The notes below the pieces were generated by a model that did no database searches, was not told the DNA's origin, and was given only the letters and a program-made list of their open reading frames with translations. A DNA stretch of 37,541 nucleotides from a virus: positions 1 to 37,541 of the IMG/VR virus record IMGVR_UViG_3300042691_019974. The stretch is one strand, 5' to 3'. Every line of letters starts with the position of its first letter. Within the stretch, counting starts at the first letter, position 1. The translations under genes were made by a program, and so were the position numbers. Shown here piece by piece: positions 1-37,541 of the stretch.

Positions 1-41
1 AGGATTTATATGGGAGACTGCAAATCAAGGATCCAACATAA
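1..41 (+). CDS. 3' end of an upstream gene (possibly portal protein)
   Basis: An open frame enters from the left edge and ends at TAA 39-41. The visible C-terminus is DLYGRLQIKDPT. The next gene starts 5 nt later, the tight spacing used elsewhere in this cluster. In T4 the gene upstream of the core proteins and gp21 is the portal gp20, so portal is a guess from position only; twelve residues cannot identify a family. The frame of the next gene is also open up to the window edge, so this call rests on the plausible C-terminus and spacing. Confidence 0.4.
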   Translation, partial: DLYGRLQIKDPT

Positions 42-46
42 AACCT

Positions 47-2368
47 ATGGATTTTTTAGGCAGTTTTAAAAGATTAACAGAAGCTGCTACTAAAAAACAA
101 AAGCTAAAAGGAGGAAAAGGCGATAAACTTACTCCCGATCAAGTAAATTATTTTGAGTTTACTAAAGGTTGGAAGCATGAGTTGGAACATACTGACGATA
201 TAGATAAAGCTAAAGAAATCGCTTTAGACCATCTTTCTGAAGATCCTATGTATTATACTAGGCTTCAAATGGTTGAATTTGAAAAAAAGAAAAAAGAAAG
301 ATCTGATTTGCCTATTGACATAAGCAATAAAAAAGCTTCTGTAAAGGATGAAAAGAATCAGATGACTCCTGTAAAGAAGCAAAAAAAAGAAAAATCTAAT
401 GTTTCTGACTCCGGAAAGCAAGAAAAAGCCCGCAGTAAAAACGCAGGGGTTAAAAAAATGAAAGGCGGTTCCGGAGAGATGAAGTCTTTAAAAGAAGCGG
501 TAGAGGTGGACCCAGAGCAGAAAGCTGTTTTGGCTAAAGCAGCTGCGGATGAACGCAGGGCTGAGCAGATAAAAAAATCCCAAATGGGAGAGTTAGAGTA
601 TGAAATGCAAAAAAGTAAACAAGGCTCAGATAAAAACTCTGCTCAAAAAGACGATGAAAAAGGAGAGTTTAAATTAAGTAAGGAAGGGGAAAAAGAAAGA
701 GTAATAAATATAACTTATAAGCAATACTCTACTTTAATAGATAGAAATAAATCGGAAAAAGAAGGAAATAAATTGTTTACTAGTATATCTCCTATAGATG
801 GTATTGCAAAAAAAATTGTAGATAAATACGAACAATTAAAAAAAGAAACAGAAAAATCTGAAAAAGAACCTAAAGAAGAAAAAGATGCTTACGAAATTAA
901 TTTTAAAGATGGCGGTAAATCTGCTATAGCATATCTTACAGATAAAGAGGCTCGTTCAAGAAGCGAAAACCCTAGTAAGTACGAAATTTCTTCTATAAAA
1001 AAAGTAAGAGGCGCAGGCTCTGAGACCAAAAAAGAAAAAAGCGAAGATCCTGATACTCAAAATATTAATCTTAAGACTTATCCTTATTATGTATTCGATA
1101 AAGATAAACAAATTTTGATAGGTATAGCAGATAAAAGGGCAGGACTAAAATACGAATTACAAAACACAAGATTTAATAACAGATACTCTACCTTAAGCAA
1201 AGAACAGGCAGAAAGAAAAGCTGCTAAAGGAGATGCCGTATTTATATATAAGTACAAAAGTGTAGTAGATCCTACCCCGGAAGATAAGAATAATAATTAC
1301 GATCCTAAAAAATCATATCACGTTGTAAATACAAAGACAAAAGACGTAGTAGGTTCTTTTGATGATGGAGAGAAAGCTAAATCTCGGAGTAAAGAACTAA
1401 ATTCTAAAGATAAAACTTCAGACTACGAAGCTATATCTTCTAGAGCATTAGATGCTAGGGGATTTTTAAATAAAACAGCATCTGAGCCGGACGTTATTTC
1501 TTCAAAAAAAGAGATTGTTTTTAGTGTAGAAGACCCTAAGAATAAAAGTGGCGCAAATCAACAAGTTAGAGATACTATTGCTAGAGCTACTTTTAATAGT
1601 AAAAATAAAGAGCTCACTTTAGTAATGTCCGGAGGGTCTAATTTAGTATTTACTCCAGATGCTTCTGGGAATCCTGTAGGAGTGTACTTTCCAAAAGAAG
1701 GGGGAAAAAGAGATATAGCAAAAGATGATATAAAAGATCCGCTAAAAAGTATTTTAAAAAAATCATACCCTAAGCAAACTATGCTAGAAAAAGGGGCAGA
1801 CGTTGATTCTATGCTTGAAGATTATATCCGTCAAAGGATTAGAAAAGCTTTAAAAGAAGGAGACGAAGGACCTTTTATAGGTTCTAGCGGTCCTGAAGTT
1901 GTAAAAAAAAAGTTAACTGATTACCTGCAAAGGTATAGTCCTGATTGGAATACGGATCCTAGCCCTAAACAAAGAGCTATAGGAGCCGAATATCAAGGGA
2001 TTATTGCAAAGTTAGTAGCTGAATTAAATGATCAAGAGCCTGGGCTAGGCACTAATATCTACAAACAATACACCGGCAAAGTTCTTAGGAGTGATCAAGC
2101 AGATCAAGCTACCCCTCCTCCTCAAACTTTAGCATATGATCCTGCTAAGTTGGTAAGCAGAGGCGGAAGAATAGCTGAGAATGATGCTATGCCTTCTGAG
2201 GATGAAATCGTTAGAGATGCTAAAAGGTATAATGATCCTAAGTCTCAAGAATTTAAAGACGCGCTTAAAAATCTTCAGACGTTAATACAAGATTATGGAG
2301 ATAAAGGGAAGGATTTGCCTAAAAAAGTTTTAGATGCGTTAAGACAAATGAGCGATATAAATAAATAA
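47..2368 (+). CDS. DUF5661-like, lysine-rich putative prohead core/internal protein
   Basis: A 773-aa, highly charged protein rich in Lys, Glu, Asp and Ser. Residues about 29-75 carry a conserved block (TPDQV, KGWKHELEHT, AKEIALDHL, MYYTRL) that I recognise as DUF5661, a domain common in phage proteins of unknown function. The rest is low-complexity charged sequence with Lys-rich stretches at 105-145 and 265-345, and no membrane segment. It lies 3 nt before the prohead protease gene, where T4 has the small core proteins gp67 and gp68. L10-T11-E12/A13 matches the L/I-X-E cleavage rule of T4 gp21, so it may be a core or ejected internal protein processed during head maturation (inference). ATG 47 follows an upstream stop by 5 nt, but the frame stays open to base 2, so the start could lie outside the window. 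Confidence 0.6.
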   Translation: MDFLGSFKRLTEAATKKQKLKGGKGDKLTPDQVNYFEFTKGWKHELEHTDDIDKAKEIALDHLSEDPMYYTRLQMVEFEKKKKERSDLPIDISNKKASVKDEKNQMTPVKKQKKEKSNVSDSGKQEKARSKNAGVKKMKGGSGEMKSLKEAVEVDPEQKAVLAKAAADERRAEQIKKSQMGELEYEMQKSKQGSDKNSAQKDDEKGEFKLSKEGEKERVINITYKQYSTLIDRNKSEKEGNKLFTSISPIDGIAKKIVDKYEQLKKETEKSEKEPKEEKDAYEINFKDGGKSAIAYLTDKEARSRSENPSKYEISSIKKVRGAGSETKKEKSEDPDTQNINLKTYPYYVFDKDKQILIGIADKRAGLKYELQNTRFNNRYSTLSKEQAERKAAKGDAVFIYKYKSVVDPTPEDKNNNYDPKKSYHVVNTKTKDVVGSFDDGEKAKSRSKELNSKDKTSDYEAISSRALDARGFLNKTASEPDVISSKKEIVFSVEDPKNKSGANQQVRDTIARATFNSKNKELTLVMSGGSNLVFTPDASGNPVGVYFPKEGGKRDIAKDDIKDPLKSILKKSYPKQTMLEKGADVDSMLEDYIRQRIRKALKEGDEGPFIGSSGPEVVKKKLTDYLQRYSPDWNTDPSPKQRAIGAEYQGIIAKLVAELNDQEPGLGTNIYKQYTGKVLRSDQADQATPPPQTLAYDPAKLVSRGGRIAENDAMPSEDEIVRDAKRYNDPKSQEFKDALKNLQTLIQDYGDKGKDLPKKVLDALRQMSDINK

Positions 2369-2371
2369 AAA

Positions 2372-2986
2372 ATGAAATTATTAGAATACTATCCTTTAAC
2401 TCTAAGACAGTCTCTGCTAGAATCTATGCAGCCGGGAAGGCCTATGATCATTCCTCAAGTAGTTCTTCAAAGGGCTAACTCTAAAAATAGGAACGGAAGG
2501 ATATATCCTATGGAAGTTTTAAGAAGAGAAATAGATAAATACATAGAAACTTTCGTAGATCAGAATAGAGCATTAGGAGAATTAGACCATTCTCAAGAGA
2601 ACGTAGTAAATCTAAAAAATGTATCTCATAAAGTCAATAAGATTTATTGGGATGGTAACGATGTATGCGGAGATGTTGAAATACTTGATGATCCTGAATT
2701 TCCTGCTGGCAGAATAGCTGCCGGATTACTTCGTAGAAAGATACCCGTAGGTATCAGCTCCAGAGGTATGGGCAGCGTATCAGAAGGTAAAGACGGTACA
2801 TCCATGGTTAATGATGATTTTAATTTATTGACTTTTGATCTTGTATCTTTTGAGAGTACTCAAGGATCAAATATGATGATAAAAGAAGGAACAGAGATGT
2901 TAATCGCTAATCCTTACAAAAGAGTTGATGATATTATAAGGGAGCTTATATGCAATAATGCAGGCTATTGCCCTTGTGATATATAA
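2372..2986 (+). CDS. 21: Prohead core protease, T4 gp21-like
   Basis: A 204-aa serine protease that would cleave the scaffold, the capsid-protein N-terminus and internal proteins during prohead maturation. The caudoviral prohead-protease signatures are visible: the NRNGRIYP block near residue 40, the His motif GELDH with H73, and the Ser motif GISSRGMGS with S129/S130, followed by FDLVSFES (155-162). Length is close to T4 gp21 (212 aa). The C-terminus carries an unusual cluster of three cysteines (ICNNAGYCPC). The gene starts 3 nt after the DUF5661-like gene, with an A-rich leader and no Shine-Dalgarno. It precedes scaffold and capsid as in T4 (21-22-23). The identification is strong; the exact catalytic Ser of the SS pair is not settled. 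Confidence 0.9.
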   Translation: MKLLEYYPLTLRQSLLESMQPGRPMIIPQVVLQRANSKNRNGRIYPMEVLRREIDKYIETFVDQNRALGELDHSQENVVNLKNVSHKVNKIYWDGNDVCGDVEILDDPEFPAGRIAAGLLRRKIPVGISSRGMGSVSEGKDGTSMVNDDFNLLTFDLVSFESTQGSNMMIKEGTEMLIANPYKRVDDIIRELICNNAGYCPCDI

Positions 2987-3035
2987 ATAACTACAAAAAT
3001 AGTTGTGTATATTAATTTTTTTTATTATCAGTTGC

Positions 3036-3045
3036 ATATTTATTA
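3036..3045 (+). promoter_or_regulatory. ATATTTAT element, putative late promoter of scaffold-capsid unit
   Basis: ATATTTATTA, with 112 nt to the scaffold start. This is the longest leader of the set and contains the hairpin at 3065-3085 and a Shine-Dalgarno. Confidence 0.5.
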
Positions 3046-3064
3046 TAGAATTACGCAACAAAAT

Positions 3065-3085
3065 ACTCTTTTTCTTATAAAGAGT
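3065..3085 (+). promoter_or_regulatory. Leader hairpin upstream of scaffold gene
   Basis: ACTCTTT (3065-3071) pairs with AAAGAGT (3079-3085) around a 7-nt loop. AACA 3057-3060 can extend it with TGTT 3086-3089 across a bulge. No T-run follows, so it is not a classical terminator. It could stabilise the 5' end of the scaffold-capsid mRNA or set its translation; both are inference. Confidence 0.35.
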
Positions 3086-3142
3086 TGTTCAATATAATCA
3101 GTATTACTCCTCTCTAATAGGCGTAAATCCAAAAAAAAATTT

Positions 3143-3148
3143 AAGGAG
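3143..3148 (+). promoter_or_regulatory. Strong Shine-Dalgarno of the scaffold gene
   Basis: AAGGAG with 9 nt to ATG 3158. It fixes this start and stands out, because the other starts in the window have A-rich leaders without a recognisable Shine-Dalgarno. Confidence 0.6.
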
Positions 3149-3157
3149 ACTAAAAAA

Positions 3158-4156
3158 ATGAAAACAGATTTGCTCAAAGAAGCAATCGCTGATGCGGATG
3201 CTATTAAACAATTGGCTATTGAGAACGCCAAGGCTTCGTTAAATGAATCTTTCGATTCTAAAATCAAATCCATGCTTGCTGCAAAACTTCAAGAAGAAGC
3301 AGACATGAAGGATGACGAGCTGGAAGAGACTTATGACGAAGCTTATGATGAAAAGGAAGAAAAAGACCCCATAGACGAAATGAAGCACAAAAAAGGTGAA
3401 GAAGAAGGCGAAGAAGAAGACACTGATGAGTCTTTTGACATTGAGGCTATTCTCGCTGAAATGGAAGATGGCGAAGGAGATGAAGATATGAAGGAAGCTC
3501 GTAAAAAAGCCTCTGCTGAAGACGACATGGATGACGAAGAAATGAAAGAGCCGGAAGCTCCTAAAGGCAAAAAAGCTCCTGCTGATGACGATGATGCCGC
3601 TCCTGCTGATGACGAAGAAGAAAGCGGAGAAGATCAAATGGAAGAAACCATCGATCTTGACGCTCTAATCGCTGAAATGATGGGAGAAGCCGAAGAAGAT
3701 GTGGACAACAAAGACGAGGCTTACAATGATGACGATACTATGGATGAAGGAGATTACATGGATGACAAAGATGATAAAGTAAAGGAAATGAAAGAAGAAC
3801 TTTACGAAATCAAGCGTCAAGCCAAGCAATTAGCTGCTAAAGTTAATGAAACCAACCTTATCAACGCTAAGCTTCTTTATCTGAACAAAGTTCTTCGTAA
3901 TCACACTCTTTCTGAGCAACAGAAGATTAAAGTTGTAGCTGCTTTTGACAAAGCTAACTCTGTTAAAGAAGCTAAAATTGTATACGAATCGTTAAATGAA
4001 GCTTTGAATATTAGAATTCAGAATAACAAGACCAGTCTGAAGGAATCTTTAGGCTTTGCATCTAAGGCTAGCGGTAATTCCACTAAGCGTGAAATTATCT
4101 CCGAGTCTTTTGCAGACAGAGAAAGGTGGCAAAAACTGGCAAACATTAGAAAATAA
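3158..4156 (+). CDS. 22: Prohead scaffold (core) protein, T4 gp22-like
   Basis: A 332-aa very acidic protein located between protease and capsid genes, the position of T4 gp22. It would form the inner core around which the capsid assembles and then be degraded by gp21. Layout: a helical N-terminus (1-55), a long Glu/Asp-rich low-complexity middle (about 55-210), and a helical C-terminal region (about 208-290, with NLINAKLLYLNKVL and EQQKIKVVAAFDKA) of the kind conserved in gp22 proteins. L/I-X-E sites for the protease are frequent, for example L6-K7-E8/A9, LNES near residue 30, and the two related motifs ILAEM and LIAEM. The start is fixed by the AAGGAG at 3143. The capsid gene follows after 27 nt with no terminator between, so the two are probably co-transcribed. 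Confidence 0.85.
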   Translation: MKTDLLKEAIADADAIKQLAIENAKASLNESFDSKIKSMLAAKLQEEADMKDDELEETYDEAYDEKEEKDPIDEMKHKKGEEEGEEEDTDESFDIEAILAEMEDGEGDEDMKEARKKASAEDDMDDEEMKEPEAPKGKKAPADDDDAAPADDEEESGEDQMEETIDLDALIAEMMGEAEEDVDNKDEAYNDDDTMDEGDYMDDKDDKVKEMKEELYEIKRQAKQLAAKVNETNLINAKLLYLNKVLRNHTLSEQQKIKVVAAFDKANSVKEAKIVYESLNEALNIRIQNNKTSLKESLGFASKASGNSTKREIISESFADRERWQKLANIRK

Positions 4157-4183
4157 CAACAAAAAACAAAAACAAGAATTAAA

Positions 4184-5827
4184 ATGAACGTACAATCTCT
4201 ATTAGAATCCTCTAATCCGTACGCTTCTATGATGACCGAGGCTCAACGCCTGGTTAAGAAGTGGGGAGCAACGGGACTTCTCGAAGGTAAAGACCTCGAA
4301 AAGACCACATACGGTAAAGAAAGGATGGCAATCATCCTTGAAAACCAAGCTAAGCAGCTTTTAGTTGAACAATCCCAAACCGGTACTGGCGGTACTTTTA
4401 CTGCTGGTCAAGGTGAGCAGTGGGCTGGTGTAGCTCTTCCGCTCGTTCGTAAGATCTTTGCTGAGATCTCTTCGAAAGAGTTCGTTAGCGTACAGCCTAT
4501 GACCCTCCCTGCTGGTCTGGTGTTCTTCCTTGAGTTCAAGTATGGTAACAACCAACCCGAAGGTATGGCCGCTGGTGCTCGTTTCGCAGCTGGAGACAGC
4601 ATGTACGGTACCACTAACGTTAAAAACGTAGATCCGACCGGTGGTCTTTATGGTGCTGGCCGCTTTGGCTACTCCATCAACGAAGCTTCTGCTACGACCA
4701 TTTTCCAAATCACGACTGCATCTTATGCTGACGTTAACTTCAACAGCCTGTATAGCGCTTCTGTAGCTGCTGACAAGATGCGTAAGTTTAGCGTAACTGC
4801 TTCTACGACTGCTCTGTCCGGTATGGATACGAATGGTGTTCGTGCTTTCGCTATCACTGGTAGTGGTTTCAACGAATCCAATACTTTTGCTGAGTTTGCT
4901 TCTTATAACAGTGCTACCAACGTACTTTCTTTCGTAGTAAGTGCTTCTGGTGGTGTAGCTACTAGCTCTAGCATCTCTGGTACGACTTATTTCCAAAAGC
5001 AACCTACCGATAACAATCGTGGTGACTTCGAAGATACTTCTACCCGTCCTCTGACTGGCTCTGCTGCTATCCCTGAAGTTAACGTAGAAATGCGTTCTGA
5101 GCCCGTAGTTGCTAAAACCAGGAGACTGAAAGCTAAGTGGACTCCTGAATTCAGCCAAGATCTGAATGCATACCAGTCTCTGGATGCTGAGGCTGAACTG
5201 ACCTCTACGCTTTCTGAGTATATCTCTCTGGAAATCGACCTGGAAATTATCGATATGCTTATCGAGAACTCCAACAGTACGGAATTCTGGTCTGCTCAGT
5301 CCAATGTGTTCTACAACAAAGGCCTCGGCACTTGGAGCACTCTTGCTGCTGGTTCCGGTGGTTACTACAACACACAAGGACAGTGGTTCGCAACCCTGGG
5401 TACTAAGATCCAAAGCGTTGCTCGTACCATTCACAAGAAGACTCTCCGTGGTCAAGCTAACGTACTCATGTGCGGACCTTCCGTAGCAACGATCATCGAA
5501 TCTATCCCCGGCTATGCCGCTGATACCGATGGTAGCAAAGAAGAGTTTGCAATGGGCTCTCATAAGGCTGGTCAACTGAATAGCCGTTACAAAGTGTATG
5601 TTAACCCATACATGAATGAGAACATCATTCTGATGGCTTACAAAGGTAGCCAATTCCTTGAGACTGGCGCTGCCTTCTGCCCTTATATTCCTCTGATCAT
5701 GACTCCTTTGTTGTATGATCCCGAGACATTCACTCCCCGTAAGGGCCTGATGACTCGTTACGCCAAGAAGATTCTACGTCCTGAATTCTTCGGTACTGTA
5801 GAAGTAGCGGATCTCGATAAAGTATAA
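4184..5827 (+). CDS. 23: Major capsid protein, T4 gp23-like
   Basis: A 547-aa shell protein of the HK97-fold gp23 family; T4 gp23 is 521 aa. The N-terminal propeptide carries KKWGATGLLEG and IILENQAKQL, which line up in order with the T4 pro-region. L60-V61-E62/Q63 is a good candidate for the gp21 cut, close to E65 of T4. The mature part opens with a Gly-rich stretch and then FVSVQPM, equivalent to the GVQPM region of T4. The C-terminus includes YVNPYMNENIILMAYKGSQF and a run near the end (RYAKKILRPEFFG) typical of the family. Codon use is shifted to C-ending and CTG/CGT codons compared with neighbours, which suggests selection for very high expression. The leader is A-rich without a Shine-Dalgarno, and a strong terminator follows. 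Confidence 0.93.
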   Translation: MNVQSLLESSNPYASMMTEAQRLVKKWGATGLLEGKDLEKTTYGKERMAIILENQAKQLLVEQSQTGTGGTFTAGQGEQWAGVALPLVRKIFAEISSKEFVSVQPMTLPAGLVFFLEFKYGNNQPEGMAAGARFAAGDSMYGTTNVKNVDPTGGLYGAGRFGYSINEASATTIFQITTASYADVNFNSLYSASVAADKMRKFSVTASTTALSGMDTNGVRAFAITGSGFNESNTFAEFASYNSATNVLSFVVSASGGVATSSSISGTTYFQKQPTDNNRGDFEDTSTRPLTGSAAIPEVNVEMRSEPVVAKTRRLKAKWTPEFSQDLNAYQSLDAEAELTSTLSEYISLEIDLEIIDMLIENSNSTEFWSAQSNVFYNKGLGTWSTLAAGSGGYYNTQGQWFATLGTKIQSVARTIHKKTLRGQANVLMCGPSVATIIESIPGYAADTDGSKEEFAMGSHKAGQLNSRYKVYVNPYMNENIILMAYKGSQFLETGAAFCPYIPLIMTPLLYDPETFTPRKGLMTRYAKKILRPEFFGTVEVADLDKV

Positions 5828-5852
5828 GTTAGGTGTAGGTCAAATATAAATT

Positions 5853-5878
5853 AGCCGGGACTTGTTCCCGGCTTTTTT
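5853..5878 (+). terminator. Rho-independent terminator after capsid gene
   Basis: An 8-bp GC-rich stem, AGCCGGGA (5853-5860) with TCCCGGCT (5866-5873), has a 5-nt loop followed by a T-run to 5878. It lies 26 nt after the capsid stop codon. Confidence 0.92.
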
Positions 5879-5909
5879 ATTTAATAACACAGTCAGTTAA
5901 ATCTGTAAG

Positions 5910-5919
5910 ATATTTATAT
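5910..5919 (+). promoter_or_regulatory. ATATTTATAT element, putative promoter of phoH unit
   Basis: ATATTTATAT preceded by G and followed by C. It begins 32 nt after the capsid terminator and ends 13 nt before the phoH ATG. Confidence 0.55.
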
Positions 5920-5932
5920 CAAACTCTTATGT

Positions 5933-6601
5933 ATGATTGATGGATCTGATGGTAAAAGAAAACCGAAAAACCCGATTAAGTTTTTAGTACAGTTAAACGA
6001 AGAACAGAAACAAGCAAAACAAACAATTTTAGACAATAAAGTAACGGTAATAAAAGGACAAGCCGGATCAGGAAAATCATTAGTTGCAGCACAAGTAGCC
6101 TTAGATTTATTATTTAAAAAAGAAGTAGAAAAGATTATACTTTCTAGGCCAGCTGTAAATGCCGGAGAAGAGATAGGGTTTATGCCAGGGGATAAAGATG
6201 CTAAATTAGCGCCTTACACTGCGGCCATATACGATAACATGTACCGGCTCTATAACAAAGAAAAGATAGATAAAGAGATTATAGAAGGGAATATAGAAGT
6301 CATTCCTGTTGGATTTGCTAGGGGCCGAAACTTTAGTAATGCTTGCGTAGTAATAGATGAGGGACAGAACGTAACTTCTAAGCAAATGGAGCTACTTCTA
6401 GGTAGAATTTGCGTAGGTACTAAGATGATCATTTGCGGAGATACTTCTCAAATAGATTTAAAAAATCCTAAAGATTCCGGATTTAATTTTTTATGCGTGA
6501 ACTTTAATAATGTTCCAGGATTCAAAGTTGTTACTCTCAAAACTAACCATAGAGATCCTATAGTAGAGGAGATTCTCAAAATATATCATGACTTTATGTA
6601 A
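5933..6601 (+). CDS. phoH: PhoH-like P-loop ATPase
   Basis: A 222-aa ATPase with the PhoH signature set: Walker A GQAGSGKS (42-49), SRPAVNAGEEIGFMPGD (71-87), Walker B VVIDEGQN (139-146) and sensor motif GDTSQID (169-175), ending with a TNHRDPIVEEIL block. PhoH proteins are helicase-like ATPases linked to RNA metabolism; their role in phages is unsettled although the gene is common in marine T4-like phages. It has its own putative promoter after the capsid terminator and leads into the neck genes. ATG 5933 was chosen because the nearby ATG at 5929 stops after three codons. The family call is firm; the function in this phage is not known. Confidence 0.93.
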   Translation: MIDGSDGKRKPKNPIKFLVQLNEEQKQAKQTILDNKVTVIKGQAGSGKSLVAAQVALDLLFKKEVEKIILSRPAVNAGEEIGFMPGDKDAKLAPYTAAIYDNMYRLYNKEKIDKEIIEGNIEVIPVGFARGRNFSNACVVIDEGQNVTSKQMELLLGRICVGTKMIICGDTSQIDLKNPKDSGFNFLCVNFNNVPGFKVVTLKTNHRDPIVEEILKIYHDFM

Positions 6602-6606
6602 GTTAG

Positions 6607-6616
6607 ATATTTATAT
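6607..6616 (+). promoter_or_regulatory. ATATTTATAT element, putative promoter of neck genes
   Basis: ATATTTATAT preceded by G, 5 nt after the phoH stop codon and 16 nt before the next ATG. Confidence 0.5.
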
Positions 6617-6632
6617 TTAGTAAAATACTATA

Positions 6633-7799
6633 ATGGCAGGCCAAGTAGAAGTACCTTATTATGACGCTAGTGTCGCTTTATTGCCAGTATCCGGTAATAC
6701 TCCCTTCGGATATTATGATACTGATCCTATTTTTGTTAGCGATGCTCAAAAATTCGTGCGATTTGCAGCAAGAAGATTAGGATATCCCATAATGGAGATA
6801 GAGTTGCAGGACATTAACTTCTATGCTGCCTTAGAGGATGCTGTAACTGTGTATGGTAAAGAGCTATACGAATACAAAATAAGAGAAAATTACTTAAGTA
6901 TTGAAGGAAATACGACCGGAAGTACTTTAAATAATACTCTTATACAGCCTAGCTTCGGCAATATTATTCGAATAGCAAAAGATTATGGATCTGAGGTAGG
7001 TAGTGGAGGGAACGTTCCTTATTATACCGGATCTATAAACATGCTTGCCAATCAACAAAATTATGACTTAGATGCTTGGGCCAGTCAATCTCTTAATTTA
7101 GCAGCAGGAGACCGAATAGAGGTTAAAAGGATCTTTTATGAGGCTCCTCCTGCTATTATTAGATATTTTGATCCATATGCTGGTACGGGTACAGGCCTAC
7201 AATCCTTAATGGAAACTTTTGGATTTGGTCAATTTTCTCCCGGTATCAACTTTATGTTGATGCCTGTGTACTTTGATGTATTAAAAATACAGGCTATAGA
7301 ATTTAATGATCAAATTAGAAAGTCCGCTTATAGTTTTGAGCTAGTAAATAACAAGTTAAGGATATTACCTATCCCTACTTTTGATAGGCCTTTGTTTTTT
7401 ACTTATATAAAAATATCAGAAAGAGACTCTGTTAGTAAAAATAGTAGTCAAAATTTAGTTACTAATATAAGTAATGTTCCCTTCCTTAATCCGGTATATT
7501 CTCAAATTAATGCTGTATTTAGAAAGTGGATTTTTGATTATGCTATGTCTATAGTAAAAGAGACTTTAGGAAATATCAGGGCTACCTATCAAAGCATCCC
7601 TATCCCAGGCTCAGAAACTACTCTTAATGGCCAGACTTTAATAGACCAAGCTAATAACGAAAAGCAGACTTTAATAGAACAACTTAGAGGTACTTTGGAC
7701 GATACCTCTCGTCAAAAACAAATGGAGAAAAGAGCCATGGAAGCTGAGCAGCTGAAGCTTACGTTAAATAATTTCCCAATGCCTATATACATACTGTAA
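6633..7799 (+). CDS. 13: Neck / head-completion protein, T4 gp13-like
   Basis: A 388-aa protein that I place in the gp13 neck-protein group. This rests on an N-terminal helical region typical of head-tail adaptors (FVRFAARRLGYPIMEIEL, then YAALEDAVTVYGKELYEYKI, about residues 34-90) and on its place at the head of a 13-14-15 series. Such proteins bind the portal after packaging and seal the head for tail joining. The middle contains aromatic-rich segments (YFDPYAGTG, FGFGQFSPG). The C-terminus is a charged helix (about 320-375, EKQTLIEQLRGTLDDTSRQK) that looks suited to oligomer contacts. It is longer than T4 gp13 (309 aa). The stop overlaps the next start (TAATG at 7797). The assignment leans on motif memory plus gene order. 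Confidence 0.75.
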   Translation: MAGQVEVPYYDASVALLPVSGNTPFGYYDTDPIFVSDAQKFVRFAARRLGYPIMEIELQDINFYAALEDAVTVYGKELYEYKIRENYLSIEGNTTGSTLNNTLIQPSFGNIIRIAKDYGSEVGSGGNVPYYTGSINMLANQQNYDLDAWASQSLNLAAGDRIEVKRIFYEAPPAIIRYFDPYAGTGTGLQSLMETFGFGQFSPGINFMLMPVYFDVLKIQAIEFNDQIRKSAYSFELVNNKLRILPIPTFDRPLFFTYIKISERDSVSKNSSQNLVTNISNVPFLNPVYSQINAVFRKWIFDYAMSIVKETLGNIRATYQSIPIPGSETTLNGQTLIDQANNEKQTLIEQLRGTLDDTSRQKQMEKRAMEAEQLKLTLNNFPMPIYIL

Positions 7800-8197
7800 T
7801 GACAAAGCTTTTAGACATACTATTAGAGGATAGATATAAAAAATATAAAAAAAAGGAAACTATAAAAAAGACCTATCACACCTATGCGTGTGATTTTGTA
7901 ATAAAATTCCTAAAAAGAGTTAATAGAACTCAGGCTACTGAAAGGATAAGAGGTATAAAAACGGTAACAATCGTCCAAACTTTGACGGATCTTAATCTAG
8001 AAAAGTTCAATACGACCTCTGTTGAGTATGATTTTGAATTAGTTAGGGTCAAATTTGTGACGAATAGAGACCCTAATACTCACATGAAATTCATTCAAAA
8101 AGCATTAATAAAGTCAGATCCTGAGAATGGTATTGATAATATTATTGGTATAGTAGGCGCTAGTCCTAGAATAGATACGCTAAAAAAAGTAGATTAA
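7799..8197 (+). CDS. Small structural-cluster protein, possible ACT/ferredoxin-like fold
   Basis: A 132-aa basic protein between the gp13-like and gp14-like genes, translationally coupled to the former through TAATG. The first 50 residues are Lys-rich (KYKKKETIKK). The remainder alternates beta and alpha patterns around IRGIKTVTIVQ and EYDFELVRVKFV, the kind of beta-alpha-beta spacing seen in small phage proteins that regulate or cap neck assembly. I do not recognise a named family and T4 has no gene in this slot. Conserved packing with neck genes suggests a neck or connector accessory role; this is inference only. Confidence 0.6.
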   Translation: MTKLLDILLEDRYKKYKKKETIKKTYHTYACDFVIKFLKRVNRTQATERIRGIKTVTIVQTLTDLNLEKFNTTSVEYDFELVRVKFVTNRDPNTHMKFIQKALIKSDPENGIDNIIGIVGASPRIDTLKKVD

Positions 8198-8202
8198 AAG
8201 AA

Positions 8203-8694
8203 ATGTGTGCACTTTTTGGAGGCCCTAGAGCAAGAAGTTTTTTTAGACATCACAATAGGCAGTTATTAAATAGAATAATCGCACAGGAAGTGCTGTATTA
8301 TAAGTTCTCCCTTAAAGAAACTGAAATAAACTTATACGGAGAATCCAAAAACAAAATGTATTATCAGCCGGTACTGCTTACTTGTTTAATAGAAGCCCAA
8401 GAACAAGTGTCTGAAGACGCAGAATATGGCAAAGGAAGGAATCAGCAAACCAATTTTAGGTTCTTAAGAGACGATTTAATAGACTTAAACTTGTATCCGG
8501 AGGCCGGAGATATCATAGTATGGCAGGAGTCTTACTATGAAGTAGATTTAGTAACCGAAAATCAAAGAGTAATGGGTAAAAATCCAGAATACTCTCTTCA
8601 ATCAGACTTAGAAAAGTATGGAGAGTCTTGGTCTATGATATGTAGAGCTCATTTGACCGGAGTTAATAAACTTAATATAATAAAAAGTACTTAA
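8203..8694 (+). CDS. 14: Neck / head-closure protein, T4 gp14-like
   Basis: A 163-aa protein in the gp14 position between gp13-like and gp15-like genes. It opens with a basic N-terminus (RARSFFRHHNRQLLNRI) that could touch DNA or the portal. A mid-region beta-rich block (INLYGESKNKMYYQPVLL) and a C-terminal block (DLNLYPEAGDIIVWQESYYE, about 104-123) follow, resembling head-closure proteins in which a beta barrel ends in a turn and 'Y.EV..V' strands. It is shorter than T4 gp14 (256 aa), so the fit is to the core domain. Neck proteins of this type close the portal exit and receive the tail. The call rests mostly on order and partial motifs. The spacing is 5 nt after the preceding stop. Confidence 0.65.
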   Translation: MCALFGGPRARSFFRHHNRQLLNRIIAQEVLYYKFSLKETEINLYGESKNKMYYQPVLLTCLIEAQEQVSEDAEYGKGRNQQTNFRFLRDDLIDLNLYPEAGDIIVWQESYYEVDLVTENQRVMGKNPEYSLQSDLEKYGESWSMICRAHLTGVNKLNIIKST

Positions 8695-8696
8695 AA

Positions 8697-9950
8697 GTGG
8701 CTATTAGGAAATCTGTCATCAGAAATAGGCCTAGAACAGAGGCCGAGAATTTAGATGAGGCAGTCCCTGTCTTTACAGAAGGGGCCTCTAAAGGGCCTCT
8801 TAATGACTATAAGAGGGGTAATGACACTAGTGTTAGGGGAGAAGAGATAAAATCTATATCAGTAGGCATAGAAGATATAGATCAAGCTGTCATGTACTAC
8901 TTTCAAGAGGTTATTAAGCCATATGTTATCAACGAAGGTACCACTTACAGCGTACCGGTAGTGTATGCAGACCCGGAAAGGTGGAAATCTGCTCAAAGGG
9001 ATGGGGGAGTTCGAGATAAAGAAGGTAAGATATTGTTTCCTGTTATTACCATAAAGAAAGAAAATATGGAAAAGAACAGGAATATTACAAATAAATTAGA
9101 TGGTAATCGATCTAACGTGTACCAAGTATTTGAGAAAAGGTATTCTAGAAAAAATCAATATGATAATTTTTCTGTATTAACAAATAGAGCTCCGATTAAA
9201 GAGTTTTATAATGTTGTTGTTCCTGATTATTACACTATAACATACAGTTGTGCTATATATGTGTCATTTATGTCTGACTTAAATAAACTAATTGAGTCTA
9301 TAGGATATAGATCAGACGCTTATTGGGGGTTACCTAATAAATTTTTGTTTAAAGCCGAAATAAACAATTTTCCAATAACTAGTCAAATAACAGATGGAGA
9401 AGATAGGAAGATTATATCCACGTTTACTTTATCTCTTAGAGGATACTTAACCCCGGATAACATAGATAAGTTTTTGTCTTCGGAAGCTTTAAAATCTATA
9501 AATAAAACTCATTTGATTTTTACCATGGAAGCTGTTAGTGGAGACTTGGAAACTTTCCAAGTTAGTACTAAAAAGCAAGCTTCGGTTGCTGCTACTTCTT
9601 TTGTACCAGAAGGAGTGAATGTAGTTAATAATAACTATACTATTACAACTGTAGGAGATGCCATAGTAACTTATCTAAATACAAATAAGTCCTTGAAGGC
9701 AGATTACTCTACAGAAAACACTGCTTACTTTATTAGCGCCTCGTTTTTACCAGCCCCAGTATCTTCTAGTTTGCCTGAAACCTCTGTTGTAGACTTTAGA
9801 TTCTTTGTAAACGGAGTATACGTTCCTCAAGAACACCTAATATCGTTTAGCACTTCAGGTAGCGGCCTTCTTTTGACTGTAAATACTGGCTCTCTAGGAT
9901 ATGGTTTTGATAATCAGGACGAAGTAATAGGAGTAGGAAAATTTGCTTAA
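8697..9950 (+). CDS. 15: Tail completion / sheath stabiliser, T4 gp15-like, with fibre-like C-terminal extension
   Basis: A 417-aa protein starting at GTG 8697, two bases after the previous stop. The core (about 45-270) has the gp15-type order: VPVVYADPERW with a loop, FPVITIKKENMEKNR, then VPDYYTITYSCAIYVSFMSD and a FLFKAEINNFPI / ISTFTLSLRGYL end. In T4 gp15 caps the tail tube and sheath and docks to the neck. T4 gp15 has 272 residues; the extra length here is a C-terminal region (about 275-417) containing VDFRFFVNGVYVPQEHLISF and VNTGSLGYGFDNQDEVIGVG, a beta-rich module of the type found in phage fibre or appendage proteins. That, and the fibre genes that follow, suggest the neck end of this tail may carry or anchor appendages (inference). 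Confidence 0.7.
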   Translation: MAIRKSVIRNRPRTEAENLDEAVPVFTEGASKGPLNDYKRGNDTSVRGEEIKSISVGIEDIDQAVMYYFQEVIKPYVINEGTTYSVPVVYADPERWKSAQRDGGVRDKEGKILFPVITIKKENMEKNRNITNKLDGNRSNVYQVFEKRYSRKNQYDNFSVLTNRAPIKEFYNVVVPDYYTITYSCAIYVSFMSDLNKLIESIGYRSDAYWGLPNKFLFKAEINNFPITSQITDGEDRKIISTFTLSLRGYLTPDNIDKFLSSEALKSINKTHLIFTMEAVSGDLETFQVSTKKQASVAATSFVPEGVNVVNNNYTITTVGDAIVTYLNTNKSLKADYSTENTAYFISASFLPAPVSSSLPETSVVDFRFFVNGVYVPQEHLISFSTSGSGLLLTVNTGSLGYGFDNQDEVIGVGKFA

Positions 9951-9951
9951 T

Positions 9952-10212
9952 ATGGCTCTAATAAGATTTAAACAAATAGAAAAACTAATCCCCGGGGACA
10001 TCACTATATCTGGGTCTTTGTCCGTATATGGTAATGCTACTTTCGTCCAAACATCTTCTATTCCGGCTTTAATTGTTTCAGGAAGCCAGCAAATAGTTAA
10101 ATCTAATATTACTGCTACTACATACAGTGCTTCTCTTGGAATACAAAATCTTGGTACTTGGGCAGATACAGGAAGTAATCAAACTATTGATTTGGGGAAT
10201 GAATCTTATTGA
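9952..10212 (+). CDS. Small fibre-like protein
   Basis: An 86-aa protein. The better start is ATG 9952, one base after the upstream stop; an in-frame TTG at 9943 would only add MLN and overlap the previous gene. It contains ITISGSLSVYGNATFVQTSS, the beta-strand 'GSL' style found throughout the giant fibre downstream, and ends with TGSNQTIDLGNESY. It could be a short appendage subunit, or an N-terminal adaptor domain that stands alone here and is fused to a long fibre elsewhere. The frame beyond the TGA stop closes again within a few codons, so this is not simply a fibre broken by one stop mutation. Confidence 0.6.
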   Translation: MALIRFKQIEKLIPGDITISGSLSVYGNATFVQTSSIPALIVSGSQQIVKSNITATTYSASLGIQNLGTWADTGSNQTIDLGNESY

Positions 10213-10221
10213 TATTTATAA
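10212..10221 (+). promoter_or_regulatory. ATATTTATAA element, putative promoter of giant fibre
   Basis: ATATTTATAA overlapping the TGA stop of the small fibre-like gene, 55 nt before the giant fibre ATG. The leader contains the duplicated TAGCTA motif at 10223-10236. Confidence 0.45.
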
Positions 10222-10276
10222 ATAGCTAGATAGCTAAATTAAGGGTTGTTAGTACATACTAAATAAATCTAGACAT

Positions 10277-13200
10277 ATGTCTAATAATCAAATATTAAAA
10301 CTGCGTAGAAGCGCAGTTCCCGGAAAAGTACCATCTACTTCTTCTTTAGATTTTGGAGAGCTTGCTTTAAATACCCATGATGGGTATGTTTTCATAAAGA
10401 AATCTGGTTCAAATGGAGAAGAAATCGTAGTTGTTGGTGCTGGATCTTCTGGTAGTTTTTCCGGTTCTTTATTTGGCACGTCTAGCTGGGCAGTAAATTC
10501 ACTTAGTGCTAGCTATCTTTCCGGATCTATAGGCATAGTAAATACTTTCACTAGTAGCGGCAATATTAATGTTAACAGTCTGCAATTAGGCAGATCTTCC
10601 GTATATCCTCCTCATTTTAAAAATACTAACATTGTAATAGGGTCCGGCTCTATGACTAATGTAGTGTCTGCCAGTTTAGGTAGTAGTGGCAGTGAAAATA
10701 TAGCTATAGGAGATGATATACTTACAGGACCTACTGTAGCCCACAACAACGTAGCAATAGGCTACAAAGCTTTACATAGATTTACCGGAAGTAATGGCAC
10801 TGCTGTAGGCTCCTATGCCCTTTCTTCTTCTTATGGAGGAAGAAATAGTGCTTTTGGTCAATCTGCGGGTATATATTTAACTCATGGAGCCTTTAATACT
10901 ATTATTGGAGATGCCTCTATGTTTAATACAATAGACGGCAATTCCAACACAACTACAGGATATGGGAGCTTATCTAATTTAGGAATCGGAAGCCATAATA
11001 CTGCTATAGGAACTATAGCATTAAGAGAGTTACAGACAGGTAGTTTTAATACTGTAATAGGCTCTAATTCAGGAAGAGGGTTAATTAGCGGAAGTTATAA
11101 TACTGTAGTAGGTATATTAGCTACTTTGGAGCCATATGTATCACACAATATTATATTATCTGATGGATTAGGAAATATTAGAGCCAGGTATAGTTCTTCT
11201 ATATGGACTCTTGCCGACAGTACTGTAGGTAGTTTTACTGGGTCTTTGCAAGGTACTGCTAGTTGGGCTCAAAATAGCATAACTGCCTCTTCTGCTGATA
11301 ATTTTACTGTTAGAGGTACACTCACCGCTCAAACTATAGTAGTACAGGTTATTACTTCATCACAAGAATTAATAACGGGCTCTCTTACTGTTAATGGACC
11401 TTTAATAGCTACCGGAGGAATAACTGGTTCTTTATCAGGGACCTCTAGTTTTGCTATTAGTTCATCTTATTCTCTCGATTCAGATTTATTAGATGGTAAG
11501 GATAGCTCTACCTTTGCTACTACGGGTTCAAATCAATTTAATGGTAATCAAACTATAACAGGCTCTCTTATTCAAGGATTAGCGGGGAATATAGCAACAG
11601 GAGAAGACTCACATGCTGAAGGAAGTATTACTAAAGCAATAGGAAATTACTCACATGCTGAAGGAGATAATACCCAAGCAAAAGGAGATTATTCACACGC
11701 TGAAGGCCAAGAAACAATAGCATCAGGTTCATACTCACACGCAGAGGGTTATCAAACAATAGCATTAGCCAATCATCAACACGTACAGGGCCAATATAAC
11801 GCCGTATCATCCGTACCTTCCGCTTTTATTGTAGGTAATGGTACTGATGATACTAATAGAAGTAATCTTATACATGCCGCAGGAAATGAAGTGCAGATAT
11901 CAGGAAATCAAAGAATATCTGGTAGTATATATTTTGCAAATAGTAGTTCTCTTTATACTGTTAATAACTACGATTTATTTCTTAAGCCAAATGTTAGTGG
12001 AGCTGTTATATTACTTAGCCAAGATGAAAGTCACTACGTATTAGTAAACTATGCTGGTACGACTATTAATGATTTAACAGTAAATGGATTTTTAAAAACT
12101 ACTGATTTTAGAGGTACAGGTTCGTTACATGGTACAGCTAGCTGGGCCAATAATGCTATAACCTCATCATATGCATTATCCTCTTCAAATGCAATAAATG
12201 CTGCTACTGCCTCTAATATATTAGGGGGAGCGGCTACGTATATTCCGTTTTTTAGGACCGATACTACTTTAGGGCCTAGTACTATGTTTCAAGTTAGCAA
12301 TAGCTTTAGTACTACTAGCATTGCTATAAATGAAGTAAATATAACCTCTGATAATCCGGAGGCTTTGTATGTATTCCAGACCCATCCAACTTCTATAAAT
12401 GTATTAACTGGTAAAGGTAATTTAAATCACTATTTACAAAATAATATACAAAATACTAATCAAGGGGTTAGTGCTTCTTCTGATGTAGTTGCTACCGCTA
12501 ATAACGGTAACGAAGACAGTAACTACATCGACATGGGTATTAATAGTCAAAACTATAATGCTGGTTTTGTCGGAGGAGCTAACGATGCCTACCTATATTC
12601 TATAGCAAACAATTTACATATCGGTAATGCTAACGATAATGGAACTCATGTTGGTTTTTTTGTTGGCGGTTCTGATGTAGAAGCTAATAATAAACTACAA
12701 CTGAACCCTGATAACCAGCATATTATGTCTGGTTCATTAGATGTAAGCGGTAGTTTAATAGTCAATAATGGAATTACAGGATCGTTACTTGGTACTGCAA
12801 GTTGGGCTATGAATGCTATTACTGCTTCATACGCAGCTAATGTACCTGAAACGGCATCATATGCATTGCAAGCGTTAAGTTCGTCTTATGCTGTGAGCGC
12901 ATCAAATGCTTTAACAGCATCCTACGCTTTAAATGCTCAAGGATCTGGATTTCCATATACTGGCTCTGCGGTTATAACTGGTAGTTTAATAGTAACTGGT
13001 TCTGTAAACGCAAGTTTAGGATTTACAGGATCACTGTTGGGTACTGCTAGTTGGGCTAATAATACTATTAGTTCATCATATGCTGTATCTGCGTCTCAAG
13101 CACAAAATGCTGTTAGTTCTTCTTATCCATTTAGAGTAACAGGTAGCAGTATACACTCGCATGATACTGATCAAATAGCTAATGTTTGGACCGTAGCTAT

Positions 13201-16200
13201 AGGCCGTCTTACTGGATTTCAAACAACCGCAGCTCCTTTCTCTACTTTTTTAGGAGTTCAAGCAGGATTTCAAGCTGTTAGCGCTTCTAGATCTGTTTTT
13301 ATCGGCGACTCTTCTGGATTCCAGTCCACTAACGCTAATACATCTTTTTTTGCAGGATCGGCAGCAGGAGCCGAATCCCCAAATGCAAATAATTCTGTTT
13401 TTATTGGAACAACTACAGGATATAGGGCTCTTAATGCTTCTGGATCTGTTTTTTTAGGCTGCAATGCTGGAGAACAAGCTGCAAATTCTGCTTTTTCTAC
13501 TATAATAGGATATAGTGCTGGAGAGTTTTCTCATAGCTCTTCTTTTAGTACTTTAATAGGATATAATGTTGGATCAAGAACAGGAGCAAATAGTGGTATT
13601 TCTTCTAATAATATTATTATTGGTACTAATATAACTTTAGAGAATGGAAGAAAAGACAGCATAAATTTAGGGGGTCTTATATTTGGAACAGGTTCTTATT
13701 TTAGTACCAATCTAATTAATCCTCCATTTTCAGGATCTGCTAATGGACGAATAGGTATTAATCAGCCACTTCCACTATTTAGCCTTGACGTATCAGGTTC
13801 AGGTAGATATACTAATGGGCTAGAAGTAACGGGTTCCTTAATTGCTCCCAACATTACCGGTTCTTTACTAGGAACTGCTAGTTGGGCTAGCAATGCGTTA
13901 AATTCTATAACTTCTAGTTATATTCTTAATGCAGTAAGTGCTTCTTATGCTGCAACTGCCTCACAAGCAGTAACCGCATCTTATGTATTGAATGCAATAT
14001 CGGCTTCATTCGCTACATCCGCCTCTCAAGCTCAAAACGCAGTAACAGCATCGTATGTGTTAAATGCTATTAGTGCATCATTTTCAACAACAGCATCATA
14101 TGCGTTAAGTGCATCTCAAGCACAAAATGCAATTAGCGCTTCATATGTGTTAAATGCAGTAAGTGCTTCTTATGCTGCAACTGCCTCACAAGCAGATAAT
14201 TTTACTGTTAGAGGTACCTTAACAGCGCAAACTATTGTAGTACAAACAATAACGTCCAGTGTCGATTTCGTAACAGGCTCAACACGTTTCGGTACCTTAC
14301 AAAATAATACACACCAATTTACAGGTAGTGTAAGTATAACTGGTAGTTTAAATGTAGTTGGAGGAATAACAGGGTCATTACAAGGTACTGCTAGCTGGGC
14401 TAATAATGCTATTAGTTCTTCGTATTCATTGTCTGCTTCTCAGGCACAAAATGCTGTTAGTTCTTCATACCCATTTAAAGTAACTGGCAGTACTTTATAT
14501 TCGTATAATACTTCTCAAGTACCCGCCTCTATATTTCAGGGAGCAATTTTCATAGGCACACGTGCAGGATATCAAGCATATAATTCTTTTGATTCTTATT
14601 TTATAGGACAATATGCCGGTAATCAAGCTTCAAGTTCTGCTAATTCAAACTTTATAGGCTATTTTGCGGGTAACGCAGCTACAAACGCCGCTAACTCTAA
14701 TTTTATAGGTAGCAGTGCTGGGGAAAACGCTACAAATTCTGCGCAATCTAATTTTATAGGGCTTGGTTCTGGATATCAAACTCCTAGTGCAGAAAACTCT
14801 AACTTTATAGGGTACTATGCAGGCTCCTCAGCAAATTCAGCATCTTATTCTAATTTTATAGGCTACACCGCTGGAGGAAGCGCAAAAAATGTAAAATACT
14901 CAAACTTTTTTGGGACGTTTGCTGGAAATAACGCAGCTAGCTCTTCCTACTCTACTCTTATAGGATATCAAGTAGGGCATAATGTAGAATTAGGTGCTTC
15001 TGGGATTTATTCTAATAATATCATTATTGGTACTAACATCACTTTAGAAAATGGAAGACAAGACAGTTTAAATTTAGGTGGATTAATATTTGGTACAGGC
15101 TCTTATTCAACAACCACAGGAAATCCATTCTCAGGCTCAGCGATGGGTCGTATTGGTATTAACCAACCACTTCCAATATTCAGCCTTGATGTATCTGGGT
15201 CTGGTAGGTATACTAATGGACTAGAAGTAACGGGTTCTTTAGTAGTTTCTGCTATTACAGGATCGCTTCAAGGTACATCATCATGGGCTAATAATTCTAT
15301 AAGTTCCTCTTACAGTCTAAGCTCAAGCTACGCCTTAAGTTCATCTTATGCATTGCAATCGACAACTTCTTCTTATTCATTAGATTCTGATAAATTAGAC
15401 GGTAAGGATAGTACTACCTTTGCTACTACAGGCTCAAATACATTTAGAGGAAACCAAATAGTGACCGGAAGTTTATTTACTTCTGGCTCAAATACGCTAA
15501 TAGGTTCTACTACGTTAACAGGTAGTTTAAATGTAAGCGGATCTACTACCCAAACAGGTAATAATACATTATTAGGAAATACTACATTATCAGGAAGTAT
15601 TATAATTTCTGGTTCTTCCGGGCCTGGGACTGCTACAGCATCTGTGCAAATATATGGAGACATTAGACAAGCAGGATACCATAGATTTGATCCTGTAACT
15701 ACAAATATAGATACTTCAATATCAGCATCTTATATCTATGTAAGTGGATCTACAAACGACTTGTATTTTTCTCAAAACGGAAATGGGTATAGTAACGTAA
15801 CTCGTTTACGTTGGTTAGAAGGTAATTTGTATACTGGTTTGTTAAATGGTGGTTTAATTACTACTCAATCATCTACTGTATATCAAATTAGTAGCGGTAG
15901 TGGTATTATTGTAAACTTAAATGCGTCACTAAGCGATAATCCTTACCCAGTTATACAATACCTTAATTGGCCTAATTTATCAGCTAGCATTGCTCCTTTA
16001 ACAGCATCCTACCAACAAGCTTTTGTTGGTATTGATTCAACTGGTAATATTTACTCTCAAGGAACCCCCTTTAGTAATGGTCAGTTTGATACTATAATAA
16101 ACATTGGTAATGTATTATTTCAAAACCAATCTACAATTAACGGTGTTAAAACACAGCCGTCAGTAGCATACGGTTTTGAACAAGCACAGAATGTATTTAA

Positions 16201-19200
16201 TAGAGCATTTGGTCCATTAAAACTGTCAGGATATACTTTAGCTCCTAGCGGATCTAGTACACGTGGTTTAGTAGTAGGAAGTGGTACGGCATATGCTCCT
16301 GGTTCTAACTATGCAATAGACCCAAATGAACCATACTATACAGTTGACTCAGGTACTAGTATATCAAAAATATTTAGATATTACCAATCAGGATCTAGTT
16401 GGGTCTATTTAACAAATGCTGGTGCTGGATTTACAGAAATTGATCCGACTCAATATTCTAATAATGGTACTTTATCAAGTGTAGCTAATAATAGCTGGTC
16501 TATTCAAAGAGTGTTTTGGTTTCCTAACTCCGTTACAAAAGCTATAGTAGTTTATTATGGTAATACCGTGTTTGCATCTGAAACAGAGGCTATTGCTAAT
16601 ATAAACATAGAGTCATTTGTTGAAGCGCCTAATACAGCAGCAAATGCTGTATATTTAGGTAGTATTGTAATTAAAGGAGATGGTCTATTCACAACAGCCA
16701 CTGACTTTACAATAGTACCTGGAGGATTATTTAGACAAGTAGGGGGATCTGGCGGAGGAGGGTCAATAGTTACACAAACACTATCAGGATTATCTGATGT
16801 ATTAATATCAGGCCCTACAAGCGGACAAGCGTTAGTATATGATACTAATGCTGCTAAATGGGAAAATAAATCATTTATAAGCGCTTCCATTTCAGGAAAT
16901 GCTGTTACAGCTACGACAGCTCAGACTGCATCATACGTACTTAATGCTATAAGCTCTTCTTATGCACTATCTGCTTCTCAAGCTCAAAATGCGGTAAGTG
17001 CATCTGTAGCTACTACGTCTTCTTTAGCACTTAGAAACATACTTACGGCATCTGCCGCAGGATCTACTATAACTTTTACTAAAGGAGATAATACTACCTT
17101 TAATGTTACTCTTACTACAGCAACCGCTGAGACTGCTTCTTACATTAGTTCTGCTAATGTAGACGGTCCTTTAGGTAAGAATAGTATATTAAGCGCATCT
17201 TATGCTCTTAATGCTACAACCGCCTCTTATGTATTAAATGCTATAAGCTCTTCTTATGTATTAAATGCCGTTAGTTCATCTTATGCACTTTCTGCTTCTA
17301 GGGCTCAAGAAGCAACTAGTGCGTCCCAAGCACAAAACGCTGTGACTGCCAGCTATATTCTTAATGCCGTAAGCGCATCTTACTCATTAAGCTCTAGCTA
17401 CTCTCTAAATGCGACTAGCGCTTCTTTTGCTACACAAGCGTCTACTGCTAGCTATGTACTAAACGCTATTAGTGCATCTTATGCACTGTCTAGTTCTCAA
17501 TCTCAAAACTCGATTACAGCGTCTTATGTTCTTAATGCAGTAAGTTCTTCTTATTCTTTAAGCTCTAGCTATGCTCTAAATTCAACTAGTTCTTCTTTTG
17601 CTACACAAGCAAGTACGGCTAGTTATGTGTTGAATGCAGTTAGCTCTTCGTATGCTTTGTCCGCTTCTCAAGCTCAAAACTCAGTAACTGCTTCTTATAT
17701 ACTTAATGCTGTTAGCGCATCCTATGCATTATCAGCCTCTCAAGCACAAAATACAATATCTTCTTCATTTGCTACAAGAGCTATTACTGCATCTTATGCA
17801 GACAATCTTACAGTAGCTGGTACGCTTACAGCACAGACTATTGTAGTACAGACAATAACATCGTCAGTTGATTTTGTTACTGGATCGACTCGTTTTGGAA
17901 CAGCACTAAGTAATACTCATCAGTTTACCGGTAGCGTGAGCATAACTGGATCACTGAGTGTAATAGGCGCTGGTATTACTGGGTCATTGTTTGGAACCTC
18001 TAGTTGGGCTAATAATGCCATTAGTTCTTCTTATGCTCTATCTGCTTCTCAAGCACAAAATGCTGTTACTTCTTCTAATATTTTAGGAGGAAGAGCTAAT
18101 TATATTCCTTTATGGTCAGGAAGTTCTGCTCTTACTAGTAGTGTAATATATCAAACAAATAGTAATCTAGTAATAGAAGGAAGTGGAAGTTTGAACCCAT
18201 CAACACCAACAGGGTTATCAGCATCATTTGATTATAGCGGTGGAAATTATTTTGCAGGGTTATATTCATTTAATTACAGAGTTTATTCGTATATAGAATC
18301 TCCAGTCGGAAGAATATACTCACCATCGTATGTAACATTAGGAGCAGATATAACAGATGATGGTAGTTATAGTTCATATAATGTTTTAGTTTCTTGGACA
18401 GCAGTGGCTGGTGCTAGTGGGTATAGACTATTATTATACAATGATTACTTTGGCTACAATTATGATTTTGGTGCCGATGTAACTACTAACTCATACACAG
18501 ATGATGGATCGGCAAATTCGATATCTGCACCAGATACATCATTAACGGCTACATTAAATAGCGTTAATATAAACGGTACGGTAAATATAACAGGATCAAT
18601 TAACCTTAATAATGGTAACCTCTTTACAATAACAAATGAAAAAAATATTGTTATTGGTGGGAATGGTAATAATTATGGAATAAGTAATAACGTCTTTATT
18701 GGAAGTGATGCTGGATTGACAGCAACTGCTACAGAATACTCAAACTTTATAGGAGCTTTCGCTGGCGCTGGAGCAACTAATGCAAATCGATCGACCTTTA
18801 TAGGAAATAGTGCTGGCTATAACGCAACTCAAGCAAACTACTCAATCTTTTTAGGTCCTTCGGCTGGCTACCAAGCAACTACCGCATATCAGTCAAACTT
18901 TATAGGATATCAAGCTGGTCAATCAGCAGCTAACGCATACTTCTCAAACTTTTTAGGTCCTTCGGCTGGCTATAACGCAACTAACGCAGATCAGTCAAAC
19001 TTTTTAGGATGTCAAGCTGGTCAATCGGCAACTAATGCAAGTAGATCTAACTTTTTAGGACATTTAGCTGGCTTCGGAGCAACTAATGCAAATAGATCTA
19101 TCTTTTTAGGATATCTAACTGGTTATCAAGCAACCAGCGCTTCATATTCTACTTTAATAGGCTATAATGTATCCTATACTCCGAATACAGCTTTATCAAT

Positions 19201-20038
19201 TGGTTCTAATAATATTATTATTGGTACTAATATTACATTAGAAGCAGCAAGAAAAGATTCTATTAATATAGGAGGGATTATATTCGGAACTGGTTCTTAC
19301 GCAACACCAACAGGAAATCCATTTTCAGGTTCGGCAAATGGCCGTATCGGTATCAACCAACCATTACCGCTATTTAGTCTAGACGTATCAGGATCAGGTA
19401 GATACACTAGTGGTCTTACAGTAACCGGATCTTTAATTGCTCCTTCAATTACGGGATCATTACAAGGTACAGCATCATGGGCAAATAATTCAGTAACTTC
19501 TAGTTACATTCTAAATGCAGTTAGCGCTTCATTTGCTACTTCTGCTTCTCAAGCGCAGAATGCTACTACAGCTTCATATGTTCTTAATGCAATATCTTCT
19601 TCATTTGCAACTACATCATCTTATGTACTAAATGCAGTATCTGCTTCATTCGCTACAAACGCTACAACAGCAGTAACAGCATCCTACTCAAATAACTTCG
19701 TAGTAGGAAGTACACTCACTTTAGACGCTACTCTAACCGATTACGCTACAGTAGCCTCATCAGTTGTAGGATCAAATAACCTATTCACACAAGCTACTAG
19801 CTCTTACACATCAGCGTTCTTCAAATATACTGTATCAAGCGGTAGTAGTACAAGAGCAGGAGAGGTAGTAGCAGCTTGGAATGGAGCTAGTGTTCAATTC
19901 TATGATAACTCAACACTAGACATAGGAACTACTACAGCAGTTACTTCTTCTGTATCTATTGTAACAGGAAACGTACAATTCAATATACAAACCAATTCAT
20001 CCGGCTGGAGAATAAAATCACTAGCCACATTCATTTAA
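10277..20038 (+). CDS. Giant repetitive tail fibre / adhesin (3253 aa)
   Basis: A very long fibre protein. Residues 1-40 carry a phage-fibre N-terminus (LKLRRSAVPGKVPSTSSLDF then GELALNTHDGYVFIKKSG). Blocks in order: an N(T/V)AIG-type repeat region (about 140-285); four 14-residue SHAEG repeats (445-500); three arrays of 17-residue SxFIGxxAG repeats (988-1097, 1422-1566, 2804-2965), each followed by NNIIIGTNITLE and RIGINQPLP(L/I)FSLDVSGSG; a non-repetitive domain (about 1825-2200); long SSYALSASQAQNA-type arrays (1210-1310, 2215-2515); an FN3-like domain with VSWTAVAGASGYRLL (about 2636-2760); and a unique C-terminal domain (about 3140-3253). Eleven GS(L)xGT(A/S)S(W/F)A motifs punctuate it. 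The SHAEG and FIG repeats recall YadA-type trimeric beta-rolls, so a homotrimeric fibre is likely (inference). No peptidase S74 or hydrolase domain was recognised. No stop or frameshift was seen. Confidence 0.85.
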   Translation: MSNNQILKLRRSAVPGKVPSTSSLDFGELALNTHDGYVFIKKSGSNGEEIVVVGAGSSGSFSGSLFGTSSWAVNSLSASYLSGSIGIVNTFTSSGNINVNSLQLGRSSVYPPHFKNTNIVIGSGSMTNVVSASLGSSGSENIAIGDDILTGPTVAHNNVAIGYKALHRFTGSNGTAVGSYALSSSYGGRNSAFGQSAGIYLTHGAFNTIIGDASMFNTIDGNSNTTTGYGSLSNLGIGSHNTAIGTIALRELQTGSFNTVIGSNSGRGLISGSYNTVVGILATLEPYVSHNIILSDGLGNIRARYSSSIWTLADSTVGSFTGSLQGTASWAQNSITASSADNFTVRGTLTAQTIVVQVITSSQELITGSLTVNGPLIATGGITGSLSGTSSFAISSSYSLDSDLLDGKDSSTFATTGSNQFNGNQTITGSLIQGLAGNIATGEDSHAEGSITKAIGNYSHAEGDNTQAKGDYSHAEGQETIASGSYSHAEGYQTIALANHQHVQGQYNAVSSVPSAFIVGNGTDDTNRSNLIHAAGNEVQISGNQRISGSIYFANSSSLYTVNNYDLFLKPNVSGAVILLSQDESHYVLVNYAGTTINDLTVNGFLKTTDFRGTGSLHGTASWANNAITSSYALSSSNAINAATASNILGGAATYIPFFRTDTTLGPSTMFQVSNSFSTTSIAINEVNITSDNPEALYVFQTHPTSINVLTGKGNLNHYLQNNIQNTNQGVSASSDVVATANNGNEDSNYIDMGINSQNYNAGFVGGANDAYLYSIANNLHIGNANDNGTHVGFFVGGSDVEANNKLQLNPDNQHIMSGSLDVSGSLIVNNGITGSLLGTASWAMNAITASYAANVPETASYALQALSSSYAVSASNALTASYALNAQGSGFPYTGSAVITGSLIVTGSVNASLGFTGSLLGTASWANNTISSSYAVSASQAQNAVSSSYPFRVTGSSIHSHDTDQIANVWTVAIGRLTGFQTTAAPFSTFLGVQAGFQAVSASRSVFIGDSSGFQSTNANTSFFAGSAAGAESPNANNSVFIGTTTGYRALNASGSVFLGCNAGEQAANSAFSTIIGYSAGEFSHSSSFSTLIGYNVGSRTGANSGISSNNIIIGTNITLENGRKDSINLGGLIFGTGSYFSTNLINPPFSGSANGRIGINQPLPLFSLDVSGSGRYTNGLEVTGSLIAPNITGSLLGTASWASNALNSITSSYILNAVSASYAATASQAVTASYVLNAISASFATSASQAQNAVTASYVLNAISASFSTTASYALSASQAQNAISASYVLNAVSASYAATASQADNFTVRGTLTAQTIVVQTITSSVDFVTGSTRFGTLQNNTHQFTGSVSITGSLNVVGGITGSLQGTASWANNAISSSYSLSASQAQNAVSSSYPFKVTGSTLYSYNTSQVPASIFQGAIFIGTRAGYQAYNSFDSYFIGQYAGNQASSSANSNFIGYFAGNAATNAANSNFIGSSAGENATNSAQSNFIGLGSGYQTPSAENSNFIGYYAGSSANSASYSNFIGYTAGGSAKNVKYSNFFGTFAGNNAASSSYSTLIGYQVGHNVELGASGIYSNNIIIGTNITLENGRQDSLNLGGLIFGTGSYSTTTGNPFSGSAMGRIGINQPLPIFSLDVSGSGRYTNGLEVTGSLVVSAITGSLQGTSSWANNSISSSYSLSSSYALSSSYALQSTTSSYSLDSDKLDGKDSTTFATTGSNTFRGNQIVTGSLFTSGSNTLIGSTTLTGSLNVSGSTTQTGNNTLLGNTTLSGSIIISGSSGPGTATASVQIYGDIRQAGYHRFDPVTTNIDTSISASYIYVSGSTNDLYFSQNGNGYSNVTRLRWLEGNLYTGLLNGGLITTQSSTVYQISSGSGIIVNLNASLSDNPYPVIQYLNWPNLSASIAPLTASYQQAFVGIDSTGNIYSQGTPFSNGQFDTIINIGNVLFQNQSTINGVKTQPSVAYGFEQAQNVFNRAFGPLKLSGYTLAPSGSSTRGLVVGSGTAYAPGSNYAIDPNEPYYTVDSGTSISKIFRYYQSGSSWVYLTNAGAGFTEIDPTQYSNNGTLSSVANNSWSIQRVFWFPNSVTKAIVVYYGNTVFASETEAIANINIESFVEAPNTAANAVYLGSIVIKGDGLFTTATDFTIVPGGLFRQVGGSGGGGSIVTQTLSGLSDVLISGPTSGQALVYDTNAAKWENKSFISASISGNAVTATTAQTASYVLNAISSSYALSASQAQNAVSASVATTSSLALRNILTASAAGSTITFTKGDNTTFNVTLTTATAETASYISSANVDGPLGKNSILSASYALNATTASYVLNAISSSYVLNAVSSSYALSASRAQEATSASQAQNAVTASYILNAVSASYSLSSSYSLNATSASFATQASTASYVLNAISASYALSSSQSQNSITASYVLNAVSSSYSLSSSYALNSTSSSFATQASTASYVLNAVSSSYALSASQAQNSVTASYILNAVSASYALSASQAQNTISSSFATRAITASYADNLTVAGTLTAQTIVVQTITSSVDFVTGSTRFGTALSNTHQFTGSVSITGSLSVIGAGITGSLFGTSSWANNAISSSYALSASQAQNAVTSSNILGGRANYIPLWSGSSALTSSVIYQTNSNLVIEGSGSLNPSTPTGLSASFDYSGGNYFAGLYSFNYRVYSYIESPVGRIYSPSYVTLGADITDDGSYSSYNVLVSWTAVAGASGYRLLLYNDYFGYNYDFGADVTTNSYTDDGSANSISAPDTSLTATLNSVNINGTVNITGSINLNNGNLFTITNEKNIVIGGNGNNYGISNNVFIGSDAGLTATATEYSNFIGAFAGAGATNANRSTFIGNSAGYNATQANYSIFLGPSAGYQATTAYQSNFIGYQAGQSAANAYFSNFLGPSAGYNATNADQSNFLGCQAGQSATNASRSNFLGHLAGFGATNANRSIFLGYLTGYQATSASYSTLIGYNVSYTPNTALSIGSNNIIIGTNITLEAARKDSINIGGIIFGTGSYATPTGNPFSGSANGRIGINQPLPLFSLDVSGSGRYTSGLTVTGSLIAPSITGSLQGTASWANNSVTSSYILNAVSASFATSASQAQNATTASYVLNAISSSFATTSSYVLNAVSASFATNATTAVTASYSNNFVVGSTLTLDATLTDYATVASSVVGSNNLFTQATSSYTSAFFKYTVSSGSSTRAGEVVAAWNGASVQFYDNSTLDIGTTTAVTSSVSIVTGNVQFNIQTNSSGWRIKSLATFI
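11609..11776 (+). repeat. SHAEG 14-residue repeat array (4 copies)
   Basis: Four consecutive 42-bp units encode SHAEG(x)TxAxGxY, matching the head-type repeats of trimeric autotransporter adhesins (Hep/Hag, YadA-like). A degenerate fifth unit, QHVQG, follows. Confidence 0.8.
13238..13567 (+). repeat. 17-residue SxFIG repeat array, copy A
   Basis: Period 51 bp. Units such as RSVFIGDSSGFQSTNAN and GSVFLGCNAGEQAANSA, ending in FSTLIGYNV. The array is followed by the shared NNIIIGTNITLENG module. Confidence 0.8.
13928..13970 (+). repeat. 43-bp direct repeat, copy 1
   Basis: Identical at base level to 14153-14195. It encodes part of NAVSASYAATASQA. The copies are 225 bp apart, a multiple of three. 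Confidence 0.85.
14153..14195 (+). repeat. 43-bp direct repeat, copy 2
   Basis: Second copy of the 13928-13970 repeat. Recombination between the copies would remove 75 codons in frame. Confidence 0.85.
14540..14975 (+). repeat. 17-residue SxFIG repeat array, copy B
   Basis: Period 51 bp, units such as NSNFIGSSAGENATNSA and YSNFIGYTAGGSAKNVK, ending in YSTLIGYQV and followed by the NNIIIGTNITLENG module. Confidence 0.8.
16918..17810 (+). repeat. Long SSYALSASQAQNA / TASYVLNA(I/V)S array
   Basis: About 300 residues of interleaved Ala/Ser/Asn-rich units (ASYVLNAVS, SSYALSASQAQN, SFATQAST), broken by a short unique insert near 17040-17190. A higher-order unit of roughly 60 residues recurs. Units match better as protein than as DNA. 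Confidence 0.75.
18686..19170 (+). repeat. 17-residue SxFIG repeat array, copy C
   Basis: The longest array, about nine and a half 51-bp units (for example QSNFLGCQAGQSATNAS, RSNFLGHLAGFGATNAN). Neighbouring units share DNA blocks, such as a recurring 'tttttaggtccttcggctgg', which points to recent expansion. It ends in YSTLIGYNV and the NNIIIGTNITLE module. Confidence 0.8.
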
Positions 20039-20053
20039 TAAAACATAAATAAA

Positions 20054-20401
20054 ATGACAGACATTAATTATTACTGGACAATCAACCCCTTAGAGTGCTA
20101 CCCTACATCTTCAGCAGGGCCTGACTATGTATTTACAGCACATTGGCAGCTACATGCTCAAACTGGTTCTTATTCTGCTCAATCAATAGGAACTCAAGGA
20201 TTTCAAGTATCTACTTCAGGTAGCTTTATTCCTTTCGAAGATCTGACTTTAGATATTGTGCAGGCTTGGGTAGAAGAAGCAATGGGAGAGGAAAGAGTAA
20301 ACCAACTAAAAGCAAGTCTAGCTCAAACTATAGAAAATCAAATTAATCCTCCAGTAGTAACATTAACTTCTCCATGGTTAAATACTTCTGGGTCATTATA
20401 A
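20054..20401 (+). CDS. Small fibre-associated protein (DUF7936-like)
   Basis: A 115-aa protein starting 15 nt after the giant fibre stop. It has a beta-rich N-terminal half (YYWTINPLECYPT, YVFTAHWQLHAQTGSYSAQS) and a helical part (DIVQAWVEEAMGEERVNQLK, about 76-95), ending in a Pro/Trp motif (PPVVTLTSPWL). The pattern matches a family of short phage proteins encoded beside tail fibres, which I recall as DUF7936; the family number is from memory. A role as a fibre chaperone or small appendage subunit is suggested by position only. No signal peptide or membrane segment. Confidence 0.65.
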   Translation: MTDINYYWTINPLECYPTSSAGPDYVFTAHWQLHAQTGSYSAQSIGTQGFQVSTSGSFIPFEDLTLDIVQAWVEEAMGEERVNQLKASLAQTIENQINPPVVTLTSPWLNTSGSL

Positions 20402-20412
20402 AATAAGAGTGT

Positions 20413-20586
20413 ATGTATAAAATAGAAATGGAATACTTACCAGGAAATTCTCAGATATGGGTCCTCAAATTAAATTTTGAAGATCCAATATATGAGTATG
20501 ACAACGAAGCCGAAGCACAAGCTAAAGCGAAACAATTAGAATCGTCTGATCCAACTGGTCGTAAGTACAGAGTTGTGTTTTTTTAA
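20413..20586 (+). CDS. 57-aa hypothetical protein
   Basis: A small gene starting at ATG 20413 and ending at TAA 20584-20586. It encodes MYKIEMEYLPGNSQIWVLKL at the start, an acidic helix with EAEAQAKAKQL, and the end RKYRVVFF. The mixed beta-alpha-beta pattern and 57 sense codons filling exactly the space between the DUF7936-like gene and the next promoter element support a real gene. No family recognised. It lies 11 nt after the previous stop and its own stop overlaps the ATATTTATAT element. Confidence 0.6.
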   Translation: MYKIEMEYLPGNSQIWVLKLNFEDPIYEYDNEAEAQAKAKQLESSDPTGRKYRVVFF

Positions 20587-20595
20587 TATTTATAT
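20586..20595 (+). promoter_or_regulatory. ATATTTATAT element, putative promoter of second fibre
   Basis: ATATTTATAT, 41 nt before ATG 20637. The leader holds a small hairpin, TCCTAG 20605-20610 with CTAGGA 20621-20626. Confidence 0.5.
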
Positions 20596-20636
20596 TAAAC
20601 CCCCTCCTAGGGATAGTGAACTAGGAACCAAGTATA

Positions 20637-22403
20637 ATGGCCAATGAATTCATCTCCAGAAATGGGATAATAGCGCTTAATAATTCAGTAATTAGTGGAT
20701 CTTTAACTGTTACAGGCGGTATTATAGGATCCTTTCAAGGAACAGCATCATTTGCTACTACAGCGTCTAACGTACTAGGAGGGGCTTCAAATTATATTCC
20801 ACTATGGAACGGAGCTACTACGTTAAGTAGTAGCGTATTATATCAGAGTAGTGGAAATATTGGTATAGGCACTACTTCTCCTTTATCTAAACTTCATATT
20901 AGCGGACCATCTAATGATGTTGGAGTAAGAATGCTCAACACCACCGCTGCTAAAGCATTTGTAACTTATGTAGATGTTTCAGGCAACTACATTATATATG
21001 ATGCAAATGTTGATAATAATAGACTCACTATTACTTCAGCAGGTACAGCATCTTTTAGTGGTAATGTAGGTATAGGTACTACTTCTCCTGCATCTACCTT
21101 AGATGTTAGAGGCGTAGTAGAAGCAGGTACAGGAACTATAAGAACTGTTCTTTCATATACAGGAACTGGAGGCGTTGTAGGTACCTTATCAAATCATCCT
21201 TTAATTTTATATGCAAACAATGATGAGAGGGCTAGAATTACTGCTGCTGGAAATTTAGGTATAGGTACTACTACTCCTGGGTATAAATTAGATGTGAATA
21301 GTCAAAGTACAGGGATAGCAGCAAGTTTTGGTGCTCAAATATCAAATACAAATTTTTCAGGAATATCTTTTGGATATGTAGAAGCAGCAAATACATCATA
21401 TAGAAAATCTGCTCTTGTGTTCGAAAGATCAGAAACACACGGAGGAGGTTCTAACGCAAGTGGTAAAATACATTTCTTATTAAATAATAATGGCGCTTCA
21501 TCTGCTACTGCATTAACAGATGCTGTAGTAACGATAGATTCTGTAGGAACTACAGTAGGTTCTGTACGCATTGGAATCGGTACTAGATTTCCAACTGCAT
21601 CTTTACATATTAGCGGTAGTGTTTCTACTGATAATTTAATGAGAGTGCAGAGTTCTACTGGAGCTGAGTATTTTTTTATCAGCGGTAGTGGTAATGTAGG
21701 TATAGGAACTACAACACCGGTAGACAAACTAGAAGTAGAAGGCAATATTAGAATCAGAACAGGAAATAGTCTAACTCTTAGAAATGCTACCAACGATTCT
21801 ACAGCAGCAATATATAATGCAGGAGGTAGTGCAGCTTCTAATATCTATTTAGCTGTAGGACCTAGTCCTACAATGACAATAGGATCTAATGTAGGCATAG
21901 GAACTACTTCTCCATCAACAAAACTACATGTAGTCGGCCAAACCTATATTACAGACGATTTATTAATAAGAGGAACGCATAATCCATATGCATTTGGTGG
22001 TAGGGGCGTTATAGCTCTTAATGGTACTGGAGGAAATATAATAAGTTTTGCATCCGCTACAACTACTCATGGATACATGTTTGTAACAAATACAAACTAT
22101 GAGTTTGTTACTGTAGCAAACCAAAATTTTTTATTTTATAATGGAAGTACTGAAGCATTAAGAATTAATAATAGTGGTAATGTAGGTATAGGTACTTCAT
22201 CTCCTTCAACTCGTCTTCATGTTTCTGCCTCTACAGGAGGCGTATTAGAGGTAGACGGAGCTGGTACAGCCGGAGCTAATGCATTATATGTTAGTGCTAG
22301 TGGTAATGTTGGTATCGGGACTTCTACTCCAACAGAAAAATTAACTATAAGAGGTAATGGAGCTAAGTTATTAATAGAATCTGAGACTAGTCCTACGAAT
22401 TAA
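20637..22403 (+). CDS. Second tail fibre, N-terminal fragment (frameshifted)
   Basis: 588 codons of a fibre built from GNVGIGT(T/S)(S/T)PxxKLxVxG modules, eight of them here, spaced by variable beta-rich inserts. Such modules are common in phage fibre shafts. The N-terminus begins MANEFISRNGIIALNNSVIS and then has GSFQGTASFATTAS, which echoes the giant fibre's motif. The frame ends at TAA 22401-22403, created by a 59-bp perfect tandem duplication (22339-22456). Without the extra 59 bases the frame runs on to 24484 and would encode one 1262-aa protein. As it stands, translation yields a fibre lacking the distal modules and C-terminal domain. It is either a broken gene or an assembly or sampling artefact. 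Confidence 0.8.
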   Translation: MANEFISRNGIIALNNSVISGSLTVTGGIIGSFQGTASFATTASNVLGGASNYIPLWNGATTLSSSVLYQSSGNIGIGTTSPLSKLHISGPSNDVGVRMLNTTAAKAFVTYVDVSGNYIIYDANVDNNRLTITSAGTASFSGNVGIGTTSPASTLDVRGVVEAGTGTIRTVLSYTGTGGVVGTLSNHPLILYANNDERARITAAGNLGIGTTTPGYKLDVNSQSTGIAASFGAQISNTNFSGISFGYVEAANTSYRKSALVFERSETHGGGSNASGKIHFLLNNNGASSATALTDAVVTIDSVGTTVGSVRIGIGTRFPTASLHISGSVSTDNLMRVQSSTGAEYFFISGSGNVGIGTTTPVDKLEVEGNIRIRTGNSLTLRNATNDSTAAIYNAGGSAASNIYLAVGPSPTMTIGSNVGIGTTSPSTKLHVVGQTYITDDLLIRGTHNPYAFGGRGVIALNGTGGNIISFASATTTHGYMFVTNTNYEFVTVANQNFLFYNGSTEALRINNSGNVGIGTSSPSTRLHVSASTGGVLEVDGAGTAGANALYVSASGNVGIGTSTPTEKLTIRGNGAKLLIESETSPTN

Positions 22404-22456
22404 CTATAAGAGGTAATGGAGCTAAGTTATTAATAGAATCTGAGACTAGTCCTACG
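22339..22456 (+). repeat. 59-bp perfect tandem duplication disrupting the fibre gene
   Basis: Two adjacent identical copies, 22339-22397 and 22398-22456, beginning AATTAACTATAAGAGG and ending AGTCCTACG. 59 is not a multiple of three, so the second copy shifts the frame and brings the stop TAA at 22401. Removing one copy gives continuous coding sequence from 20637 to 24484 (3789 bp, 1263 codons). Confidence 0.95.
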
Positions 22457-22639
22457 GGATATTTTGCTTACTTACAAGCAAATTATGATGCAACAAATCC
22501 GTTTGTTCTTAATAGTCAAGGATTTGACATATTAGGCTCTAAAACAGGGATAGGATCTAATAGGGCTACGTATTTAAATAGTTATTACGATATATCTCTT
22601 AATACTTCCGGATTTACAGCATCTGCTGCTACTACTAGA

Positions 22640-24484
22640 ATGTTTATATCTCAATCAGGCAATGTAGGTATAGGTACTACTTCTCCATCACAAAAATTAG
22701 AAATAAATTCAACTGGGACTGATAATTTTATAAAATACACTACAACGTCTACCGGAACAACGGGTACAGATGGATTATTAGTTGGTATAGCAAATTCAAA
22801 CGAAACTTATATATTAAACTACGAAAGTAGCCCAATAAAAATATTTACAGCAGGTAATGAACGTATGCGTATTACAGCTGCTGGGGATGTAGGTATAGGT
22901 ACTACTTCTCCATTTTCTAAATTTACCGTACTTGGAGGTGCTTCTGCTTCTCAAATTAGTATAATAAATAGCGATGGAGGACATTTAATACTTCGTTCAG
23001 GTATTCCGGGGATAAGTAATAATGGAGCATCTTTTGTAACAGCTGATGTAGATGGAAGTAATCAGAATACTAGAATGGTTATTTCTTCTGCGGGAAATGT
23101 GGGGATTGGAACTGCGTCTCCTGCTTACAGACTAGATGTAAGCGGCTCAATAGGATTAGCTGGTAGTTTGTTTGCTCAAACAACATCTAACTACAATGTA
23201 CTATATAGTAAAACCGGAGGAGCGGCAATATACCTTGGTGGATCAGGAGATCCGGCTAATTACTACGATAATACAACACATAATTTTAGAAATATAGGAG
23301 GCGGAACTAATTATGCTACTCTAAATTCAACAGGTTTAGGTATAGGCACTACTTCTCCATCAACTGCTTTACATATAGCTAGAGCAGCGGCTAGTGCTCC
23401 TGCTATACGATTACAAACCACAAATTCTACAGCAAATGGATCAATACAATGGGCAAATAGTACCAATAGTATAATAGCTGTAATAGGATCAAATTATAAT
23501 GTATCTGATGGAGAGGGAGGATTAGAGTTTGCTACCGGCGGTACTACTACTAGAATGTTTATTAGTTCTAGCGGTAATGTAGGCATTGGTACTACATCTC
23601 CTGCTGCTAAGTTAGATATTGCATATTCAACGAATCCCACAACAGCAACTCCTCATATTATATTAACTACTGGAGGTACAGCAAAACAAGCAGCAATTAC
23701 TGCTGAATCTTTTGCTGTTAGTGGGTTAGTTTTTTCTACGGGGGATGGCACATTAGTTGATCGAATGACAATTTTGAGAAGTAATGGTAATGTCGGTATA
23801 GGTACTACGTCTCCTGCTGCTAAACTACAAGTACAAGGAAATACAATAATAAGCGGCTCTCTAAACGTTACAGGTAGTGTAACTGCTCCTTCTTTTGTAG
23901 GTACTGCCTCGTTTGCAGTATCTGCTTCTTGGGCTCCTAATACGGGAGGTGGAGGTGTTACTATAAATAATAACACTGACAACTACTTAATTACAGCAAC
24001 AGGAACAGCAAATACACTAAATGGAGAAGCAAATTTACAATTTAATGGATCTACTCTTACAGTAACGGGGAATGCTGTGGCAAACGCATTTACAGGATCT
24101 TTACAAGGAACAGCCTCATTTGCAGTGTCCGCTTCTTGGGCTCCGTCTGCTGGAGGTAGCGCTCCTACAGCAGTCACTTTTAATAGGGTAACCGCTTCTT
24201 ACACCTTTGCGTTAACAGACGCAGGGAAGACTGTAGAAGTTAGTGCTAGTGCAGCCGGTACTTATAACTTAACAGTACCTCCTGCATCCACTACAAACTT
24301 TGCCGATGGTACATTTATAGACGTTGTATTGTATGGAACAGGATCCATACAGTTTGTAACAGGTTCAGGCGTAACATTTAGAAGCGCTAACAACTGGACT
24401 AAGCTAGGAACAAGATACGGAGCCGCTACTATAATAAACATTGCTGGGGACGAATGGTATCTAATTGGTAACCTAAACGCATAA
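22640..24484 (+). CDS. Second tail fibre, C-terminal fragment
   Basis: The downstream part of the fibre interrupted at 22403. The frame is open from 22391, so 22640 is merely the first ATG; no A-rich leader or promoter element marks a real start, and the 22404-22639 stretch is coding sequence of the intact gene (GYFAYLQANYDA and onwards). It holds six more GIGT(T/A)SP modules, then a GSV/FVGTASFAVSASWAP motif twice, and a C-terminal domain (about 510-614: YTFALTDAGKTVEVSAS, YNLTVPPAS, WYLIGNLNA) of a type found at the tips of many phage fibres and probably involved in trimerisation or display. It would be expressed only if the duplication is absent or translation reinitiates. Confidence 0.75.
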   Translation: MFISQSGNVGIGTTSPSQKLEINSTGTDNFIKYTTTSTGTTGTDGLLVGIANSNETYILNYESSPIKIFTAGNERMRITAAGDVGIGTTSPFSKFTVLGGASASQISIINSDGGHLILRSGIPGISNNGASFVTADVDGSNQNTRMVISSAGNVGIGTASPAYRLDVSGSIGLAGSLFAQTTSNYNVLYSKTGGAAIYLGGSGDPANYYDNTTHNFRNIGGGTNYATLNSTGLGIGTTSPSTALHIARAAASAPAIRLQTTNSTANGSIQWANSTNSIIAVIGSNYNVSDGEGGLEFATGGTTTRMFISSSGNVGIGTTSPAAKLDIAYSTNPTTATPHIILTTGGTAKQAAITAESFAVSGLVFSTGDGTLVDRMTILRSNGNVGIGTTSPAAKLQVQGNTIISGSLNVTGSVTAPSFVGTASFAVSASWAPNTGGGGVTINNNTDNYLITATGTANTLNGEANLQFNGSTLTVTGNAVANAFTGSLQGTASFAVSASWAPSAGGSAPTAVTFNRVTASYTFALTDAGKTVEVSASAAGTYNLTVPPASTTNFADGTFIDVVLYGTGSIQFVTGSGVTFRSANNWTKLGTRYGAATIINIAGDEWYLIGNLNA

Positions 24485-24488
24485 AGTT

Positions 24489-25241
24489 ATGAGTATATTT
24501 GGAACTAGAGATAGTGGAACTAAAATAGTTACAAATGGATTAAGAGTGTGGTATGATATTTCACAATTAAGATCATATCCAACAACAGGCACTATAATTA
24601 CAGATATTAGCGGTAACTTAGATAGTGGTTCGCTTGCAAACGGTCCTCTTTATACAGCCAGCAATGGAGGGGGCATTGTTTTAGATAGAACAGATGATTA
24701 TATAATAGGTGCATCATCTACCAATACCGTGTTTTCACCATCTACCGGCTATACTATGGGGTCTTGGGTATATCCGCAATTTACTGCTGGCGACTTTGGT
24801 GATCAATTTGGTGCAAATATAGCTGGTAGAGCAAACCCAGCTACGAATAGTGATTTAAGTTACACTTTATTATTAGGATACGGAAGTTTCGGTATGGGAG
24901 CTGTTCAAGGAATTGTTTATGCCTACAACCAGTTGAATAATTTTGGTTTTCTAGGTACTTCAAACCGCTGGACCAACAACGCCTGGAACTTTATTATGGC
25001 CGGACACTCGGGAAGTACTGTAAAGATATGGGCCAATGGTTCTCATATTGGTACGATTACAGGCATGGGCACCGGTAATTTAAATTATACTGCTCATAGA
25101 TACCTAATCGGGTATCAAGGTAGTAATACTTTTTATAGATTTCGTGGAACAGTTGGAGCTAGTTATGCTTATAACAGGTTATTAACAGATGCCGAAATTT
25201 TACAAAACTATAATGCTACACGATTAAGATTCGGATTATAA
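24489..25241 (+). CDS. LamG / concanavalin-A-like lectin-domain protein
   Basis: A 250-aa protein made up almost wholly of one LamG-type jelly-roll domain. Seen: LRVWYDISQLRSYP with TDISGN and a Gly-rich GGGIVLDRTDDYI at the front, TMGSWVYPQF in the middle, and WNFIMAGHSGSTVKIWANGS followed by a late AYNRLLTDAEILQNY helix. This is the standard order for the phage and bacterial LamG_3 group, which bind glycans or glycoprotein surfaces. It starts 4 nt after the fibre stop with no leader, so it belongs to the same transcript, and is a good candidate for a receptor-binding tip or for decoration of the fibre. No catalytic residues of a hydrolase were recognised. Confidence 0.8.
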   Translation: MSIFGTRDSGTKIVTNGLRVWYDISQLRSYPTTGTIITDISGNLDSGSLANGPLYTASNGGGIVLDRTDDYIIGASSTNTVFSPSTGYTMGSWVYPQFTAGDFGDQFGANIAGRANPATNSDLSYTLLLGYGSFGMGAVQGIVYAYNQLNNFGFLGTSNRWTNNAWNFIMAGHSGSTVKIWANGSHIGTITGMGTGNLNYTAHRYLIGYQGSNTFYRFRGTVGASYAYNRLLTDAEILQNYNATRLRFGL

Positions 25242-25253
25242 AAAATATTTAAG

Positions 25254-25511
25254 ATGTTTGAAAATAGAAAATACGTAATAATTAATGCAGAAGAAATAGA
25301 TAAAGTAAATTTTTTAGAAGTTGAACAAACTTCAAAAGAAACGTGTCTTTTTTCTTTAGATAAAACAAAAGTTTTACTAAAATGGGAGTCCGAAGAAACT
25401 CCTGAAAGTATTCAAAAATTAAATTTAGTGGAGGGACCTTATACCTACGCAGAAATACACAATATTTTAAAAAATAGTTTTTGGAGCGAACCAATTGAAA
25501 ATTTAGTATAA
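25254..25511 (+). CDS. 85-aa hypothetical protein
   Basis: Starts 12 nt after the LamG gene. The sequence is mixed alpha/beta and acidic (YVIINAEEIDKVNFLEV, then TKVLLKWESEETPESI) and closes with a TYAEIHNILKN helix. It resembles small phage proteins that accompany fibres only in position and length; no family recognised. A weak ATATTTAA lies just before its start but does not match the promoter consensus. Confidence 0.6.
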   Translation: MFENRKYVIINAEEIDKVNFLEVEQTSKETCLFSLDKTKVLLKWESEETPESIQKLNLVEGPYTYAEIHNILKNSFWSEPIENLV

Positions 25512-25548
25512 AATAATTTCTAATTTTGTTTTTTTCTATATTTTTTAT

Positions 25549-25558
25549 ATATTTATAT
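25549..25558 (+). promoter_or_regulatory. ATATTTATAT element, putative promoter
   Basis: ATATTTATAT within an AT run, 17 nt before ATG 25576 of the membrane protein gene. Confidence 0.45.
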
Positions 25559-25575
25559 ATATAAAAACATAAAAT

Positions 25576-25881
25576 ATGGTATACGTTGTTGTATTAGCAG
25601 GGGCCTTAGTCGCAGCAGTAGTGCTGTATAATATTTTTGTCCCCAAAGAAGATTCCGTCCTAGAGCCAAAAGAGGACATTTCAGGCGGATTTGTGCCTAC
25701 ACAGCCTGATCCTCAACCTTCAAAAGATGATGTCGCAGAAGTACAGTCTTATAATTTTGAGACTACTGCTGACTTGGCTGCTGAAACCGCAGTTTTTACT
25801 CCGGAGCCTACTCCTGTTACAGTAGAAAAAGTAAAAGTAGTTAAGAAAAAAGCAACTCCTAAAAAAACAAAAGGTGCATAA
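25576..25881 (+). CDS. Single-pass membrane protein with Pro/Lys-rich tail
   Basis: A 101-aa protein. Residues 2-22 (VYVVVLAGALVAAVVLYNIF) form one clear membrane helix at the very N-terminus. The rest is soluble and low-complexity: acidic and Pro-rich up to about residue 85 (PTQPDPQPSKDD, TPEPTPVTVEK), then a Lys-rich end (VKVVKKKATPKKTKGA). No lipobox cysteine or signal-peptidase site is evident, so it would stay anchored. It could be a lysis accessory or an envelope-interacting protein; the layout alone cannot decide. Its last 8 bp overlap the next gene. Confidence 0.65.
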   Translation: MVYVVVLAGALVAAVVLYNIFVPKEDSVLEPKEDISGGFVPTQPDPQPSKDDVAEVQSYNFETTADLAAETAVFTPEPTPVTVEKVKVVKKKATPKKTKGA

Positions 25882-26107
25882 ATTAGTAGAAATTGCATCT
25901 GCTTGGATAGCTGCTGCAAATCCTACCGAAGAACAGAAACAAAAAGCAGAGGCAAGAATAGCAATTTGTAATACTTGCGAATTTAGTAGACATGCAGTAT
26001 TAACAGACATTCATTATTGTGGAGAATGTGGATGTCCTTTAAAGAAAAAGATATTCTCTCCGCTACCTCCTGAGGAGGCATGCCCTAAAAAGTATTGGAA
26101 AGTATAA
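25874..26107 (+). CDS. Zinc-ribbon-like small protein
   Basis: A 77-aa protein starting at GTG 25874, overlapping the membrane protein gene by 8 bp. It has a short helical N-terminus (LVEIASAWIAAANPTEEQ) and then a cysteine set: CNTC near residue 32, CGECGCP near 49, and a final C near 70, a likely zinc-binding ribbon. I recall similar short proteins in other large phages and in bacteria, without a known function. Coupling to the membrane protein hints at a shared role, or simply compact packing. The basic segment PLKKK follows the second cysteine pair. Confidence 0.7.
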   Translation: MHKLVEIASAWIAAANPTEEQKQKAEARIAICNTCEFSRHAVLTDIHYCGECGCPLKKKIFSPLPPEEACPKKYWKV

Positions 26108-26120
26108 ATAATAAGTTATT

Positions 26121-26387
26121 ATGGAAAAGAAATTAACAGAAGAGCAACTTACAGAACTTAAAGAACTTAATGCCAATTACACTAAACTCCTGTCTAGTCT
26201 GGGAGAGGTAGAGTTGATTCTTTCTGATCTTGAAAGTCAAGTAGAAAGAGTTAAGGCCGAGAAGCAAGGATTGTTTAGCGACTACAAAACCATCCGGGAA
26301 AATAGCGATGCGTTGTATGCTAAGCTATCAGAAGAGTATGGTTCCGGTAAAATTGATCTAGAAACGGGTATTATTCATTCTGCGTAA
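26121..26387 (+). CDS. Small coiled-coil protein
   Basis: An 88-aa protein, nearly all helical, with Leu-rich heptad-like spacing over residues 5-65 (LTEEQLTELKELNANYTKLL, LGEVELILSDLESQVE). It ends in a short non-helical GSGKIDLETGIIHS. It lies upstream of the sheath gene, separated by 80 nt with a promoter element. Small coiled-coil proteins at this place could assist sheath or tube assembly; that is inference. Confidence 0.65.
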   Translation: MEKKLTEEQLTELKELNANYTKLLSSLGEVELILSDLESQVERVKAEKQGLFSDYKTIRENSDALYAKLSEEYGSGKIDLETGIIHSA

Positions 26388-26420
26388 GTCTTTTCTGTGT
26401 TGTTTTGATAAAAAGTTTTG

Positions 26421-26430
26421 ATATTTATTG
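26421..26430 (+). promoter_or_regulatory. ATATTTATTG element, putative promoter of sheath-tube unit
   Basis: ATATTTATTG, 37 nt before the sheath ATG. It sits inside an inverted repeat TTGATA 26418-26423 / TATCAA 26434-26439, the only such dyad among the 13 elements. Confidence 0.45.
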
Positions 26431-26467
26431 TTGTATCAAGATTTATTATTTTCAAACAACATAAAAA

Positions 26468-29125
26468 ATGACAGAACAAATCTTATCCGCTGGCGTATAT
26501 CCCAGTGAAAATGATCAGTCGTTCTACAGTCAGGGCAGTGCGGCTACTGGATTAGCCGTTGTCGGTCCTGCTGAGAAAGGTGCTGCATTCATTCCAACTG
26601 ACGTAACCAGCTATTCACAATTTACCGCTCTCTTTGGATCCGATTCCAAAGCTAGCTATACTGCTCAAACAGTATACAACTATCTCCAGGCAGGAAATAG
26701 TGTTAAAGTTACTAGGGTATTAGGTAATGGAGGATGGCAGTACAACTCTACAAGACAGTTGGCTGCTATCCTCTCTCCTTCATCTGTCGGTACTGCCGGT
26801 ACAGCGGCCTCTGCTTCTTATTCTACCGCATCCTTTGTAACTAATGCTAATTATATTGCTCTAACGTTATCCGGATATTCCGGAAGAAGAGTATCTTTTT
26901 ATGGGGGTATAGGATATAGCCAATACATTCCATTTGAAAGTGACATTGTTAAGTATTTTGATACGAGTGCATCTTCTGCTGCTAACGTACAAGGATTTCT
27001 TGCTGCGGTAGCAAGGTCAACTGCGTATTCTTTGGTGACGGGGTCTTACCCAGGATCTGGATCTACGTTTAGCCTAACTGCTACTACTGTAGGAGTTGAG
27101 GGCAATTCCTTTAAATTTGGACCTTCTTTTGACGTTTATGCCTTTCCTGATAGCGTAGGTACTGTAACTTTTGGTGGAGGATCTGCTGCAATAGCTTCTG
27201 GGTCGGCAACTATAGCTGCTGTACTCTATCCTACGCAGAATGATAACGTTAATGTAGCTCTTAATGGAATTAAAGCTACCGGCTCTTTTCAGACATTTAA
27301 TGTTCCTCTCCCTGGTATCTACAGCAAGGCTGGGTTCACGGCTTCCTTGAATCCCACTTCTGATCTTTATATCACTAAAGTACTAGGTACTAGTCCTTCT
27401 AGCGAAAAAGGCTCTGTATTCCCTTATATGATTTTTGGAAACAGTCTTACTGCTAGTGTTAGTTTTAGCACATCTATTACTTCTTCTGTAGTATTTACCA
27501 CAGCTAACTGTACTTTTACGAGTTCTAATTCTAGCGGATACGATCACGCTAGTACTCCATGGGTACTTTCTGATAGCGGTGTAAGAATTATTAAATTCCA
27601 CCATCGTTCTGATGGATTTAAATCTAACAGAGACATTAAAGTAGCTATAGCTAATATTAAAAAAGGGTCCGACTCTTCTACTTACTCTACTTTTGATGTA
27701 CAAGTTAGAGCTTGGAATGATCTTGATAGAGCCCCCTCTATTATTGAGCAATATAGTGGAGTTACTCTTAATCCTAACGCTACTAACTATATCGCTAAAG
27801 TTATTGGTGATGTATATCTGAGCTATGACGAAACTCAATTAAAGGTAATTCAGAATGGGGATTTCCCGAATGTATCTAATTATATCAGAGTTGAAGTAGC
27901 TGAGGCTATCTCTACCGGCACTAGCCAGCCTCAAATAATACCTAATGGGTACGAAGCTGTTTATGAAACTATCGCCGGATTCAGCACTTATAGGCTTCCT
28001 GCTGCTATAGCATTAAACAGTAATAGTTCTTCCCTTACCTACTCTGGATTTGATTATTCCAATGTAGATAACCTGAACTATCTTAACCCTGTTCCTTCTG
28101 AAGCGGTAACTGGTAGCAATACTTCGTTTAGTAAGCCTGCTAATGATAATAAGTTTGTACTTCCTTTCCAAGGTGGTAATGATGGTATGAACTATGTTAA
28201 CATTAAGAAGATTGGTGCTGATATTGCTACTGATGGTACTAACGTATTTGGGTTTGATCTGTCTAGTGCTGCTGCTGCCGGGTATGCATCTTATAAAAAA
28301 GCTCTGGATATTCTTAGTAATAGTGAAGAATACAAGTTTGATCTTCTGGTTCTTCCTGGTGCTATAGAACAATATCATGGCGCTGTAACAGCTTATGCTC
28401 AAAGCACTGCTGAAGAAAGAACTGACTGTGTATATCTCCGTGATCTTACCGGTGTTAATACTCCGATTGCTGCTGCAATTAATGTAGCTGCCGGTCTCGA
28501 TAGTAGCTATAGTGCAGTATACTATCCATGGGTTAAAGTAAAAGATCTAGGAAGCTCTAAAGATGTAATGGTGCCTCCTTCCGTAGTAGTTCCTGAAGCT
28601 TATGCTTACAGTGATAGCGTATCTGCTGAATGGTTTGCTCCTGCTGGTCTTAACAGAGGTATCCTTGGTGTAGTTGATACTAGAGTGAAGCTGTCTAAGC
28701 CAGATAGGGACGCTCTTTATCAAGCTCGGATTAACCCAATCGCTAAGTTCCCGAACACTGGCGTAGTTATCTGGGGTCAAAAGACTCTGCAAGTTCGTGA
28801 TACGGCTCTTAACCGCATCAATGTTCGCAGATTGTTGATCGCTCTTCGTAACTACATTAGTGATGTTGCTAAGTTCTTCGTATTCGAAAACAATACGGTA
28901 GAAACTAGGAACAAGCTTGTGAACCAAATAGTACCTTACATGGAGACTGTACAAGCCCGTCAAGGTTTGTATGCCTTCAGAGTACAGATAGATGAGGCTC
29001 TAAACACTAACGATGTAATAGATCGTAACCAGTTGATAGGTAAGATTTACGTATCTCCGGCAAAATCGATTGAATTTATCCTGTTGGAATTTAATATCAC
29101 ATCTACCGGGGCTATTTTCCAATAA
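26468..29125 (+). CDS. 18: Tail sheath protein, T4 gp18-like
   Basis: An 885-aa contractile sheath subunit. The N-terminus (SAGVYPSENDQSFYSQGSAA then TGLAVVGPAEKGAAFIPT) is the conserved sheath start. The C-terminal 110 residues carry the interlocking core domain: VIWGQKTLQVRDTALNRINV then RRLLIALRNYISDVAKFFVF, and a final YVSPAKSIEFILLEFNIT strand. It is longer than T4 gp18 (659 aa). The surplus lies in the middle (about 110-560), with Ser/Ala/Thr-rich, beta-patterned inserts probably forming extra surface domains. Translation in the 3' part uses more C-ending codons, as in the capsid gene, in keeping with a high-copy protein. It is followed directly by the tube gene. Confidence 0.92.
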   Translation: MTEQILSAGVYPSENDQSFYSQGSAATGLAVVGPAEKGAAFIPTDVTSYSQFTALFGSDSKASYTAQTVYNYLQAGNSVKVTRVLGNGGWQYNSTRQLAAILSPSSVGTAGTAASASYSTASFVTNANYIALTLSGYSGRRVSFYGGIGYSQYIPFESDIVKYFDTSASSAANVQGFLAAVARSTAYSLVTGSYPGSGSTFSLTATTVGVEGNSFKFGPSFDVYAFPDSVGTVTFGGGSAAIASGSATIAAVLYPTQNDNVNVALNGIKATGSFQTFNVPLPGIYSKAGFTASLNPTSDLYITKVLGTSPSSEKGSVFPYMIFGNSLTASVSFSTSITSSVVFTTANCTFTSSNSSGYDHASTPWVLSDSGVRIIKFHHRSDGFKSNRDIKVAIANIKKGSDSSTYSTFDVQVRAWNDLDRAPSIIEQYSGVTLNPNATNYIAKVIGDVYLSYDETQLKVIQNGDFPNVSNYIRVEVAEAISTGTSQPQIIPNGYEAVYETIAGFSTYRLPAAIALNSNSSSLTYSGFDYSNVDNLNYLNPVPSEAVTGSNTSFSKPANDNKFVLPFQGGNDGMNYVNIKKIGADIATDGTNVFGFDLSSAAAAGYASYKKALDILSNSEEYKFDLLVLPGAIEQYHGAVTAYAQSTAEERTDCVYLRDLTGVNTPIAAAINVAAGLDSSYSAVYYPWVKVKDLGSSKDVMVPPSVVVPEAYAYSDSVSAEWFAPAGLNRGILGVVDTRVKLSKPDRDALYQARINPIAKFPNTGVVIWGQKTLQVRDTALNRINVRRLLIALRNYISDVAKFFVFENNTVETRNKLVNQIVPYMETVQARQGLYAFRVQIDEALNTNDVIDRNQLIGKIYVSPAKSIEFILLEFNITSTGAIFQ

Positions 29126-29129
29126 TTTA

Positions 29130-29139
29130 ATATTTATTA
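29130..29139 (+). promoter_or_regulatory. ATATTTATTA element, putative promoter of tube gene
   Basis: ATATTTATTA between the sheath stop and the tube ATG, 20 nt before the latter. It would give the tube gene extra transcript. Confidence 0.4.
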
Positions 29140-29159
29140 ATAGATAAAAAGAATATAAG

Positions 29160-29648
29160 ATGCCCATACTTTCAACAGACCAAATGCTAGGTACAACGTT
29201 TGAACCGATACTTCAGCATAGGTTTATAATGTCAATAGACGGAATTCCTTCTTACCTCATCAAAAAGATCAGTGGTATCGGATTTGATGACGGTGAAGTA
29301 ATTATCGATCACATAAACTCCTACGTTAAATTTAGGCAGAAGCGTAGGTGGAATGATATAACTCTCAGCCTGTATAATCCGGTTAGTCCTAGCGGTGCTC
29401 AAACTGTAATGGAGTGGGCTCGTCTAAGCTACGAAACCGTAACTGGTAGAGCTGGATATGGTGACTTTTACTGGAAAGACATTACTTTCAATGCCATTGA
29501 TCCTGTAGGTAACACAGTTAATGAGTGGGTAATTAAAAAATCCTTCATTAAGAATGTATCTAACTTCGGCGATTGGGATTGGTCTGCTAGTGAATACACT
29601 ACTATCGAAATGACCTTAGGAAATTCTGGAATGATCCTGAATTACTAA
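29160..29648 (+). CDS. 19: Tail tube protein, T4 gp19-like
   Basis: A 162-aa tube subunit that stacks into the inner tail tube. T4 gp19 is 163 aa, so length agrees very well. Family features: FEPILQHRFIMSIDGIPSYL at the front, KISGIGFDDGEVIIDHINSY, the basic RQKRRWNDITLSLY strand, a VMEWARLSYE helix, and a C-terminal NVSNFGDWDWSASEYTTIEM strand that pairs with the next ring. It starts 34 nt after the sheath and is closed by a terminator. Confidence 0.92.
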   Translation: MPILSTDQMLGTTFEPILQHRFIMSIDGIPSYLIKKISGIGFDDGEVIIDHINSYVKFRQKRRWNDITLSLYNPVSPSGAQTVMEWARLSYETVTGRAGYGDFYWKDITFNAIDPVGNTVNEWVIKKSFIKNVSNFGDWDWSASEYTTIEMTLGNSGMILNY

Positions 29649-29673
29649 TAAGTTCCTACTCTGTCAAACAAAG

Positions 29674-29702
29674 TCCCTGCTCTCAAGGCAGGGATTTTTT
29701 TT
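29674..29702 (+). terminator. Rho-independent terminator after tube gene
   Basis: Stem TCCCTGC (29674-29680) with GCAGGGA (29688-29694), 7-nt loop, then eight T. Confidence 0.9.
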
Positions 29703-29706
29703 ATTC

Positions 29707-29716
29707 ATATTTATAT
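29707..29716 (+). promoter_or_regulatory. ATATTTATAT element directly before the metallopeptidase gene
   Basis: ATATTTATAT begins 5 nt after the terminator T-run and ends only 4 nt before ATG 29721. If it is a -10 box, the mRNA would be leaderless or start inside the gene. Confidence 0.5.
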
Positions 29717-29720
29717 AAAA

Positions 29721-30335
29721 ATGAGTACATATAACCTAAACTTTGATGATAAGTCTATGATTTTCATAGATCATGTAAAAAAAGAGTGTAAAAAGTATAA
29801 TGTTATATGTAGTCTTAGAAATACTAAAAATGTAAGAATAGGAGATGGAATGTCAGCTTCCGGGTATTTTGATGAGACTACTCCTATATTAGTATGTTCT
29901 ATGAATAGAGTAGACGCAATAGAAATACTAGTCCATGAGTATTGTCATTTAACTCAATGGGTAGATCAAATTCCTATATGGAAAGAATGCGAAAAAAGTA
30001 TTCCTCGATTTTTTGGATGGCTACAGGGAGATAGAATAAAGAATGTTAAGAAACATATGGAGAATTGTAGGCAGATAGAATTAGATAATGAGAAAAGATC
30101 TGTAGAAATTATTAAAAAATTTGACCTTAACATAGATACTAAGGCCTATATTAAGAAAGCAAATGCGTATGTTTACTTTTACACTTACATGCTCACTACC
30201 AGAAGATGGGCTAAAAAGAAGAATAGTCCCTATAGTAATATACAGTTAATAAATTCTATGCCGGATTACTTTCTAGAAGATTATAGTATTATTCCTAAAA
30301 ATATAGAAAGAGTGTTTATTGAACAAAAAATCTAA
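29721..30335 (+). CDS. HExxH metallopeptidase-like protein
   Basis: A 204-aa protein with a zinc-protease signature VHEYCHLTQW (H72, E73, H76). A glutamate in the downstream helix IELDNEKRSVEII (E120 or E124) is a likely third ligand, the gluzincin layout seen in ImmA/IrrE- and SprT-type folds. The N-terminal part is basic; no signal peptide or membrane segment, so a cytoplasmic or virion role is likely. It stands alone between a terminator and promoter element upstream and another promoter element downstream. It could process virion proteins, act on host proteins, or be inactive; nothing in the sequence selects one. It is not the maturation protease, which is the gp21-like serine protease. 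Confidence 0.75.
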   Translation: MSTYNLNFDDKSMIFIDHVKKECKKYNVICSLRNTKNVRIGDGMSASGYFDETTPILVCSMNRVDAIEILVHEYCHLTQWVDQIPIWKECEKSIPRFFGWLQGDRIKNVKKHMENCRQIELDNEKRSVEIIKKFDLNIDTKAYIKKANAYVYFYTYMLTTRRWAKKKNSPYSNIQLINSMPDYFLEDYSIIPKNIERVFIEQKI

Positions 30336-30344
30336 TATTTATAT
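30335..30344 (+). promoter_or_regulatory. ATATTTATAT element, putative promoter
   Basis: ATATTTATAT overlapping the last base of the metallopeptidase stop, 18 nt before ATG 30363. Confidence 0.5.
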
Positions 30345-30362
30345 CATATAATAAGTAAACCA

Positions 30363-31766
30363 ATGGCTAAACGTTTTATACAAGAATTATCCGCTCAAAC
30401 TAAATATGATGCGGCAATTAAAGCAGCAAGTAAAGGATTTGATAGTAGTAATGATAATGACATGGAAAGAAAAAAAGCCATGCAACAGGGAGATGCGTTA
30501 TTAAAACATGTGGATCCTGAAACAGTAAAAAAAGTAGAGGCTTTTGCAAAACAATTAGATCTTGATTATACAATTAAAAAAGACCCTAGTGGCTCTAAAT
30601 ATGAGTCAACAATAGCAATTGTATTAGGCAAAAACTTAAAAAGCCCAAATTTAGCACAATCAGCCCCAATTAAAGTATATATTACTAAAGATAAAAGTAA
30701 GGTAGATGGTGTATTGCCTGACCAAGCAACAGAGAGAAAGTTAGGTGCGTTAATTAAATATATACAACAAAAAGAATTAGCAGTAAATTTAAAAGATGTA
30801 GGTCAAGTACAAGAAGCAAAACGTAAATTAACCTCTCTGATAGACAAATTAATTAAAGAAGAGCTCAGTGCTCATAATAAAATAAAAGAAGCGTTAGGAC
30901 CTGCTAAAAAAATATCTGATGCAGAGGCTGTAACGATATTAAACAATAAAAAGTACGATATAGAAACTACAATAGATTATGACTATGCGTACAGAGATCG
31001 TGCAACAGACATACTGGCGGAATTAGAGGGCAAGCTAAAAGCAGATTCTTTTGATAATATTGAGGGAGAGAACACAATAAGACTGTCTGTATATACACCA
31101 GGTAAAGAAGCTCCTTTTTTTCTAATTAGAGATGTAAAAAATCGTTCTTGGAGTATGAAAGAGTTTGAAGAAAATGAAGTAAACGAGAGACAAGAAGAAC
31201 TTGGAGAAGGAGAGAGGTACGCAGGAAGAGATGCTGAAGTCGATGCAAGGAAGGATCAGGATTTTAATAGACTTTCTCCGGAGACCCAAAAAAATGTTTT
31301 AGACAAACTAAGAAAAGGAGGATCTGTTACTTTAGAAAACGAAGATCAGCCCGCTCCTTCCGCAGCGGATATTGCCGGTAAAATGTCTGAGATTTTAGAC
31401 AAGTTAAATAATATGTCTGAAATGAAGCAGGACCCGAAGTATAAAAAGCATGCTGAGAAGGCTGCCAAGTATATGGAAGCTGCTAAATCTGCTTTAGAAG
31501 GTCTGACTAATTATGAGACCATGCTAGAAGAGAAAGACAAAGAAAACAAAGAAAAAGGTGCTGGTAAAGTATTAAAAACTATAGAAAAAGCCCTAAGTAA
31601 AATTATAAAAGATAAGAATACGGTAGCTAAAATAATGCATAAAATGCCTGTTTCTAAGGTAATAGAGCTACAATCTACTGCAAATAAAGAGCTTGATGAA
31701 GAAAAAGTAGCAAAGGCAATGCTAAATGTAGCCCTTAAAGAAGGGTATATAAACAGTAACAAGTAA
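30363..31766 (+). CDS. Lys/Glu-rich putative internal virion protein (467 aa)
   Basis: No family recognised. It is a hydrophilic, mostly helical protein with alternating Lys and Glu; a helix with KRKLTSLIDKLIKEELSAHN (about 156-175) and a C-terminal helical region (about 330-467) stand out. A short beta-patterned segment lies near 228-262. I/L-X-E sites for the prohead protease occur at I6-Q7-E8/L9 and in LIKE and KIKEA (about 170-182), so it may be a packaged internal protein like the 773-aa protein of the head module, whose composition it shares. It has its own promoter element and terminator, i.e. a one-gene transcript, and is placed among tail genes. Role unknown. Confidence 0.6.
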   Translation: MAKRFIQELSAQTKYDAAIKAASKGFDSSNDNDMERKKAMQQGDALLKHVDPETVKKVEAFAKQLDLDYTIKKDPSGSKYESTIAIVLGKNLKSPNLAQSAPIKVYITKDKSKVDGVLPDQATERKLGALIKYIQQKELAVNLKDVGQVQEAKRKLTSLIDKLIKEELSAHNKIKEALGPAKKISDAEAVTILNNKKYDIETTIDYDYAYRDRATDILAELEGKLKADSFDNIEGENTIRLSVYTPGKEAPFFLIRDVKNRSWSMKEFEENEVNERQEELGEGERYAGRDAEVDARKDQDFNRLSPETQKNVLDKLRKGGSVTLENEDQPAPSAADIAGKMSEILDKLNNMSEMKQDPKYKKHAEKAAKYMEAAKSALEGLTNYETMLEEKDKENKEKGAGKVLKTIEKALSKIIKDKNTVAKIMHKMPVSKVIELQSTANKELDEEKVAKAMLNVALKEGYINSNK

Positions 31767-31787
31767 TTCTAACTAACGAAATTAAAG

Positions 31788-31814
31788 CCTCGCTCTAAAA
31801 AAGCGAGGTTTTTT
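31788..31814 (+). terminator. Rho-independent terminator
   Basis: Stem CCTCGCT (31788-31794) with AGCGAGG (31802-31808), 7-nt A-rich loop, then six T. It lies 21 nt after the stop of the 467-aa gene. Confidence 0.88.
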
Positions 31815-31836
31815 ATTTTAAAAACCTACTATCTAT

Positions 31837-31846
31837 ATATTTATAT
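31837..31846 (+). promoter_or_regulatory. ATATTTATAT element, putative promoter of baseplate hub unit
   Basis: ATATTTATAT, 22 nt after the terminator T-run and 16 nt before ATG 31863. Confidence 0.5.
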
Positions 31847-31862
31847 ATACAAAACATTGTTT

Positions 31863-32633
31863 ATGGCAGAAACTCAACCGTTTAAAGTTCCAACTCAACC
31901 GCTAGATTTACCTTCTCAAGGCTTATTATATCCTGAAGGACACCCTCTTGCATCTGGTATTGTTGAACTCAATATGCCTACGGCATACCATGAGGATATT
32001 CTAACTAACCAGAACTATATTAATAAAGGAATGGTTATTGATAAGTTTTTACAAGCTATTATAGCTACTAAAGTAGACTATGATGATCTATTTCTAGGAG
32101 ATAAGAACGCTATTCTAGTAGCCTCTAGGATCCTTGCATACGGTCCTAGCTACTCTTTTAAGTATACAGACATGAGTAGCCGGGAGCAAGAGCAAGTTAC
32201 TGTGGATTTATCTGATCTGAAGAATAAAGAAGTAGACTGGTCTCTATTTAAAGATCATAAGAATGAGTTCTACTTTGAATTGCCTTTATCTAAGCGCCTT
32301 ATTGGATTCAAGCTGCTCACTCATAAAGATGAGACTTTGATTGATGGGGAGATTAAAGGCTTGAAGAAGATCCATAAAGACATGTCCGGAGACATTACAG
32401 TTAGGCTGGCTCATCAAATAATCTCCATAGACGGAAATACCGATAAAAAAACTATCCGAGATTTCGTCAAGGTTATGCCTATGAGAGATTCTCAAGAGCT
32501 TAGAAAGTACATGATATCTATTAGTCCGGATATTGATATGAAATTTAGCTTTACTAAGTCCAATGGAGAGGTAGTGGAGGGCCTCACTATCCCAATGACT
32601 GTTGACTTTTTTTGGCCTAACCTCGGAGTATAG
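31863..32633 (+). CDS. 26: Baseplate hub subunit, T4 gp26-like
   Basis: A 256-aa protein starting at ATG 31863 (an in-frame TTG at 31857 would only add two residues). Family features: VPTQPLDLPSQGLLYPEGHP at the N-terminus, MPTAYHEDILTNQNYINKG, MVIDKFLQAIIATKVDYDDL, then LGDKNAILVASRILAYGPSY. These match the gp26 hub family of T4-like phages, in which the protein helps build the central baseplate hub. The C-terminal half (about 130-256) is more divergent and ends VDFFWPNLGV. Position before a short gp51-like gene repeats the T4 order 26-51. Confidence 0.85.
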   Translation: MAETQPFKVPTQPLDLPSQGLLYPEGHPLASGIVELNMPTAYHEDILTNQNYINKGMVIDKFLQAIIATKVDYDDLFLGDKNAILVASRILAYGPSYSFKYTDMSSREQEQVTVDLSDLKNKEVDWSLFKDHKNEFYFELPLSKRLIGFKLLTHKDETLIDGEIKGLKKIHKDMSGDITVRLAHQIISIDGNTDKKTIRDFVKVMPMRDSQELRKYMISISPDIDMKFSFTKSNGEVVEGLTIPMTVDFFWPNLGV

Positions 32634-32637
32634 AAAT

Positions 32638-32883
32638 ATGATGTTTGATGAGGTTCTATGGTTATCCATGAACTCAGAAGGAGGTATAAGCTATACTGAT
32701 GCATATCATATGCCGGTAGCATATAGAAACCTTAACATCAAAAAGATATCCGAAATAAACAAAAAGAGAAACGAAGAGATAGAGAAAGCAAAAGGGAACG
32801 GTACTTCTATGGATATGGATAGCTTAGCTAGACCTAAAATAGATATACCAGACTTCATAACACAAAGAGCCGCTAAAAAATAG
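32638..32883 (+). CDS. Small baseplate-assembly protein, possible gp51-like
   Basis: An 82-aa protein; ATG 32638 is taken, 4 nt after the hub stop (ATG 32641 is an equal alternative). A longer frame from 32602 would overlap the hub gene and is less likely. It has a helix with FDEVLWLSMNSEGG then SYTDAYHMPVAYRNLNIKKI, and a Lys/Glu-rich helix (EINKKRNEEIEKAKG), followed by a short end. In T4, gp51 (a hub-assembly catalyst) is next to gp26; this protein has that slot and a similar 'MP' + basic-helix pattern seen in short gp51-type proteins. The match is weak. An alternative is a chaperone for the tape measure encoded next. Confidence 0.55.
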   Translation: MMFDEVLWLSMNSEGGISYTDAYHMPVAYRNLNIKKISEINKKRNEEIEKAKGNGTSMDMDSLARPKIDIPDFITQRAAKK

Positions 32884-32892
32884 CGGCTTTTT
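32868..32892 (+). terminator. Rho-independent terminator overlapping the end of the gp51-like gene
   Basis: Stem AGCCGCTA (32868-32875) with TAGCGGCT (32881-32888), 5-A loop, then T-run. The TAG stop codon forms the base of the right arm. Confidence 0.88.
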
Positions 32893-32893
32893 A

Positions 32894-32903
32894 ATATTTA
32901 TAT
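32894..32903 (+). promoter_or_regulatory. ATATTTATAT element, putative promoter of tape measure
   Basis: ATATTTATAT begins 2 nt after the terminator T-run and ends 16 nt before ATG 32920. Confidence 0.5.
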
Positions 32904-32919
32904 CTAAAGAGAAACGTAA

Positions 32920-35253
32920 ATGGCATTATCAACAGCTTCAGGAAGTATAGATAATATAGTGCTAGAGCAGCAGTTAAATCTTTATAATGACATATTAAAA
33001 ATAACGGAGACCATTAGAGACGAGTCTTCTTCTATTAGATATACTTATGCTAGCCAAACAGATGCTCTTAAACAACAAGTTAAGAGTATGACATTATACG
33101 CTGGGGAAGTAAGGAGAGTGTTACAAATAGGAACAAGCACTAAACATTTGCAAGAAGATATTGTCGCTATCAATGATAGACTTGGGATAGAGTACGTAAA
33201 ACAAGAAGCACTAGATAAAAAGATAAATAATCAAAAGAGCATAGCTATTGATTTAGTCTTAATGCATAATGACGCAGTAGCAGCGGTAGCGTCTTCGACA
33301 GCAGCATCAGCAGCAGAAGCAGCCGCTTATTTAAAGGCAGTAGAAGAAGCAATAGCAGCAAATGAATCTAATTTAGTCATTTTAAATAGAATATCAAATA
33401 AGCTAGTCGAAGCAAACGATCAAGCAGTTAAGTTTATAAACAAATCAAAAGTTTTACAAGAGGTACTTAGTAAAATAAGTAGTATACCATTAATAGGAAA
33501 GTTTTTAGAAGCTCAAAAAATAATGGATGCGTTTTCCGTTTCTAAAAAAGATGGACTTAAAGAAGTTGGAAAGCAACTTAAAGGAATGTTTAATAGTCCT
33601 CTTGTACTGGCATCTCTAGCAGCAACAGCTTGGGGATTTATTATAAATAAAGTAAAACAATTTGTTTCTTTAGTTAAAGAAATGGATGCAAATATTACTG
33701 CTGTAGCTAATAGTATGGGAGTAGCTAAGGAAGGAGCCGATCTATTAGTAAAGTCTGTTTATAATACAAATGAGCCTGTTAAAAATTTAGATGGCCTGCT
33801 AAATGGTATATTCATAACTACCGGTAATATATCAAAAGCTATTTTATCTCTACAAGATAGTTTTGGAGTAGCTGCCATTTTTAGTAAAGAGATGGTACAA
33901 AGCCAGATTCTTCTTACTGAACAAATGGGATTTAGTAATGAAGAAGCAGCCGGGATTCAAAAATATTTTTACACTTCTGGAGTAACTGCTAAGGGAGTGC
34001 TAGATACCGTTACAAAAACCAACAAATCTTTTTTAAGCAATAGAAAGCTAATATCAGAAATAGCAAAAGTAAACAGTGAGATTGCTACTTCTTATAAAAA
34101 CCAAGTAGGGCTAATAGCTAATGCAGCAGTACAAGCAGCTAAGTTAGGTATGACTCTTGATGACACTAGAAAAATATCTGATAGCTTATTAAACTTTGAA
34201 ACCTCTATTGAGAACGAATTAAAAGCAGAACTTTTATTAGGTAAACAACTTAATTTTGAAAAAGCAAGGTCTCTTGCATTAGATGGTAAATCTGCTGAAG
34301 CAGCTGCTTTGTTAGTAGAGCAAACGGGGGGATTAAACAAACTAAATCAATTAAATGTAATCCAAAGAAAGGCCTTAGCAGAATCTATAGGATTATCTGC
34401 GGAAGAGCTTACTAAATTTGCTCAACAAGAACAAATTATTAGAGACGCTGGCCTTGGTACTTTAGAAAATGCAAGAGCCTTATACGAACAGTATAAAGCT
34501 TCCGGTAGAGAAAAAGAAGCTCAGGCTTTATTAGATTCTGTAGCCAAACAACAGAATGGAGAAATGCTAGCTCAAGATATAGCTAAAGTAGATATTAATA
34601 AAAGATTTGAACAATCTATGTTAAAGATAAAAGATATATTTGCTACTATGCTTTCTGGTCCTATTATGGGAATACTAGAAGCAATTGCCGGTATGCGGGA
34701 GCATGCTACTCTAATGAAAGTAGTATTAGTAGGAGTAGCGGCTGTTTCAGTAGCCATAGCTAGTGCTTTGACAGCTGCTGCTATAGCAGCAACAATAGCA
34801 TCAGGAGGTTCAAATCTACTTGCTGTGTCTGCTATAACTGGAGGAGTAGTAGCAGCAGGGCTAGGGTCTTATCTTGCTTTTGGAGGATCTGGCGCATCAG
34901 AACCTACTGAAATAAAAGATGGTGTTATATCTCCTAAAGGGAAATTAATGATTAGTACTCCCGAAGGACAAATGTTCCAGCCTGGTAATAAGGATTATTT
35001 GTATGCTACTACTACCCCTCCAAATGAAATGCTTTCTAAAACTACTCCTATTTCAAACCAAACAATATATAATAATATTATTACTAATACTGACAATACT
35101 AATAACAATAATAACAACACCTCTAACAACAATCAAGAAACTAATGCTCTTCTTAAAGAGATGGTAGCTTTAATGAGAGCCGGAGGCGTAGTTAATATGG
35201 ATGGTATAAAAGTAGGAGAAGTTATTGGAAGAAGTAATATTTCATTTGGATAA
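32920..35253 (+). CDS. Tape measure protein (T4 gp29 analogue)
   Basis: A 777-aa protein that would set tail length and pass into the host envelope at injection. Seen: a long helical N-terminus (1-220) with an Ala-rich coiled stretch near 110-150; a first hydrophobic segment SPLVLASLAATAWGFII (about 225-242); a helical middle; a long Ala/Val/Gly-rich hydrophobic region (about 597-655); and an Asn-rich stretch near 723-740 before a conserved-looking end (NMDGIKVGEVIGRSNISFG). Helical character, late hydrophobic segments and position after the hub genes fit a tape measure; T4 gp29 is 590 aa. By the usual rule of about 0.15 nm per residue the tail would be roughly 115 nm long (inference). Confidence 0.78.
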   Translation: MALSTASGSIDNIVLEQQLNLYNDILKITETIRDESSSIRYTYASQTDALKQQVKSMTLYAGEVRRVLQIGTSTKHLQEDIVAINDRLGIEYVKQEALDKKINNQKSIAIDLVLMHNDAVAAVASSTAASAAEAAAYLKAVEEAIAANESNLVILNRISNKLVEANDQAVKFINKSKVLQEVLSKISSIPLIGKFLEAQKIMDAFSVSKKDGLKEVGKQLKGMFNSPLVLASLAATAWGFIINKVKQFVSLVKEMDANITAVANSMGVAKEGADLLVKSVYNTNEPVKNLDGLLNGIFITTGNISKAILSLQDSFGVAAIFSKEMVQSQILLTEQMGFSNEEAAGIQKYFYTSGVTAKGVLDTVTKTNKSFLSNRKLISEIAKVNSEIATSYKNQVGLIANAAVQAAKLGMTLDDTRKISDSLLNFETSIENELKAELLLGKQLNFEKARSLALDGKSAEAAALLVEQTGGLNKLNQLNVIQRKALAESIGLSAEELTKFAQQEQIIRDAGLGTLENARALYEQYKASGREKEAQALLDSVAKQQNGEMLAQDIAKVDINKRFEQSMLKIKDIFATMLSGPIMGILEAIAGMREHATLMKVVLVGVAAVSVAIASALTAAAIAATIASGGSNLLAVSAITGGVVAAGLGSYLAFGGSGASEPTEIKDGVISPKGKLMISTPEGQMFQPGNKDYLYATTTPPNEMLSKTTPISNQTIYNNIITNTDNTNNNNNNTSNNNQETNALLKEMVALMRAGGVVNMDGIKVGEVIGRSNISFG

Positions 35254-35254
35254 C

Positions 35255-35264
35255 ATATTTATAT
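35255..35264 (+). promoter_or_regulatory. ATATTTATAT element, putative promoter
   Basis: ATATTTATAT one base after the tape measure stop, 12 nt before ATG 35277. Confidence 0.5.
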
Positions 35265-35276
35265 TAAACAAATACA

Positions 35277-35504
35277 ATGGCATTAAAAGATCTTAAATCT
35301 AAACTACAGAACTCAGGCCCCGGAAAAAGACCTGGAGATTTTGAGTTCAAATCAGATTCTACTTTACATAATGTGTCTTCTACTTTTGGTAGGCCCGGAT
35401 TTAGCACTTATAAGAGCCTTTACTTGAGAGGACAGAGGCCTGTAAACCCCTCTTTCCTTTTCCCTGAGAAGCCTAAAAAGTATCTTGACAATCTTCCTGG
35501 ATAA
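35277..35504 (+). CDS. Small baseplate-region protein (75 aa)
   Basis: No family recognised. The sequence is basic and rich in Pro and Ser, with little predicted hydrophobic core (MALKDLKSKLQNSGPGKRPG, RGQRPVNPSFLFPEKPKKYL). Its first residues, M-A-L-K-D-L, resemble the start of the next protein (M-P-S-L-K-D-L), which suggests a shared docking peptide. Its stop overlaps the following ATG (TAATG at 35502), so the two are translationally coupled. Likely a small structural part of the baseplate or tube base (inference). Confidence 0.6.
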   Translation: MALKDLKSKLQNSGPGKRPGDFEFKSDSTLHNVSSTFGRPGFSTYKSLYLRGQRPVNPSFLFPEKPKKYLDNLPG

Positions 35505-37459
35505 TGCCGTCATTAAAAGACTTAGCCAATACAGTAGCTAGTTTTAGATACTATAGTGGGGTAGGAAATTTTACGGCTAGAGATCTTCCCTACGGAGAAG
35601 AAAAGCCTTTATTTACTACTGCTGTAGGATTCAGATGGAGCCCTTCCAACTTTGATGGAGGAGTGGTTCCTTTTGGCGCTGTATCTAGACTATCAAGAGC
35701 AAATGCGGATCTGTTTAGAATAGGTAAATGGCTAAGTACAGACCCTAAAGGTCCTTTATTTGTAGTAAAGCAATCTATACTACAGAGATCCAATCCTAAT
35801 ATTGAATTTCCAAAAGAAGTTAGTATAGGAAATGACAATTTAGGAGTCTCTAAAAGCTTTGGCCCTACTAGGGTATATAGCCCTCTTCCTTTATTAGCAC
35901 AGCTAGTAGGCTCTGTAGTAGGCACTAAATTTATGAGGCATGGATTTCTGCCTGAATTTTCAGATACTACAGCCTATGAGAAGTATGTGTATGGAAAAGA
36001 TAAGTCTAGTGGAGGAAATGAGAATCGTCTTTATGTACTTTACACTAAACTATCTAACATAGATAGCGATGAATCTAAAGGAGGGTATGTACTTTCATAT
36101 AGAGGAGGCCCAGGCTCATTCCTTGGCATAGGCAAAACCGTTATTCCTAGATACGGAAATACCTTATTGACTCAACCTGCTAATGAAAAGATAGGAGATT
36201 ATTTAGATTTGTGGAGCGATGATTACTTATATTTAGATAATAAGTCTGATTTTCTTCCCTTATTAGCTAAATTACTTTCAAATCAGAATAGCACTCAGTC
36301 TTTATTAAAGGCAGTAGTACAATACAAATACCCACTAAGGAACGGATATGGGAGAGGGGTAGAGCAAATAAACAGGTACGGATCTATACTGATAGGCTCT
36401 ACTGCTGGACTTAAAGGGTTTAAGCCTATTCCTATACAAAACACTATTACTGCTGTTTACCGATATGGGTATGACTCTAGTGACGATGTAAAAACTTCAT
36501 TTTTAATTGACACTTCTAAAGAAAGTTCGGACAGTAACTCTTTTGTATTAGGACAGAATATAGATTATAGGGCTTATAAAAATAAATTACCTGGGGGAGA
36601 CCTTCTACCTACGGGGAGTTATGAGTCTCAAAATTTAGAATCTAGAATAGGAGTATCGAGAGCTAGAAAATCATTTGATAAAGTAAATGGGGTTGCTTCT
36701 GAAAAGATAAACAGAGGCACTCATGATAAAGTAAACTACTTATCTTTATATTCTAGTACTGGTCCTATTCCAACTAACACATCAGACGTAAACGGAAATT
36801 TAGTAACTTATAACCCTACTCCTAATGGAGTCGGTATAAGAGACTTAATTAAATTCAGAATAAAGATAATCAATAACGATAATGCTCCTAATGGAGTTTA
36901 TATTGTTTTTAGATCTTACATTAGTAGTATAAAAAGGACCGTAACTCCTAAATGGAATCCGTATAATTATGTAGGAAGAGGAGAGTCTTTCTACGCATAT
37001 GACGGATTTACTGAGACAATAAACATGTCTTTTACTATAGCGGCTTCAAGTAGGTTAGAGATGAAGCCATTATATCAAAAACTAAACTACCTAATTTCCT
37101 CTCTTGCTCCGGATTATAATAGTGATGGTAAGATGAGAGGAAATATAGCAGAGTTGACAATTGGTAATTTCCTATTATACCAACCCGGAGTTATTACTAG
37201 CTTAGATATGACTATAGACGAGGATTCTAATTGGGATATAGCTATAGACGAGCCTGAGGATGGTTTAGATATTGACATGTACGAGCTACCTCAGCTCATT
37301 AAATGTAACATGAGCTTTATTCCTATATACAATTTCTTGCCTAAAAAAGGATTCCAGTCTCCTTTCATAGGAATAGATAAATTTCCAGGAGTGAAAGACG
37401 GCCAAAGATGGTTACGATCTAACGAAGCTATAAATCAAACTCTCACTACTACTCCATGA
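35504..37459 (+). CDS. Baseplate / tail-tube base protein (gp48/54-like)
   Basis: A 651-aa virion protein. The informative part is residues about 485-610: YNYVGRGESFYAYDGFTETI, then MSFTIAASSRLEMKPLYQKL, NYLISSLAPDYNSDGKMRGN and IAELTIGNFLLYQPGVIT, with the closing IKCNMSFIPIYNF. This resembles the tube-type fold that in T4 is carried by gp48 and gp54, which cap the baseplate and start the tube. The first 480 residues show aromatic-rich, loop-rich sequence without a recognised domain and make it larger than T4 gp48 (364 aa). It follows the tape measure and a coupled small gene, and its TGA overlaps the next ATG. Assignment to the tube/baseplate junction is good; the exact T4 equivalent is not settled. 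Confidence 0.65.
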   Translation: MPSLKDLANTVASFRYYSGVGNFTARDLPYGEEKPLFTTAVGFRWSPSNFDGGVVPFGAVSRLSRANADLFRIGKWLSTDPKGPLFVVKQSILQRSNPNIEFPKEVSIGNDNLGVSKSFGPTRVYSPLPLLAQLVGSVVGTKFMRHGFLPEFSDTTAYEKYVYGKDKSSGGNENRLYVLYTKLSNIDSDESKGGYVLSYRGGPGSFLGIGKTVIPRYGNTLLTQPANEKIGDYLDLWSDDYLYLDNKSDFLPLLAKLLSNQNSTQSLLKAVVQYKYPLRNGYGRGVEQINRYGSILIGSTAGLKGFKPIPIQNTITAVYRYGYDSSDDVKTSFLIDTSKESSDSNSFVLGQNIDYRAYKNKLPGGDLLPTGSYESQNLESRIGVSRARKSFDKVNGVASEKINRGTHDKVNYLSLYSSTGPIPTNTSDVNGNLVTYNPTPNGVGIRDLIKFRIKIINNDNAPNGVYIVFRSYISSIKRTVTPKWNPYNYVGRGESFYAYDGFTETINMSFTIAASSRLEMKPLYQKLNYLISSLAPDYNSDGKMRGNIAELTIGNFLLYQPGVITSLDMTIDEDSNWDIAIDEPEDGLDIDMYELPQLIKCNMSFIPIYNFLPKKGFQSPFIGIDKFPGVKDGQRWLRSNEAINQTLTTTP

Positions 37460-37541
37460 GATATACTAACGTTCCCATAGAAAAAGACCCATCTACCGGT
37501 AAACGTTATTATAAGGCGTTAAAGTACCCTTTTATTCCTTA
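37456..37541 (+). CDS. 5' end of a gene, possible gp53/LysM-like baseplate protein
   Basis: ATG 37456 overlaps the preceding stop (ATGA). The frame stays open to the window edge, 28 codons: MRYTNVPIEKDPSTGKRYYK then ALKYPFIP. Starts of the form 'RY...I....G.RYY....YP.IP' are common in the gp53/LysM-type baseplate wedge proteins of related phages, so that is my guess. Too little is present to confirm it. Confidence 0.5.
   Translation, partial: MRYTNVPIEKDPSTGKRYYKALKYPFIP

Follow-up and report, generated by a model that had tools for sequence, protein, structure and literature searches.

What is the short word that recurs before gene groups in an uncultivated T4-like virus, and what reads it? 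The window, i.e., the whole 37,541-nt stretch of IMGVR_UViG_3300042691_019974, gave no megablast match to phages, and we found no earlier report of the motif in the literature. An earlier note had proposed 13 recurrent sites as candidate late promoters, oriented opposite to the T4 late box, which is held nearly invariant across T4-like phages (PMC2988020). Our analysis supports the late-promoter claim, and we place the probability that ATATTTAT(A/T) is the −10 box of late promoters in a distant T4-like phage, read by a phage sigma factor, at about 0.82.

Placement of the element in the window

Each of the 13 sites proved to be an exact ATATTTAT match on the + strand, which holds no further copy, and all 13 lie in gaps between genes, in line with their description as intergenic or touching a stop codon. 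The 28 called genes, all on the + strand, leave gaps that sum to ~1.3-1.4 kb. The count over coding and antisense positions that the note had called for gave no copy in coding sense and one in coding antisense, which at 702-711, within gene 47-2368, is also the only minus-strand copy of the window. A match reported inside a gene at 1239 is TATTTATA without the leading A. Whole-window dinucleotide shuffles held 3.1 copies on average (maximum 8, n = 300) and gap-only shuffles 0.47 (maximum 3, n = 1000), as compared to the 13 observed.

The window has 15 gaps of 23 nt or more. The element is present in 13 of them, or in 13 of 14 if gap 22404-22639 is set aside, which looks like broken tail-fibre coding sequence and not a true gap. 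The other gap lacking it comprises the 27 nt preceding the capsid gene, where none of 82 orthologues has a site; this gene presumably is transcribed from site 3036. Sites and neighbouring features are as follows.

3036-3045, + strand: element ATATTTATTA, exact match, before gene 3158-4156, upstream of the capsid gene
4184-5827, + strand: gp23-like major capsid gene, own upstream gap without a site
5853-5880, + strand: intrinsic terminator-like hairpin (hairpin 5853-5873), precedes site 5910
5910-5919, + strand: element ATATTTATAT, exact match, after terminator, before phoH-like gene 5933-6601
6607-6616, + strand: element ATATTTATAT, exact match, before gene 6633-7799 (gp13-like head-tail adaptor)
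10212-10221, + strand: element ATATTTATAA, before gene 10277-20038 (3253 aa), exact in 5/5 orthologues
20586-20595, + strand: element ATATTTATAT, exact match, before tail-fibre gene 20637-22403
25549-25558, + strand: element ATATTTATAT, exact match, before gene 25576-25881
26421-26430, + strand: element ATATTTATTG, before tail-sheath gene 26468-29125, also in immuto
29130-29139, + strand: element ATATTTATTA, exact match, before tail-tube gene 29160-29648
29670-29706, + strand: intrinsic terminator-like hairpin (hairpin 29670-29698), precedes site 29707
29707-29716, + strand: element ATATTTATAT, exact match, after terminator, before gene 29721-30335
30335-30344, + strand: element ATATTTATAT, exact match, before gene 30363-31766
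31784-31816, + strand: intrinsic terminator-like hairpin (hairpin 31784-31812), precedes site 31837
31837-31846, + strand: element ATATTTATAT, after terminator, before baseplate-hub gene 31857-32633, exact in 2/3 orthologues
32864-32893, + strand: intrinsic terminator-like hairpin (hairpin 32864-32892), abuts site 32894
32894-32903, + strand: element ATATTTATAT, exact match, directly after terminator, before gene 32920-35253
35255-35264, + strand: element ATATTTATAT, exact match, before gene 35277-35504

As had been noticed, a site follows shortly after all four terminators; the strong intergenic hairpins end 37, 9, 25 and 2 nt before one. Likewise, no −35 element is conserved in 77 sites pooled from the window and four close relatives, with upstream information below 0.2 bit per position. 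Matches to ordinary sigma-70 promoters in the window were not in excess over shuffles. The distance from element to ATG ranges from 6 to >100 nt, and the distances first reported agree with ours within the choice of start codon; that of the baseplate-hub gene 31857-32633 likely is the ATG at 31863.

Conservation and orientation in related phages

By capsid identity, the relatives of the window include Flavobacterium phage immuto (53%), Microcystis phage Mel-JY01 (52%) and Rhodothermus phage RM378 (34%). The exact word is found in 79 of 152 orthologues of genes that have a site in the window, as compared to 1 of 293 for genes without one. Site 5910 is exact in 32/71 orthologues (58/71 with at most one mismatch), site 6607 in 29/51 (42/51) and site 29130 in 4/6, immuto and Mel-JY01 among them, with the weakest footprint of the testable sites, 4/13, at site 3036. 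The sites of the window precede, among others, the tail sheath, tail tube and baseplate-hub genes, and of the 24 sites in immuto, 16 fall within virion regions (p = 5e-7, with an odds ratio of 8.7 per intergenic base). For G001 and G003, mapped genes show a bias toward virion genes as well, but without significance (p = 0.06 and 0.64), which counts against the reading. Immuto moreover has a distinct TTG...TATATTTAGG class (TTG/TAtaTTTAGG) at 60-77 kb before early-type genes.

Before genes of 73 related IMG/VR loci, TATTTATA occurs 287 times versus 29 for TATAAATA; locus by locus, it is more frequent in 68, equal in 5 and less frequent in none. The window has 10 versus 1, which is not the TATAAATA octamer pattern of T4, where TATAAATA prevails over TATTTATA by 18:1, with the control counts also given as 18 versus 7. 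T4 and the gp55-bearing cyanophages S-SKS1 and DSL-LC03, all with gp55, show the opposite bias, TATAAATA > TATTTATA. In RM378, with genes on both strands, the orientation of TTATTTAA equals the gene strand in 22 of 25 cases.

As a description, an orientation opposite to the T4 box is correct (T4 TATAAATA, window TATTTATA); as a flipped promoter it is not what the comparison suggests. Read in the same orientation, the two part only at positions −10 and −9. Unchanged are the two bases that gp55 buries in deep pockets (PMC7892883), A(−12) and A(−8). Because of this, the words themselves suggest an altered box, central AA to TT, read in the usual direction, and A(−12) and A(−8) may be the flipped bases here, too. 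We also considered gp55 H95 as cause of the −9 change, which is ruled out, since cyanophage gp55s reading ATAAATA carry F at that position.

With T4 geometry, late transcripts would start ~5-6 nt downstream of each copy, and leaders of ~12 nt would result before most first genes. Predicted leader length tracks Shine-Dalgarno (SD) use, with a median of ~12 nt without SD, 28 nt in the SD-using Mel-JY01 and 3.5 nt in RM378. At 12 of 145 sites the predicted +1 lies inside the called start codon, which counts against the reading; these starts may be mis-called. At site 29707 the same geometry would place +1 on the A of the ATG, leaving the mRNA leaderless.

A candidate late sigma factor

The gp55-like sigma factor that the earlier note proposed to look for has a candidate in the long relatives, a ~260-aa divergent sigma factor that is 'hypothetical' in immuto, where it corresponds to immuto26A_153 at 78174-78872, and its gene does not lie within the 37.5-kb window. 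The family occurs in the same clade as the element: of 18 records searched, 13 encode it, immuto, Mel-JY01 and RM378 among them, and T4 and S-SKS1 lack it. LR756508 has a sigma homologue and lacks the motif, which counts against the reading. With T4 gp55, gp33 and gp45 as direct phmmer queries no match was obtained in the clade, so profiles and structure were needed to detect the relationship. The gp55 profile phrog_234 matches the same proteins (best E 1e-4), and the best structural match of an AF2 model is T4 gp55 (7d7c_F, Z 10.3, 3.6 Å, 98 residues), the other matches listed being nearly all sigma factors. As modelled, the candidate has a region 2 fold. Pfam Sigma70_r2 gave E 0.011, below the gathering score, and hhalign of the family with gp55 a probability of only 28% (E 6e-4). 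The Tyr equivalent to gp55 Y97 (PMC7892883) is invariant in 34/34 family sequences. The family likely is a distant homologue of gp55, though not necessarily its orthologue. The annotated RM378 sigma p144 (phrog_1740), our first candidate, was abandoned, as the conserved family is p020-like instead.

Homologues of gp33 and gp45, which the note had also proposed to look for, were not detected in the clade: phrog_254 (gp33, at meaningful E-values) and phrog_223 (gp45 clamp) had no match there, whereas T4 and S-SKS1 matched both. A divergent or host clamp could stand in for gp45. T4 gp55 and gp33 have LDFL near the C-terminus; by inspection, no such hydrophobic-acidic clamp-binding tail is present in the sigma family, which carries a C-terminal helix-turn-helix absent from gp55, though no −35 is seen at the sites. 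A small membrane protein encoded upstream of the sigma gene bears no resemblance to gp33 and was dismissed as its analogue.

Probable late promoters, alternatives and known systems

The late-promoter reading rests on gap-only placement, the position after terminators, orthologue footprinting, virion bias, the missing −35 and a phage sigma factor found across the clade. The word before most virion gene groups very probably is the late-gene switch of T4 with two altered letters in the middle. A phage-encoded, divergent sigma factor with gp55-like region 2 would bring host RNA polymerase to the box without a −35, at a box that, versus T4, would have kept TAT..ATA and replaced central AA (−10, −9) by TT.

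Its AT-richness and nearness to start codons, in clade phages that other than Mel-JY01 are without SD sequences, could also be explained if the element works in RNA, as translation enhancer, ribosome-loading AU element or 5'-leader processing site. However, the distance to the ATG varies widely, the element directly follows terminators, is missing at all tightly packed genes and the capsid gene and co-occurs with a phage sigma family, and leaders are longer in the SD-using relative, which makes a function in RNA quite improbable. Since the element matches the T4 box exactly when reverse-complemented, it might alternatively be an ordinary TATAAATA on the opposite strand, giving antisense or bidirectional transcripts. 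This we hold to be very improbable in a window with zero minus-strand genes; sites lie just before starts and do not follow gene ends, the footprint goes with the gene downstream, and in RM378 orientation follows the gene strand.

Bacteroidota sigma-A promoters feature TTG at −33 and TAnnTTTG at −7. The host of the window phage most likely belongs to the Bacteroidota, and these promoters are likewise T-rich, as the early-type class of immuto illustrates, so the element might be read by a sigma factor of the host, alternative or housekeeping, instead of a phage one. We consider this quite unlikely, as the TTG/TAnnTTT-type promoters of immuto are a separate class at other genes, late sites have neither TTG nor the TAnnTTTG box, and the phage sigma factor is conserved together with the element. 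No TTG(−33)/TAnnTTTG(−7) promoters were found before window genes.

Late promoters with a changed box would mean that a whole clade has a different late box and a matching, previously unrecognised, distantly gp55-like sigma family. We give even odds that this Bacteroidota T4-like clade uses its own late sigma and TATTTATA without the gp33/gp45 clamp activation that is the hallmark of T4, with leaderless mRNAs in RM378 and at site 29707. With the element, promoters could be annotated in hundreds of uncultivated genomes and late operons delimited in Bacteroidota phages. Moreover, gp55 with TATAAATA and the clade sigma with TATTTATA would form a natural pair for understanding how a minimal sigma reads DNA, which also bears on whether clamp activation is dispensable.

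In the gp55-gp33-gp45 system of T4, KVP40, S-PM2 and other cyanophages, late promoters consist of an octamer at ~−10 and no −35 (PMC2988020, PMC2984593). The clade resembles it in the single ~−10 octamer before virion genes, the missing −35, the outer TAT..ATA and, in the relatives of the window, a divergent region-2 sigma factor. It differs from T4 in the central TT of its box, in the extra C-terminal helix-turn-helix and missing LDFL-type clamp tail of its sigma factor and in that gp33 and gp45 were not detected. To the sigma-A promoters of the probable Bacteroidota host, the early-type promoters of immuto and Mel-JY01 bear resemblance, unlike the late element. Immuto, Mel-JY01 and RM378 have the TATTTA-type element and the sigma family in common; RM378 stands apart with the box TTATTTAA and mRNAs predicted to be nearly leaderless, and Mel-JY01 with longer leaders that contain SD sequences.

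Placement and conservation of the element

The earlier note had described a 10-nt element at 13 places from 3036 to 35255, all between genes or touching a stop codon. All 13 positions proved exact and are the sole + strand occurrences of ATATTTAT in the window, which was found zero times in coding sense and once in antisense (702-711). Shuffling the gaps alone yielded a mean of 0.47 and a maximum of 3 occurrences in 1000 shuffles, compared with 13 sites. In a word count without prior choice, ATATTTAT was the commonest 8-letter word upstream of window genes (11 times; reverse complement 0). It also ranked top in the close relatives G001, G003 and G004, and second in a fourth, G002, behind the overlapping TATTTATA. 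Four strong terminators each lie 2-37 nt 5' of a site. The element occupies 13 of the 15 window gaps of at least 23 nt; the gaps without it are:

22404-22639, reads as tail-fibre coding sequence
4157-4183, 5' of the capsid gene

Tail-fibre coding seems to run on beyond the stop at 22403 (22403-22640), which suggests a frameshift or an assembly error.

For each window gene, orthologues were sought by tblastn in IMG/VR capsid loci, G001-G004, Flavobacterium phage immuto and Microcystis phage Mel-JY01, and the upstream 100 nt inspected. Genes with a site in the window had the exact 8-mer at 79 of 152 orthologues (118 with at most one mismatch), genes without a site at 1 of 293 (37 with at most one mismatch). 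For most genes the median protein identity of the orthologues is 39-57%, and the element thus outlasts general similarity. Before genes of 73 IMG/VR capsid loci, TATTTATA occurs 287 times versus 29 for TATAAATA, and none of these loci favours TATAAATA. Rhodothermus phage RM378 carries TTATTTAA before genes of both strands, oriented with the gene in 22/25 cases.

Window genes match T4-like prohead protease, gp23 capsid, PhoH, gp13-like adaptor, tail fibres, sheath, tube and hub; one 3253-aa ORF (10277-20038) has no PHROG match. The capsid shares 77-83% identity with the best IMG/VR contigs and, among named phages, is closest to immuto (53%), Mel-JY01 (52%) and RM378 (34%). Shine-Dalgarno-like sequences in the window are not commoner than at control positions, which together with the immuto kinship points to a Bacteroidota host without proving it.

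Anatomy and gene class of the probable promoter

Across 77 pooled sites (window and G001-G004), nothing exceeds 0.2 bit 5' of the 8-mer, in agreement with the reported lack of a conserved -35 element; a weak A/T tail with A at offset 12 follows 3'. With the T of TATTTA set at -13 as in the T4 frame, the median predicted leader is about 11-15 nt long for the window group and for immuto, and 28 nt for Mel-JY01, a phage that does use Shine-Dalgarno sites (31% vs 6% control). In RM378 the median is 3.5 nt with six leaders of exactly 0, as is predicted for window site 29707. Leader length hence shifts with ribosome-site use, as suits a promoter rather than a translation signal.

Of the 24 immuto sites, 16 fall within virion-gene regions (p=5e-7 relative to intergenic length), preceding terminase, portal, sheath, tube, hub and tape-measure genes. 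Late-mapped genes carry a site in 11/39 cases in G001, against 2/25 others (p=0.06), and the bias is not significant in G003 (p=0.64). Placement, conservation and the immuto virion-gene bias thus uphold the late-promoter reading, with "late" denoting gene class, not timing. We conclude that the element is real, conserved and late-promoter-like, a variant of the T4 kind not previously known.

A separate class, TTGc-N(about 20)-TATATTTAGG, frequently with TATCAATAATTAAAAC after it, precedes small early-type genes at 60-77 kb of immuto (MW353175.1) and resembles Bacteroidota sigma-A promoters. Mel-JY01 (PP395634.1) has 18 TTG-N17-21-TAnnTTTG promoters before genes, a type typical of Bacteroidota; its record names Microcystis elabens as host, and the true host may be some bacterium within the culture.

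A candidate sigma factor

A divergent sigma family of about 260 aa, the putative reader of the box, was found in G001-G003, in the further long relatives G007-G009 and G011-G014, and in immuto, Mel-JY01 and RM378, but not in T4 or the cyanophage S-SKS1; at least 580 scanned IMG/VR stretches encode it. It matches Sigma70_r2 weakly (E 0.011), and the T4 gp55 profile phrog_234 picks out these very proteins in G008, G011-G014 and immuto, with E values down to 1e-4. The AlphaFold2 model (pLDDT 76) best matches, over residues 34-136, T4 gp55 in the open complex (7d7c_F, Z 10.3, 3.6 A, 98 residues), and the other structural matches listed are nearly all sigma factors. A Z of about 10 can be common among helical proteins, and the assignment hence draws its weight from the agreement of profile, fold and clade. 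An hhalign comparison with 14 gp55s reproduced this register for region 2 (E 6e-4, probability only 28%) and placed gp55 Y97, which stacks on the flipped A(-12) (PMC7892883), at Y117, invariant in 34/34.

In immuto the sigma gene lies 3' of the last early-type promoter (76214) of the 60-77 kb cluster, with no late element found in between. Immediately 5' of the sigma gene, a small conserved membrane protein with the motif F(E/R)(S/A)DDEVG is encoded:

G001, 129224-129502
immuto, 77900-78193
Mel-JY01, about 158429

In contig L139, the sigma gene (3001-3777) has two in-frame stops near the C-terminus, beyond which similarity resumes. RM378 (NC_004735.1) has two sigma-like genes, the annotated p144 (128329-128928, phrog_1740) and the unannotated p020 (17032-17826), which belongs to the family. 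The 484-kb phage LR756508.1 encodes a homologue (100339-100953, 36.5%); TATTTATA is not enriched there despite it, and the box may have changed again.

Relation to the T4 late system

Structurally, deep pockets of gp55 receive nontemplate-strand A(-12) and A(-8), and a shallow pocket receives A(-9) (PMC7892883). Read in gene direction, TATTTATA keeps T-13, A-12, T-11, A-8, T-7 and A-6 and differs only at -10 and -9. Since TAT..ATA is its own reverse complement around the changed centre, the reversed look of the box is, judging from sequence, probably a by-product. On the simplest account, the box would be read by a related sigma whose central specificity has changed.

Profiles of the gp33 co-activator and gp45 clamp match nothing in the clade, yet match T4 and S-SKS1. 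When compared in box sequence, gp33, gp45 and sigma clamp tail, the window clade did not match the T4 gp55-gp33-gp45 system, and we hence do not claim membership in it. As a description, the opposite orientation to the T4 box stands: T4 prefers TATAAATA 18:1, and the gp55-bearing cyanophages S-SKS1 and DSL-LC03 share this bias, already published for T4 and cyanophages (PMC2984593), whereas the window clade shows the reverse.
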